Shown here: positions 1 through 48,189 of the stretch, piece by piece
Layout of the letters: every line of letters starts with the position of its first letter
How positions within the stretch are numbered: position 1 is the first letter of the stretch
NCBI GenBank assembly: GCA_023252215.1
Contig: JAHEXG010000005.1
Coordinates: 1 to 48,189, forward strand
DNA length: 48,189 nt
Source: Candidatus Altarchaeales archaeon
Lineage (GTDB): Archaea > Altiarchaeota > Altiarchaeia > IMC4 > QMZM01
Direction of reading: 5' to 3'
Made by a program: the position numbers and the translations under genes
Notes under the pieces: model-generated
Databases searched by the model: none
Told to the model about the DNA's origin: nothing
Seen by the model: only the letters and a program-made list of their open reading frames with translations

Positions 1-2
1 AC

Positions 3-2300
3 CTGCCCTACTTCCAGAATGATCCGGCATGTGTTTCAGGAGGGAAATGCGGAGGAGGCACAACTACTACTACAGGAGGCACAACTACTACAACAATATC
101 TCCCACTTCCACCTCGGGAGCAACCACCTCCTCGACAAGCAGCACCACGTCAACCACGCTCATAACATCGGACTGCAAGGATCCCTGCTGCCTGCAAGGC
201 GGCACAGCATGCCAGGTCTACTGCAGCAGCACAAGTACTACGCCGGTGAGTATCGTGGACTGCAGCACTTATGGAAACTACAAAATAGAAACATGCACTT
301 TATCAGGCGGCACATACACCGTGACCTGCAAGGAAACAAGCACTAGTAATCGTGTAAGCGTTGACCGCGCATGCGCCGATCCTCAATGCAGAGGCACCTC
401 TAATGATTGTAATAAGGCTTGTACTGATGCCGGTTACGTGAGCGGCGCATGCCAGAATAGTCCGACTGCTGCGAGTTGTGCGACTGATGGCGGTTCTACT
501 GCTAACTATAATTGTAAGTCTGCCACGTATCCTGATGCCAAGTGCTGCTGTACGGCCGCAACAGACGAGTGCAATACCTACTGCAAGCAGGACCAAGATT
601 CAAACGGCAAGACTTACCAGTACTCCGGCTGCGGCATTTCATGCTACTACTATGGAGATACGCGCGGCGACACATATTGCCAGACCGCCACATCCGGCGC
701 CGATCCGAAATGCTGCTGCGGCAACTGCGGAGACCTGGTCTGCGATAACTACGGCAAAACTTACGGAGAAGACAGCACCAAGTGCCCGACCGACTGCTGC
801 GCGAACGGCAACTCAAAGAAAGACGATCCGAGTTGTACCAACCAGCCTGCGAGCTACTGTAATACCTACGTAGACACGCACGGCATGAATGTATGTAATG
901 ATTCCGCAAACCCGCAGGGCCTGGAGGATTACTGCGCAGTCGATGCAGCCAGCGGATTCGCCTTCGAGTATCATTATACCTGTACAAGCGCCACGGGTAC
1001 GTGCCAAAAGAGCACGGGAACGAAATGCGGCTCAGGTAAATGCATAGCCCCCGTCAGCCCGGATGCCTGGAGCCACAAATGCGAGGCCGGGTCTGTTACA
1101 GCCGAGATGAAGGTAACAGTTGACGCATTCTGGGAGAAAGATAACGAGTACGTCAAAAGAGGCTTCTGGAGGTCCTGCCAGGCTATTAGAACCATAGTGG
1201 TAAATGTGACAAATAAGTCTGATTCCTCTAAATTGATAGTCGACCGGGGAATAGATATTGAATTATCCTCGACCGTGAGTTCGGTAGTAACCTGTAATAC
1301 AAAGAGCTTTGCGTCATGTAATCCGCGAACGGGCGTTGCCTATTTCGGCCAAAAATTCGGGAAATTCACAACCGAGATGTACGTAACTCTCACGGCGAAA
1401 GGCACGGATAATTCAGGGATGACGCCTGCTTATAGTCCTGCCGTCGGAACGCAGAATGTCCTGGTCAAACCCAACAAACTGCAAATATCCCAGAGCGAGG
1501 CCGGAGGCTATGCAGTTTCGAAAGCGGCTAAAAAGAACACGGTTAAATCCTGCGAGCCGATAATATTCAGCGCATGCGTTTTGGACGAAGACCTCAAAAC
1601 CGTGACCAAAGACGTGGAAATAAGCTTTAAGATAAAAAACGACGCAAGATCGGACAATAACAAAAAATGCACTGTAGCGGCAGGGTCAAAGTGCTGTAAT
1701 GTGGAATACACTGCTCCGGCGGTTGATAAGGACACCTCATTCGATGTCGAGGTAAATGCCGCCTCCAAGGATTGCTACCTGGATGCTGATCCGAAGACGA
1801 CCCAGTTGACTGTCAAGGCCGTGAAGCTTGTAATAAAAGACCTTGCGGCAACGCCCGCCTCTGTGGATTTAGGCGCGAAAATCACGGCAAGTTGCACGGT
1901 TGTGGACAGCATCGACTCTAAGCCGGTTACTGGCGCAGACGTGTTCTTTAATCTGACCCAGAAATCCCCCGGAACCGCCGTTTTCCCCGGAACCGGAGGT
2001 CCGACGGGCTCCGACGGCAAAGCCAGCGCAGAGATCACGCCAACTACTGCGGGTACTTATAATGTGTGGGCCGCTGCCTCTGTAAAAGTGGTTGCTCCTA
2101 ACACGTTGTCCTGCTATGTTCCCAGCGATAGGCAGACCAGTTTCACGGCTGTAGAGGTCAAAGCCCCGTCATGTGAGACCTTGTGCAATAACGACTATGC
2201 CTGTCTCGATTCATGTGCCGCCACGGATACTCCGAATACCCAGGGGGATGCGTGGTGTGCGGCAAGCCCGTTTGCCAAGCCGAAATGCTGTTGCCACTAA
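3..2300 (+). CDS. Secreted Cys-rich protein with Ig-like domains, 5'-partial
   Basis: The frame is open from the left edge, so the gene starts upstream of the window. The visible part opens with a Cys-containing tail (YFQNDPACV) and a Gly/Thr/Ser linker, followed by a Cys module (CKDPCC...ACQVYC) that recurs in the gene at 2393 and in the broken module near 37090. Then come about four copies of a motif ending in KCCC or KCCCT, a Cys-poor middle with beta-rich Ig-like segments, and near the C-terminus a Big-1-like domain (ASVDLGAKITASC...TGSDGKASAEITPTTAGTY) before a last KCCCH tail. No C-terminal membrane anchor is visible, so it is probably secreted or disulphide-linked at the surface. The neighbour at 2393 is a relative. 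Function is unknown; a surface structural or adhesive role is inferred. Confidence 0.8.
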   Translation: MPYFQNDPACVSGGKCGGGTTTTTGGTTTTTISPTSTSGATTSSTSSTTSTTLITSDCKDPCCLQGGTACQVYCSSTSTTPVSIVDCSTYGNYKIETCTLSGGTYTVTCKETSTSNRVSVDRACADPQCRGTSNDCNKACTDAGYVSGACQNSPTAASCATDGGSTANYNCKSATYPDAKCCCTAATDECNTYCKQDQDSNGKTYQYSGCGISCYYYGDTRGDTYCQTATSGADPKCCCGNCGDLVCDNYGKTYGEDSTKCPTDCCANGNSKKDDPSCTNQPASYCNTYVDTHGMNVCNDSANPQGLEDYCAVDAASGFAFEYHYTCTSATGTCQKSTGTKCGSGKCIAPVSPDAWSHKCEAGSVTAEMKVTVDAFWEKDNEYVKRGFWRSCQAIRTIVVNVTNKSDSSKLIVDRGIDIELSSTVSSVVTCNTKSFASCNPRTGVAYFGQKFGKFTTEMYVTLTAKGTDNSGMTPAYSPAVGTQNVLVKPNKLQISQSEAGGYAVSKAAKKNTVKSCEPIIFSACVLDEDLKTVTKDVEISFKIKNDARSDNNKKCTVAAGSKCCNVEYTAPAVDKDTSFDVEVNAASKDCYLDADPKTTQLTVKAVKLVIKDLAATPASVDLGAKITASCTVVDSIDSKPVTGADVFFNLTQKSPGTAVFPGTGGPTGSDGKASAEITPTTAGTYNVWAAASVKVVAPNTLSCYVPSDRQTSFTAVEVKAPSCETLCNNDYACLDSCAATDTPNTQGDAWCAASPFAKPKCCCH

Positions 2301-2302
2301 GC

Positions 2303-2325
2303 ATTCTTTTTTGATTTTTTTTCTA
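2303..2325 (+). terminator. T-rich transcription terminator
   Basis: Two runs of T (about six and eight bases) follow the stop of the Cys-rich gene and precede the promoter of the next gene. Archaeal RNA polymerase terminates at such U-rich runs. Confidence 0.5.
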
Positions 2326-2356
2326 CTAATCTTGTTTAGCCTTGGCTATTAACAAG

Positions 2357-2366
2357 TTTTTATATC
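2357..2366 (+). promoter_or_regulatory. TATA-like box for the Cys-rich gene at 2393
   Basis: An AT-rich element (tttttatatc) is centred about 31 bases before the ATG at 2393. This spacing places the likely transcript start a few bases before the start codon and supports that ATG over an upstream in-frame ATT/ATG-like extension. Confidence 0.4.
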
Positions 2367-2392
2367 TCCACGCAGAAATAGATAAATATACC

Positions 2393-3715
2393 ATGAATAC
2401 CCGCCTCGGTCTTGTTTTAATTCTTTTCTCCTTAGCTTTGCTCTTATCCTGTCCGGCGTATGCGAGGAACGATCAAATCGTCTCCGACGACGAATACGTC
2501 AAGGCCTATTACAATCTCTATAAGGACTACCTTACGGCAGAGGATGCGAACAAGACCCGGGATGAATTGCTAGACGTCGTCGATTACTATCTCTCCGCTC
2601 CGGACGTTTCAACCGATCTATCTGTTGTCGGGTCCAGATCTCATCAGATGATCGGGAGAATACTTGTCGAGAACGGGGTCGTCTTTGACTGCGGGAAATG
2701 CAATTCAACTTTCCTTGGTGATCGGTGTTGTATCTACCGCGTAGGCCGGGTGCCTGTGGTCTATGAATGTATCGGCTCCGAGGTTTCGGGGGTTTCAAAT
2801 TATTCCTGGAAGCAGCTTTGGCAGTGTGTCTATGGCTGTTGCAAGGATGGGTGTTGTCTTGGCTCGAATCAGTCAACGACTACTATTCCCACATCAACGA
2901 CCACTACCCGTTCCACTACTACAACTACTTTATCCGGGGACAACTGCGTTGATGACGGATACTGCTACGCCAAATACGGCCCCTGCTGGATTTGTCTTAC
3001 AATAGGGGGCAACTGCACATATAGGGTCATATGTGATAACGCGCAGGACTGTAAGGACAGATACAACTCCACAGTTGACTGGACATGTGTCTATGGCTGC
3101 TGCATTCCGCCGTTAACTACGTCTACAACGTCGCCTACCACATCATCAACAACTACGTCATCCACCACTTCGACCACAACGACAACTTCAATTACCACTT
3201 CAACCACCTTGACAACTACGACCACGGCAGCGTCTTCCACGTCAACTACAACAACGTCTTCCACGCCCTCCACCTCGGAAGCGACCACCTCCTCGACAAG
3301 CAGCACCACGCCAACCACTACGACCACTTCGACCACCCCGTCAACTACTCTAATCAGTTCGGATATATGCAGAAGCTGCTGTGCTCCGGGAGTATCCAGC
3401 TGTGACGTGGTCTGCCAGGACGGCAGAACTAGCATAAGCGGTTCTCCTGCGATATCTGCCTGTGAATATGACGGCTCTACGTTGACTATAAGGCGGGGCA
3501 CAAGCACTCATACGCAGACTTGTCTGAACGCTAGATGCGCGGGTGGAGTGACCACTTCTACTGCGGGCTCTACGACAACGTCTACGGCAGGCGGTTCCTG
3601 TTTCCTTGACGGCACTCCGGTAGGCCAGTGTTCGTCGACGGTCTCCTGGCTTAGATGCGTTTCTGATCCGAATTTTCCTATTCCATATCTCAAATACGAT
3701 CCCACATGCGTTTGA
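2393..3715 (+). CDS. Secreted Cys-rich protein with Thr-rich linkers
   Basis: A 440-residue protein with a clear signal peptide (MNTRLGLVLILFSLALL, cleavage likely after the Ala-rich CPAYA). The start at 2393 is chosen because the signal peptide begins there and a TATA-like box lies about 31 bases upstream; the open frame extends 17 codons further upstream. Two paralogous Cys domains (each ending in CVYGCC) come first, then a 70-residue Thr/Ser linker, a Cys module CRSCCAPG..SCDVVC, another short Thr linker, and a final module ending PIPYLKYDPTCV. The final module resembles the first residues visible in the neighbour at the window start, so the two genes are shuffled relatives. No membrane anchor is seen. 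Thr linkers are probably O-glycosylated spacers (inference). Function unknown. Confidence 0.8.
   Translation: MNTRLGLVLILFSLALLLSCPAYARNDQIVSDDEYVKAYYNLYKDYLTAEDANKTRDELLDVVDYYLSAPDVSTDLSVVGSRSHQMIGRILVENGVVFDCGKCNSTFLGDRCCIYRVGRVPVVYECIGSEVSGVSNYSWKQLWQCVYGCCKDGCCLGSNQSTTTIPTSTTTTRSTTTTTLSGDNCVDDGYCYAKYGPCWICLTIGGNCTYRVICDNAQDCKDRYNSTVDWTCVYGCCIPPLTTSTTSPTTSSTTTSSTTSTTTTTSITTSTTLTTTTTAASSTSTTTTSSTPSTSEATTSSTSSTTPTTTTTSTTPSTTLISSDICRSCCAPGVSSCDVVCQDGRTSISGSPAISACEYDGSTLTIRRGTSTHTQTCLNARCAGGVTTSTAGSTTTSTAGGSCFLDGTPVGQCSSTVSWLRCVSDPNFPIPYLKYDPTCV
3113..3355 (+). repeat. Low-complexity Thr/Ser-codon tract
   Basis: An imperfect run of ACN and TCN codons encodes the long Thr/Ser linker of the surrounding Cys-rich protein. 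The ending (TTSSTSSTTPTT) is nearly the same as the linker at about 120-165 in the first gene, so the linker and the Cys module behind it were probably duplicated together. Confidence 0.7.
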
Positions 3716-3908
3716 GCTGGCAACGTCTGACTGAATATGGGGGGTGTGCCTTATGCGACGTAGAAAGGGGTCCTGGCGTCCGTCGTTTGCTCTGGGGTGG
3801 TGCGGGACGCCTTCAGGTAATGCGTAGACTGGGTGTGACGGGCCAGGTACGCAACGGTACGTGCAGGACTCATGGAGCATGCGGTTGATTGCTTCGATGG
3901 ATGCGTCT

Positions 3909-6149
3909 TTATTCGGCGTTGTCTTTTCTGTCTTTGGGTTTCAGCAGTTTGACCGGCTTGGGAGATCTTGGGGGAGTTGTCAGGGGCGGGGTCGTATTTA
4001 GTGCGGGGGGTGCGGGTTTTGTTTCTAGTTCCATATCGGGCTGCGTAATGGTCCGCATCATCGGGGGTCTGTAGTGTTCTGGTTCTTGGTCTTTGGCTTT
4101 GCCTCCTTCCTTGGAAGCTTCTTTTCCGCCTTCTTTCTTTTCGCCCGAGGTTTTCTTTTCGCCTGATGCTTTCTTTTTTGCAGGTACTTCTTTTTCTTCC
4201 TCTTCTACTCCGAACATGTTTCTATGTTTGAGTTTTTCTTTTTTCTCTTCTGTCTCTGCCGAATGAGTGAATCCGGTATCTTTTTCCTCGTCTATTCCTT
4301 CTTCCTGGAATATCTTCTCTTTTTCTTCTCCGGTCTTTATTATCATTTCCAGAGTGCTTTTGACTTCCTGTTTCTCGGTCTTGAATATGATCTCTCCTTC
4401 GTAGGTTTTCTTAGGTAAACTTGGGTCTGCTGCTATCTTTATTTTGACTGCTTTTTCTTCTCCGGGCTTTAATGCGAAGGTGCGTGTGCTGTATGTGATG
4501 TCAAAGCCTGAATCTGTCAGGTTTTCGTCGTATATGGTGACGCGGTAGAAAGGAGTCTTTCCGTCGTTTACGATTACTACGTTTAGTATCGTGCTTTCTC
4601 CAGGGGCTATCTCCAGTTCATAGTTGGTTGCGAATTTTGGGCGTAGTTTTATCTCGATAATGTTTTCTTTCTTTTGCGGCTCTTTAAAGGATGCGGGCCT
4701 GGATAACATGCCTACTCCGCGGCTTTCTGCTCCCTGGTTCTGCGCTGTGCCTGAGCCGGATGATCCCTGCGTGGATGCTGTGCCTGCTTCCCGGCCGCTT
4801 TCTGTAGGTTCCTGTGCTTCTCTTCCGGGCACTACTTCGTCTGAGTATCCGTAGGCTGTGTCCTGTTTCTGTTGGTTTGTGTTTTCATAGCCGTAGGAGG
4901 GCAATACCTTGTTTTCTTCGTCGTATCCGTACATTGACGAATACTTGGGTTTTCTGTATTTCAGAGGAGATGTTTCCTGCGTTCCTGCCGCGGCTTCTTC
5001 CTGTGCTGTCCCGGTTGTTTTGTATCCGCCGAAGCCGAGGGTGGATCCTTCGGCTTCTTTCTTTTCCGCGTCCTTTTCTTCGACTGACGCGTAGCCTTTC
5101 ATCCCCACCGCCGATCTGGTGGTCTTGGCTTTTTTCTTGCCTTCCGCGGGCTTCTCTGATGCTGCGGCTGTTTGTGCTTCTGCCGTGATGGGCGCGGTCA
5201 GTTTTATGAATTGGAGCGTGTAGGAAACGAATACCCCTATCCAGTCCATTATGCCGTAGATTATCAGGGGCGATGCGATTAGTATCAGGGTTCCGGTGAG
5301 GTTTATGATGCTGGATAATTCAGGTACTACGCCTGTTAGATTCTGGCTGCTGACGACTATGGTTACCAGCACGAGGGCGTATGCTGCGGGTAGGAATGCC
5401 CAGAATATGAGTTGTCTTAGTAGTGTGTTTCCTACGGTCTTGGTGGGCGGGAAGAATGTTAGGAATATTGCGGTTGGGAAGAATATTATCAGGAAGATCA
5501 GGAAGAAATATCTTGCGGCAAGCATTATGAATATGCCTGCGGTCGCAAGAAATGAGAGCAGGAGGAACGGGATTCCGAGTATTATGTTGGTCCACATGAA
5601 GTCTATTGCTCTGTAGTTTAGGTAGTCGACCGCTTTTCTGTATGTGAATCCCACGTCGAGTGGTCCTTGTCCCAGGATGTTTCTTGTAAGGGTGTTTGAG
5701 GTGTCGAAGAGTAGCTGTATCAGGTAGGTTGATACTGATATGACTACCATGCCCATTATGAGGCTTATGAGTGTTGCTTTGGCTCTCATCCTGCCCTGGG
5801 GCGTTCCGGAGAAGAACAGGAGGTATATTCCTGTTAGCAGGATGGCCATAACGTATAGCGGTTCCAGGATGCTTATGAAGTAGCGGGAGATGCTTGCGAT
5901 CTGCGGGCTTCCCGGGTTCGGGTCGTTTAGGAGAAAGTATGGGAGGTTGTCGTATATTTCGTATTTTATGTTGCTTATCTTGGTCCATAACATCCCCATG
6001 TAGACCAGTCTACCGGAGAGTTCTGATAGGAATTTACCCACTGCGTCGGCTGTGGAGCTGAGGAAGTACTCGTATTTTGTCGGGACCGCGCAGACGGAAG
6101 AGCAGATGAGCATTATTGCCGTCAGCAGAACGATGCTTGTGCGCTTCAT
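3909..6149 (-). CDS. VirB2/VirB6-like polytopic membrane protein with long Ig-like tail
   Basis: A 746-residue protein, last of five tandem paralogs. It has a signal peptide (MKRTSIVLLTAIMLICSS), a paralog-wide lead-in (LNDPNPGS), then YFISILEPLY and a two-helix module with the loop FSGTPQGRMRAKA. This module resembles VirB2/TrbC pilin-type domains. About four more helices follow, including ARYFFLIFLIIFFPTAIFL and the motif TKTVGNTLLRQ, giving a VirB6/TrbL-like shape. Unlike its four paralogs it carries a tail of about 400 residues: low-complexity Gly/Ser/Glu/Lys sequence, a beta-rich Ig-like domain at roughly residues 496-606 (EIAPGESTILNVVIVNDG), then a Lys/Glu-rich and Pro-rich end. Its ATG overlaps the upstream stop by four bases (ATGA), so translation is coupled. 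Channel or scaffold role is inferred. Confidence 0.8.
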   Translation of the reverse strand: MKRTSIVLLTAIMLICSSVCAVPTKYEYFLSSTADAVGKFLSELSGRLVYMGMLWTKISNIKYEIYDNLPYFLLNDPNPGSPQIASISRYFISILEPLYVMAILLTGIYLLFFSGTPQGRMRAKATLISLIMGMVVISVSTYLIQLLFDTSNTLTRNILGQGPLDVGFTYRKAVDYLNYRAIDFMWTNIILGIPFLLLSFLATAGIFIMLAARYFFLIFLIIFFPTAIFLTFFPPTKTVGNTLLRQLIFWAFLPAAYALVLVTIVVSSQNLTGVVPELSSIINLTGTLILIASPLIIYGIMDWIGVFVSYTLQFIKLTAPITAEAQTAAASEKPAEGKKKAKTTRSAVGMKGYASVEEKDAEKKEAEGSTLGFGGYKTTGTAQEEAAAGTQETSPLKYRKPKYSSMYGYDEENKVLPSYGYENTNQQKQDTAYGYSDEVVPGREAQEPTESGREAGTASTQGSSGSGTAQNQGAESRGVGMLSRPASFKEPQKKENIIEIKLRPKFATNYELEIAPGESTILNVVIVNDGKTPFYRVTIYDENLTDSGFDITYSTRTFALKPGEEKAVKIKIAADPSLPKKTYEGEIIFKTEKQEVKSTLEMIIKTGEEKEKIFQEEGIDEEKDTGFTHSAETEEKKEKLKHRNMFGVEEEEKEVPAKKKASGEKKTSGEKKEGGKEASKEGGKAKDQEPEHYRPPMMRTITQPDMELETKPAPPALNTTPPLTTPPRSPKPVKLLKPKDRKDNAE

Positions 6150-7366
6150 TTATACGCCTCCGCGTTGAGGCGCTCGTATTCGGTCTCTTCCATGTCTTCC
6201 TCGCGTATTTCTGTTTTCTCCAGGTATGCTTCGGTCATGGATATGGGCCGTATCAGTACGTAGGACATTAGGCCCAGGGCAGAGATCCAGTTCACTATCC
6301 ATAGGCCTATTAGCGGTGCCGCTATCAGGAGTAGGAATCCTGCGAGGGCGATGAATGTTCTCACGTCGTTCATGGTCTGCGGCAGCACTTCCGGTATGTA
6401 TTGGACGCTGGAATATGCCGTCCAAGTGGCCAGTAGTATCATGCCGTCTATTACCTGGACGTATATCCATAGAAACATCTGTCTCAGCAGGGAGGCGCCT
6501 ATTTTTTTTGTGGCTATGAACGAGTAGAGGAATACCGTGAATGGGAAGAACATGGCAAGCAATAGGACCATGTAGTATCTTACTGCTAAGACCAGTAGGA
6601 CGCCGGCCGGCAATAGTACCATTGCCGCAAGGAATGGGAGCGCCGAGGCGGTGTCGAAGAATGCCATCCGAAGGAAGTATCTGGCGAAGAACTCTTTTAC
6701 TGTCATGAACATGTCGGTGCTTATGGGCGAGGAGATCGCCGGCATGTTTGGGATGGCCATTATAATTGAGGTAAAATAGTGGGATGATTCCAGCAGCAGT
6801 TCGATCAGCGGGAGGGCGAGTGTGATTATCCCCAGGCCTAGTACCATTTTTATGAGGGTTCCTTTGGCTTTGGCTCTTCCTTTTGGCGAGCCTGACAGGA
6901 ACAGGAGGTATACTCCGGTGGTTAGTATGGCGATTGCGTAGAATGGCTGTAGTATGCCTATGAATAGATTGAGCGGGGCGAGTATTTGCGGGGACCGGAT
7001 CAATGGGGGGGTTTTTGTGTGGGAGTTGCCCTGGAAGAGGTCTTTTTGGTACATGAATGGTATGAGGGATTCGCTGAATGTCTTCATGATTGTGTCTACT
7101 TCGTTTGAGGCGTAGAAGTAGAAGTCTATCCTCCTGGATATCTCCATGAATAGTTTTGAGTCGTCTACTGCAACGTCGCCTAATACTTTTTTCAGGTGTG
7201 CGGCGATGTCCGGCTCCAGTGGCTGGGCTGCTATGTATTCTGCTATCCTGTCGTCTTTTGTGGTTTCCTGTCCCGTTACTTTTAGGATCGGGAGCAGGGC
7301 GATTGCTATCAGGATTATTACTGCGGCTTTCTGCCATGCGTTTTTTTTGTTTTTTTCCGGTTTCAT
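6146..7366 (-). CDS. VirB2/VirB6-like polytopic membrane protein (paralog 4)
   Basis: A 406-residue membrane protein. The start at 7366 (MKPEKNKKNAWQKAA) is chosen because a signal-anchor-type hydrophobic stretch follows directly and the preceding gene stops five bases upstream; the longer open frame is a shadow of that gene. After an extracytoplasmic region of about 100 residues comes LFIGILQPFYAIAIL and the signature FLSGSPKGRAKAKG, a two-helix pilin-like module. The second half has VRYYMVLLLAMFFPFTVFLY and TKKIGASLLRQMFLW, conserved in all five paralogs, and ends in a cytosolic-looking acidic tail (EKTEIREEDMEETEYERL). It lies in the operon between paralogs 3 and 5. Role in a membrane channel or pilus platform is inferred from the T4SS-like domain order. 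Confidence 0.8.
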   Translation of the reverse strand: MKPEKNKKNAWQKAAVIILIAIALLPILKVTGQETTKDDRIAEYIAAQPLEPDIAAHLKKVLGDVAVDDSKLFMEISRRIDFYFYASNEVDTIMKTFSESLIPFMYQKDLFQGNSHTKTPPLIRSPQILAPLNLFIGILQPFYAIAILTTGVYLLFLSGSPKGRAKAKGTLIKMVLGLGIITLALPLIELLLESSHYFTSIIMAIPNMPAISSPISTDMFMTVKEFFARYFLRMAFFDTASALPFLAAMVLLPAGVLLVLAVRYYMVLLLAMFFPFTVFLYSFIATKKIGASLLRQMFLWIYVQVIDGMILLATWTAYSSVQYIPEVLPQTMNDVRTFIALAGFLLLIAAPLIGLWIVNWISALGLMSYVLIRPISMTEAYLEKTEIREEDMEETEYERLNAEAYK

Positions 7367-7371
7367 AGTCC

Positions 7372-8328
7372 CTATATGAATCCTCTGAAGGTTTTCACGA
7401 AGAACAGCGGCGTGATTATCAACATGATGAGGCCTGCTATCTCCATTATGAATTTTAGGTATTCTGTTACTGTAAAGCTGGTTATTGAGTCTGTGAGTTG
7501 GACGCCGATAGCTACCGTTATCAGGACTATTGCCATTGCTACCTGGGTGAGGGTCCATAGTATGGTCTGTTCTGTCAGTAGTCTTCCTATGCCTCTTGTG
7601 GGCAGGAAGGCGTAGAGGGTTATGGTGAACGGGAGTATCATTGCAAGCACTGTCACCATGTAGAATCTGAGTTTTAGCAGTATGAGGATTCCTTCGAATA
7701 GGGAGTATGTTGCAAATAGTATGGGGATGCCGCCTGTTTCGTCTCCCATGGAGTAGTCGATTCCTCTGTGGGTCATTATGTATGTTCCTTTTTGCATCAG
7801 GTATTCTGCTGCGTCGGTGAATGGTTTTTCGGTGTCGACGGGTGCCAGCGACAATACCAGGAGCGTGAGAGACTTTGATATGCTGAAGAACAGCATGAGT
7901 ATGTGCGGTGACGCGGTTATCAGGCCTATTGCGAATATGGATAGCACAAGAGAGCTTTTGGCTTTGGCTCTTCCTGAGGGCGAGCCGGAAAAGAACATTA
8001 GATAGATGCCTATGACTAGTATAATAGTTATATATAGCGGCTGTAGCATGGAGATGAAATAGTTTATGATCCTTTCCGCATCCTGCTGGTAAAGCGTCGG
8101 GTTGTCCAGTATGAGCCCGTTTATGTTCTTTATGGAATCTATGGCTTCCGCTACCAGTCGTCCATAGTTCTCGGTCGCTTTCTCCCTGAAGAATGCCTCC
8201 ATGGATTCCTCGTCGAGCGGATGGATGATTGCGGACGCGGTATAAGACAGGACGAATACTGTTATGACCGCCGCCATAGTCAGCGTCTGCATCGTTCTTC
8301 CGGCCGTTTTTGCCCTTTTTCCTTTCAT
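7372..8328 (-). CDS. VirB2/VirB6-like polytopic membrane protein (paralog 3)
   Basis: A 318-residue membrane protein. The start at 8328 (MKGKRAKTAGRTMQTL) overlaps the upstream stop as ATGA and leads straight into a signal peptide (TMAAVITVFVLSYTASA). The pattern is that of its paralogs: LDNPTLYQQ, YFISMLQPLYITIIL, FFSGSPSGRAKAKS, a second helix, then LRFYMVTVLAMILPFTITLY and TRGIGRLLTEQTILW, and a last hydrophobic pair. It ends a few residues after the last helix, without the tails of the next two genes. The domain order of a VirB2-like pilin hairpin followed by a VirB6/TrbL-like bundle is my inference; homology among the five paralogs is directly visible. Confidence 0.8.
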   Translation of the reverse strand: MKGKRAKTAGRTMQTLTMAAVITVFVLSYTASAIIHPLDEESMEAFFREKATENYGRLVAEAIDSIKNINGLILDNPTLYQQDAERIINYFISMLQPLYITIILVIGIYLMFFSGSPSGRAKAKSSLVLSIFAIGLITASPHILMLFFSISKSLTLLVLSLAPVDTEKPFTDAAEYLMQKGTYIMTHRGIDYSMGDETGGIPILFATYSLFEGILILLKLRFYMVTVLAMILPFTITLYAFLPTRGIGRLLTEQTILWTLTQVAMAIVLITVAIGVQLTDSITSFTVTEYLKFIMEIAGLIMLIITPLFFVKTFRGFI

Positions 8329-9251
8329 GGGAGGAACCTTTTTATCATAGTCAATAATATTATAGGCGAAGCTATTGATGCTGTGAATGCCGTTATTCCA
8401 AGGATAGTTTTCAGGTCTCCGGTTATGCCTAACAGGCCTACTCCTATGGTTGTCGTAGCTATTATGAGCGTTATTGCCACCTGCACGAACGTCCACAGCA
8501 CCGTCTGTTCTATCATGACCCTGCCGAGGCTTCTGGTTCCTTTTATGGTGTATAGGAATATGCCTACGGGGAATAGCATGGCAAAGAAGAGCAGGATTAC
8601 GTATCTTAGCGCGAGCATTGTTATCAGGCCAAGGATGAGTGCGAATATGAGGATGAGGAAGATTATTCCTCCGTCGAATGAGGTTATGGTTGCTGCGGAG
8701 AAGAACTTTGCCAGGTCGTTTATGGTTTCTATGAATAATCCGTTCATATTCACGTTTCCGGCGTCTATTATTCCTTTGCATAGTTCGTATGATGCATTGA
8801 ACATGAGCGCGAGTATCTGGTAGGACAGGGATATTGCGACCATGCTTGCTATCAGAGCAGGCAGTAGGTTCTTTGCTCTTATGCGTCCCTGGGGCGAGCC
8901 TGATAAGAATATCAGGTATACGCAGGCGCAGAGGAGGACTGTAACGTAGAGGGGCTCCAGTATTATTATGAAATATCTCATCGTCTGGTATATCATCTTA
9001 TAAGCCAGGGGCGGATTCATCAGTACCAGGCCTTCCAGGTTCTGGTACAGTCCCAGTAGGCCTGAGTCGGTCTTTTTTCCTGTGAAGGTCCCGTAGATCA
9101 GATAGTATATTATCTGTATGAAGGTTCCGCGGAATTCGAGGTTGACTGTCTCCCTCTGGGCGGACGCCTCGCCGAACCATGCGGCGTTCGCTACGACGCC
9201 CGACAGCAGCAATGCCGTAAAGCAAATTACTGCGATGATGTGTTTTTTCAT
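8325..9251 (-). CDS. VirB2/VirB6-like polytopic membrane protein (paralog 2)
   Basis: A 308-residue membrane protein with a signal peptide (MKKHIIAVICFTALLLSG, cleaved near VANA). It contains LMNPPLAYKM, YFIIILEPLYVTVLL, the signature FLSGSPQGRIRAKN, a second helix, then a long hydrophobic pair (IIFLILIFALILGLITML), LRYVILLFFAMLFPVGIFLY and TRSLGRVMIEQTVLWTFVQ. The first gene upstream (paralog 1) stops 27 bases before this start, and its own stop overlaps the next start by ATGA. Five copies with the same motifs but low overall identity suggest an ancient tandem expansion forming a hetero-oligomer (inference). Confidence 0.8.
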   Translation of the reverse strand: MKKHIIAVICFTALLLSGVVANAAWFGEASAQRETVNLEFRGTFIQIIYYLIYGTFTGKKTDSGLLGLYQNLEGLVLMNPPLAYKMIYQTMRYFIIILEPLYVTVLLCACVYLIFLSGSPQGRIRAKNLLPALIASMVAISLSYQILALMFNASYELCKGIIDAGNVNMNGLFIETINDLAKFFSAATITSFDGGIIFLILIFALILGLITMLALRYVILLFFAMLFPVGIFLYTIKGTRSLGRVMIEQTVLWTFVQVAITLIIATTTIGVGLLGITGDLKTILGITAFTASIASPIILLTMIKRFLP

Positions 9252-9278
9252 GCTTTCTGTTTTATTGTTAATTTTATC

Positions 9279-10229
9279 CTAGCCCGGCAAAAAATCCCTG
9301 AAGAACAGCACTGAAGCGACCGGTATCGCTATCAGTGCAAGTATTGCGCCCAGTTCCAGGACTACCAGGACTTCCTGCGCCAGGAAAGGCGAAAATATTA
9401 TGATTATCGTCACCACGGAGATCATCGTTATTGCTTCTATGACTTGTAGGAATATCCATATAAGCGTTTGCTCCATTATTCTTTTCCCGGTTTTTCTGGT
9501 GGGGAGGAAAAAGTAGAGGAACAGCGTCAGAGGGAAGACCATCACGAAAAGAGATATTACCAGGTATCTTGCTATCACAACCATGAGGAGCATCACCAAT
9601 ATGAGAAGAGAGACATAAAGGAAAGGCGCCGAGCCTTCTCCGGAGTACCAGGTGATCTTGTCGAAGTTGGACATGAGGTAGTCTATGGGGTTTATCTCTT
9701 CTTTTGCGGGTAGCAGGACCCCCATCGGATTGACCGGCCCCTGGGATATGACGCCCATGAACAATTGCTCCGAGAGATAGAAGAGGACGTTCAATATATG
9801 CGGCGAAAGCATGACAAGGAACATCGCAGCAATCACTCCCGGGATGATCGCTTTTATCTTGGACCTTATACTGGGGGATCCTGAGAAAAATATCATGTAT
9901 ACTGCGCTGCCTATTATCACCAGGACAAAGATCGGGCCAAGCATTGCTATGAAATATTTTGTTATGCTCATCACTCCCTGGCTCATGGGGTTGGGGTTCA
10001 ATAATAGCAGGTTGACAAAGTGCCTCTGGCATATTCCCATCAGTTCGCGGACGAGTTCCTCTCCTACGTTCTTGAAGCCTTTTTTGAGCAGGAAATCCAT
10101 TAGCTCGTTTACTGCGGCCGATTCGCCTGAAAAAGCGCGGACGCTGCATGCAAGGGCGGTTGCCGCCGCAGCCGTGAGTGCCGCCGCCGGGGCGGCTTTC
10201 CTGTAACCTGTTTTTTGTGTGACAGACAT
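9279..10229 (-). CDS. VirB2/VirB6-like polytopic membrane protein (paralog 1)
   Basis: A 316-residue membrane protein. The start at 10229 (MSVTQKTGYRKAAP) is preferred: a GGAGGT element overlapping the upstream stop and a GGGGA stretch lie in front of it, and the Ala-rich signal sequence follows. An open extension of 17 codons would overlap the preceding gene. Conserved parts are LLNPNPMSQG, YFIAMLGPIFVLVII, the signature FFSGSPSIRSKIKA (the usual Gly before Arg is Ile here), IARYLVISLFVMVFPLTLFLY and TRKTGKRIMEQTLIW. It is the first of the five paralogs and follows the two surface proteins of the same operon. Confidence 0.8.
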   Translation of the reverse strand: MSVTQKTGYRKAAPAAALTAAAATALACSVRAFSGESAAVNELMDFLLKKGFKNVGEELVRELMGICQRHFVNLLLLNPNPMSQGVMSITKYFIAMLGPIFVLVIIGSAVYMIFFSGSPSIRSKIKAIIPGVIAAMFLVMLSPHILNVLFYLSEQLFMGVISQGPVNPMGVLLPAKEEINPIDYLMSNFDKITWYSGEGSAPFLYVSLLILVMLLMVVIARYLVISLFVMVFPLTLFLYFFLPTRKTGKRIMEQTLIWIFLQVIEAITMISVVTIIIIFSPFLAQEVLVVLELGAILALIAIPVASVLFFRDFLPG

Positions 10230-10248
10230 ATGATAAGTCCCCGCAGGC

Positions 10249-11577
10249 TTACCTCCTGCGTATGAAGCGCATGTAGACAAAGAATAATGCCGCGACCAGT
10301 ATCAATAACAGCAAATATTTGCTGTCATCTCCTTTGACGCAGTCCGGGTCTTCTCCGGCGGAGCAGTCCGGGTCGCATCTTCCGTCTTTGACTTTGTCGC
10401 ATACTCCGTCCTGCGATCCTGATGGGCAGTCGCCGGGGCAGTTGTAGTAGTTCTCGATGCCTATATCGCAGAAGCCGTCATGGTTGCATGTGCAGTCCGG
10501 GTCTTCTCCCTGTTTGCAGTCCGGGTCGCATCGTCCGTCTTTGACTTTGTCGCATACTCCGTCCGGGGATCCTGATGGGCAGTCTTCGGGGCAGTTGTAG
10601 TAGTTTTCTCCGGTATAGCATACTTTGTCGTGGTTGCATATTGGTTTTATCGTCAGGGTTATTTTGTCGGATACTACAAAGCCTGCGGCATCCGATACTT
10701 TGAGGGTTATCGTGTTGGAGTCGTTTGCGTCGTTTGACAGGTTGTCGTAGTAGAATTCTTTTTCCCTTCCTATCACGCCGTTTGCGTCGGATTCCCAGCT
10801 ATACGTGTAGGGTTCTTTTCCCCCTTCTGCCAGGGCTGCGAAATTCAGCCTGCTTCCTTCTTTGACTGTCTGTTTGTTTTTGGGGGATTTTATCGATGCC
10901 TGTAACGGGAGTATTTCTATGTCTGCGGGGCTGATTACCCAAAGGGTCTTATCGCTGGTTATGTAGGTGTTTGCCGCGTCTTTTACTTCGAGATGCACTG
11001 TATGTGTTCCTAGCGCAACTTTCATTTCCAGGTATTTAACGCTGCCTATGACTTTGTCGTCCAGGCGCCATGAATACGTATAAGGGGGAACTCCGCCGCT
11101 TACTGACGCGTTGAAGGGTATGTTATCGGTTTCGCTGTAAAATGTTTCCGTCCCCGGCAGGAGTATTCTTGCCTGAAGGGATGCTGGCTTTATGGTTATG
11201 TTCTTATGGGCCGTCATTATTGTGCCCATGCCGTCTGAGAACCTGAACTCTATTATGTGCTGGCCCGCCGACAGATTGTTTCGGGAGATTGAGACCCCGG
11301 TTCCAATTGTTCCGTCCAGGCTGGAAGACCAGGTGTAAGAGCAGGCGGCTCCGCAGGTGTCCTGTCCGGTGTAGATGCCTGCGAAGGTTATGGACTCGCC
11401 CTGGGTAAATTCCGTTTGCCCTGCTCCCGGCATCAGGATCTCTGCACGCGGCGTATGGTCTATTACCACTGGCGTAGTGGTTTTGTTTGTGCATCCCGCG
11501 CATCCTGCGTAGCCTGGGGAGATGACTAAAAGCGCAAATATCAGCATCCCTATAATATCCGCTGTTTTGTTTTTCAT
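10249..11577 (-). CDS. Membrane-anchored Ig-like/Cys-repeat surface protein
   Basis: A 442-residue protein with a signal peptide (MKNKTADIIGMLIFALLV), three PKD/Ig-like repeats (each with a pattern like P-Y-T-Y-S-W and a hydrophobic VSD or VKD strand), then two Cys-rich repeats of about 51 residues. Each repeat reads C-N-H-D..C...E-N-Y-Y-N-C-P-x-D-C-P and then DGVCDKVKDGRCDPDC. It ends in one transmembrane helix (YLLLLILVAALFFVYM) and a short basic tail. It is thus a type I surface protein. The start overlaps the stop of the giant gene upstream by ATGA. The protein at 22422 has the same C-terminal repeat and anchor, so each divergent operon has one such protein. Adhesion or scaffold role is inferred. 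Confidence 0.85.
   Translation of the reverse strand: MKNKTADIIGMLIFALLVISPGYAGCAGCTNKTTTPVVIDHTPRAEILMPGAGQTEFTQGESITFAGIYTGQDTCGAACSYTWSSSLDGTIGTGVSISRNNLSAGQHIIEFRFSDGMGTIMTAHKNITIKPASLQARILLPGTETFYSETDNIPFNASVSGGVPPYTYSWRLDDKVIGSVKYLEMKVALGTHTVHLEVKDAANTYITSDKTLWVISPADIEILPLQASIKSPKNKQTVKEGSRLNFAALAEGGKEPYTYSWESDANGVIGREKEFYYDNLSNDANDSNTITLKVSDAAGFVVSDKITLTIKPICNHDKVCYTGENYYNCPEDCPSGSPDGVCDKVKDGRCDPDCKQGEDPDCTCNHDGFCDIGIENYYNCPGDCPSGSQDGVCDKVKDGRCDPDCSAGEDPDCVKGDDSKYLLLLILVAALFFVYMRFIRRR
10339..10605 (-). repeat. Two direct repeats of about 114 bases inside the Cys-repeat gene
   Basis: Segments 10339-10452 and 10492-10605 are near-identical, 153 bases (51 codons) apart, and encode the two CDKVKDGRCDPDC repeats. 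The high base identity indicates a recent duplication or gene conversion. Confidence 0.75.
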
Positions 11578-14500
11578 TTCTTACCTCTTAATTCATCCCA
11601 CAGGCTGTAGAAGTCAAACCCTCCTCCCCTGAACCATTTGTATGAAAATGCCAGTATCGCCAGCACTATGAAGAGCAGCAGGACCTCCGGCGACAAGAAC
11701 CACCAGATTCTGTCCAGGGAGTATATGTTCATGTATGCTGAGCCGCTGCTTTCAGTGTATTTTCTGCTTCCTGCGTAGGAACAGGTAATCCTTGTGCTCT
11801 CGTCTCCTGCAGTGAATTTGGGAAATGCTGCCTTTCCTGAGCTGTCGGTTCTGATTTCTTTTTTGAGTCCGTAGGCTTCTATCTCTATGGTGATGGGTTC
11901 GTCTGGTATGCCCTGGCCTGTCAGGGGGTCTGTAAGGCTTGCGCTGATGACTGCGTCGTCTCCGGATTTCACGGAATCGTTGACCTTGCAACTTATTGTC
12001 GAGGGCTCTCTTATTGTGACGTTGATGTTCACCATAGCGTAGGGCTTGGTTTCCGTGCGTTTCGGGAAAAGGTTGAATGTCTGGTCTGATTCATTATTTC
12101 TGAAGTGTATGAATAATGTGAGGTTGGCATCGTCTGTCTTGAACCGCGGCTGGGCGCAGCAGCATTTTGTTGCATAGTCTGTGCCAAAGACGTCTCCGCA
12201 GTCGGTCTGGCAGTATTCGTAGCCTGTGCCTGTTTGGTTGGCGTAGATGCAGCCCTTCTGTGCGGGATCCTGCGGGCAGGCGCATACAGCCGCAGAGAAG
12301 AGGCCTTTTTCCCTGCAGTAATCGTTGCAATTCGTATCCGGCGCAAGATCGTTCCATTTCTCGTTCTGGTATTTGAGCAGGGGGTTGGGGTAGTTTAGGG
12401 CTTCGAAGTCTATGGTATAGCCCCCCTTGGATTCTCTGACGTAGCTGTGTGTGAGGTTCTTTCCGTGGCATATCTGCCAGAGATTGTATCCTGCCATGTC
12501 GCTGTATGTGTATGGTCCGTCGCCGGTGGGCGCAAGGCATAGTTTATTCCCCCTAAGGTCGTATTTTATGGCTGTGTTGTCATTTTGGTTTATGGCCCAT
12601 ACGTGGTTATCGAAGTCCATGCCGATTCCGATGGGTCCGCTTCCTGTCGGGTATGTGCCCAGTAGTTCGCAGTTTGTGCCGTCTATTTTATAGATCTCGC
12701 CGGCATCTGAGTCCGCGACCCAGGCATTGTCGTCCCTGTCGATTGCCACTCCCTTGGTCATTGCTCCAACGGTTTTTTTGCATATTATGTTCCCAGTGTC
12801 TCCGTTGATTTTGTATACGTTGCCCGAGCTGCTGCCTCCCAGCCAGATGTCTCCGTTCCGGTCGATGGCTATGCCGTATGTTGCGTTGCCTATTTCGTAT
12901 CGTCCTATTACCGCGGCATCGGATGTTCTTACTTTGTAGAGGACGTTGTTGTGGTTGGTTATCACCCAGATGTTTCCTCTGCAGTCATATACTGCGCCGT
13001 ATGGGTAATCGCTTATATTTATGGGCGCGGATCCCGCTGGGCAGGTTGGGTTCTTTGTCCGGTCTCCTATGAGGCAGTTTCCGGTCTTTCCGTCCAGCTT
13101 CCAGAGGGTGTTGTCGTTTGAGTTGCCTATCCAGATATTGTTTTCGTCGTCTACAGCTATTGCCCTTGGTCCGTCTCCTACTTTGTAGGTGTCTACGACG
13201 TTGCAGGTATTTGATTCCAGCCTTGTTACGTCCCCTGAGTTGTAGTTGCCGACCCAAGCGTTTCCGTCATTGTCTACTGAGGTACTGGAAGGATTGCTTC
13301 CCACCGAGTACTTGCATACCTCCATGCAGTCGTTGGTCCGTATCTTGCTCACAGTGCCTTCGTTGGAATTGGACACGAAGATGTATGACGTCTGCCCAAG
13401 TCTCTTGTTGCCATTATAGGCTACGGTTCCGCGCAGGTTGCCTGTGAACTGGGGATTTGTCCCCGGCTGGCCCGCTATGACGTTTACATCCCCGTTGACC
13501 TCCCGCGTCTCCATTTCCACGAAATCAAAATAATATCCCTCCTCTTCGTGGAAGGTTCGATCAGAGGCGCAGAAAGTCTCGTATGTCTGGCCCTTGGGGG
13601 GCAGGCAGACGCAGTCGTCTCTCTTGTATGTTGTTCCGTTGGCGTCTTCGCATGTCACGTCCGCTATGTCGTAGTCGTTGCAGGTGCAGTCGTCGGGGCA
13701 TATTTTTTGGCATTGCTTTGGGTAGTTATAGTTGCCTGATTCGTATCCGTATGCCTGATCGAAGAAATAGTTTCTCGTCCCTTCTATTGGGTTGTAGAGT
13801 ACCGGGGTGCCTACGGCGTAGGGGCGGCCTGGTTCCCAATATCCGTGAGAGTAGTCTTTGCGCCAAGCCATGTGCTTGACCGGGTACACCATTGAATAAA
13901 AGTCTATGCTGGACTCCGCTGCGTTGAGGCTTAATTCGTTTATGATATCGGGCGTTGCTTCAACGTACAATTGGCCCTTGGACCGGATGCCAGTGGTAAG
14001 GTCGCTGTCCATGTAATTGTCGATATTTCCATTGACCGAAACGTTTACTGCCCCGAACTTGTGGATTATGGGAATACCCTTCCCCGGGCAGTTAAGGTTT
14101 ATCTGGTCTTCCATGCTGCCGGTAGTATCGCTGACCAGGACCACGTTGTTTTCAGTGTCGTAGTTGGCGAGCCTATCATATATGCAGTCCAGCGGGCAGT
14201 CGCACGTCACCCTGTAGTATTTTCCTCCGCCGGCCTGCGCCAGACGCTCCATGAACGCAAAGTCTGCGGTGTTGCCCAATGCTACCGTGTGAACCGTTAT
14301 GCCCTCGCCCTTGGCTGCAGTGGCCTGGGATATTGCATCATTTTTAGCGGCAGTCTGGCTGCAGGGGACCCCGCCCATACAGTATTGCGGCACGCCGTCC
14401 GACATGACTATCAAATACTTTGCACCGCTGGCAGTTCTAATCAGATCCCTCCCCCTCCCTATCCCGCAGGCTATGCATGTTCCGTCCAGCGGCCGGTACT

Positions 14501-17264
14501 GGTCTATCTGGTCGTGAAGCGGCGTTGGGTCCGAGGTCAAAGGATACGAAGAACAGATGCCGCCCGGGCATCTTGGGGGGCTGCTGAACGCAACCAACCC
14601 AACCAGTATGTTCCTGCCAAGTGCCAGGTCCACGAAACTATTAGCCGCAAGCTTTAATGCCTCGATCTTTTTCATGTCAAGGCTGATTTTCGACACATCA
14701 CTATCCTCGACGAATTCCTGGGTTGTTATAGACACGGTTTCGCTCGGACAGCAGCAGCAGTCGGCGCTGGCGCCGCATCCGGGCGGACAAATACATATTC
14801 CAAAGATGTCGCGCAAAGGACACATGCAGCGGCATACGTGGTCTACTAGCGTTGTAGAAAAGCTTTCCTTTATGCCGGTCTGAAAGTCCGAAGCATCTTC
14901 GTTGAGCGTATAGTTGAGGATTATGTCCTGCGCTATCACGAACTGGTCATAATTCGCAGTGTAGGTCATGTGCCCGGAAGACCCGCCGATGGGCGTGTAT
15001 ACCAAGGTGACTGTGTACATGCCTGTGGATTCATCCTTTGAGAAAGCCGCGGACAATTCGAAAGGCATGTTGCCCGTGCTTACTATCTTTATTGCTCCGT
15101 TGTCTGCCGTGGCGACCGTATTGTCGCTGTTGTATGTGATCTCCATTACTCCTTCTGCGACCGTGGTGTCTGGGACTCGTATCTCTATTACGTTGTTCAC
15201 GCTCGGGGGGCTGTATTCGGCCTGCAGGCAGCATATCTGGCTTGCGCATCCGGTTGTGCATGCGCAGTCGCAGTAGGGCGCGCATTTGCGGCAGCATTCC
15301 CACCAGCATGCGGGCTCTCTTCTGAAACCCCCTCCCGCATATAATGCTCCGTTCCCTGTTCTGGTCCAGGTCAGGTTGTTTCTTAGGTCGTTAAGCCTTG
15401 GCGTTACCGTGAATATCTTTGTCCAGATGTTTCTCAGGAGCTTGTTGTCGAATTGGTGGTTGCAGTAGACCTCGGGAACCCAGGTTTTCTTTGCTATGCC
15501 CGTGTCTGCTGGTTTTTCCTGGATTGTGACGTTGGCGTTCCATCTGTGCTGGTCGTTTATGTATTCGTCGGTTATCTTGTCCAGGGACCGGTAGTAGCCA
15601 GTGTCCTTCCGGGTCATGGAGTACCAGGGATAGTTTACTGCTGACGTGGGCTGGTCTGATTTCTGATAGCACCATGCGGTATTCTTCAGGTCATTCACCC
15701 TCCAGCAGAAAAGATAGTCGGCTTCCGGTCGTCCGTACATAGACTCATATTTCTGGTATTGGCATTCCTGGTAGTTTACGAGTTTGTGGCACTGCGGACA
15801 GCATTCACATGGGGCCTTTTCCGGGCAGCCCAGGCAGTTTCCCGAGCCGCACGGCGCATTAGGGTTGCATTCCGGCTCCAGGCAGTCGAACTGGCATTCG
15901 ACTGATTCCAGTTGCTTGTCCATGCATTCGTTCTCAAGAAGAAGGTTCATGGCGTCGGAATACGCAACGTTGTCCACTATCACCGAGACCTTGGTTTCGT
16001 TGTCTTCTTTCTGCAGCTGCTCTGCGAAGAAATATTTATCGACCTCGGCGCCATTGGATAAGGAGGCTCCCAGGAGTTCTGTTGCCGCGGGCAGCTTAGA
16101 ATTATTCGAAGCATTCAGCGCGGGATCTTGCGTAGAATTGGAAAAAGACATGGGCACATTTTTTAGTTCTCCCATCAGCCAGTAAGTCATCAGATTCTCC
16201 TCGAGGTTCTGAGTCTGACCAACTATCTTATAATTATAATTATCCACCACTCCAACGTATGTACGATTGTTCATGACCGTAGTGCACAACACCTGCGGAT
16301 AAATAAAACCCTGCAGGACGTCCTCGATGGACATGTAACTGGGATCCCAGCCCACAACCCGGTATCCGTCGACTGGCAGGCTGCCGCCCACGTTTGCGCA
16401 AGTGCCGGAATCGATCGCCAGATCCTCGCAGAAGCCTTGTTCCTTGCAGCATTGCGCGCTATAACCCAGCAGGCCGTCTTTGTCCAGATACAGTCTCTGG
16501 GAGGTTATTCTCAGAGCCACGGTCTGGTCCGCGTTCCCGTCGTTAAGCGTTATGGGTTCGCAGCTGTATTTTTTAACCACGTTGACCTGGATGCATTTAT
16601 CAACCGACTCCTGGCCTCCATTGTCTACGGCATAAGCGCAGAAAGAGAAAACCCCTTCATCAGGGAAAAACCTTTTATATTCATAGACGCAAGTCTTGAG
16701 ATTCCCGCATTCGTGCTCTTCAATAGTTCCGCCGGCAACGTCTTCTATGTAAATATATGAGACGCCGTTATCGTCCTCTGCGACTATCTCGAACTTGATG
16801 GTGCCACCTACGTGAACCGTGGGAGCGTCTTCTACGCTTTGCTCGGACCGGAAGTATTTTATGATAGGGGGCCTATCCAAAGATACGCCGACTACGTCGC
16901 ATACCAGGCCGGACAACTGGCCGACGGTATCTATCGCCCTCACGCAGAACCTGGCGTTTCCGACAATATTGACCTGGGCAGAGACGCTCTTAGAGCATGT
17001 GAGCGCATCGCTGCAGTTCTGGAACGAAAAGTCCGTAGAATTGGGGTAATAGAAATATATCCCTCTGACCCCCAGGTCATCGCTTGCATTCGCAGTAATC
17101 GAGATGGTATCCCCGGGGGATGCGAACATGGGATTCAGGCTGATCGATACCGCCGGAGGAGAATCGGCAGCACAGGCCGCGGAAGCTGAAAGGATTACGA
17201 ATAGAAAACATGAGAACTTAAACAAAGCATCGTTCTGAGAGACCCGAGTATGTCTTTTTTTCAT
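11574..17264 (-). CDS. Giant surface protein: Ig-like, Cys-rich, permuted VWA, beta-propeller, TM anchor
   Basis: A 1896-residue type I membrane protein, first gene of the operon. After a signal peptide (LFVILSASAACA) come two Ig-like domains (to about residue 230), a long Cys-rich part with CXC clusters (to about 850), and a von Willebrand A-like domain at about 855-1060. Its order is unusual: helix KIEALKLAANSF, strand ILVGLVAFSS, KYLIVMSDGVPQ and FMERLAQAGGGKYYRV come first, and the metal-site strand VVLVSDTTGSM follows. About seven NHL-like repeats (VDNDGNAWVGNYNSGDV type) at roughly 1288-1580 should fold as a beta-propeller. A KCCC module, an Ig-like domain, one transmembrane helix (PEVLLLFIVLAILAF) and a cytosolic tail end the protein. 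VWA and propeller domains usually bind proteins or ligands, so an adhesin is likely. Confidence 0.85.
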   Translation of the reverse strand: MKKRHTRVSQNDALFKFSCFLFVILSASAACAADSPPAVSISLNPMFASPGDTISITANASDDLGVRGIYFYYPNSTDFSFQNCSDALTCSKSVSAQVNIVGNARFCVRAIDTVGQLSGLVCDVVGVSLDRPPIIKYFRSEQSVEDAPTVHVGGTIKFEIVAEDDNGVSYIYIEDVAGGTIEEHECGNLKTCVYEYKRFFPDEGVFSFCAYAVDNGGQESVDKCIQVNVVKKYSCEPITLNDGNADQTVALRITSQRLYLDKDGLLGYSAQCCKEQGFCEDLAIDSGTCANVGGSLPVDGYRVVGWDPSYMSIEDVLQGFIYPQVLCTTVMNNRTYVGVVDNYNYKIVGQTQNLEENLMTYWLMGELKNVPMSFSNSTQDPALNASNNSKLPAATELLGASLSNGAEVDKYFFAEQLQKEDNETKVSVIVDNVAYSDAMNLLLENECMDKQLESVECQFDCLEPECNPNAPCGSGNCLGCPEKAPCECCPQCHKLVNYQECQYQKYESMYGRPEADYLFCWRVNDLKNTAWCYQKSDQPTSAVNYPWYSMTRKDTGYYRSLDKITDEYINDQHRWNANVTIQEKPADTGIAKKTWVPEVYCNHQFDNKLLRNIWTKIFTVTPRLNDLRNNLTWTRTGNGALYAGGGFRREPACWWECCRKCAPYCDCACTTGCASQICCLQAEYSPPSVNNVIEIRVPDTTVAEGVMEITYNSDNTVATADNGAIKIVSTGNMPFELSAAFSKDESTGMYTVTLVYTPIGGSSGHMTYTANYDQFVIAQDIILNYTLNEDASDFQTGIKESFSTTLVDHVCRCMCPLRDIFGICICPPGCGASADCCCCPSETVSITTQEFVEDSDVSKISLDMKKIEALKLAANSFVDLALGRNILVGLVAFSSPPRCPGGICSSYPLTSDPTPLHDQIDQYRPLDGTCIACGIGRGRDLIRTASGAKYLIVMSDGVPQYCMGGVPCSQTAAKNDAISQATAAKGEGITVHTVALGNTADFAFMERLAQAGGGKYYRVTCDCPLDCIYDRLANYDTENNVVLVSDTTGSMEDQINLNCPGKGIPIIHKFGAVNVSVNGNIDNYMDSDLTTGIRSKGQLYVEATPDIINELSLNAAESSIDFYSMVYPVKHMAWRKDYSHGYWEPGRPYAVGTPVLYNPIEGTRNYFFDQAYGYESGNYNYPKQCQKICPDDCTCNDYDIADVTCEDANGTTYKRDDCVCLPPKGQTYETFCASDRTFHEEEGYYFDFVEMETREVNGDVNVIAGQPGTNPQFTGNLRGTVAYNGNKRLGQTSYIFVSNSNEGTVSKIRTNDCMEVCKYSVGSNPSSTSVDNDGNAWVGNYNSGDVTRLESNTCNVVDTYKVGDGPRAIAVDDENNIWIGNSNDNTLWKLDGKTGNCLIGDRTKNPTCPAGSAPINISDYPYGAVYDCRGNIWVITNHNNVLYKVRTSDAAVIGRYEIGNATYGIAIDRNGDIWLGGSSSGNVYKINGDTGNIICKKTVGAMTKGVAIDRDDNAWVADSDAGEIYKIDGTNCELLGTYPTGSGPIGIGMDFDNHVWAINQNDNTAIKYDLRGNKLCLAPTGDGPYTYSDMAGYNLWQICHGKNLTHSYVRESKGGYTIDFEALNYPNPLLKYQNEKWNDLAPDTNCNDYCREKGLFSAAVCACPQDPAQKGCIYANQTGTGYEYCQTDCGDVFGTDYATKCCCAQPRFKTDDANLTLFIHFRNNESDQTFNLFPKRTETKPYAMVNINVTIREPSTISCKVNDSVKSGDDAVISASLTDPLTGQGIPDEPITIEIEAYGLKKEIRTDSSGKAAFPKFTAGDESTRITCSYAGSRKYTESSGSAYMNIYSLDRIWWFLSPEVLLLFIVLAILAFSYKWFRGGGFDFYSLWDELRGKK

Positions 17265-17351
17265 TTTATCCGACTGTATATTTCTATTTATTATAGTTTA
17301 ATAAATACTTTATCATCTATAAAGATAACAAAAAAATAGCAGCTACCCAGA
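17265..17351. promoter_or_regulatory. Divergent promoter region between the two envelope operons
   Basis: Eighty-seven AT-rich bases separate the starts of the giant minus-strand gene and the plus-strand protease operon. TATA-like elements are visible for both directions: around 17285-17297 read on the minus strand (ctataataaatag) and around 17298-17325 on the plus strand (taataaatac and ctataaag). Shared control of the two operons is likely; no repeated operator is obvious. Confidence 0.55.
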
Positions 17352-19265
17352 ATGGAAAAAACAAACGCAAAATCGCATTGCCTTTTTCTTGCAATCCTGC
17401 TCGTCCTATCCCTGTCCACAATCGTTTTCTCTCAGGACGCGTCCATTAAAAACACCCAGAGCCTGGTCCGCAACCTTATATGCCTTCTACTATGGGTCAT
17501 GCCCTTCATCATACTGCTATTCTTTACCGCCGGAAGCTATCTGATACTCTCCGGAAGCGCAGCCAGCAGAAACACAGGCAAGAAGATGATCAGAAATGCA
17601 TCCGTATCCTTAGTGATAATGGTTAGCCTGATGCTGTTTGTATACCTGGCTCTCCCCGGGGTGGATGTGATGGTATGTTTCGGCGCTCTGCCCGGACTAG
17701 AGAATCAGCCCCCGGTAGCCGAGGCCAGGGTAAGCTATAACCCAAGCCCTTCCGAGAAAAGCGTGGAGATAACAGTAGGCGATACGGCCTATTTCGACGC
17801 CAACCTGTCAAAGGACCCCGACGGGATCGTCGTGGAATACCTATGGGACTACGGCGACGGAAATTACTCAGAAGGCTTCTACACAGACCATGTCTACACT
17901 GCTCCTGGAGAATACTATGTGCAATTGCGGGTAAGAGACGACAGAGGAGTAATAAGCCTTCGTCCAAGCATAGTAAGAGTGATAGTAAATCCTCCTCTCC
18001 GGGTGAGTTCAGAAATACAGAGGCCGGTGTATGAGACAATTGTCACAACGACCCTGGCTCCGTATGTTACAACAACTAATGGCGAGGGAACCACATCGAC
18101 CACCTCGGCAGATTCGAGCACGTCCACCTCCTCAGGAGACACATCTTCCACGCAATCAAGTACTACAACCACTTCAACCACTACTACGACCACAACCACG
18201 ACTACCACGCTACCCGTCAACGTGCTGATAGCTGCCTTAAAGGCCAATATGAAAAAGGTGTACTCAGACGCAGAGATAACAACCCTTGAGGGCAAGATAA
18301 AAGAATACCAGACCTCGCTGAAAAACGACGGCCTGAATTCGCTGTTCCTGTACCTCGACGAGGACGCAACATCCAACATAACCGGGAGCAAAGTCACAAG
18401 TCCGGCAGACTGGAACAACGTCGACGGCATACTGGACCAGGTGACTACGAAGTTACCGATACAATATGTCCTGATAGTGGGAGGCTACGACCGATTCCCG
18501 GCAGGGAAAGTAGGCGCCTACAAGACAGACAACTACTATGCAGATAATAACAAGGATGCAGGGACTCTACCAGACGTGGCCCTTGGAAGACTGCCGGACC
18601 CCAACGGAGGAGACATGTCTCTGCTTATCACGGAATTCGACACCTACACAAAACTGCATAACTCCGGAGGATTAGCTCTGCCGCTACACGTGGGGCGGTC
18701 TCTGGGAACCGGCTATCGCACCATGTGTTTTTGGGATATGATATTCGGAAAAACATGCGCATCGGATGCGAACTGCAAAGAATCAACGACAGATTCTCCA
18801 AGCGCGGTCAGCGGCAAGGACTTCTTCTACCTCGTGCAGCACGGCAGCGCAGGACCCCCGCAGCAGTATGCGAACGCTCTTTTGCCAAGCAACCTGGCCT
18901 CTATGGACGTTTCCAATGCAGTATGGATGATGGTTCCCTGCTACGGCGGCGTGATAGACTATGCGTCGACAGCCAGCAGCATAGTTCTGAGCTACCTGAA
19001 AAAAGGAGGCGCAGTCCACATGTCAAGCACCGAGCAAAACTGCTGCTCCACGACCGGCGGCACCTGCACCAATAACATAGATAGCGGAGTAGGACTACTC
19101 TACTATAAAATAGCAAAAAAATACTCTGTTGGAACAAGGATAGGGGACGCATACAAACAAGGAAAAACCGAATTCAAAAACGAATTAGGTAACGGACCGG
19201 CCCAGGAATACTACATAAACTGCCTATACGGGGACCCGACCTTGAAGATAACTACAATGTGGTGA
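17352..19265 (+). CDS. Pilin-like module fused to PKD domain and C25 gingipain-like peptidase
   Basis: A 637-residue protein. Signal peptide (LAILLVLSLSTIVFS), then two helices flanking the loop ILSGSAASRNTGKKM at about residues 40-100, which resembles the VirB2-type hairpin of other proteins in the cluster. A PKD domain follows (ANLSKDPDGIVVEYLWDYGDG), then a long Thr/Ser linker. The C-terminal half matches the C25 caspase-like family: VLIVGGYDRFP, DVALGRLP, VQHGSAGPP with probable catalytic His497, VPCYGGVID with probable catalytic Cys530, and the family-typical end LYGDPTLKI. Both dyad residues are in place, so it is probably an active cysteine endopeptidase held outside the membrane. It is the first gene of the plus-strand operon; substrate unknown. 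Confidence 0.85.
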   Translation: MEKTNAKSHCLFLAILLVLSLSTIVFSQDASIKNTQSLVRNLICLLLWVMPFIILLFFTAGSYLILSGSAASRNTGKKMIRNASVSLVIMVSLMLFVYLALPGVDVMVCFGALPGLENQPPVAEARVSYNPSPSEKSVEITVGDTAYFDANLSKDPDGIVVEYLWDYGDGNYSEGFYTDHVYTAPGEYYVQLRVRDDRGVISLRPSIVRVIVNPPLRVSSEIQRPVYETIVTTTLAPYVTTTNGEGTTSTTSADSSTSTSSGDTSSTQSSTTTTSTTTTTTTTTTTLPVNVLIAALKANMKKVYSDAEITTLEGKIKEYQTSLKNDGLNSLFLYLDEDATSNITGSKVTSPADWNNVDGILDQVTTKLPIQYVLIVGGYDRFPAGKVGAYKTDNYYADNNKDAGTLPDVALGRLPDPNGGDMSLLITEFDTYTKLHNSGGLALPLHVGRSLGTGYRTMCFWDMIFGKTCASDANCKESTTDSPSAVSGKDFFYLVQHGSAGPPQQYANALLPSNLASMDVSNAVWMMVPCYGGVIDYASTASSIVLSYLKKGGAVHMSSTEQNCCSTTGGTCTNNIDSGVGLLYYKIAKKYSVGTRIGDAYKQGKTEFKNELGNGPAQEYYINCLYGDPTLKITTMW

Positions 19266-19272
19266 GCAAAAA

Positions 19273-20196
19273 ATGAAAGAAACATCATACATAATAAAAA
19301 ACAGGAAAGGACTCTCAAAAACAGCATACATCATCTTAGCGATCATCGTATTAGCCGCCGCAGCTATTGTTTTCTTTGTCGGCAATTCCGAATCATGCGG
19401 GAACGGAATCTGCCACGCCGAAAAAGGAGAGACTTGCAAAAGCTGCCCCCAGGACTGCGGACCCTGCCAGAAGGTCCCAGTATGCGGCGACGGATTATGC
19501 ACCGGAGCAGAGAACAACGACAACTGCCCCGCCGACTGCAAGCCGTCCACGCTATGCGGCGATGGCGTATGCGACCCCTCCGAGAACTGCCAGGACTGCT
19601 TCAAGGACTGCGCCTGCGGCAGCGGACAGTATTGCTCTCCTGCATTGAAGGCCTGCGCCCAGCGCCCCTGCGGAGACGGAAAATGCGACAGCGGCATCGG
19701 CGAGGACTGCAACACGTGTCCTGCGGATTGCAAAGAATGCAAGCCAACGCCTAAATGCGCGGATGGCGTATGCGACCCCTCCGAGAACTGCCTGGACTGT
19801 CCGCAGGACTGCAAGTGCGCCGCAGGCGAATACTGCTCGGCCGAAGAAAAGAGTTGTGTTAAGCCCGTGTGCGGGAACCAGAAATGCGAGATATACGAGA
19901 ACAGCGACAATTGCTGCATTGACTGCCCATGCGAGATATCCTATACAAAATGCAATCAGGAGACCAGGGCCTGCGAGAATCCCTCCACTGTCCTGGGCGA
20001 CGAGGAGATAAAGAAGATCGTTGCCGAGTATTACAGTAATAAATCGGCGCAGGTTGAGGATATAACCCTCAAAGAGGTGTTTGTATGGGATGGCAAAACC
20101 GGAAGAAAGACAGAGGTAAAGCTTGCGGGCCAGGACGAGTTGAAATTCCTACTGGTCACTGATGCAAAGGAGGTAATCGAGCTGCCTTTTTTCTGA
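19273..20196 (+). CDS. N-terminally anchored Cys-repeat protein
   Basis: A 307-residue protein with a basic N-terminus and one hydrophobic segment (AYIILAIIVLAAAAIVFF) that lacks a clear cleavage site, so probably an N-terminal membrane anchor. Six Cys repeats of the form CGDGVCDPSENCQDC.KDC follow, similar to those in the proteins at 10249, 22422 and 25758. The C-terminal 75 residues are Cys-free and beta-rich (YSNKSAQVEDITLKEVFVWD), ending in VIELPFF. The gene starts eight bases after the protease stop, so they are co-transcribed. Repeats of this kind are common in archaeal surface proteins but have no settled function; disulphide-rich spacer or binding module is inferred. Confidence 0.8.
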   Translation: MKETSYIIKNRKGLSKTAYIILAIIVLAAAAIVFFVGNSESCGNGICHAEKGETCKSCPQDCGPCQKVPVCGDGLCTGAENNDNCPADCKPSTLCGDGVCDPSENCQDCFKDCACGSGQYCSPALKACAQRPCGDGKCDSGIGEDCNTCPADCKECKPTPKCADGVCDPSENCLDCPQDCKCAAGEYCSAEEKSCVKPVCGNQKCEIYENSDNCCIDCPCEISYTKCNQETRACENPSTVLGDEEIKKIVAEYYSNKSAQVEDITLKEVFVWDGKTGRKTEVKLAGQDELKFLLVTDAKEVIELPFF

Positions 20197-20210
20197 GCGG
20201 CAGACACTAG

Positions 20211-20230
20211 TATAGTATATTATGTTATTT
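20211..20230 (+). promoter_or_regulatory. Possible internal promoter before the transglutaminase-like gene
   Basis: An AT-rich stretch with a TATA-like element (tatagtatat) lies about 35 bases before the ATG at 20255, in the longest gap inside the plus-strand operon. It may give separate expression of the downstream genes. Confidence 0.3.
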
Positions 20231-20254
20231 AATGATATGTTAAACGGATCGGAA

Positions 20255-22417
20255 ATGAAAAACATAGTTTCAACCCTGCTCGCACTGGCCGTGCTCTGCT
20301 TTGCGACAGCCGCAGTTTCCGCGGACACTTTCGCCGCAAATTCCACTAAGGGCATCATATACTCCCCCCAGAATTATGTGGTGAGAGACAGCGGATTCAA
20401 CGCCACATTCAAAGCCCGTGCAATGTTTGGCACCCCCTGCTTTGCCCCGCCCTACTACAGATATGGATGGTACCTGAATGGCACTCTTATAGGCTCCTTT
20501 GAAGAGTTCTCAAGGAGCCTTGAGGATTTTCCGACCGGCAACTACACGCTCACAGTAAACGTCACAGACTGCATGAACCGGACAGCTTCAGAAACTAAGG
20601 AACTCTACCTGGTGGATACGCTGAAAGTAAAGATAAACAGCATACAGGCGGGAGGAACAACTATCTATAGCATGAACTGCACAAATCCGGCATGTAACAC
20701 CAGCGCCTGCAACCCCCAAGGCAATAGAGACGCCGCAGACGATTACGCAGGCGGAAAAGAGTATTTCTACAACAGAACGGCAACGCCGGCAAGCAGCTTG
20801 CTGTATCTCACATATGACGGAAGCCTCATGTATGAAATAACACAGCCCAACATAACAGTTCTTTTCCCGGACAAATGCAACGTAAACGGATGCAGCCCCA
20901 AAAGCTTCTACACAGTGGCCTATGAGCAAAGCACCGGCGAATATTATTTTCTCATAGGCGAAGACAGTTTCATGGGCGGCATGTCAAATGTCCCGGGAAA
21001 CTGGTGCAAAAATATATGTAATGCATTCCTGGACGATTTCATCCCAATCACCTCCCAGATACTGATATGCGGAGCAGACACAATAAGCCCGCCCACAAGG
21101 CTAATCGGCACGATCAACGGCTATACCGAGATAATCGCAACCAACAGCATAAACGGCCGAAAAGTGCATTACATATTCTCAGACAACATGCAGACCTTCT
21201 TTGCCGCCAAGGGCTGGACCTATAACGGCCTGGGAGTCGACTCAGGAACTTCGAGACTAACCATCAATACCCTATGCTCTGTCAATCGACCAATGGAGCA
21301 TACCGCAGACAAATGCCTCCTGAACTTCAGCGCAACGGTTACGGGAGGGCTCCCGCCATATAACGTAAAATGGGTATCCAGCAGAGACGGAGTAATAAAC
21401 CGCTTCACTCTGGCAAGCGATCCATCCATATATGAATACATGAGCACTCCGCCGATGAGTCCACCCCTCTCCGACGGCGAACACAACCTATCTTTCTATG
21501 CCCAAGACCTACTGGGACTGTCAGCCAGCGCTACCTGGCCGCAGGCCGTAATACCCTGGTGCTGCGCCATCATGACTCCATGCCACAAATATTGGCCGGG
21601 AAGAGACGGACCAATTGTAAATACGGGCAATGAAGAGAGCAATTCATGCGACATATACGAAGTCTGCAGGCCCGAACTATGGCAGAGAGCAAGAGAAGGC
21701 ATATATTGCTGCGAAAACAACTGCACTGGAGGCTGCCTCAAAGAATGCAGGACCGCATACAATTTCAGCAAAGACATGGTGCAGTCAAACGGCATGCTCA
21801 CACCCGAAGGCGTCAAGAAATGCGCAGGCCTATACCTGATCTACGGATTCGGCCCGGGAAGAAAATACATGACAGACTACTACTTCCCGGAGATATGCTG
21901 TTTAGGCGACACATCCACCTGCTCCACCACTGGACTGGATGCAAATTGCTGCCCCGGCGATATCGGGACATGCAGCTGCAGCTACCACACTTATTCGGTG
22001 AACGCCAACTCCCTACAATGCACAGGCTATGTTTCCACCAGCGCAGAAGGCTGGAAGAGCGACATCGCAATGAACCTCAACACTTGCCTGTTCTCAGACC
22101 TCCCGGCATACGCAAGCATGGAAGTCATAAACACCGGAACATGCTGCGACTACACAAACTCGCTTACAACAATGCTGCGAATAGTAGGATACGGACCGGA
22201 CGAAGTCTACGCAGCCAGCGGCCCAGGCCACTGCTACACCCTGGTCAAATTCCCAAACTCGCCCAAATACAACATAGTCGAAGTGACCGGGAATTGGGAA
22301 ACACCCTACACCCCCTACGGCATATCCGGATACCCGGGCTACCCATATTGCAGCTACTATAACTGCCGCAACGATGCAGGCACATTTACCTGCCCCACGA
22401 ACGTATGGGGCTGCTAA
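20255..22417 (+). CDS. Secreted Cys-rich protein with transglutaminase-like core
   Basis: A 720-residue protein. The start at 20255 begins a proper signal peptide (MKNIVSTLLALAVLCFA); an upstream in-frame ATG at 20222 would place 11 extra residues before it. Two Ig-like regions follow (GNYTLTVNVTDCMNRTA; FSATVTGGLPPYNVKW), then a Cys-rich region. The C-terminal part looks like a transglutaminase core: TCCDYTNSLTTMLRIVGYG with a candidate nucleophile Cys630 or Cys631, GHCYTLVKF with His659, and IVEVTGNWE with Glu676 in the place of the usual Asp. The spacing fits the family. No C-terminal anchor is seen. It could be a protein cross-linker or a peptidase; the fold call is an inference from motif order only. 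Confidence 0.7.
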   Translation: MKNIVSTLLALAVLCFATAAVSADTFAANSTKGIIYSPQNYVVRDSGFNATFKARAMFGTPCFAPPYYRYGWYLNGTLIGSFEEFSRSLEDFPTGNYTLTVNVTDCMNRTASETKELYLVDTLKVKINSIQAGGTTIYSMNCTNPACNTSACNPQGNRDAADDYAGGKEYFYNRTATPASSLLYLTYDGSLMYEITQPNITVLFPDKCNVNGCSPKSFYTVAYEQSTGEYYFLIGEDSFMGGMSNVPGNWCKNICNAFLDDFIPITSQILICGADTISPPTRLIGTINGYTEIIATNSINGRKVHYIFSDNMQTFFAAKGWTYNGLGVDSGTSRLTINTLCSVNRPMEHTADKCLLNFSATVTGGLPPYNVKWVSSRDGVINRFTLASDPSIYEYMSTPPMSPPLSDGEHNLSFYAQDLLGLSASATWPQAVIPWCCAIMTPCHKYWPGRDGPIVNTGNEESNSCDIYEVCRPELWQRAREGIYCCENNCTGGCLKECRTAYNFSKDMVQSNGMLTPEGVKKCAGLYLIYGFGPGRKYMTDYYFPEICCLGDTSTCSTTGLDANCCPGDIGTCSCSYHTYSVNANSLQCTGYVSTSAEGWKSDIAMNLNTCLFSDLPAYASMEVINTGTCCDYTNSLTTMLRIVGYGPDEVYAASGPGHCYTLVKFPNSPKYNIVEVTGNWETPYTPYGISGYPGYPYCSYYNCRNDAGTFTCPTNVWGC

Positions 22418-22421
22418 AAAA

Positions 22422-23339
22422 ATGAAAAAGAAAATCTGGTCCATCACATTGATCCTATGCCTTGCGGCGGCAGCCTACGCGGCAAACAACACCTGCCCCG
22501 CATGCGGCGGAAATACGATAACAAATCCGGCAGGCACAATAACAGCGGAAAAAACAGCGCCGGAAAAGATAACAAAAGGAGAGACTCTGCGAGTTGTCAT
22601 AACGATAACCAACACATATCCTGTAAGTATGTCCGTCAGCCTGAAAGAATATTTCGGAGGCGCAAACGAAATAAACATGTCAGGCTTCAAGAGAAGCTCC
22701 CCGCCCGGCTCATCAGTGCCTCCATACTACAGAAAAACCGTAGACCTGCCGAAAAACTCCCAGACAATCGTATCCTACGAGATAGAACCGCTATACTACG
22801 GCCCATTCATGATACCTGAAACCAAGTTGTCAACCTCTAATGAAACGTTTTCATCCAACCCCCTGACAGTGTCTGTTGAATGCAACCAAAACAAGATATG
22901 CGAACCAAGCCTGGACGAAAACGCATTCACCTGCCCCCAGGACTGCCCGCCCGACAAACCGGACAGCCTATGCAACCCGATAAGAGACAAAATATGCGAC
23001 CCCGACTGCCCGCCTGGCGCAGACCCGGACTGCGTTACAACTACGACCACCACCCAAACCAGAGCGACCTCCACCACCCTCAAATACTACTGCGGCGACA
23101 ACCTCTGCCACTATCCGGAAGAGAATTACGGAAACTGCCCATCCGACTGCCCATCAGGATCGTCTGACGGCTACTGCGACAAAGTCAAAGACCGACGATG
23201 CGACCCCGACTGCACCGCGAAAGAAGACCCGGACTGTGCAGGCCCGGACAACACCGGCCTGATCATAGTCTTTTTATTCGTATTGGCTTTGGCGCTCATA
23301 ATCGCTTACAAAAAACGATGGCTGAAAAAAGGAGAATGA
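22422..23339 (+). CDS. Membrane-anchored Ig-like/Cys-repeat surface protein
   Basis: A 305-residue protein starting four bases after the upstream stop. Signal peptide (WSITLILCLAAAAYA), a CARDB-like beta domain (GETLRVVITITNTYPVSMSV), then two Cys repeats separated by a Thr linker; the second reads CPSGSSDGYCDKVKDRRC and is nearly that of the protein at 10249. A single helix (LIIVFLFVLALALIIAY) and a basic tail anchor it. An upstream open extension overlaps the preceding gene and is rejected. The matching protein in the divergent operon suggests the two operons each supply one copy of this anchor (inference). Confidence 0.8.
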   Translation: MKKKIWSITLILCLAAAAYAANNTCPACGGNTITNPAGTITAEKTAPEKITKGETLRVVITITNTYPVSMSVSLKEYFGGANEINMSGFKRSSPPGSSVPPYYRKTVDLPKNSQTIVSYEIEPLYYGPFMIPETKLSTSNETFSSNPLTVSVECNQNKICEPSLDENAFTCPQDCPPDKPDSLCNPIRDKICDPDCPPGADPDCVTTTTTTQTRATSTTLKYYCGDNLCHYPEENYGNCPSDCPSGSSDGYCDKVKDRRCDPDCTAKEDPDCAGPDNTGLIIVFLFVLALALIIAYKKRWLKKGE

Positions 23340-24133
23340 GGCTTATCGCAGGCGCTCTATTCCTGGTCTGCATGATATGTCTCTCCTACGGGGACGACTG
23401 CAAGGACGAATGTACTGCGCCATGCGACGCCCTGAAATGCAACATGCTGTCCTCAACTCTTGGAGGCTGCTGGTTTGACGGCGCAAGCTGCTGGAGCTGC
23501 ACCGGAAGCAACAAAGTGACAACCTGCGAACAGTACGGTAAAGGCTCATGCGAGGCGAACACCTGCGGCCTCCCCGGCAGATGCAAGTGGACCATGTCCG
23601 CCTGCATAAGCACAGCCGTCCAGTCAAACTGCAAGACAAGCGGATGCTCCATCTCATACAAGTGCATGGCCGACGGGGAATGCGCGCACTATTCGATCTC
23701 CACGCAGGACTACTGCCGGAACGTCTACACGGAACACGGTTTCGCATACGACATCGCAGATGCGGCGTCCTGCGACAAGATAGGCGAGATATGCAAGAAA
23801 ACGGACGAAAAATGCCAGGAACTATCAAACGACGCATCAACGAGCCTACAGAGACAGAGCGAATGCACGCTCCTCAAACAGATGTGCCTCCAGTGCCAGG
23901 GAGACTGCGAACTACGCAGGAGCGCAAACAGCATAGAGAACATAATATACGGCACCGCAGCAGGCCTGGCAGTCCTGCTGCTGGTAATAAACGCGATCCA
24001 GATGATGACCGCAGAGGACGCACTGGCAAGGAGCAACGCCAAAAAGGGAATGGCCTACGTAGTTCTATCCCTTCTGATAATATTAATAGCGATAAAATTC
24101 ATAGAATACGTGTGGATATCCTTCAGCACATAA
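23336..24133 (+). CDS. Stand-alone VirB2/TrbC-type pilin-like Cys-rich protein
   Basis: A 265-residue protein. The start at 23336 makes the ATGA overlap seen elsewhere in the cluster; an in-frame ATG at 23318 is possible. After a signal peptide (LIAGALFLVCMICLS) comes a Cys-rich ectodomain of about 160 residues with some 26 Cys. The last 75 residues form a two-helix hairpin: IIYGTAAGLAVLLLVINAIQ, loop MTAEDALARSNAKKG, and AYVVLSLLIILIAIKFIEYV. This matches the pattern of T4SS pilin families of Gram-positive and archaeal systems (hydrophobic helix, [MY]-x-[TS]-x-x-[ED]...A-K-K-G, hydrophobic helix). It may polymerise or be the membrane base of a pilus; this is inferred. Confidence 0.75.
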   Translation: MRLIAGALFLVCMICLSYGDDCKDECTAPCDALKCNMLSSTLGGCWFDGASCWSCTGSNKVTTCEQYGKGSCEANTCGLPGRCKWTMSACISTAVQSNCKTSGCSISYKCMADGECAHYSISTQDYCRNVYTEHGFAYDIADAASCDKIGEICKKTDEKCQELSNDASTSLQRQSECTLLKQMCLQCQGDCELRRSANSIENIIYGTAAGLAVLLLVINAIQMMTAEDALARSNAKKGMAYVVLSLLIILIAIKFIEYVWISFST

Positions 24134-24148
24134 CGCATTAAAAAAACA

Positions 24149-25729
24149 ATGAAAAAAGCGATAAATGCAATATTAATATTATCCTTTACGATAGCATTAT
24201 CCCTGCAATCCAGCGCATTCGACCCACTTCCGGCAGGATGCAAAGCCCACTGCTCGAACATAACCGACTGCCAAACATGCATGAGCGACTGCGAAGGATA
24301 CATCGGAAGCTACACAGACATAAGAACGGTCCTTGACGCCATACTAAGACGGGAAAAAGTCAGCGCCTCAACGTATGACCCGGACGCCGTAAAAAACCTG
24401 GAAAAATGCTGGTGCTCCGCCTGCTGCGAATACAAATACGGCGGAGACGCAAACCATCCCTGCATATACCCCTGCCCCTGCTCCATCAGGAATGAAACCG
24501 GCAACGCAACCACGACCACGACATTAGACAAAAAACAAAGGCCAGACCTTGCAACATCCCTGAACGAGATAACAGGTTCCGTTAACTACAGCCTATGCTA
24601 CGCCCTAAACATCCTATGGATAGTTATACCCGGGATAACGGCGCTCATAATAATGTGGGCCGGCTCAAGATACCTAACCTCAGAAGAAGACCCCATCAAG
24701 AGGATAAACGCGCGAAACATCGTAGTATACGCATTAGGCGGGCTCATATTTTCTGTTGCGGCCTGCCCGGCATTAGACTACCTGATCCTTAATACAAACA
24801 TCACCCCCTTCCAGTCGTCCTGCAAATGCTACGAGCTGATGAGTTTAAAGGCCGGAGTTACGCCAACTATGCCTTACATAGCAAATATAACCACCTCGTC
24901 TTTTGTCCAGACGACCCATGGTATTCCCACGACTATGACGACCCTAGTAAGAAACACCACGACCACTACGAAATCCACCACCACCTCGACCACTACGACC
25001 ACGCTGGGCTGCCTGGGGCCCTGCGAACAATACAAGGCGACCCACGTGCTCCCGGCAGCCTTCGACTGGCGGAACGTGAACGGCAAAAACTATATGACGG
25101 GGGTAAGAGACCAGGGGAGTTGCGGCTCATGCTGGGCGCATGCGACGCTGGGATCAATGGAGGGCACGTATAATGTTGAACAGTGCAAGCCTGCTGAGAA
25201 TAATATCGCCGAGCAGGAACTGGTCTCATGCGCCGGCAGCTACCCCAACAATCGCGGCTGCAACGGAGGCTTATATACTTCCGCTTTTATGTATATCAAA
25301 GACCAAAAGATAGTCGAAGAATCGTGTTTCCCATACAAGGCCGCCAACGTTGCATGTTCGCGCTGCGCAAGTCCGAAACTCTGGTCGATAACAAGCTGGA
25401 CCAACGTTGGCAACAACATGAACAGCGTGAAGGCATATCTGATATGTCATGGACCTATTGCTATCGCATGTACCAACTGGGCCAACACCGGTTTCGGACA
25501 CGCGATCACACTTACGGGCTACGATGACAACAGCCAGATATGCCAGAGCCACTACGGCAAAGCAGGATGTTGGATAATGAAAAACAGTTGGGGAGTGTTC
25601 ACCGGCACATCCGGAGGTATATACCATCAAGGAGGATACGGGTATATCCCCTACACAGGCTCAGTTGTAAGTGACATTGTGGGGGGATACTATTCGCCTG
25701 CTGCGCCGTCCGGAATAAAAGCGCCATGA
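24149..25729 (+). CDS. Pilin-like module fused to papain-family (C1) cysteine protease
   Basis: A 526-residue protein. Signal peptide (INAILILSFTIALSLQ), a Cys-rich N-terminal part, a short Thr linker, then a two-helix pilin-like hairpin (ALNILWIVIPGITALIIMWA, loop RYLTSEEDPIKRINARN, second helix VVYALGGLIFSVA). A Thr-rich linker leads to a complete C1A papain domain: FDWRNVNG, RDQGSCGSCWAHA with oxyanion Gln322 and nucleophile Cys328, GHAITLTGYDD with His451, and MKNSWG with Asn479. All catalytic residues are present. No long inhibitory propeptide is seen. The gene follows the pilin-like gene by 15 bases. The domain order is that of the C25 fusion at 17352, with another peptidase in the same place. 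Confidence 0.9.
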   Translation: MKKAINAILILSFTIALSLQSSAFDPLPAGCKAHCSNITDCQTCMSDCEGYIGSYTDIRTVLDAILRREKVSASTYDPDAVKNLEKCWCSACCEYKYGGDANHPCIYPCPCSIRNETGNATTTTTLDKKQRPDLATSLNEITGSVNYSLCYALNILWIVIPGITALIIMWAGSRYLTSEEDPIKRINARNIVVYALGGLIFSVAACPALDYLILNTNITPFQSSCKCYELMSLKAGVTPTMPYIANITTSSFVQTTHGIPTTMTTLVRNTTTTTKSTTTSTTTTTLGCLGPCEQYKATHVLPAAFDWRNVNGKNYMTGVRDQGSCGSCWAHATLGSMEGTYNVEQCKPAENNIAEQELVSCAGSYPNNRGCNGGLYTSAFMYIKDQKIVEESCFPYKAANVACSRCASPKLWSITSWTNVGNNMNSVKAYLICHGPIAIACTNWANTGFGHAITLTGYDDNSQICQSHYGKAGCWIMKNSWGVFTGTSGGIYHQGGYGYIPYTGSVVSDIVGGYYSPAAPSGIKAP

Positions 25730-25757
25730 TCGATTTATAACGAACATAACATACAAA

Positions 25758-26561
25758 ATGAAAAACAAAAACAGTTTTTTTATCTGGATAATTATTGCTT
25801 TGGTCGCATCATCGGCCTATGCGATTAAGAACCCTGCAGCGGTCTATTGTCAGGCCCTCGGATACTCCTATGAAACGAAGACGAATGATAACGGAGACGA
25901 AGTAGGCATATGCGATTTCCCTGGGAACACGGGAAATACTGACTGCGACTCCTGGAACTATATGAACGGCAAATGCGGCACGGATTACAGCTACTGCGCA
26001 AAAATGGGATACCGGCAGAAAAAAGCAGCAGGAGCGGAATGCGGATCAGAAGACCTTTTGGCAGAATGCCTTCTATGCATCCTGCCAAACGGAACAACGG
26101 CAGAGGTAACAAGCCTGATGAACCTCAACTTACAAGAAGGAAAATGCGGCGACGGAGCATGCGTCCTCGGCGAAACATATGAGAACTGCCCCCAGGACTG
26201 CCCGGCAACGCCCACCACAATAGAAGAAGTTTCCACCATCCCGACAGAAGAAACCACGACCCGGCCGCCAGAGTCAACCACTGTCCCAGAAACTACGACA
26301 ACAACCGAATCCCCAATGACCACAGTTCCTCAAAACCTATGCGGGAACGGCAAATGCGACGCAACCGAAAACGCGGACTCATGCTCCAAGGACTGCGCAA
26401 AACCCACGGGATTATCAGACTACCTGCCCTATATAGTGATAATAGCAGTTCTCCTTTCGATCCTCTACGTATCCAAAAAGAAGCTGGACGAAAAGAAGAT
26501 AGCGAAAGAAAAAGAGGAATTCGAGAAATGGAAACAGGAAAAAGGAGGAACAACCATCTGA
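25758..26561 (+). CDS. DUF333/Cys-repeat membrane-anchored protein
   Basis: A 267-residue protein with a signal peptide (FFIWIIIALVASSAYA). The N-terminal domain (NPAAVYCQALGYSYET...GICDFPG...CDSWNYMNGKC) fits DUF333, a small Cys-containing domain often near proteases or protease inhibitors in bacteria. A second Cys region, a CGDGAC...ENCPQDC repeat, a Thr/Glu/Pro linker, another CGNGKC repeat, one helix (YIVIIAVLLSILYV) and a charged Lys/Glu tail, probably helical, follow. A TATA-like element (gatttataac) lies 20-25 bases before the ATG. Its stop is one base away from the convergent RFC gene. Last gene of the envelope cluster; role unknown. Confidence 0.8.
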   Translation: MKNKNSFFIWIIIALVASSAYAIKNPAAVYCQALGYSYETKTNDNGDEVGICDFPGNTGNTDCDSWNYMNGKCGTDYSYCAKMGYRQKKAAGAECGSEDLLAECLLCILPNGTTAEVTSLMNLNLQEGKCGDGACVLGETYENCPQDCPATPTTIEEVSTIPTEETTTRPPESTTVPETTTTTESPMTTVPQNLCGNGKCDATENADSCSKDCAKPTGLSDYLPYIVIIAVLLSILYVSKKKLDEKKIAKEKEEFEKWKQEKGGTTI

Positions 26562-26562
26562 T

Positions 26563-27705
26563 TCAACCCGCCAGATACTCGATCTCTTCCTTTTCCAATT
26601 TGAATTCTTCGCCGATCTGCATAGAATCTATTTTCTTTGCTTTTATCAACGTCCTATAAAGAGGAATAAAAGCATTCGCAGCCTCCTTCGACGAACAATG
26701 CAGGCGGGAACCCATCTTCAATCCAATGCTCTTTTTCAGATTCCTCTCCTTTTTCGTCTGCCCCATGCGGATTATGTAGAACGGGAACTGATAACGCGCA
26801 AAGTTTATCTTATCCCCCTTCGAAGCAGTCACTCCCCCAGTCATAAGGGCTCCGGCGTACCGCAGGTACCCCCAGTACTGCCTGTTTGTGATCCTGCCAA
26901 AAAACACGTCTGCGCGCGAAAGATAATCATAGCACCTGCGTATTTCCTCTGGACCCCTGACAACAGACGGCAGATTCTCATCAATCCACAAAAGGACATT
27001 CTGAGGCTGCTCATCCAAGTCATAAGTGGACCGAATAGACTCCTGCAGGTCCTTTTTTAGGAATATCGTCGAAAGGGCTTTGTAAATATCGGAAACCCGG
27101 TCCCGGCCTTCAAGCACGCCCAGGTCTTCTTTTACGATCTTCTTCCTCCCGCCTGCCAATGTCTCCAAGTCGTTTACAGCGGCCCGGAAATCTCCCTCCG
27201 ATTTTTCGGATATATCCTTTAGGACTTCTTTATCGGCGAATATTCCCTCCCTGGCCGCTATAATCTCCAAAAGTTTTGCCACGGATATCGAACTGGGCCT
27301 GCGCATCTGGAATTTCTCGCAGAGCTTTTTTGCCGTCGCCAGGCGCTTGGATTCAAAATCAGAAGAAATGAGCAGCGTAGGGTTTTTCGTTATTCTAAGT
27401 ATCTCCGCAACTTCCCCTATGTCGTCTATGTTATCTACGTTGTCGAACACGATAAGCTTCTTGTTCCCAAAGAGGCTGCCGCTCTCAGCGATCGTTTTCC
27501 CGTTCTTTATGTTGTCGTCGTTTATCTCTACGAGGTCGTAGCCTGACTCTTTTGCCAGCGCCTGCGCAAGAGCGGTCTTACCGCAGCCCGGCGGACCGTA
27601 TAATATGGCAGGGGCTTTCCACCCGTATTTTTTCAGGTCCTCTGCGACCTTGGGGTTGCCCAACACGTCCCCCGTCAACAGGGGCTTGTATTTCTCAGTC
27701 CACAT
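26563..27705 (-). CDS. rfcL: Replication factor C large subunit
   Basis: A 380-residue AAA+ clamp-loader subunit that, with the small subunit, loads the PCNA clamp on primed DNA. It opens MWTEKYKP, with Walker A GPPGCGKT at about residue 40. The start at the ATG 27705 is preferred over a TTG two codons upstream. The Walker B stretch reads IVFDNVDNIDD, where family members have DEVD, so the catalytic Glu appears replaced by Asn. Further family motifs are SEGDFRAAVNDLE, LSRADVFFGR and a C-terminal collar region. The C-terminal PCNA-binding motif (QxxLxxFF-like) seen in many archaeal RFC large subunits is not visible. Stand-alone housekeeping gene. Confidence 0.85.
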   Translation of the reverse strand: MWTEKYKPLLTGDVLGNPKVAEDLKKYGWKAPAILYGPPGCGKTALAQALAKESGYDLVEINDDNIKNGKTIAESGSLFGNKKLIVFDNVDNIDDIGEVAEILRITKNPTLLISSDFESKRLATAKKLCEKFQMRRPSSISVAKLLEIIAAREGIFADKEVLKDISEKSEGDFRAAVNDLETLAGGRKKIVKEDLGVLEGRDRVSDIYKALSTIFLKKDLQESIRSTYDLDEQPQNVLLWIDENLPSVVRGPEEIRRCYDYLSRADVFFGRITNRQYWGYLRYAGALMTGGVTASKGDKINFARYQFPFYIIRMGQTKKERNLKKSIGLKMGSRLHCSSKEAANAFIPLYRTLIKAKKIDSMQIGEEFKLEKEEIEYLAG

Positions 27706-27749
27706 AGTCAATATCTATTCGGATTCAAAAGAAAAATAAGGTATCCCCC

Positions 27750-28658
27750 CTATTTTGCTTCTTTAGCCGACTTATAGAAAAAGTATCCTACGACAAGGAA
27801 TGTGATTATCGGCGAAAGCCATGAGGGTATGCCCCTCCCGAAGCTGTCTGCGATCATTATCACTCCCAGGCAGAGGATGGAATACATTGCCCCGTTCTTC
27901 AGGTATTTGTATTTCTTTATTTTTTCGATGTTGCCTATGGTGATCTCCCGGACCACGACTGCGCCCAGGCCGTTCCCGAGGAGTATCAGCGGCACTGACA
28001 GCGTGAATGCAAAAGCACCTATTACGCCGTCTATGGAAAACGTAGCGTCTATTATTTCCAGGTACAAAAGCTTGCTGATGTCTGACATGCGGCCTTCCAT
28101 GAGTTTTCGCTCGTTTTCTTCGGCATTCTGCTTGAAGCCGTGGGTTATGAAAAACGCGGTCGAGCCGACGACTGCGCCCAAGGCCATCATGGGGTTGCGG
28201 TTTATGGCAAAATAGACAAGCATTGTCAGAAGAACGGATACGACGGCGAAGAACCACACGCCCTGGGAAGCTATGAACTTCTCTCCCCGCAGGCCGTAGG
28301 ATTTCGGCTCAAGGAAAAGCCAATGGAAGAAAAGAAAAACAAGGAATGTTCCGCCCCCTAACAACAGGACGGGCGCCGAAGACTCTACTGCTTCAAGAAC
28401 GCCCGGATCGGAGGAGAACGTGCTCATCAGGGCCCCTACGGGACCGAGAGACGGAGTAGCCGCCCAGACAATAGCCCAGGGGAGAAGGCCCCTTACTATA
28501 AAGACTGCAAAGAGCAGGCCCCATAACAGGAACCACCTGCGGGCCTTTTTACTCATGGTCGAGAGGACGTCCGCATTGATGATGGCGTTGTCTATGCTGC
28601 TTATAGTCTCGAAAAGGCATAGTCCGAGAACGACCAGGATCATTGAAAAAATTTCCAT
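27750..28658 (-). CDS. TerC/DUF475 family membrane protein
   Basis: A 302-residue polytopic membrane protein of the TerC-like DUF475 family. The two family-typical acidic helices are visible: FETISSIDNAIINADVL at the N-terminus and LEIIDATFSIDGVIGAFAF near residue 195. About eight helices are predicted by eye. TerC-like proteins are linked to metal (manganese or tellurite) handling, but the substrate of this group is not established. It lies 45 bases upstream of, and in the same direction as, the RFC large subunit gene, so co-transcription is possible. Confidence 0.8.
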   Translation of the reverse strand: MEIFSMILVVLGLCLFETISSIDNAIINADVLSTMSKKARRWFLLWGLLFAVFIVRGLLPWAIVWAATPSLGPVGALMSTFSSDPGVLEAVESSAPVLLLGGGTFLVFLFFHWLFLEPKSYGLRGEKFIASQGVWFFAVVSVLLTMLVYFAINRNPMMALGAVVGSTAFFITHGFKQNAEENERKLMEGRMSDISKLLYLEIIDATFSIDGVIGAFAFTLSVPLILLGNGLGAVVVREITIGNIEKIKKYKYLKNGAMYSILCLGVIMIADSFGRGIPSWLSPIITFLVVGYFFYKSAKEAK

Positions 28659-28754
28659 AACGCCTGAAAACCTCTTTTTCCGCTATTAATCTGTCTCTTT
28701 GGAATAATAATACTAAATTATCTCATTTCAGGGATTAATAGTATCTCTCAGTCC

Positions 28755-29852
28755 ATGACCGGCGAAGAAAGAATAACGGAAATAGAAGAAGAACTGCATA
28801 AGACAGTTTATAACAAGGCCACGCAGTACCACATAGGAAAGCTCAAAGCAAAGCTTGCCCAGCTAAAGGAACAGGAGATAAAACGCAAGTCCTCAGCCAA
28901 AAAAGGCGAAGGATACGCAGTCAAAAAAAGCGGGGACGCAACCGTGGTACTCGTAGGGTTCCCGTCGGTCGGAAAATCGACGCTGCTAAACGCCCTCACA
29001 GACGCAGACTCGCGCGTGGCGGCATACGAGTTCACAACCCTCAACGTAGTGCCCGGCATGATGGAATACGAAGGCGCAAGGATACAGATACTAGACCTCC
29101 CAGGGATCATCGTGGGCGCCTCGATAGGCAAAGGCCGCGGACGGGAAGTCCTATCAATCGTAAGAAACGCAGACCTCATACTAATACTCCTGGACGCAAC
29201 AAACATAAAACACCTCTCGGCACTGGAAAAAGAACTATACGAAGTGGGGATCAGGCTAAACCAAAGGCCTCCCAGAGTAAGTATCCAGAAAACAGACCGA
29301 GGCGGAGTATCGGTCGTCGCAAACGTCAAACTCACCAAAATAGACAAGCGAACAGTGCGGGAAATACTAAACGTATACGGCATACACAACGCAACCGTCG
29401 CCCTGCACGAAGACATAACAGACGACCAGATGATAGACGCGATACAAAAAAACAGGATATACTCGCCCTCGCTCATACTACTCAACAAAATAGACATGCT
29501 CAACGCAGAAGACCTCAAAAAAGTCAGGACAGAACTCAAAAACCAGGCAATAGAAGTATCAGCGGAAAAACGCCAGAACATCGAAGAACTAAAGAAAAAA
29601 ATATTCCAAAAACTCGACGTGATACGCGTATACACCAAAAGATACGGCGAAAAGACCCACTCCCCTGAGCCTATGATCATGAAGGCCGGATCCAACGTAA
29701 GAGACGCCTGCGCATTCGTCCACCGGGACATCATAAAAAAATTCAAATACGCCCACGTCACGGGAAAATCCGTCAAATTCGACGAACAAGTAGTTGGCCT
29801 AAACCATGTCCTCGCAGACGGGGACATACTGACGATAGTTACCGCCCGCTGA
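28755..29852 (+). CDS. DRG/Rbg-type OBG GTPase with TGS domain
   Basis: A 365-residue GTPase of the DRG family, which acts on ribosomes and translation in archaea and eukaryotes. It has an N-terminal helical part (ITEIEEELHKTVYNKATQYH, typical of DRG), G1 GFPSVGKST, G3 DLPGII, G4 NKID, an inserted domain of S5D2L type between G3 and G4, and a C-terminal TGS domain (DACAFVHRDIIKKFKYAHV). Length and order match archaeal homologues closely. Transcribed divergently from the TerC-like gene. Confidence 0.92.
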   Translation: MTGEERITEIEEELHKTVYNKATQYHIGKLKAKLAQLKEQEIKRKSSAKKGEGYAVKKSGDATVVLVGFPSVGKSTLLNALTDADSRVAAYEFTTLNVVPGMMEYEGARIQILDLPGIIVGASIGKGRGREVLSIVRNADLILILLDATNIKHLSALEKELYEVGIRLNQRPPRVSIQKTDRGGVSVVANVKLTKIDKRTVREILNVYGIHNATVALHEDITDDQMIDAIQKNRIYSPSLILLNKIDMLNAEDLKKVRTELKNQAIEVSAEKRQNIEELKKKIFQKLDVIRVYTKRYGEKTHSPEPMIMKAGSNVRDACAFVHRDIIKKFKYAHVTGKSVKFDEQVVGLNHVLADGDILTIVTAR

Positions 29853-29891
29853 AAAAACCCTTTTTGTTCTCGTCATGCCAATATACATACT

Positions 29892-31100
29892 ATGCTCAAT
29901 TCCGTCATACGCATCGATCTTGCCGGTAAAGAGGTCCTTCTCATAGGCACTGCCCACGTTTCCAAGGAGAGCGTGGAACTAGTCAGGGAAACAATTGAAA
30001 AAGAGAACCCGGACATGGTGGCAGTGGAACTCTGCGCCCAGAGGCATCATGCGATCTCAGAGAAGAAGAAATGGGACGAGACCGACATATCCAAGGTGAT
30101 AAAAGAAGGCAAAGGATATCTGTTTCTGACTCAGCTCATGCTTACCAATTTCCAGCGGAAAGTAGGCGACGAACTAGGGGTAAAACCCGGCAGCGAGATG
30201 GTCAAGGCATTGGAGTTGGCCAAGGAGAAGAACATCCCCATCGCGCTCGTCGACAGAGACATAGGAGTCACCCTCAAGCGGGCTTTGAACCGCATGAGCC
30301 TAAAGGAGAAAATAAGAATACTATTCGGCCTGGTATCCGGCATCTTTGAAGAGGAAAAGGTCACAGAGGAGATGGTCGAAAAACTCAAAGAGATGGATGT
30401 TCTCACAGAGATGATGGAAGAACTAGGCCGCGAGGTACCCTCAGTCAAAGAAACCCTGCTCGACGAAAGAAACCACTACATAGCGGACAAGATAGCGAGC
30501 CTGGAAGCTAAAAAGATCGTCGCAGTCGTGGGCGCAGGCCACGTTTCAGGTATAAAGGACATACTGGAGTCCAAAGACTTTTCAACTGACTCGGTCAAGG
30601 AGGAACTGGCGGAACTGGAATCGGTTCCAGAAAAAAAGAGCCGCTTCAAGAAATATGCCAATTATGCCCTTCCTGCGGCGATCATTGGCGTGGTTCTCCT
30701 GGGGTTTTTTATGGCTCCGAATGATCCTAAATTCTTAACGGATTCGGCTATACAATTCATCCTACTGACCGGCCTCTTGTCTGCATTAGGCGCAGCATTC
30801 GCATTAGCACATCCTCTTTCCATAATCACTGCTTTTCTCGTCGCTCCGATAACCACGTTGCATCCGTTTCTTGCTGCGGGATGGTTTGCAGGATGGGTTG
30901 AAGCCAAGGTTAGAAAACCCAAAGTAAAAGATTTCGAGGACCTTATGAATATCAATTCCGTGTTAGACCTTTGGAGAAACAAGGTAACTAAAATATTGCT
31001 GGTCATGTCATTCTCAAACCTGGGCGCATCCCTGGGTTTGGTAATCGCGCTGTTCTCGTTGATAATCAACTTTGTCTCTAAGTTCATTCATATTCTATAA
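29892..31100 (+). CDS. TraB-family membrane protein
   Basis: A 402-residue protein. The N-terminal 235 residues carry TraB/PrgY-type motifs: LIGTAHVSKES, VAVELCAQRH, the ALVDRDI stretch, DERNHYIADKI and VVGAGHVSGI. The C-terminal third has four or more membrane helices (LPAAIIGVVLLGFFMAPN onwards). Archaeal TraB proteins share this layout. Bacterial relatives (PrgY) reduce pheromone activity, and a fold relation to EreA/ChaN-type metal-dependent hydrolases has been proposed; the archaeal substrate is unknown. Confidence 0.85.
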   Translation: MLNSVIRIDLAGKEVLLIGTAHVSKESVELVRETIEKENPDMVAVELCAQRHHAISEKKKWDETDISKVIKEGKGYLFLTQLMLTNFQRKVGDELGVKPGSEMVKALELAKEKNIPIALVDRDIGVTLKRALNRMSLKEKIRILFGLVSGIFEEEKVTEEMVEKLKEMDVLTEMMEELGREVPSVKETLLDERNHYIADKIASLEAKKIVAVVGAGHVSGIKDILESKDFSTDSVKEELAELESVPEKKSRFKKYANYALPAAIIGVVLLGFFMAPNDPKFLTDSAIQFILLTGLLSALGAAFALAHPLSIITAFLVAPITTLHPFLAAGWFAGWVEAKVRKPKVKDFEDLMNINSVLDLWRNKVTKILLVMSFSNLGASLGLVIALFSLIINFVSKFIHIL

Positions 31101-31187
31101 ACTTTGTTATTTGCTCCGAACGATTGATTTTTTCCGGATATTTCCGGATATATACAAAATAATACTAAGTATTCAAGCGTAGGCGAA

Positions 31188-32033
31188 ATGAAAAAGAACA
31201 AACTTGGCTTGGTTGGGCACCCCCTGGGGCATTCGCTTTCTCCGCTAATGCATAGAGCAGTATTCGAGAAACTGCGATTAGACTATAGCTATGAATCCTT
31301 TGACGTAAAACCCTCGGAGCTGGCCTACTTTATGGACATAACCGTCTACAAAGGCTTCGTCGGATTAAATGTCACGATACCCTACAAGGTAGACATACTC
31401 AAATACGTCGACAAAGTCAGCAGGGAAGCAGAGTTGATCGGCGCCGTTAATACCATCAAATTCGTAGGGGACGATGTTTGCGGCTACAATACGGACGGCA
31501 TAGGCTGCATCAAGGCACTGAAAGATGCGGGCGTTTCCGTGAAAGACAAGAGGGTGCTCGTACTCGGCGCGGGGGGCGCGGCAAGGGCCGTTGCTTTCCA
31601 GTGCGCGATCGAAGGCGCTTCTCTTTCTATTGCGAATCGCACTATGGAGAAGACAAAAAAACTTGCGGCCGATATAGAAGGACGCCTCGGCGGAAAAGTA
31701 TGTGTCTGCGATTTTTCGTACGACGGGCTTCTATCCGGGTTAAAAGGAATAGACGTCCTCATAAACGCAACCTCTGCCGGCATGCATCCGCACGAGGACG
31801 AAGAACTGCTCTCCGCGGATATGATACCTGAAAAAATAGCGGTCATGGACCTGGTCTATAACCCTCTGGAGACAAAACTTCTTTCCGCGGCCAGGAGCCG
31901 GGGCTGCAAGACCATTGACGGCGTAGGGATGCTGGCACGCCAGGGCGCAGAGTCTTTGAATATATGGCTTGGCATAGACGCTCCGGTAAAAATCATGGAA
32001 GACGCGGTCCTATCCCAGCTCAAGAAAAAATGA
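31188..32033 (+). CDS. aroE: Shikimate dehydrogenase (NADP+)
   Basis: A 281-residue enzyme that reduces 3-dehydroshikimate to shikimate in aromatic amino-acid synthesis. The substrate-binding domain has GHPLGHSLSPLMH and NVTIPYK with the catalytic Lys; the nucleotide-binding domain has GAGGAARAV and NRTMEKTKKL with the NADP-selective NRT; DLVYNPLET and GVGMLARQGAESLNIW complete the active site. Length fits the family. Its stop overlaps the next start as ATGA. Confidence 0.95.
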   Translation: MKKNKLGLVGHPLGHSLSPLMHRAVFEKLRLDYSYESFDVKPSELAYFMDITVYKGFVGLNVTIPYKVDILKYVDKVSREAELIGAVNTIKFVGDDVCGYNTDGIGCIKALKDAGVSVKDKRVLVLGAGGAARAVAFQCAIEGASLSIANRTMEKTKKLAADIEGRLGGKVCVCDFSYDGLLSGLKGIDVLINATSAGMHPHEDEELLSADMIPEKIAVMDLVYNPLETKLLSAARSRGCKTIDGVGMLARQGAESLNIWLGIDAPVKIMEDAVLSQLKKK

Positions 32034-33127
32034 GCACTATCTGCTGCATATCCGACTGCCACCTGGGCTATCTGCACAGGCTGAAAAAAGAGCGACTGGA
32101 AGATTTTGAAGCATCTTTCAGCGAAGCAATTTCCAAGGCCATGGAATACAACCCTGATCTGATCATCTTTGGCGGCGACGTGTTCGAGCATTCAAAACCC
32201 GATGCCAGAAGCTTTAAGGCGTTCATATCCGCTTTAATGAAAGTTTCCGCGAAAACCCTGGTCGTGCTGGCCATCGGAAACCACGAGCTCGACGGCCACC
32301 TGAGAACGTCGTATCAGCCGGCGCTTTCTCATCTTAGCAATAACATCCATGTTCTTTCTACCGAGAACCCGCACGTATTACTCGAATTATCCGGAAAAAA
32401 AGTCGGCATACACGGGTTTGAATACCTGCGCGAGAAAGACGCATCCGAGGCGGCTTTGAAGAAACTGACTTCAGAGATGGAGTCTATAAGCCAGAATGCG
32501 GATACGAACATCCTATGCCTCCACCAGGGAATAGAAGGAAGCGTTCCACGTTATGAGATTTCTTTAAAGGCATTACAAGAAATCTCCCAGAAATATGACC
32601 TGATACTTTCAGGCCACATCCACAAATACCAGAGAATAAAGGGCATAGCAGTACCCGCATACTATGTCGGGAGCACGTCCAAACGGAATTTTTCCGAGTC
32701 CGGGAACGTCAACGGCGTACTAGTCTTTAAAGATTTCGATTACAATAACCCGGCTTTTATAGAGATTCCGTCGGCTACTATGCGCGCGATAAAACAGGAC
32801 CTGGGAACCAGAACGCCCGAGGAGATAAACGTATACCTGAAAGATCTTATAGAATCCAATTCCGATGTTAAAAATCTCAGCATCTCTTTGGATGTTGACG
32901 TAAAAGGCAACTATTTCGATGTTGCGCGGGACTGGGAAACTATTTATCCCCTGTTTACCATTCTTGAGGTACACGTTAACAATAAAGTAAAAGATGCGGC
33001 CATAAAGATAGAGAAGGCGCAGATGGAGCCAAAAGTCATCGAGGAGTATTTTGAGAAAAAGGGCATTGCTGCAAGAAAAGACCTGTTGGCGGCGTGCGTG
33101 CGGTTCTATGAACGGTATGGCGGGTGA
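32030..33127 (+). CDS. Mre11/SbcD-like DNA repair nuclease
   Basis: A 365-residue calcineurin-like phosphoesterase of Mre11 type. Metal-site motifs are all visible: SDCHLGY, GGDVFEHSKPD, IGNHELDGH, LHQGIEG and SGHIHKYQ. The start at 32030 overlaps the aroE stop as ATGA; the longer open frame is a shadow of aroE. No Rad50 (long coiled-coil ATPase) gene is next to it, which is unusual for the canonical mre11-rad50 pair, so it may be a stand-alone nuclease relative. RadB lies just downstream, consistent with a repair neighbourhood. Confidence 0.85.
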   Translation: MSTICCISDCHLGYLHRLKKERLEDFEASFSEAISKAMEYNPDLIIFGGDVFEHSKPDARSFKAFISALMKVSAKTLVVLAIGNHELDGHLRTSYQPALSHLSNNIHVLSTENPHVLLELSGKKVGIHGFEYLREKDASEAALKKLTSEMESISQNADTNILCLHQGIEGSVPRYEISLKALQEISQKYDLILSGHIHKYQRIKGIAVPAYYVGSTSKRNFSESGNVNGVLVFKDFDYNNPAFIEIPSATMRAIKQDLGTRTPEEINVYLKDLIESNSDVKNLSISLDVDVKGNYFDVARDWETIYPLFTILEVHVNNKVKDAAIKIEKAQMEPKVIEEYFEKKGIAARKDLLAACVRFYERYGG

Positions 33128-33173
33128 GTTTCTGATTTATTAGCTTAGTCTAAAATATTATCCGGTACTAACA

Positions 33174-33869
33174 ATGGTAAAAGTCCAAAAAGACCTTGAC
33201 GTGCTGCTTGGAGGCGGCCTGCAGCCCCGGACCATCACCCACATATACGGTGCGCCGGGGGCGGGGAAGACCAACATTGCTTTGATGGCTGCGGTTAGCG
33301 CGGCAAAGGCGGGCGGAAAGGTCGTATTCATAGACGCAGAGGGCGGCTTCTCGTTCGAGCGGATTAAACAGATAGCAGGCGAAGGCGCAGAAGAGGTCTT
33401 GAAGAATCTGATATTGATAGAGCCTACGGAATTCGACGAGCAGAAACTGGGCATTAACCGCCTAAATGAGATAGTCCCCAATTCCTCGGCAAAACTTGTC
33501 ATCGTAGACTCTATTGCAGTCCTATACCGGCTGGAGGAAGACAAAGACATAAAGGAACTAGGAAGGCAGATGGCCAAGCTACTGCGCATAGCAAGAAAAT
33601 ACGACATACCCATACTCATAACCAACCAGATATACACTGACATAGAGACCGGAAGAAACGTGCCAATAGGAGGGGACGTGATAAGGTACTGGGCCAAGAT
33701 AAGCCTGGAACTGGACAAGAGGGAAAACTTAAGGACCGCGATACTCAAGAAACACAAGTTCCTTCCTGAGAATATGCGCATGGATTACCGGATAACCGCA
33801 AAAGGCATGGAAACGCTCCGCATGGAAATACCCTCGGATGCCGAACCAACAATTATTTTAGAAGGATAA
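33174..33869 (+). CDS. radB: DNA repair and recombination protein RadB
   Basis: A 231-residue RecA-family protein with only the ATPase core, as in RadB, lacking the N-terminal helix-hairpin-helix domain of RadA. Walker A is GAPGAGKTN, Walker B is KLVIVDSIAV, and ITNQIYTD is the L2-side motif. The TATA-like stretch (ctaaaatatta) about 25 bases upstream fits a leaderless start. RadB is a RadA paralog that modulates recombination and is found in euryarchaea and related groups. Confidence 0.92.
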   Translation: MVKVQKDLDVLLGGGLQPRTITHIYGAPGAGKTNIALMAAVSAAKAGGKVVFIDAEGGFSFERIKQIAGEGAEEVLKNLILIEPTEFDEQKLGINRLNEIVPNSSAKLVIVDSIAVLYRLEEDKDIKELGRQMAKLLRIARKYDIPILITNQIYTDIETGRNVPIGGDVIRYWAKISLELDKRENLRTAILKKHKFLPENMRMDYRITAKGMETLRMEIPSDAEPTIILEG

Positions 33870-33876
33870 CCAAAGA

Positions 33877-34218
33877 ATGGAATACACGCCAGTTAAGGTC
33901 GTCGAAAAACCCTGGGGACAAGAGATATGGCTCTGCGTGGAAAAAGAATACGCAGGGAAGATACTGGAAATAAAAAAAGGCTGCCGCACCAGTCTGCAAT
34001 ACCACAACAAAAAAAAGGAGAGCATGTACGTCCTCTCCGGCATACTCAAGATAACGTATCCCGGCGGCGAGCGAACCCTGAAAAAAGGAGAGTCTGTAAC
34101 GATGCATCCAGGGGACAAGCACCGTCTCTGCGCGGTAAAAGACCTCGTTCTAATCGAAGTAAGCACGCCAGAACTGGACGACGTAGTCCGGCTGGAGGAT
34201 GATCATGGACGAAAATAA
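33877..34218 (+). CDS. Cupin protein, mannose-6-phosphate isomerase-like
   Basis: A 113-residue single cupin domain related to the C-terminal part of type II phosphomannose isomerase/GDP-mannose pyrophosphorylase. Cupin motif 1 is SLQYHNKKKESMYVLSG, and motif 2 is MHPGDKHRL; the PWGQEIWL opening is typical of the family. It starts 7 bases after radB and its end overlaps the next gene, so it belongs to the same operon. Sugar-phosphate isomerase or sugar-binding function is inferred. Confidence 0.8.
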   Translation: MEYTPVKVVEKPWGQEIWLCVEKEYAGKILEIKKGCRTSLQYHNKKKESMYVLSGILKITYPGGERTLKKGESVTMHPGDKHRLCAVKDLVLIEVSTPELDDVVRLEDDHGRK

Positions 34219-35293
34219 GACAACTATCGTAGTCGGGGGACATTTCGGAGACGAAGGAAAAGGAAAGGTCATTTCTTATCTTGCATTGAAAGATAAGCCT
34301 GACATCGTTGCAAGGGCGGGCGTAGGCCCAAACGCCGGGCACACCATATACAAAGACGGCAGGGAATACGGCCTGCGCATGGTACCATGCGGCTTCGTAT
34401 ATCCTTCCTCTAAGCTGTTCATAGGCGCAGGAGTCCTGGTCGATCCAAAGTGCTTCCTCAACGAAGTCTCGGTCACAAAAACCAATGGGCGGATATTCCT
34501 TGACAAACGCTGCGCCATAATCGAGCAGAGGCACAGGGACCTGGATTCCGGGAACAAGTACCTTAAGGAAAAAGTAGGAACCACCGGCACCGGATGCGGC
34601 CCTGCAAACCAGGAACGCGCAGGAAGGACGATAAAACTCGCACAGGACATCCCGGAGCTAAGCGCATACATCGCAGACGTTCCCCTGGAAGTAAACAAGG
34701 CAATCTCATCCGGAAAGAAAGTTATCATCGAAGCAAGCCAGGGATTCGGGCTATCTCTTTTCTACGGCACATACCCGTTCGTCACGTCTAAGGACACGTC
34801 GGCATCCATGGCGGCATGCGACATCGGCGTAGGACCCACAAAAATAAAGGACGTGATAGTAGTCTACAAAGCGTATACTACAAGAGTCGGCGCAGGGCCC
34901 ATGGCACATTTCATAGACGAACAGAACATCAAAGAATACCCCCTCTGGCAGGAAGTGCTAAAAGACGCCAAAGCAAAAGGCCACACAGGCACTGTAAACG
35001 AAATACTTGCCAAACACCTAGGCGAAAAAGGAACAGTCACAGGAAGAGCGCGCAGAGTAGGCGATTTCGACTACGAACTGGCAAAATACTCTGCGATGAT
35101 AAACGGAGCAACCCAGATATGCATAACCTGCCTGGACAAAATATTCCCGGAATGCAAGGATGCCACCTCCTACGATAAATTATCTGCCCGGGCCAAAGAA
35201 CACATAAGCGGGATAGAAAAAGAAATCGGCGTAAAGGTAACTATGTTATCCACGGGGCCGAAAGCCGAAGACATGATAGACCTGCGTAAATAA
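34205..35293 (+). CDS. purA: Adenylosuccinate synthetase
   Basis: A 362-residue enzyme that makes adenylosuccinate from IMP, aspartate and GTP, the first step from IMP to AMP. It has the P-loop GDEGKGK, GPNAGHT, GTTGTGCGPA and EASQGFGLSLFYGTYPFVTS. It is short compared with the bacterial enzyme of about 430 residues, as usual in archaea. The ATG at 34205 is chosen because GGAGG at 34194-34198 lies six bases before it, while the ATG at 34199 abuts that element. Overlaps the cupin gene by 14 bases. Confidence 0.93.
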   Translation: MDENKTTIVVGGHFGDEGKGKVISYLALKDKPDIVARAGVGPNAGHTIYKDGREYGLRMVPCGFVYPSSKLFIGAGVLVDPKCFLNEVSVTKTNGRIFLDKRCAIIEQRHRDLDSGNKYLKEKVGTTGTGCGPANQERAGRTIKLAQDIPELSAYIADVPLEVNKAISSGKKVIIEASQGFGLSLFYGTYPFVTSKDTSASMAACDIGVGPTKIKDVIVVYKAYTTRVGAGPMAHFIDEQNIKEYPLWQEVLKDAKAKGHTGTVNEILAKHLGEKGTVTGRARRVGDFDYELAKYSAMINGATQICITCLDKIFPECKDATSYDKLSARAKEHISGIEKEIGVKVTMLSTGPKAEDMIDLRK

Positions 35294-35306
35294 ACCAAAT
35301 ACCAAC

Positions 35307-36392
35307 ATGATAGCCGTCGTCGGCGGAGGGCCGGCAGGATGCATCGCCGCAAGATACTGCGCAAAAGAACACGAAACAGTCCTGTTTGAGACCCAAAAGA
35401 AAGAAAGCCGCAGAGTGCAGTGCTCCGGCCTACTAAGCAAAAGCGGCCTGCACCGGCTGGGCATAAACCCAAGATCTGATTCTGCAAAAGCCTTCATACA
35501 AAACAGCGTCAGAGGAGCAAAAATATACTCCCCCCTCGGAAGCCTCTTGGAAATAGACGGAGGCATGGACAAAGCCTATGTAACAGACCGCAAAGCATTC
35601 GACAACCATCTACTGGATAAGGCAACAGATGCGGGCGCAGAACTCCAAAACAATACGATAGACAAAAAAAACCTCGGAGAACTAAAGTCCAAGGCAGATA
35701 AAATAATACTTGCCACAGGCACGAACTACAACCTGCACAAAGCCCTTAACATAAACGCCCCATGCGAGTTTCTATACGGCGCACAATACGAGATGAAAAT
35801 AGAATGCGAGAGTGACTACGTGGAGATGTACCTGGACGTCCCCGGATTCTTTTCCTGGATAATACCAGTAGACGACTACGCCCGGATAGGACTATGCGCC
35901 CCGGACAACCCGGTCCCATACCTGGAGGAGCACATAAAAAGGCTGAGGAAAGAAAAAAGGATAAAGGAGCCGGCCATACGCGAAAAGAATTACGGCGTAA
36001 TACCCATGTACAATCCCGGGCTTAGGACTGAGTACCCTAAAGTCTCCCTGGCAGGGGATGCCGCAGGACAAGTCAAAGCCACGACCGGAGGCGGAGTGAT
36101 AATAGGAGGACTCGCGGCAAAAAACGCGGGAATCGAGGGGTATGAAAAAATCTGGAAAAAAGAGATAGGAAAAGAACTCTACCTACACCTGCGCGTCCGC
36201 AGATTCCTCAACAACCTGTCTGAGAAGAACGCCGATAAATTGATACGGCTGCTCGCAGAAAACAAAGACCTGATAGAAAAAAAAGGAGACATGGACATGG
36301 CCTCACACCTGCTGAACGGCTTCCTGGGAAGGCCTTCTTTCATGGCCAGATTCATACTCCAGGCCCCATCCCACCTGCTCGACCAGCTATAA
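35307..36392 (+). CDS. Geranylgeranyl reductase-family flavoprotein
   Basis: A 361-residue FAD-dependent oxidoreductase of the geranylgeranyl reductase family. It starts with the FAD-binding MIAVVGGGPAGCIAARYCA, contains VQCSGLLSKSGLHRLG, a PVDDYARIGLCAPD strand, and the second FAD motif LAGDAAGQVKATTGGGVI. In archaea the family saturates the isoprenoid chains of membrane lipids. It follows purA by 13 bases. The exact substrate (digeranylgeranylglycerophospholipid or another isoprenoid) is inferred. Confidence 0.85.
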   Translation: MIAVVGGGPAGCIAARYCAKEHETVLFETQKKESRRVQCSGLLSKSGLHRLGINPRSDSAKAFIQNSVRGAKIYSPLGSLLEIDGGMDKAYVTDRKAFDNHLLDKATDAGAELQNNTIDKKNLGELKSKADKIILATGTNYNLHKALNINAPCEFLYGAQYEMKIECESDYVEMYLDVPGFFSWIIPVDDYARIGLCAPDNPVPYLEEHIKRLRKEKRIKEPAIREKNYGVIPMYNPGLRTEYPKVSLAGDAAGQVKATTGGGVIIGGLAAKNAGIEGYEKIWKKEIGKELYLHLRVRRFLNNLSEKNADKLIRLLAENKDLIEKKGDMDMASHLLNGFLGRPSFMARFILQAPSHLLDQL

Positions 36393-36465
36393 TCAGGGCG
36401 TTCCGCAATTATTGAACGTATTTAATCTACTCTGAGAATTAATAAATAATAGAAAACAAAATAAA

Positions 36466-36945
36466 ATGAGAAAATCCCGGGGCCAGGCGTCTCTTGAATT
36501 CTTGATGACCTACGGCTGGGTCATTATAGTAATAAGCCTAGTCCTCATCGTCCTATGGCAGTGGGGCCTATTCACTCCCTCGGGCGGAACCAAACAGATA
36601 TCAATGGGCTTCTGGGGAGTCGTGCCCGTGGACTACAGCTACAAAAGCGACGGAAGCTTGGCCCTCTCGCTGCAGAACAACATAATCGATGGAGACCTCA
36701 ACATAACAGGGATCAATGTGACCGGCCCCAACGGAGAAATATACGCAGACCCAGATCTCCCCCTCATATCAGAAAATCTCTCCTCAGGACAAATATATCT
36801 CTGGGACCGAAGGATCGGTTCAGAAGGAAGCGCGGGCAACTCATACGACGTAATAGTCACAATATCATATGTAGACAACCGCATAGGTCCGAATACGACC
36901 TTCAAAAGCTCTGGAACCCTGAAGGGAACCACAGAGAAAACCTAG
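36466..36945 (+). CDS. Class III signal peptide pilin-like protein
   Basis: A 159-residue archaeal type IV pilin-like protein. The N-terminus MRKSRGQASLEFLMTYGW has the class III signal (Gly-Gln processing site with Q-x-S-x-E), cut by an EppA-type peptidase in methanogens, then a hydrophobic assembly helix (VIIVISLVLIVLWQWGLF). The rest is a beta-rich head with one N-glycosylation-type sequon cluster (NIT, NVT, NLS). It ends ...GTTEKT followed by TAG. In the same frame the next codons are Thr-rich and run into a Cys module (see following entry), so this stop may be secondary and the original protein longer. Confidence 0.85.
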   Translation: MRKSRGQASLEFLMTYGWVIIVISLVLIVLWQWGLFTPSGGTKQISMGFWGVVPVDYSYKSDGSLALSLQNNIIDGDLNITGINVTGPNGEIYADPDLPLISENLSSGQIYLWDRRIGSEGSAGNSYDVIVTISYVDNRIGPNTTFKSSGTLKGTTEKT

Positions 36946-37273
36946 ACCGCTGCAATACCAACTACAGCCCCTACAACGTCAACAACGACCACAACTAATA
37001 CTACGACAACTACGACCACTACAACTTCTTCGACTACTACAACCACCACTACTACGACCACTACCACAACAATGGGAAGCAATTGTATTGATTGCTGCCA
37101 GCCCGGTTCAACCGAATGCAGCGTGACCTGCGGCAGCGGCAGCGACCACCTCTTCATATGTGGGCCTTTTGGTCACAGAATGCGACGACGACGGATGGTG
37201 GATGAGTGTAAAGGCGGGCGGGTCGTGGCATGACGTAATGTCCTCAGGGGGGTGCACGTGCTTATCGTGTTGA
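36946..37273 (+). pseudogene. Decayed Thr linker plus Cys module, in frame with the pilin gene
   Basis: Directly after the TAG of the pilin gene the same frame continues with about 40 Thr-rich codons and then NCIDCCQPGSTECSVTC. This matches the Cys modules CRSCCAPG..SCDVVC at about 3368 and CKDPCC...ACQVYC near 160. Around 37127-37141 the similarity moves to the +1 frame, which reads SSYVGLLVTECDDDGWWM and ends CTCLSC at a TGA (37271-37273), again like the gene at 2393 (PAISACEYDG..). One amber codon and one frameshift thus separate an intact pilin from what looks like its C-terminal extension. Read-through, sequencing error and recent decay are all possible; decay is the simplest. Confidence 0.65.
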
Positions 37274-37346
37274 GCTCGCAGACAAGTTAGGTTGCGATAG
37301 ATGTCTTAGTCTGATGAGACTTAGACCCAAGACACTGGTTTACCTA

Positions 37347-37356
37347 TTATATAAAA
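37347..37356 (+). promoter_or_regulatory. TATA-like box for the DUF1616-like gene
   Basis: The element attatataaa is centred about 25 bases before the ATG at 37377, giving a nearly leaderless transcript and favouring that start over the upstream in-frame extension from 37314. Confidence 0.5.
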
Positions 37357-37376
37357 ACATAATCCCTTCATATTAC

Positions 37377-37685
37377 ATGGATTTTCAGGCAATCGCATTA
37401 GGCACGATCGGCATATTCTTATACCTGCTGATACCCGGGCTTTCAGTCAGCCTTGCAGCCTTTCCCAGAAAAAGCGACATAAGTTTCACTGAACGGCTCG
37501 TCCTGTCTACTTTCCTGGGGCTGCTGGTGCCTGCAATCCTGTATTTCAACGATAAGAACTACATAATACCCGTAAACTCCGGCACAACACTCGTCACCCT
37601 TGGCGCAGTAACGCTGCTGGGCTTGATAGTATGGCAGCTGCGGCTCAGGATGCCCGAAACGCAGGCTGGATTGAAAAGTGCCTAA
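37377..37685 (+). CDS. DUF1616-like small membrane protein
   Basis: A 102-residue membrane protein with three helices. The first part (LYLLIPGLSVSLAAFPR...SFTERLVLSTFLGLLVPAI) resembles the DUF1616 N-terminal pattern of L-x-P-G-Y..A.FP followed by E-R-L-A-L-S. Only this helical part is present, while most family members add an extracytoplasmic domain. The start at 37377 is chosen from the TATA position. Function is unknown. Confidence 0.6.
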   Translation: MDFQAIALGTIGIFLYLLIPGLSVSLAAFPRKSDISFTERLVLSTFLGLLVPAILYFNDKNYIIPVNSGTTLVTLGAVTLLGLIVWQLRLRMPETQAGLKSA

Positions 37686-37726
37686 GATATTCTTCTTATA
37701 TTTCTCTCTGCCCATTATTCTAATAT

Positions 37727-38920
37727 ATGGAATACGTAAAAAACGTCCGTGACCCCATACACGGCACCATATACCTGACGAAACCGGAAAAACGGCTGAT
37801 AGATACGTCCTACCTGCAGAGGATAAGGCACATAAAACAAAACGGCCTCTGCTACCTGGTCTATCCCGCGATGAATTCCACGCGCTTTGAGCATTCATTG
37901 GGCGTCATGCACCTTGCAGGCCTCATGGCAGACCACTTGGAACTGGCGGAAAAAGACAAGGAAAAACTCCGCGCAGCATCGCTCCTGCACGACATAGGCC
38001 ACGGACCCTTCTCGCACACCTCGGACGACGCCCTCGCAGCCAAAGGAGACAGCCACGAAGGCCTTTCGTCAAAGATAATACAGAAAACGGAAGTAGCCGA
38101 CATCCTAAACGAAGAAGGCCTAAGCCCCGCGGAAATAGCGGGCCTGGTCAAGGGCGAAGGAAGGTTCGCAAAAATACTATGCTCGGAAATAGACGTAGAC
38201 AAAATGGACTACCTCGTAAGAGACTCCTACTACGCAGGCGTAGCATACGGAACGATCGACCTGGAACGGATAATATACGGTACAAAAATGCGGGGAGACG
38301 ACCTAGTAATAAAAAAAGGAAGCCTCGAAGCAGTGGAATTCCTACTCATATCCCGCAACCTCATGTATGAAACAGTCTACCGCCACCACACCAAACGCAT
38401 AGCAGAATCGATGTTCCAGGCGGCGATAGGATCAATGCTCAAAAAGAAACTGCGCTACGACGAATTCCTCAAAATGGACGATGTGGACCTGGTCTACAGG
38501 ATGAGGCACGCCGGAGGATACGCGCAGGAGATAATGAAACGTATCGATACTCGCAGGCTGTTCAAAACAGTCTTCCAGGAGAGGATAATGCTGGTAGAAG
38601 AAGCATTCCGCCCGGACCTCGTGAAAAACAGAGAAGAAATAGAAGAAAAAATAGCCAAAGACCTCGGGATAAAAAAAGGAAACGTCATACTCGACATACC
38701 GGAAACCCGGATGCCGGAATTCCGGACACTGGTCGAGACCGAAGAAGGCCTAAAACGCATAGACGAAGTATCGACCCTGGCTCGGACGCTGGAAAAAGCA
38801 GACCAGGAAAAACTTACGCTCTGCATATACGCCGCGCCGGAATACATACCCAAGTTCAAGAACTTCAACGCCGAAAAATACATAGAATTCGCGCAGACGA
38901 GGCTGGGAAAATTCCTCTAA
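37727..38920 (+). CDS. HD-domain phosphohydrolase, dNTPase-like
   Basis: A 397-residue HD-superfamily protein of the kind related to dGTPase and SAMHD1. The metal-binding residues are visible: RFEHSLGVMHLA with the first His, LLHDIGHGPFSH with the HD pair, and EIDVDKMDYLVRDSYYAGV with the distal Asp. The N-terminus (VRDPIHGTIYLT...RRIRHIKQNGL-type) is typical of the family. The likely reaction is hydrolysis of dNTPs or nucleotide-like substrates; the actual substrate is not known for archaeal members. Confidence 0.88.
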   Translation: MEYVKNVRDPIHGTIYLTKPEKRLIDTSYLQRIRHIKQNGLCYLVYPAMNSTRFEHSLGVMHLAGLMADHLELAEKDKEKLRAASLLHDIGHGPFSHTSDDALAAKGDSHEGLSSKIIQKTEVADILNEEGLSPAEIAGLVKGEGRFAKILCSEIDVDKMDYLVRDSYYAGVAYGTIDLERIIYGTKMRGDDLVIKKGSLEAVEFLLISRNLMYETVYRHHTKRIAESMFQAAIGSMLKKKLRYDEFLKMDDVDLVYRMRHAGGYAQEIMKRIDTRRLFKTVFQERIMLVEEAFRPDLVKNREEIEEKIAKDLGIKKGNVILDIPETRMPEFRTLVETEEGLKRIDEVSTLARTLEKADQEKLTLCIYAAPEYIPKFKNFNAEKYIEFAQTRLGKFL

Positions 38921-38962
38921 ATATCTTTCCTACCTACCTTACACGACCCGGCACATGATTCC

Positions 38963-39015
38963 CAACTTTCTCCCTAACCGGCTCCAATATCCCCCGGAGC
39001 TTTTCTGCCATCGTT
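38963..39015 (-). repeat. Duplicated 3' end of the tyrosyl-tRNA synthetase gene
   Basis: Read on the minus strand this segment encodes AEKLRGILEPVREKVGN, against AEKLSEILEPVREKVGK at the true end of tyrS (39675 onwards). A 22-base stretch (38965-38986) is identical to 39685-39706, exactly 720 bases away, with weaker similarity on both sides. The two copies bracket the toxin-antitoxin pair. Confidence 0.85.
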
Positions 39016-39064
39016 TTATCTGGCTTATTTTGTGTATTTATGCTTAAAATCTATAGTTATAGCT

Positions 39065-39268
39065 ATGGAAACAACCATACAACTCAATAAGCATACAGTG
39101 CAGGTCCTAAAAGACATGAAAAAGAAATTTAAAATGAAGAGCTACGACGAACTGATCAACACGCTGATCCACAAGCAAAAGAAGACTCCGAAGTCCATGT
39201 TCGGATCAAATCCCCGGTTGGACCCGTTCACCGAGGAAGAGCGGTTTACGGACAGGGAGTACTCTTAA
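39065..39268 (+). CDS. VapB-type antitoxin
   Basis: A 67-residue protein, opening METTIQLNKHTVQVLKDM, which resembles the short DNA-binding/antitoxin proteins paired with PIN toxins (strand TTIQL, then a helix pair with YDELINTLIHKQK). The C-terminal tail is acidic and probably binds the toxin. The start at 39065 is preferred over an upstream TTG/ATG extension from 39032 because the core begins there and a TATA-like stretch lies before it. The stop is two bases from the toxin start, as usual for these pairs. Confidence 0.75.
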   Translation: METTIQLNKHTVQVLKDMKKKFKMKSYDELINTLIHKQKKTPKSMFGSNPRLDPFTEEERFTDREYS

Positions 39269-39269
39269 A

Positions 39270-39674
39270 ATGGCCGAGTATGTTATCGACACATATGCCT
39301 GGATTGAGTATTTCCGGGGTAGTCCGGAGGGGAATGCGGCAAAAGAATATATCGAAGGCGGTGAGACTGCGACGCCGACGATAGTCGTGCTGGAATTGCG
39401 CAAGAATTTTTTAAGGAAAATAAAAGAAGGAAAAGAAACTCCCAAAGGCGCAGAGGAAAACATGGATTACGTCAGATCGAAATCAACCATTTTGGACCTT
39501 GGATATGCTTCTTCCATAAAAGCCGCCGAAACGGATCTGGAAATGAAACAAAAAGTCAAAAATTGGGGGGTCGCGGACGCCATAGTGCTCTCTGCAGCAA
39601 GAGAGTTGAATGCAAAAGTCGTTACAGGCGACGAACATTTCAGAGGGCTTAAAGAGGCGGTTATGATAAAGTGA
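39270..39674 (+). CDS. vapC: VapC-type PIN-domain toxin
   Basis: A 134-residue PIN-domain ribonuclease. The acidic residues are in place: YVIDTYAWIEYFRG with the first Asp, TPTIVVLELRKNFLR with Glu, and VADAIVLSAARELNAKVVTGDEHF with two Asp. Such toxins cut tRNA or rRNA and are held inactive by the antitoxin encoded just upstream. The gene ends next to the tyrS stop on the opposite strand. Confidence 0.9.
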   Translation: MAEYVIDTYAWIEYFRGSPEGNAAKEYIEGGETATPTIVVLELRKNFLRKIKEGKETPKGAEENMDYVRSKSTILDLGYASSIKAAETDLEMKQKVKNWGVADAIVLSAARELNAKVVTGDEHFRGLKEAVMIK

Positions 39675-40631
39675 TCATTTCCCCACTTTCTCCCTAACCG
39701 GCTCCAGTATCTCCGACAGCTTCTCCGCAGACGTGTTCTTCAGATCCATCGCATGCAGCGTCTTTCCAAGGTATGCCGATTCCAGTTCTGCGTAGGACGT
39801 ATACGTCACATCCCCCCCGAACTTCTCCGGTCTCTTGACGTCGACGCTGCCCAGTTTTGGGAATATGATGTATTCGTACATCTGCAATACTGGATTCCCT
39901 TCCTTCTCAAGGGGGCAGTATGCCTTGTTGATCTTGTTTTTTATGTCTTCGGGCTTTTCGTCTACTTTGATCATCGTCTCCGGCTTGGATGACGACATCT
40001 TGCACCCCGGGCCCTGAAGCGATACGAGGAGGGGTGTGTGCATGCAGACCGGTTTTTTGTATCCTATCTGTGGCAGTAGTTCGCGGCCCAGCATGTGTAT
40101 TTTTCTTTGTTCCATCCCTCCGTGGGCGATGTCTACGTCGAGCGCTTTTATGTCCGCTATCTGCATGAGGGGGTATATCATCTGCGAGACGTGCGCGTTC
40201 TCCAGGTCCCTTGCTACTTCCTGCATGCTTCTCATGGCCCGGTTGACCGTCGTTAGGAGGCCTAGTTGCAGTATGTCGTGTATGTATTCTTTGTCGTATT
40301 CGAAGTCTGTTCCGCGGACGTATTCTGCGTTCTTGAGGCCCAAGCCTTCGAAGCAGTTGCGCCAGTATACGACCATTTCGTCGATCCATTCCTCTGTTCC
40401 TTTTTTGTTCAGGAGGGTGTGGAGGTCTGCGAATAATACTTTTACTTTGAGGCCGGCTTTGGCGTAGTCTATCTGTTTCATCACCGCGACCATGGTGCCT
40501 ATGTGTACTGGTCCGCTTGTTTCGTAGCCGCAGTACGTTGTCGGTGTTCTATTTTCTTTTAGACGGGCGTCCAGTTCTTCTACAGTTACTATCTCGGCAG
40601 TATTCCTTTTTATAAGGGTTTCATCTATCAT
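39675..40631 (-). CDS. tyrS: Tyrosyl-tRNA synthetase
   Basis: A 318-residue class I synthetase of the archaeal/eukaryotic type, charging tRNA-Tyr. The HIGH-like motif is SGPVHIGTM and the KMSKS motif is KMSSSKPETMI; YVRGTDFEYDKEY and VDIAHGGMEQRKIHMLGREL form the tyrosine and tRNA pockets. The start overlaps the UPF0147 stop as ATGA. The last codons (KLSEILEPVREKVGK) are duplicated beyond the toxin-antitoxin pair. Confidence 0.95.
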   Translation of the reverse strand: MIDETLIKRNTAEIVTVEELDARLKENRTPTTYCGYETSGPVHIGTMVAVMKQIDYAKAGLKVKVLFADLHTLLNKKGTEEWIDEMVVYWRNCFEGLGLKNAEYVRGTDFEYDKEYIHDILQLGLLTTVNRAMRSMQEVARDLENAHVSQMIYPLMQIADIKALDVDIAHGGMEQRKIHMLGRELLPQIGYKKPVCMHTPLLVSLQGPGCKMSSSKPETMIKVDEKPEDIKNKINKAYCPLEKEGNPVLQMYEYIIFPKLGSVDVKRPEKFGGDVTYTSYAELESAYLGKTLHAMDLKNTSAEKLSEILEPVREKVGK

Positions 40632-40873
40632 CTTTTCAATGCTTCGAGGTCGCTTATTATGTCCCAGAGCTGGGTTTTTGCGTGCATGGGTATGTTGATG
40701 TCTCCTGAGACCTCTTCTATTCCGTATATGGCCGTGGTTATGCGCATGGACATGTCCTGGTCTTTCTTTTTCAGGTCGTCTCCTACCTTTTTTAGAACGG
40801 CCTTTACCCGCCTTGGCATGGAGTAGTCTTGCGTAGTCTCATCTATCTTTCCTAAGACAGTATCTATATCCAT
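40628..40873 (-). CDS. UPF0147 family protein
   Basis: An 81-residue helical protein with the pattern of UPF0147, a small conserved archaeal family of unknown function (IDETTQDYSMPRRVKAVLKK and IYGIEEVSGDINIPMHAKT). It lies directly upstream of tyrS with an ATGA overlap, so the two are translated together. Confidence 0.85.
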   Translation of the reverse strand: MDIDTVLGKIDETTQDYSMPRRVKAVLKKVGDDLKKKDQDMSMRITTAIYGIEEVSGDINIPMHAKTQLWDIISDLEALKR

Positions 40874-40967
40874 TTTTTTTCTCTTGTATGATGCTTCTCT
40901 CTTTTAGAAGTAGATTAATCCGAGGTTATTAATATATAACTCCATCAATAAAAATTCTAATTAGCTT

Positions 40968-41579
40968 ATGGAACTATTGGCTAAGGGCGCGGAGGCCAAC
41001 CTCTACCTGGAGGACGGACGGCTTGTGAAAGAGAGGATAAGCAAGAAATACCGGGTAGCTGAGCTGGATTTGCGCCTGCGTAAGATACGCACCCAGAGGG
41101 AGGCCAAACTCCTCGAGAACGCCAAAAGGGCCGGTATGACTGTTCCAAGGGTCTTTAAGACCGATATAAGGAATTACAAGATCTATATGGAATATATCCG
41201 GGGAAGGCCTTTGAAGGATGTCCTGGAGTCTGCGGACGAACAGGAAGTCAAAAACCTCTCAGGGAAGATCGGAAGAGCCCTGTCCGTCATGCATAATGCT
41301 AACATCATACATAACGACCTCACGTCGTCCAATATGCTTTACGCGGACGGGGAGGTCTATTACATCGATTTCGGCCTGGGGGCGACTACTACTCGGATAG
41401 AGGATAAGGCCATGGACCTGGTCGTGTTCAAGAGGTCTCTTCAGGTGGCGCACGGCGACAAGTTCAGGATAATATGGGCTTCATTGATGGATTCTTACAA
41501 GAGCGTAAAGCATCTTTCCGAGATACTTGCCCGCGTGGATGTGATAGAGCGCAGGGCGCGTTATATGGAAGCCTCATAG
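40968..41579 (+). CDS. bud32: Bud32-type KEOPS-associated kinase
   Basis: A 203-residue atypical protein kinase/ATPase of the KEOPS complex, which makes t6A on tRNA. It has the short N-lobe of the family (LLAKGAEANLYLEDGRLVKER), HNDLTSSNMLY as the catalytic loop and YYIDFGLGATTTRIEDKAMD as the metal loop. In many archaea it is fused to Kae1; here it stands alone. A TATA-like element near 40932-40939 precedes the start by about 30 bases. Confidence 0.93.
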   Translation: MELLAKGAEANLYLEDGRLVKERISKKYRVAELDLRLRKIRTQREAKLLENAKRAGMTVPRVFKTDIRNYKIYMEYIRGRPLKDVLESADEQEVKNLSGKIGRALSVMHNANIIHNDLTSSNMLYADGEVYYIDFGLGATTTRIEDKAMDLVVFKRSLQVAHGDKFRIIWASLMDSYKSVKHLSEILARVDVIERRARYMEAS

Positions 41580-42155
41580 TACTTTGAGGAGGTCCAGCAG
41601 GAAAACAACGACTGCCACGGATATTCCTGCCAGGAGCATCTTTGCTCCGCTCTTTATCCGGTCTTCTTTTGCTACGTGGCCTACGAGTGCGCCTAACAGG
41701 AAGAGGATGACCACTACTACAGCAATGGAGTAATAGAATGCGCTTTCAGCCTCAATGAATCCTACTTGTGAGGCGAAGAACGGGGATATTATTAAAAGCG
41801 TTGCGAGCATCGGCGACAGGCCGTCTACGAGCGCTACGAGGATTGTCGTGGCATTGACTTTTTTCTCTATCTCCGTTTCCTCGAGGTCTGCCATCAGGTG
41901 TCTTTCAAGCTCTTTTAGGCCCCTGAGCCTTTCAGCTCTTTCTATGGAGTATGCGCCCCATATCCCGGAAATGGCCATGGCGACGGCCGCTCCCAGAGAA
42001 GAGATTATTATAAGTTTTGAATCGTGTTTTCCAGATATGTAAACCGCTATCACGATGCCAAGTATGGTCAGTGCGCCGTCAAAGGAATTCATGACGAAGT
42101 ATCTTCTGGCGATCTCTTCGTTCTTTAGTTCCTTCAAGGCCTTCAAAAGATCCAT
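41574..42155 (-). CDS. VIT1/CCC1-family (TIGR00267-like) membrane protein
   Basis: A 193-residue membrane protein of the VIT1/CCC1 superfamily. It has SFDGALTILGIVIAVYISG, a charged amphipathic segment (AERLRGLKELERHLMADLEETEIEKKVN) and ATTILVALVDGLSPMLATLL followed by two more helices. Family members transport iron or manganese; this archaeal subgroup is uncharacterised. Its end overlaps bud32 by six bases on the other strand. Confidence 0.8.
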   Translation of the reverse strand: MDLLKALKELKNEEIARRYFVMNSFDGALTILGIVIAVYISGKHDSKLIIISSLGAAVAMAISGIWGAYSIERAERLRGLKELERHLMADLEETEIEKKVNATTILVALVDGLSPMLATLLIISPFFASQVGFIEAESAFYYSIAVVVVILFLLGALVGHVAKEDRIKSGAKMLLAGISVAVVVFLLDLLKVL

Positions 42156-42179
42156 ATCGTAATATGGGAAATGAATAAT

Positions 42180-42521
42180 CTAGTATTTGGCGAGTTCTGA
42201 GAGCTTTGATGCTTCGCTTACTCTTCCCAGGACTACTTTGTCCATGGAGTGTATCACTCCTCCCTGGTCTTCGAGGATGTCTTTTATCTTGTCGAAGTCT
42301 ATGTCCCGCCCTTCCAGGACTATCTTTAGGGACTCTGTCTTTTCGTCTACTGCGTACACGGAGATGGTGGCGGCCTCTATGCTTTTCTCGGTGCATATCC
42401 TCTTCCCGAAATCGAGTATATTCGGTTTGTGAGGCTTCAGGACGTCCAGGACCAATATTTTCACCGGTACCCTTGTTTGTTTGCCGATCATTTCGTCCAT
42501 AACGTTTTTATAGTCCTCCAT
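42180..42521 (-). CDS. DUF211 family protein
   Basis: A 113-residue protein of the archaeal DUF211 family: KILVLDVLKPHKPNILDFGK, ISVYAVDEKTESLKIVLEG and DQGGVIHSMDKVV are the characteristic strands. It should form a ferredoxin-like alpha/beta fold. The ATG at 42521 is taken as the start because a TATA-like box lies about 30 bases upstream; a TTG two codons earlier is possible. It precedes, and is probably co-transcribed with, the VIT1-like gene. Confidence 0.85.
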   Translation of the reverse strand: MEDYKNVMDEMIGKQTRVPVKILVLDVLKPHKPNILDFGKRICTEKSIEAATISVYAVDEKTESLKIVLEGRDIDFDKIKDILEDQGGVIHSMDKVVLGRVSEASKLSELAKY

Positions 42522-42545
42522 TCTCAATTAATACTTAGTAAGGTA

Positions 42546-42556
42546 TGTTTTTATAT
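42546..42556 (-). promoter_or_regulatory. TATA-like box for the DUF211 gene
   Basis: On the minus strand gatataaaaac lies about 30 bases before the ATG at 42521. Confidence 0.45.
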
Positions 42557-42604
42557 CTCGGCTCTAATAAACTAATAAAAATAGGTGATTGATTTCATAT
42601 TTGT

Positions 42605-43369
42605 ATGTCTAAAATGGAAAATACAGAGGTAAAATCTGACAGGTGCCAGACTGGTATACCCGGCTTGGACGAAATCGTAGACGGCGGATTTCCAAGAGGC
42701 AGGACCATACTCCTGAAGGGGGAATGCGGTACTGGGAAGACAATATTTGCCGCGCAGTTCCTGCATAACGGCATCGTCAAATACAACGAGCCCGGCGTCC
42801 TGGTGCTCCTGGAACAGAACATAAACTACTTCAAGAAAGACGTTGCAGCTTTCAACTTCCAGATAGACGAGCTTGAAGAATCCGGAAAACTGGTTATAAT
42901 AGACGCCAGCCTTTCACGTTTCAATCTCACCGATACGGCGACCAAGAGCACGAAAAGCTTTTCACTGACCTCAAGAGACCTTATAGGGACAAAAGAGGTC
43001 GTGGACATCATAATCGACGCAGCAAAAGAACTGAAGGCCGATCGCGTAGTGATCGACAGCCTGCCGGCCCTTGACAACCTGGTCCGCAGCAAGGAGAACG
43101 TAAGAGACGTCATACTCTACATGAACTACCGCCTGCAGTCCAAGGGACTGACCTCCATCCTGGTATCCGACATACTGGAGCACCGGTCCAGCGACATAGA
43201 AGGATACGTATCCGACGGAGTGATACTCCTGCGCTATCAGCCCTCGGGCCCGGATGCCGGAAGAACTCTCACGATACAGAAAATGAGGGGTACGAAGCAT
43301 TCAGGGAACATACACCCTTTCGGTTTCAAGGAAGGCGTCGGAGTAGAGGTAATGGAAGCGGAAGACTGA
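42605..43369 (+). CDS. KaiC-like RecA-superfamily ATPase
   Basis: A 254-residue single-domain KaiC-like ATPase. Walker A is [10 protein letters not shown], preceded by the family start [17 protein letters not shown]; Walker B is [11 protein letters not shown], and the region ends with [18 protein letters not shown], typical of KaiC proteins. Archaeal members are often linked to motility or signalling control. The gene is monocistronic with its own AT-rich promoter and a terminator. Confidence 0.9.
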
Positions 43370-43392
43370 TTTTTCGTTTACTGTTTTTTTTC
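43370..43392 (+). terminator. T-rich terminator after the KaiC-like gene
   Basis: Runs of five and eight T fall between the KaiC-like stop and the next start. Confidence 0.45.
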
Positions 43393-43406
43393 TTGGTCTG
43401 TTATCG

Positions 43407-44717
43407 ATGAAAAAGGCCCTGTCTATCGCAGGCTCAGATTCGGGAGGAGGCGCCGGCATACAGCAAGACCTGAAAGTATTCTCTTCGATAGGCGTACACG
43501 GAACGTCTGTTATCACTGCAGTCACGGCCCAGAATACGTTGGGAGTGAAAGCATTTGTGGTCTTATCGCCTGAAATGATCGCATCCCAAATTGATTCAGT
43601 GTTGTCCGACATACGTCCCGATGCGGTAAAGACCGGGATGCTAGCAAATTCTGAGGTGATATCCTGCGTGCGCAAAAAACTAAAAGAATACAAGGCCCCC
43701 AATCTTGTAATAGACCCGGTCATGGTATCTACGTCAGGCCAACGCCTCCTTGAAGAAGATGCTATTGAGTCTCTTAGAAAACTTTTTCCCCTGGCATCGC
43801 TCGTTACACCCAACATCCCGGAGGCCGAGATACTTGCAGGAATGACGATTAAGAGCCGCAGGGACATGAAAAAAGCGGCGGAAGAAATAGGCGACTGCGT
43901 AGTCAAAGGCGGCCACCTGGATGCGGTGGACGTCTTATTCTACAAGGGAGAATTTTCCATATTCAAGGGCGGCGGCCGGATAGACGAAAAAATACACGGT
44001 GCAGGGTGCGCATTTTCTGCGGCGATAGCTGCGTACCTGGCGCAGGACTGCGCGGTTTTGCAGGCGGTATCTTACGCCAAGGAGTATGTGGATGAGGCGA
44101 TAAACAGGAACCTTACTGTGGGGCGCGGTGCTAGGATACTCGACACCGGTAAAATAAAACTTGGAAGGACTTACGCCGATAAGAAGAAATCTCTGGTCAT
44201 TGAAGACCTGGAGCAGGCAGTAGACCGGTTCGTGTCAGACGAAAATGCTTACAAACTCATACCCCAGGTTGGCGCAAACATCGTGATGGCTCTTGATAAC
44301 GCAAAGAGCCTGCCGGAAGTCGCGGGCCTGAGCGGGCGGCTGATAAGAGACCGAAAATGCGTAGTTCCCGTGGGGCGGATAGACTACGGCGCATCGACGC
44401 ATGCCGGCCGCGTGCTTTTGACCGCAATGGGCTGTGACAAAAAAATAAAGGCCGCAATGGTATTGCGTTTCGGATTAGACGTTGTTGCAGCCTGCAAGAA
44501 AGCGGGTCTTTCGGCTGCCGTATTCGAGAGAGACGCGCAAAAACCGGACCAGGATACCCTAGAATATGGCACGTATAATGCCATAAAACTATACGGCAAG
44601 GTGCCGGACGTAATATACGACCGCGGCGGAATGGGAAAAGAAGCAATACTCAGAGTATTTGGAAGCGATGCGTTGAATGTCGTAGGAAAAGCTATTAAAA
44701 TAAGCGGAAATATATAA
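43407..44717 (+). CDS. thiDN: ThiD-ThiN fusion: HMP/HMP-P kinase and thiamine-phosphate synthase
   Basis: A 436-residue bifunctional thiamine enzyme. Residues 1-255 are the ThiD ribokinase-fold domain ([64 protein letters not shown] with the catalytic Gly/Asp-type turn), phosphorylating hydroxymethylpyrimidine twice. The rest is ThiN ([44 protein letters not shown]), which joins the pyrimidine and thiazole phosphates. This fusion is typical of euryarchaea. Confidence 0.93.
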
Positions 44718-44746
44718 GAAAAAGAGGAATTATTCCCCTTGATCCC

Positions 44747-44992
44747 TTAGTCCTTTACGACGACTACCTTGCTTACCGCGTTGACTGCGTCGTAGGGTAT
44801 TATCAGGTTTCCGTCCTTGTCTTTCGGGTAGGAAACGCGGGGTATTTCCTCTGATAAGGGCTCTACTATCATTGATATGAATTTTCCTGTCGATTCATCG
44901 ATCAGTATGTCGTCTATTCGTCCGAGTTCTTCTCCGCCCGCCGTTATTACAGGTTTTCCGCCTAGCTGTCTTGCAATAATGTATTTTACCAT
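44747..44992 (-). CDS. PRC-barrel domain protein
   Basis: An 81-residue beta-rich protein with the PRC-barrel pattern (ARQLGGKPVITAGGEELGRIDDILI, then TGKFISMIV and IPYDAVNAVSKVVVV). Small archaeal PRC-barrel proteins are abundant and some have been tied to cell division or RNA processing; the role here is unknown. It lies divergent to tyw1. Confidence 0.85.
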   Translation of the reverse strand: MVKYIIARQLGGKPVITAGGEELGRIDDILIDESTGKFISMIVEPLSEEIPRVSYPKDKDGNLIIPYDAVNAVSKVVVVKD

Positions 44993-45020
44993 TTTTTCAC
45001 CTTTATTACTATCTCTCTAA

Positions 45021-45030
45021 GCTATATATT
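45021..45030 (+). promoter_or_regulatory. TATA-like box for tyw1
   Basis: The element gctatatatt overlaps a potential TTG start at 45030, so that start cannot be on the mRNA. It supports the GTG at 45102 as the real start. Confidence 0.45.
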
Positions 45031-45101
45031 TGTTATGTTATACTTTATTAAAGTTTATCCTTAAAAATAACATAAAAGCTAACAAATGGGGGCATAAAGG
45101 C

Positions 45102-46022
45102 GTGGAACTGATAAATAAAGACCTTAGGGCTGTTCTGGAAAAGCAGAAATACCGTCTGGTGGGCAGGCATTCCGCGATAAAGTTGTGCACCTGGACAAAG
45201 AAGAGCATCAGGGACCAGGGTTTCTGCTATAAGCAGCAGTTCTACGGGATAGAGTGCCACCGTTGCCTGCAGATGACGCCCGCGGTTTCCTGGTGCACGC
45301 ATAAGTGTTTGTTCTGCTGGAGGAACGTGGAGCAGACCCTTGGAACAGAGCTTCCGGGATTCGACGAGCCCGGATACATAATAGACGAGGCGGTAAAGCT
45401 TCAGCGCAAGCTCTTGGAAGGATACGCAGGAGTCCCTGACAAGGTGAACCAGAAAAAATATCGCGAAGCCCAGGACCCTAATCAGGCGGCCATATCCCTC
45501 TCCGGGGAGCCGACGATTTATCCGAAAATAGGGGAGCTCGTTACTGAATTCAAAAGGAGGCGTTTTTCGACCTTCCTTGTAACAAACGGCACATTGCCTA
45601 AGAGACTGGAACAAATGGAAACTCTGCCGACGCAGCTCTATTTGTCGATGGTGGCCCCGAACCCGGAGATATACCGGAAAATTTGTAATCCCTCTAATCC
45701 CGGCAACTGGGACAAGATACAAGAGATGATAGCGCTTTTCCCCTCTCTTGATACCCGCAAGGCGGTACGAATAACTTTGGTCAAGGGCATCAACATGGTT
45801 TCTGCGCAAGACTACGCAAAATTGCTCGACGTAGCGCAGCCCGACTACATAGAAGTCAAGGCATACATGTATGTGGGCGGCTCAAGGATGCGCCTTTCTA
45901 TCGATAACATGCCCTCATTTGCAGAGGTGCAGGGATTCGCATCAGACCTCTCTACTGCCACAGGATACCGGATAAAAGACTACAAAAGAGACAGCAGGGT
46001 CGTTCTGCTTACGCGCAACTAA
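45102..46022 (+). CDS. taw1: 4-demethylwyosine synthase (Tyw1), radical SAM
   Basis: A 306-residue radical SAM enzyme that builds the tricyclic wyosine base at G37 of tRNA-Phe. The SAM-cluster cysteines are in WCTHKCLFCWRNVEQ, and a second Cys set (CTWTKKSIRDQGFCYKQQ, IECHRCLQMTP) belongs to the auxiliary cluster region. SLSGEPTIYPKIGELV and MYVGGSRMRLSIDNMP are family motifs. The start at GTG 45102 (VELINKDLRAVLEKQ) is chosen because the upstream extension overlaps the promoter; a GGGGG stretch lies nine bases before it. Confidence 0.9.
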   Translation: MELINKDLRAVLEKQKYRLVGRHSAIKLCTWTKKSIRDQGFCYKQQFYGIECHRCLQMTPAVSWCTHKCLFCWRNVEQTLGTELPGFDEPGYIIDEAVKLQRKLLEGYAGVPDKVNQKKYREAQDPNQAAISLSGEPTIYPKIGELVTEFKRRRFSTFLVTNGTLPKRLEQMETLPTQLYLSMVAPNPEIYRKICNPSNPGNWDKIQEMIALFPSLDTRKAVRITLVKGINMVSAQDYAKLLDVAQPDYIEVKAYMYVGGSRMRLSIDNMPSFAEVQGFASDLSTATGYRIKDYKRDSRVVLLTRN

Positions 46023-46086
46023 TCCGTCCGAAAGCTTATATAGCAGTTGCGCCTAATTATTCTTTATATCTATCATATGGTGCTAA

Positions 46087-47598
46087 ATGGAACCAAAGGT
46101 GCTTGATTCTTACGGCGATGTGCGTATCGTGGAGAGCCCGGACAGCCCGATCCCCTTATACATCGTCGTTCCGACCGAATTCACAGACGAAGAAATAGAA
46201 CTGCTAAAAGACCCGAGAAAAGTCTTGCCCAACTATAAAGACATTATGGACAAGATAGAGGACTTCCGCACCTCTGTCGAAAAAGAAGACTTCCTAAGAC
46301 AATACCTCGAAGTACAACTGGAAAAAGAAGGCATCGTAACTGAAAACCTGGAACCCCTGATCAATACCATAATGGACGACGTCTTCCTGGGATACGGAAG
46401 AATCGGCCCGCTCCTGCGAGACGACGATCTGGAGGAGGTAATGATTAACGGAGTAGAGCTGCCGGTCTTCGTCTTCCACAGGAAGCACGGCATGTGCGCG
46501 ACAAACATTGAATTCACCACCCATTCGTCGCTTAACGAGCTTATCGACTGGATGTCCCGCTATGCCGGAAGAAAGATCAGTAGAGAAGTGCCGCTACTGG
46601 ACGCGCACCTCCCTGACGGTAGCAGAGCCAATGTCGTCGTAGCCCCCGCTGCGCCGTATGGTCCGTCCGTTACCATAAGAAAATTCAAGAAGATACCCTA
46701 TAACATAATCGACCTAGTGGTCATAAAATCCATACCAATCGATCTTGCCGCCTTCCTATGGGTATGCATAGAAGGCCTGGCGATACACCCCTCTGACATA
46801 CTGATAGCAGGGGGTTCCGGGAGCGGTAAGACCACGTTGCTCAACGCATTGGCCATGTTCATCCCCCGAAGAGAGCGCGTGATATCCGTGGAAGACACCT
46901 TAGAACTGAACTTCGACTTTTTGGAGAACTGGGTGCCGATGGAAGCATTCCCCTCAGTCCTGGAAAGAGGCGCAACGAAGCTGAACATGGCGGCACTGGT
47001 CGAGAACGCATTAAGGATGAGGCCCGACCGCATACTCGTAGGAGAAGTAAGAGGCGTAGAAGCAGAGACCCTGTTCGTGGCAATGAACGTCGGTTTGAAC
47101 GGCTCAATGGGCACCATACACGCAAACAACGCAAGAGACACGACGATCAGGCTAATGGAAGAGCCTATGAACCTGCCAGCGCGGATGTTCCGGCTGCTCG
47201 ACCTTATAATCTGCGTCAACAGATTCTATTCCCGGACCAGGGGAGTCATCAGAAGAGTGACCCAGGTATCAGAGCTTGCAGGAATAGAGAAAGGAGTAGT
47301 ACAACTGGGAGACATATTCCTCTACGACCAGGACAAGGACGTGACACAGCGTACCGAATACCCTATACTGCTCATCGAAAAGATCTCCGACAGGACCGGG
47401 ATAACCAAAAAACAGGTACAATCCGAGGTATATATCAGGCAGAAGATACTGGAACAGATGGTTAAAAACAATATAAGAGACAACAAGCACGTATGCGACA
47501 TATTCCAGGAATACCACCTAAACCCCAAAACAGTCATATCGCGCTTCAACCTGCAAAAAGAGATAGAATCCGAGATAAAGAGGATGTCAAAAGTCTAG
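46087..47598 (+). CDS. VirB11/PilT-type secretion or pilus ATPase
   Basis: A 503-residue type II/IV secretion ATPase of the archaeal GspE/VirB11 group. The N-terminal domain contains [20 protein letters not shown]; the catalytic domain has Walker [16 protein letters not shown], the Asp box [10 protein letters not shown], Walker [15 protein letters not shown] and the His box [11 protein letters not shown]. It ends in a long charged C-terminus. No TadC/FlaJ-type membrane partner lies next to it; the next gene is the convergent hisI. It could power the class III pilin (36466) or the VirB-like cluster 20 kb away; neither link is shown by position. Confidence 0.93.
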
Positions 47599-47975
47599 CC
47601 TTTCTCTGCAACCTTTTTCCCGGCGATCTCTAATCTCTTATCTTTATACCTGCGGAAAAAACAGGACCTGTAGCCCTCATGGCAGGCCGCGCCGACCTGT
47701 TCGACCCTGAAGAGAACTGCGTCGCCGTCGCAGTCGACGTACATCTCTTTTATCTTCTGGAAGTGCCCGGAAGACTCGCCTTTAAGCCACAGTTTCTTCC
47801 TGCTCGTAGAATAATAATGGACCATCCCGCTCGCAAGCGATCTTTCTATTCCCTCCTTGTTCGTGAACGCTACCATAAGTACCTCGTCCGTATCCGCGTC
47901 CTGGGCTATTGCTACAACCAGTCCTTCTACTCCGTCTATGCTCCTGTATTTGAGTTTGTCGTAGGGAAAATCCAT
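47595..47975 (-). CDS. hisI: Phosphoribosyl-AMP cyclohydrolase
   Basis: A 126-residue enzyme of histidine synthesis, opening the purine ring of phosphoribosyl-AMP. Active-site motifs are [18 protein letters not shown], the zinc-binding DCDGDAVLF and [10 protein letters not shown]. There is no fused HisE domain. Its stop overlaps that of the ATPase gene by four bases on the other strand. Other his genes are outside the window. Confidence 0.95.
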
Positions 47976-47992
47976 TTTTTTACTTACAAGCC

Positions 47993-48003
47993 GTTATAAT
48001 TAT
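47993..48003 (+). promoter_or_regulatory. TATA-like box for aIF1A
   Basis: The element gttataattat lies about 22-25 bases before the ATG at 48020, consistent with a leaderless transcript. Confidence 0.4.
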
Positions 48004-48019
48004 GATACACCGAATTAAA

Positions 48020-48189
48020 ATGTATAATAAACCCAGAAAACCGCCAGTCGAAGAGGGAGTACTCCTTGAAGAAGGGGAAGCGCCTCCGGAAGGAGCAGAA
48101 GAAGGAACCTACACGCGAGTCAGGACTCCCAGAAGAGGGCAGATCCTCGGAGAAGTCGAGCAGCTCCTCGGAGACAGAAGGATGCTCAT
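48020..48189 (+). CDS. eif1A: Translation initiation factor 1A, 3'-partial
   Basis: The window ends inside this gene after 56 codons. The visible part has an acidic N-terminus and the start of the OB-fold, with TRVRTPRRGQILGEVEQLLG, which is the conserved aIF1A/eIF1A sequence (family consensus R-x-P-R-R-G-E-x-L-G). It binds the ribosomal A site during initiation. The ATG at 48020 is preferred over an in-frame ATG at 48002 because of the TATA position. Confidence 0.88.
   Translation, partial: MYNKPRKPPVEEGVLLEEGEAPPEGAEEGTYTRVRTPRRGQILGEVEQLLGDRRML

Follow-up and report, generated by a model that had tools for sequence, protein, structure and literature searches.

Which apparatus is built by five adjacent, related polytopic membrane proteins, and why should there be five of them? 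The question is raised by a stretch of 48,189 nucleotides (the window), contig C75 of an archaeal metagenome-assembled genome (labelled G000; 90 contigs, 1.55 Mb, 93% complete) that belongs to the Altiarchaeales within Altiarchaeota. Altiarchaeota are uncultivated archaea and their contacts with other cells are little understood. ORF listing and translation revealed 14 genes in two divergent runs at 3909-26561 (Table 1), with ATGA overlaps at 6146-6149, 8325-8328, 11574-11577, and 23336-23339. Downstream lie housekeeping genes, including those for an RFC-type clamp loader subunit, a GTPase, and adenylosuccinate synthetase; therefore, the locus is chromosomal and not an evident mobile element.

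An initial annotation, made from sequence alone, had described fourteen genes around a divergent promoter, ATGA overlaps, five polytopic paralogs with a VirB2-like hairpin, a stand-alone pilin-like protein, two pilin-like modules fused to peptidases, and a giant adhesin-like protein. The gene layout held after correction of starts, including those of the five paralogs, while the promoter remains putative. All four overlaps are real. The hairpin was recovered in four of the five paralogs, in one above cut-off, and the stand-alone pilin-like protein and both peptidase fusions (PF00112 and PF01364) were confirmed, the fused hairpins scoring below cut-off. The giant adhesin-like protein held only in part, as its VWA and beta-propeller matches are mostly below cut-off and the term adhesin is inferred from domains.

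Table 1. Features of the locus, in window positions
Feature	Position	Strand	Evidence and remarks
VirB6-like P5, 746 aa	3909-6149	-	ATGA overlap with P4; AlphaFold model; core matches R388 VirB6
VirB6-like P4, 406 aa	6146-7366	-	T4SS_pilin 2.6e-5, just below cut-off; tree
VirB6-like P3, 318 aa	7372-8328	-	ATGA overlap with P2; model of pLDDT 91.5; R388 TrwI/VirB6 fold; T4SS_pilin 4.6e-6
VirB6-like P2, 308 aa	8325-9251	-	Family alignment; positional ortholog group P2
VirB6-like P1, 316 aa	9279-10229	-	T4SS_pilin hairpin E 0.0017, below cut-off; family A1/A2 alignment; ortholog of P1 in G001 and G007 arrays
PKD/Ig-repeat Cys-rich membrane-anchored protein	10249-11577	-	PKD_4 8.9e-7, Ig_3 8e-9; ATGA overlap with giant gene
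Giant surface protein, 1896 aa	11574-17264	-	Heads the VirB6 operon; regions of VWA-like, beta-propeller, and Big-like type; anchored by a C-terminal TM segment
Region of putative promoters	17265-17351		87-bp AT-rich divergent intergenic gap, read from sequence; promoter role putative
VirB2-like hairpin + PKD + Peptidase C25 (gingipain-type) fusion	17352-19265	+	T4SS_pilin 6e-4, below cut-off; PKD 1e-17; PF01364 2.9e-7
Cys-rich exported protein	19273-20196	+	No family match
Exported protein	20222-22417	+	C-terminus transglutaminase-like by eye only; no Pfam support
BatD-like Cys-rich-repeat membrane-anchored protein	22422-23339	+	PF13584 0.001, below cut-off
Cys-rich ectodomain + VirB2-like hairpin, pilin-like, without enzyme	23336-24133	+	PF18895 9.7e-7, above cut-off
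VirB2-like hairpin + papain-family peptidase fusion	24149-25729	+	PF00112 3.4e-34; T4SS_pilin 0.0036 and NCBIfam pilin-like conjugal transfer protein 0.0012, both below cut-off
DUF333 membrane-anchored protein	25758-26561	+	PF03891 4e-13

The five paralogs and their motor

The paralogs P2-P5 are 22-31% identical to P1 and align with it over the whole membrane part, with 24 invariant columns. The T4SS_pilin profile PF18895 was reported for four of the five at residues ~88-150, the best score (4.6e-6) being above the curated cut-off and the rest below; an NCBIfam model for a pilin-like conjugal transfer protein scored weakly in two. Individual Pfam scores are weak or absent for P1, P2, and P5. 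The Pfam VirB6/TrbL model did not report the paralogs (hmmscan of Pfam-A, E ≤ 0.1); we regard this model as an annotation aid and not as a family property, and the family assignment is based on fold and on the context of the genes. A search of PDB sequences with the VirB6 profile also gave no match, so that fold comparison was needed.

An AlphaFold model of P3 (56 sequences, mean pLDDT 91.5) was compared with 350,542 PDB chains using Foldseek. The four best matches were all TrwI/VirB6 of R388 (probability 1.00), with modest TM-scores of 0.45-0.53 by target length and an E-value of 3.5e-3 at best. The helical membrane core of the P5 model matched R388 VirB6 as well (8rt9_F, E 6.4e-4); its C-terminal extension consists of a disordered linker, an Ig-like domain (residues about 496-605), and a charged tail. 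The fold of P3 and P5, the hairpin profile, and the surroundings of the genes identify the five polytopic paralogs as VirB6 proteins, and we consider their identity as VirB6 of a T4SS to be very likely. Beltran et al. (PMC9905601) report homology between the pilin CedA1 and the N-terminal part of CedA, the N-terminus of VirB6/CedA being VirB2-like; this explains the presence of a VirB2-like hairpin and a VirB6-like bundle in one protein.

The VirB4 motor was not found within the window. It is encoded on contig C84 of the same genome in a consecutive group of genes for a VirB2-type pilin of 139 aa (PF18895 3.3e-9, above cut-off), a PrgI/VirB3 protein of 292 aa carrying an extra domain (PrgI PF12666 8.5e-8, above cut-off), a VirB4 of 808 aa (TraG P-loop 3e-24; best PDB relative the VirB4-like 4ag5, 5e-37), and an Mrr-PAP2 fusion of 622 aa. 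Hence VirB4, VirB3 of PrgI type, and a VirB2-type pilin, the core T4SS parts, are all encoded in this genome. VirB4 matches the mad8 and HerA models of PADLOC; none of six scanned window proteins matched a PADLOC model. A coupling protein VirD4 was sought using PF02534, which gave a seemingly perfect co-occurrence signal. This signal was rejected: the hits span the P-loop region only, and the five that were read are soluble HerA-type helicases.

The initial annotation had related the locus to VirB2/VirB6, T4SS, and Ced systems, had noted the absence of VirB4/CedB from the window, and had named checks of structure, of the rest of the genome, and of gene order. The relation held, and all three checks were passed by the R388 VirB6 fold of the P3 and P5 cores, by VirB2, VirB3 (PrgI), and VirB4 on C84, and by the conservation of the arrays in related genomes, respectively. 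The absence held for the window, the VirB4 gene being unlinked and not absent. The hairpin and bundle needed correction, as one VirB6 protein carries both.

Sets of five VirB6-like genes

In 29 Altiarchaeota genomes, the VirB6 family was confined to a single order, in which 23 of 24 genomes have it; the remaining five genomes do not. VirB4 and VirB3 occurred together in the same 20 of the 23 genomes with the family and in none of the six without it, while the T4SS_pilin PF18895 occurred in 23/23 and 0/6, respectively. Fisher tests gave 1.8e-4 for VirB4/VirB3 with VirB6 and 2.1e-6 for the pilin with VirB6, without correction for shared ancestry. Array gene order is conserved in related genomes, and VirB4 and VirB6-like genes lie on one contig within several kb in six cases (G007:C9, G002:C38, G016:C92, G018:C3, G019:C43, and G020:C24, given as genome and contig).

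Outside the phylum, only five genomes match the family in a search of 394 archaeal genomes. They contain seven loci, each with one VirB6-like gene adjoining VirB3, plus VirB4 where the contig continues; VirB4 is fused to VirB3 in three of these loci, and in five of the seven a distinct pilin gene could be identified. A further single-copy VirB6 cassette with its own VirB4 was found in G016 (C94). From these single-VirB6 cassettes it follows that one VirB6 per machine is the state outside the sets of this lineage. The cassettes also bear on the objection that the paralogs are unrelated polytopic membrane proteins which resemble VirB by chance. The weak or missing Pfam scores of P1, P2, and P5 speak for it; the fold search, the cassettes in other archaea, and the co-occurrence with VirB4 contradict it, and we consider it all but excluded.

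What is new relative to earlier knowledge, and was not drawn out in the initial annotation, is that the VirB6-like genes come in fives. Exactly five were counted in 15 of 16 countable sets, dispersed ones included. Eleven contig-internal tandem arrays have exactly five members (G000, G001, G002, G004, G005, G006, two in G007, G009, G012, and G015), and another five are found on contig C30 of G007, the first gene being at the contig edge. In the one-contig genome G015, a second set is split 4+1, the lone gene lying about 530 kb away; the tree places it as ortholog of position 1 of the full array. Family f5 has dispersed genes, most of which are fused to long extensions. The set of G018 is arranged 2+2+1, as is that of G016 provided that two contig ends (139 bp overlap, 93%) are counted as one gene. 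The f5 protein tree resolves into roughly five groups of orthologs, in none of which a genome is represented twice; the placement of the first C92 gene of G016 is uncertain, as is whether the fifth group is a single one.

The sole countable exception is G010 with four genes; its congener G003 has three and then the contig ends. VirB4 and VirB3 were not found in either genome of this genus. Sets truncated at the end of a contig (G000:C16, G001:C17, and fragments in G008, G011, and G014) were left out of the count. There is no formal null model for the number five, and related genomes contribute sets that are not independent.

Were the sets inherited from one ancient set of five? In a tree of 79 proteins, the members of types A, B, and D sort by position without exception, needing only the minimum of four changes for five states. 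Type C stands as a clade of its own (100/99), and in it the position 1 and position 2 genes of G004 are sisters, as are, in a separate place, those of G009. A single ancient set common to all types was considered, but clades joining P1 (p 0.0097) or P5 (4e-30) across types were both rejected; holding each type as one clade was not rejected (p 0.12-0.22). These results, with the separate clade of type C, suggest that five was probably reached repeatedly. Several expansions, each stopping at five, are the simplest reading and a likely one. It is possible that gene conversion blurs the deep tree and inflates the apparent number of repeated origins.

A proposed heteropentameric base

VirB6 of R388 is a homopentamer at the base of a five-start (C5) pilus (PMC9259494), and for further systems VirB6/DotA pentamers have been described or predicted (PMC12857230). 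Because the paralogs number five and R388 VirB6 is homopentameric, we propose a heteropentameric base. In this proposal P1-P5 would build one VirB6 ring with each paralog in its own slot, and on this ring VirB4/VirB3 would assemble a pilus of VirB2-like hairpins. The ring is inferred from numbers and orthology, no complex having been modelled or observed, and we lean towards it by a small margin. That the family repeatedly settles on five adjacent, non-interchangeable members is consistent with one gene per slot, again as an inference.

The hairpins of polypilins, in which several are joined in one chain, were considered as proof of C5 symmetry. Five were counted in G000, G001, and G011, and five and ten in G005 and G012, but seven, four, and seven in G006, and these counts were not used.

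Alternatively, the five paralogs might be alternative subunits, each forming its own homopentamer of differing specificity, like an expanded receptor family. In support of this, G007 has one VirB4 for up to 15 VirB6 genes, so that bases may be exchanged, and the paralogs bear differing extensions. Against it, the constant number (five in 15 of the 16 sets) would be left unexplained, and the tandem ATGA-coupled genes suggest joint expression. We regard this alternative as unlikely and retain the heteropentameric ring.

The comparison with known systems shows both likeness and difference. The membrane-core fold is that of R388 TrwI/VirB6 (PMC9259494), and VirB2, VirB3, and VirB4 are also encoded in G000; however, R388 forms its homopentamer from a single VirB6, as opposed to five paralogs. 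The Ced and Ted systems (CedA/TedA, CedA1/TedC, and CedB/TedB; PMC9905601) are likewise archaeal VirB2-VirB4-VirB6 sets, and the N-terminus of their VirB6-like protein is pilin-like as in the Altiarchaeota paralogs; no coupling protein was found among the five PF02534 hits that were read in the Altiarchaeota. They have a single CedA/TedA and belong to another lineage, whereas the Altiarchaeota have sets of five, a gene for VirB3/PrgI, surface proteins of giant size, and enzymes fused to hairpins. The nearest precedent is the Rvh T4SS of Rickettsia, with five VirB6 proteins, RvhB6a-e, bearing large extensions (PMC2653234); an insertion disrupting the fifth RvhB6 paralog causes an infection defect (PMC10883807). 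Anaplasma has four VirB6 (PMC7648143). Both possess bacterial vir-type T4SS with VirB8-10 and VirD4; in the Altiarchaeota loci that were read, no VirB8/VirB9/VirB10 core complex was noticed. The MPF-FATA T4SS of Patescibacteria and monoderms (PMC12102498) also combines PrgI-type VirB3, VirB4, T4SS_pilin, and VirB6, in small-genome, host-associated organisms; its VirB6 homologs lie near virB4, and five-gene sets are not mentioned in the relevant passages of that paper. In the literature searched, with most subscription literature outside the search, neither the idea of a heteropentameric VirB6 nor a paper on VirB-type T4SS in Altiarchaeota was found.

The enzyme side and its possible targets

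Homologs of the giant protein head arrays in G000:C16, G001, G007, and others, and the PKD/Ig-repeat protein has a homolog at the equivalent place in the G007 and G001 arrays. The BatD-like protein of the plus strand resembles this PKD/Ig-repeat protein (phmmer 2e-32). In the C25 fusion, the peptidase score was obtained above cut-off on the isolated C-terminal domain. A family-specific profile located the hairpin at residues 39-99 of this fusion and at 149-212 of the papain fusion; several hairpin matches in fused enzymes are below the curated cut-off.

At the equivalent divergent position in G001, the hairpin and PKD are kept, followed at the end by a putative metallopeptidase in which the motif HExxHxxG is present (Reprolysin_5 3.7e-4, below cut-off). 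The divergent gene of G005 has as its last part a transglycosylase SLT domain (1.3e-14), which shows the ES and GLMQ motifs typical of SLT domains, and in G007 a transglutaminase core is found on a Cys-rich hairpin protein. A hairpin-hydrolase gene divergently adjoins the giant gene in G000, G001, and G005, with differing enzymes. Archaea have no murein; therefore, the SLT domain points to bacterial partners. In our proposal, hairpin proteins joined to a peptidase or another hydrolase would be anchored at or built into the apparatus, and together with the giant VWA/propeller protein they would act on the envelope of a partner cell. Entry of the fused proteins into the pilus is an inference.

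Two alternatives concern this part only. First, the operon at 17352-26561 could be a surface-protease island, independent of the VirB6 machine, in which the hairpin is a mere membrane anchor. Hairpins are indeed very common (25 matches in G000, those within VirB6 proteins among them), and many lie far from VirB6 genes. Nevertheless, none of the six Altiarchaeota genomes that lack VirB6 has PF18895, and the hairpin-hydrolase gene keeps its divergent place beside the giant gene in three genomes. The island remains possible.

Second, the machine could be a DNA importer like Ced/Ted, serving chromosomal DNA exchange among Altiarchaeota cells, with the enzymes unrelated to it; this rivals the function and not the five-part base. 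It is supported by the VirB2/VirB4/VirB6 set shared with Ced and Ted (PMC9905601) and by the absence of VirD4 among the five PF02534 hits read. On the other hand, VirB3/PrgI is present and is not among the described Ced/Ted components, and giant VWA/propeller proteins and hairpin-fused hydrolases at the same loci fall outside Ced/Ted as described. This too is possible; envelope attack on partner cells, the function that we infer, is given the higher probability of the two, and the evidence still falls a little short of making it the expected outcome. The earlier suggestion of an apparatus for host contact, DNA exchange, or surface proteolysis likewise remains inference.

On balance, we favour the reading that the VirB6 base, the giant surface protein, and the enzyme-bearing pilin-like proteins encoded in the window belong to a minimal T4SS-like machine whose motor and pilin are encoded on C84. 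A bolder reading is that the heteropentamer is obligate, that each slot has a gene of its own, and that this state arose more than once, with exchangeable hydrolase-tipped pilins aimed at partners. We offer it tentatively, doubt slightly outweighing belief; if true, it would also explain the five RvhB6 genes of Rickettsia.

Enzyme modules are exchanged on the pilin-like hairpins, which suggests a polymorphic weapon or a device for feeding; among them, in an archaeon, is a domain of peptidoglycan-cleaving type. A T4SS-type machine apparently new to description would also be placed in archaea whose cell contacts are little understood. Moreover, the stoichiometry of a membrane machine is seemingly written in the number of its genes, which offers a sequence-based test of VirB6 pentamers beyond the few systems with solved structures and might explain why VirB6 expanded in Rickettsia.

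Serial hairpins and enzyme fusions

Several T4SS_pilin (VirB2-like) hairpins follow one another in tandem within one chain at L053, L106, L104/L105, L108 and L103. By T4SS_pilin hairpin count, five hairpins per chain were found in the source genome (G000) and in two other Altiarchaeota genomes, G001 and G011; G005 and G012 gave counts of five and ten, while the counts in G006 depart from five (seven, four and seven). The N-terminus of the lytic transglycosylase fusion in G005 has a CHAP/NlpC-like appearance, judged by eye only. The Mrr-PAP2 fusion gene of the source genome immediately adjoins VirB4, and its homologs in G001 and G007 are likewise close to VirB4. Close to the end of the window lies the T2SSE ATPase gene, which does not adjoin the two-operon region (3909-26561).

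Features of the window and of related loci
Feature	Locus	Position	Remark
Cys-rich or Thr-rich protein, Big_1-like domain	window	246-2300	directly downstream of VirB6 array
Cys-rich or Thr-rich protein	window	2342-3715	directly downstream of VirB6 array
Type II/IV secretion ATPase	window	46087-47598	T2SSE match, 3e-32
Mrr endonuclease-like domain + PAP2 phosphatase membrane domain, one protein	L051 (G000:C84)	1299-3167	
Multi-hairpin protein	L053 (G000:C76)	1047-3233	five T4SS_pilin hairpins
Archaeal PKD + VirB2-like hairpin + SLT lytic transglycosylase domain	L057 (G005:C18)	14799-16775	
Separate single-copy VirB6 cassette	L137 (G016:C94)		VirB3/VirB4 divergent

Single-copy VirB6 cassettes

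VirB6-VirB3-VirB4 cassettes with one VirB6 each were found at seven loci (L128-L134) in five archaeal genomes outside Altiarchaeota, and a pilin gene is present in most of them. DNA methylase or restriction-like genes adjoin some of these cassettes. Three cassettes occur within a single genome, G247, where VirB3 and VirB4 are fused in a protein of ~1050 aa. Both arrangements, the single-copy cassette L137 and a five-member VirB6 set, are present in the Altiarchaeota genome G016.

Follow-up and report, generated by a model that had tools for sequence, protein, structure and literature searches.

The five tandem genes and their neighbours

The window, the whole 48,189 nucleotide stretch of Candidatus Altarchaeales DNA that was analysed, belongs to a 1.55-Mb genome in 90 contigs. 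Between positions 3909 and 10229 it carries five related genes in tandem, located where the initial annotation had placed them.

10229..9279, minus strand: VirB6-like paralog 1, 316 aa; position-1 clade support 100/99
9251..8325, minus strand: VirB6-like paralog 2, 308 aa; position-2 clade support 100/100
8328..7372, minus strand: VirB6-like paralog 3, 318 aa; position-3 clade support 100/100
7366..6146, minus strand: VirB6-like paralog 4, 406 aa; position-4 clade support 100/99
6149..3909, minus strand: VirB6-like paralog 5, 746 aa, with an extended C-terminus; position-5 clade support 100/99
4335..4661, minus strand: Ig-like beta-sandwich in the C-terminal extension of paralog 5 (residues 497-605); AlphaFold pLDDT about 95, Ig/PapD-like matches

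The five ORFs are true paralogs, related far above chance. A profile of any four recovered the one left out with E-values from 3e-48 to 2e-61, compared with 0.17 for the best-scoring among 1,005 decoys made by shuffling or reversal. The multiple alignment and phylogeny that had been proposed as checks gave an end-to-end alignment over the first ~310 residues with 24 invariant columns, and clades by array position supported at 99-100. Pairwise identity among the five is 27–34%. Intergenic gaps in the array are at most 27 nt or are replaced by 4-nt overlaps (paralog 3 start with paralog 2 stop, and paralog 5 start with paralog 4 stop), an arrangement compatible with co-expression of the five paralogs. 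Each protein begins with a hydrophobic stretch that, from its sequence, resembles a Sec signal peptide. With 308–746 aa and several further hydrophobic helices, the paralogs are unlike the small pilins of PF18895, which have two helices only.

The operon begins upstream of the array with two genes for surface proteins, and further genes with pilin-like hairpins lie beyond it on the opposite strand.

10249..11577, minus strand: Cys-rich surface protein with a membrane anchor; belongs to the operon and lies 19 nt ahead of paralog 1; in the same place in the related loci L065 and L066
11574..17264, minus strand: 1,896-aa membrane-anchored vWA/beta-propeller surface protein, the first gene of the operon; Pfam VWA and propeller matches
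17352..19265, plus strand: surface protein that combines a VirB2-pilin-like hairpin (residues 33-98) with a PKD domain
23222..24133, plus strand: Cys-rich protein with a C-terminal VirB2-pilin hairpin; PF18895 28.9 bits, above the cut-off
24149..25729, plus strand: VirB2-pilin-like hairpin fused to a papain-family protease; PF18895 17.8 bits (under the cut-off), PF00112 119 bits

The vWA/beta-propeller gene shares 4 nt with the gene that follows it and has homologs at the equivalent place in L065 and L066. A relative of the pilin-PKD protein is found near the array in L066. Two paralogs and two of the pilin fusions were run through PADLOC, with no match. A VirB11-like ATPase (46087-47598), whose best score is with the archaellum ATPase model, was set apart from the type IV secretion system (T4SS) as a pilus/archaellum ATPase. 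Single-chain pilin concatemers also proved not to be fixed at five: there are five hairpins in the window's own genome and in G001, and about four to ten in other genomes.

Membership of the VirB6/PrgH/TrbL superfamily

Homology and fold together show the five paralogs to be members of the VirB6/PrgH/TrbL superfamily. The AlphaFold model of paralog 2 (pLDDT 84.6) has as its four best PDB matches in Foldseek only R388 VirB6 (TrwI), at probability 1.00 and E from 2.4e-3; the paralog 5 model matches R388 VirB6 at probability 1.00, E 5.3e-4 and TM by target up to 0.52, its other matches being to the Ig-like tail. For a long protein made of helices, E-values of this size are modest. Both of these separate models match the VirB6 chains 7o3v/8rt9/8rtd, over 264–289 columns, with TM by target of 0.38–0.52 for these long chains. 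No PDB chain was matched by the family in a search at the sequence level.

In hhalign the family profile scores with PrgH (E 5.6e-5, prob 66) and with VirB6 (E 8.3e-5, prob 61), while reversed profiles and seven unrelated decoys, mostly membrane proteins, all remained below 1% probability. PrgH and VirB6 compared directly reach 20% probability, below the family's score with either. In the profile-profile alignments, for which the R388 sequence was taken from NC_028464, the FP..PTR.iG..Q segment of the family aligns to GPIFI..PTHRF of TrwI and to APLFV..ELRSIA..KQ of PrgH. The essential conserved Trp of VirB6 is unmatched, the family's invariant Trp being seven columns off that of TrwI; PrgH likewise has no Trp at the TrwI position.

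A Pfam scan of 24,736 families against 100 family members returned only T4SS families recurrently, namely T4SS_pilin (45 members) and TrbL/VirB6 (7 members), and no unrelated named transporter family carrying the loop motif. PF04610, the MPF_T-type VirB6 family, is found at E <= 0.01 in those 7 of 100, one observed score being 22.1 bits, under the cut-off of 25.9; the five proteins of the window do not match it. The suggestion that the body of these proteins is VirB6-like thus agrees with both Foldseek of two models and hhalign.

The pilin-like hairpin

Each paralog contains a hairpin of two hydrophobic stretches joined by a loop of charge +3/+4.

9783..9968, minus strand: alpha1-loop-alpha2 pilin-like hairpin of paralog 1 (FFSGSPSIRSKIK); PF18895 22.4 bits (genome search)
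8829..8999, minus strand: hairpin of paralog 2 (FLSGSPQGRIRAK); AlphaFold helices 85-115 and 120-141
7897..8067, minus strand: hairpin of paralog 3 (FFSGSPSGRAKAK); PF18895 above the cut-off
6803..6970, minus strand: hairpin of paralog 4 (FLSGSPKGRAKAK); PF18895 match
5712..5885, minus strand: hairpin of paralog 5 (FFSGTPQGRMRAK); PF18895 match

Translated in all six frames, the 48-kb window has the FSG[ST]P…R…K motif of the hairpin at exactly five places, one in each paralog. The longer form that had been ascribed to all five, FSG[ST]P-x-G-R-x-[RK]-A-K, is complete in four, paralog 1 deviating from it (SIRSKIK). A likeness to T4SS pilins was correctly recognised: four of the five hairpins in the window score with PF18895 (T4SS_pilin), one above the curated cut-off (27.0 against 26.6 bits) and three below, and the profile reaches E <= 0.01 in 45 of 100 family members.

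The initial annotation took the hairpin to be that of a pilin, newly fused to a channel protein. The scores with the T4SS pilin family speak for this, but in the profile-profile alignment the hairpin falls on residues 20-82 of R388 TrwI, the native alpha1-alpha2 membrane hairpin of VirB6, and pilin likeness in this part of CedA and VirB6 has already been published. Beltran et al. (2023, PMC9905601) reported homology between the CedA N-terminus and the CedA1 pilin and likewise, at lower significance, between VirB6 and VirB2. The hairpin is therefore to be seen as intrinsic to VirB6, and a new fusion is highly improbable. In R388, VirB6 alpha1 is the proposed site of VirB2 recruitment (PMC9259494).

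Genomic context of the T4SS

VirB4 is present in 20 of the 23 genomes searched, usually as one copy. PrgI adjoins it in all loci that cover VirB4, except at the more diverged second VirB4 of G018, and a pilin is close to VirB4 in most loci. In G002 the five VirB6 genes, pilin, PrgI and VirB4 follow one another on a single strand. In the genome family f5 one cluster holds pilins, VirB4, PrgI and VirB6, and G016, of this family, has a second, plain system in the order pilin-VirB6-PrgI-VirB4 with a single VirB6. The genome of the window has its VirB4 on contig C84, a different contig from that of the array, together with a PrgI-VirB4N protein and a pilin. This VirB4 is nearest the CD1110/PrgJ family, its score with the CD1110-family VirB4 model being 306.9 bits against a cut-off of 325. 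Single VirB4 genes accompany 15 VirB6 genes, as three full sets, in G007 and 10 VirB6 genes in the single-contig genome G015, so that from one to three sets share a VirB4.

The MOB_P relaxase (PF03432) was not found in 12 genomes, and the VirD4 profile PF02534 gave partial matches only, of about 40–75 positions. A scan of viral contigs yielded no relative of the family and tblastn of paralog 2 against plasmids yielded chance-level matches only, so that an origin from a plasmid or virus is unsupported.

Conservation of the number five

The VirB6-like family is present in 23 of 24 genomes of the Altiarchaeales-type order and in none of five genomes from other families of the class. Thirteen arrays are complete, having both flanks on the contig, and 11 of these contain exactly five full-length genes (the window, G001C297, G002, G004, G005, G006, G007C3, G007C9, G009, G012 and G015b). 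The array G015a has four genes; the ortholog of the missing position 1, G015c, lies on the one contig of this genome at a distance of about 530 kb and pairs with position 1 of G015b with support of 100/100. In G010 the array is complete and has only four genes. Its genus-mate G003 looks like a four-gene array as well, but is ended by a contig edge. Within family f5, the dispersed genes of G018 total five and fall singly into five groups. In G016 there are five VirB6 in addition to the one of its second system, a count that treats two contig-edge fragments as one gene.

The five-fold expansion that had been noted in the window is real, and the five genes and their order are conserved across the order. 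This conservation makes the expansion more interesting than could be seen from the window alone. A five-fold expansion as such has a precedent in Rickettsia, where five copies of VirB6 were already described (PMC2653234).

History of the set

Array position corresponds to ortholog group within an array type, with support of 99-100 in type A. Between types this correspondence breaks down in part. Orthology by position of D with A/B is rejected by the AU test (p 0.003, 1e-4 and 3e-67), and among A, B and C it is rejected at positions 2 (p 0.02) and 3 (p 0.008) and not at position 1 (p 0.08). The D-type genes form a clade of their own (100/98), within which G004 and G009 each have their own pair of positions 1 and 2 (AU p 0.005 and 0.001). 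Deep splits, such as {1,2,3} from {4,5}, are partly common to the array types. These sequence relationships indicate that five may have been reached more than once, or that fixed sets of five may have been homogenised by gene conversion.

Five could also be an inherited accident, in which an ancestral five-gene array was passed on by descent and gene conversion and the number has no stoichiometric meaning. The partly common deep splits and the position 1 orthology that is not rejected among A, B and C would fit such a history. It does not accommodate G004 and G009, where single duplications rebuild five separately, nor the separate clade of the D-type set, and is considered rather improbable.

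A proposed hetero-pentameric VirB6 ring

The VirB6 of R388 is a pentamer (PMC9259494), as is DotA of the Dot/Icm system (PMC12857230). Set beside the homopentamers of bacterial VirB6 and its counterpart DotA, the conserved sets of five make a hetero-pentameric VirB6 ring the best-supported mechanism. A part that is pentameric, five obligate paralogs, their tight co-expression and the one motor all suggest that each paralog would contribute one subunit. The five genes encode core membrane subunits of the VirB6/PrgH type in a minimal MPF_FATA-like T4SS, of which a ring with one copy of each would probably be part.

The proposed ring would be the platform that recruits VirB2-like pilins, by way of the alpha1-alpha2 hairpins, and the VirB4-PrgI motor would push these pilins into a surface fibre. 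A hetero-pentamer would give distinct jobs to its five positions, in agreement with the differing extensions of the paralogs; through these unequal additions, of which the Ig-like tail of paralog 5 is one, each place in the ring may have a function of its own. Contact with partner cells may be made by the giant surface proteins transcribed along with the array, and the transported substrate could be DNA or protein.

Alternatively, each paralog may form a homopentamer of its own, giving five channels that share one VirB4 motor and serve different substrates or partners. The paralogs are only about 30% identical, several sets can be served by one VirB4, and diverse uptake channels have been proposed in a similar way for RvhB6a-e (PMC2653234). 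Such use would leave unexplained the recurrence of five and the kept order, as well as the retained displaced member (G015c) and the dispersed set of five (G018), and separate homopentamers are considered unlikely.

Counting against the hetero-pentamer are the array of four in G010, the VirB4-PrgI-pilin locus of the window's genome being on another contig, and the repeated fives, which are perhaps due to gene conversion. The two archaeal conjugative pili that have been solved also count against it, being one-start helices rather than C5 (PMC9905601). Speculatively, an asymmetric base would suit one-start archaeal pili. A wider proposal is conceivable, though somewhat doubtful as a whole: that an obligate hetero-pentameric VirB6 ring, one of each in fixed order, is the T4SS core across the order, that five was completed more than once independently, that the asymmetric ring could seed one-start archaeal pili, and that the five of Rickettsia are a parallel case.

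Comparison with known systems

The VirB6-PrgI-VirB4 core is shared with MPF_FATA of plasmid pCF10 (PrgH-PrgI-PrgJ), which has one VirB6 where there are five here; no MOB_P relaxase and no clear VirD4 were found with the latter. With the R388 VirB6 stalk pentamer the family has in common the fold, the alpha1-alpha2 hairpin and the P..PT[RH] segment. The R388 stalk is a homopentamer of one gene product, in contrast to five different genes, and VirB5, VirB8, VirB9 and VirB10 were not seen among the genes examined here.

Among archaea, the Ced and Ted systems of Crenarchaeota (CedA/TedA, CedA1/TedC, CedB/TedB), which import DNA, likewise have a VirB2-VirB4-VirB6 set (PMC9905601). They have one CedA or TedA per system as opposed to five VirB6, and differ from the systems described here, in which PrgI is present and VirB4 is of the PrgJ type. 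The VirB2 pilin arrays of Patescibacteria resemble the present loci in their PF18895 pilins, in tandem amplification and in that most clusters lack a relaxase (PMC12102498). What is amplified there is the pilin, in numbers that vary from 2 to 11, whereas here it is VirB6, in a fixed number.

The closest parallel in number is in the Rickettsiales. Rickettsia has five VirB6 copies, RvhB6a-e (Gillespie 2009, PMC2653234), and Anaplasma has four paralogs (PMC7648143), as has Ehrlichia. In these genera the four or five VirB6 paralogs are highly diverged, are in an operon with virB3 and virB4, and in some cases have long extensions (PMC2653234, PMC7648143). Their lineage is unrelated to the archaeal order and the count varies from four to five. 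What is new is the conserved number of five in an archaeal order; multiple VirB6 paralogs, five in Rickettsia and four in Anaplasma, were already known. No proposal of a hetero-pentameric VirB6 was found in the literature searched, the Rickettsiales included, and no report of a T4SS in Altiarchaea was found there either.

The PrgJ/PrgI-type T4SS is hereby extended to an archaeal order for which the literature searched holds no T4SS report. The presence of exactly five diverged copies of VirB6 is a directly testable prediction, at the level of sequence, of a hetero-pentamer, and this may also answer why the Rickettsiales retain four or five VirB6 paralogs.

Additional VirB6 loci and systems

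A second VirB6 array, of type B, begins at 2-1909 of locus L024 on contig C16 of the genome containing the window, where it is interrupted by the contig edge. The related genome G016 has a second T4SS (contig C94, L091:3017-8872) in the plain order pilin, VirB6, PrgI, VirB4; this system has a single VirB6 and is present in addition to a multi-VirB6 system. At locus L031 VirB4 is found in two pieces (3615-4490 and 1183-3606): its N-terminal part follows PrgI in a single fusion protein, and a gene of its own encodes the ATPase part. Among viral structures, the closest to the VirB6-like AlphaFold model is the BFVD model G3MBL9 (E 1.1e-6, TM 0.60), Gp153 of Bacillus phage G, a jumbo phage protein with a predicted VirB6-like fold.

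Pilin hairpins and surface proteins

The genome containing the window has 29 matches to the pilin profile PF18895, a count that includes some VirB6 hairpins and several marginal matches. It also encodes a 'polypilin', one protein with several VirB2-type hairpins in tandem (contig C76, L021:1047-3233), relatives of which are present in G001, G005, G006, and G012. There are five hairpins per polypilin in this genome and in G001, and about four to ten elsewhere.

Co-transcribed with the VirB6 set is a giant, membrane-anchored vWA/beta-propeller protein (window 11574-17264), which is a candidate contact adhesin. Pilin-like hairpins in the window are also joined to other domains:

17352-19265, hairpin fused to a PKD domain
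23222-24133, hairpin fused to a Cys-rich domain
24149-25729, hairpin fused to a papain-protease domain

This suggests that the pili are decorated, or that the hairpin serves as an anchor or export signal.
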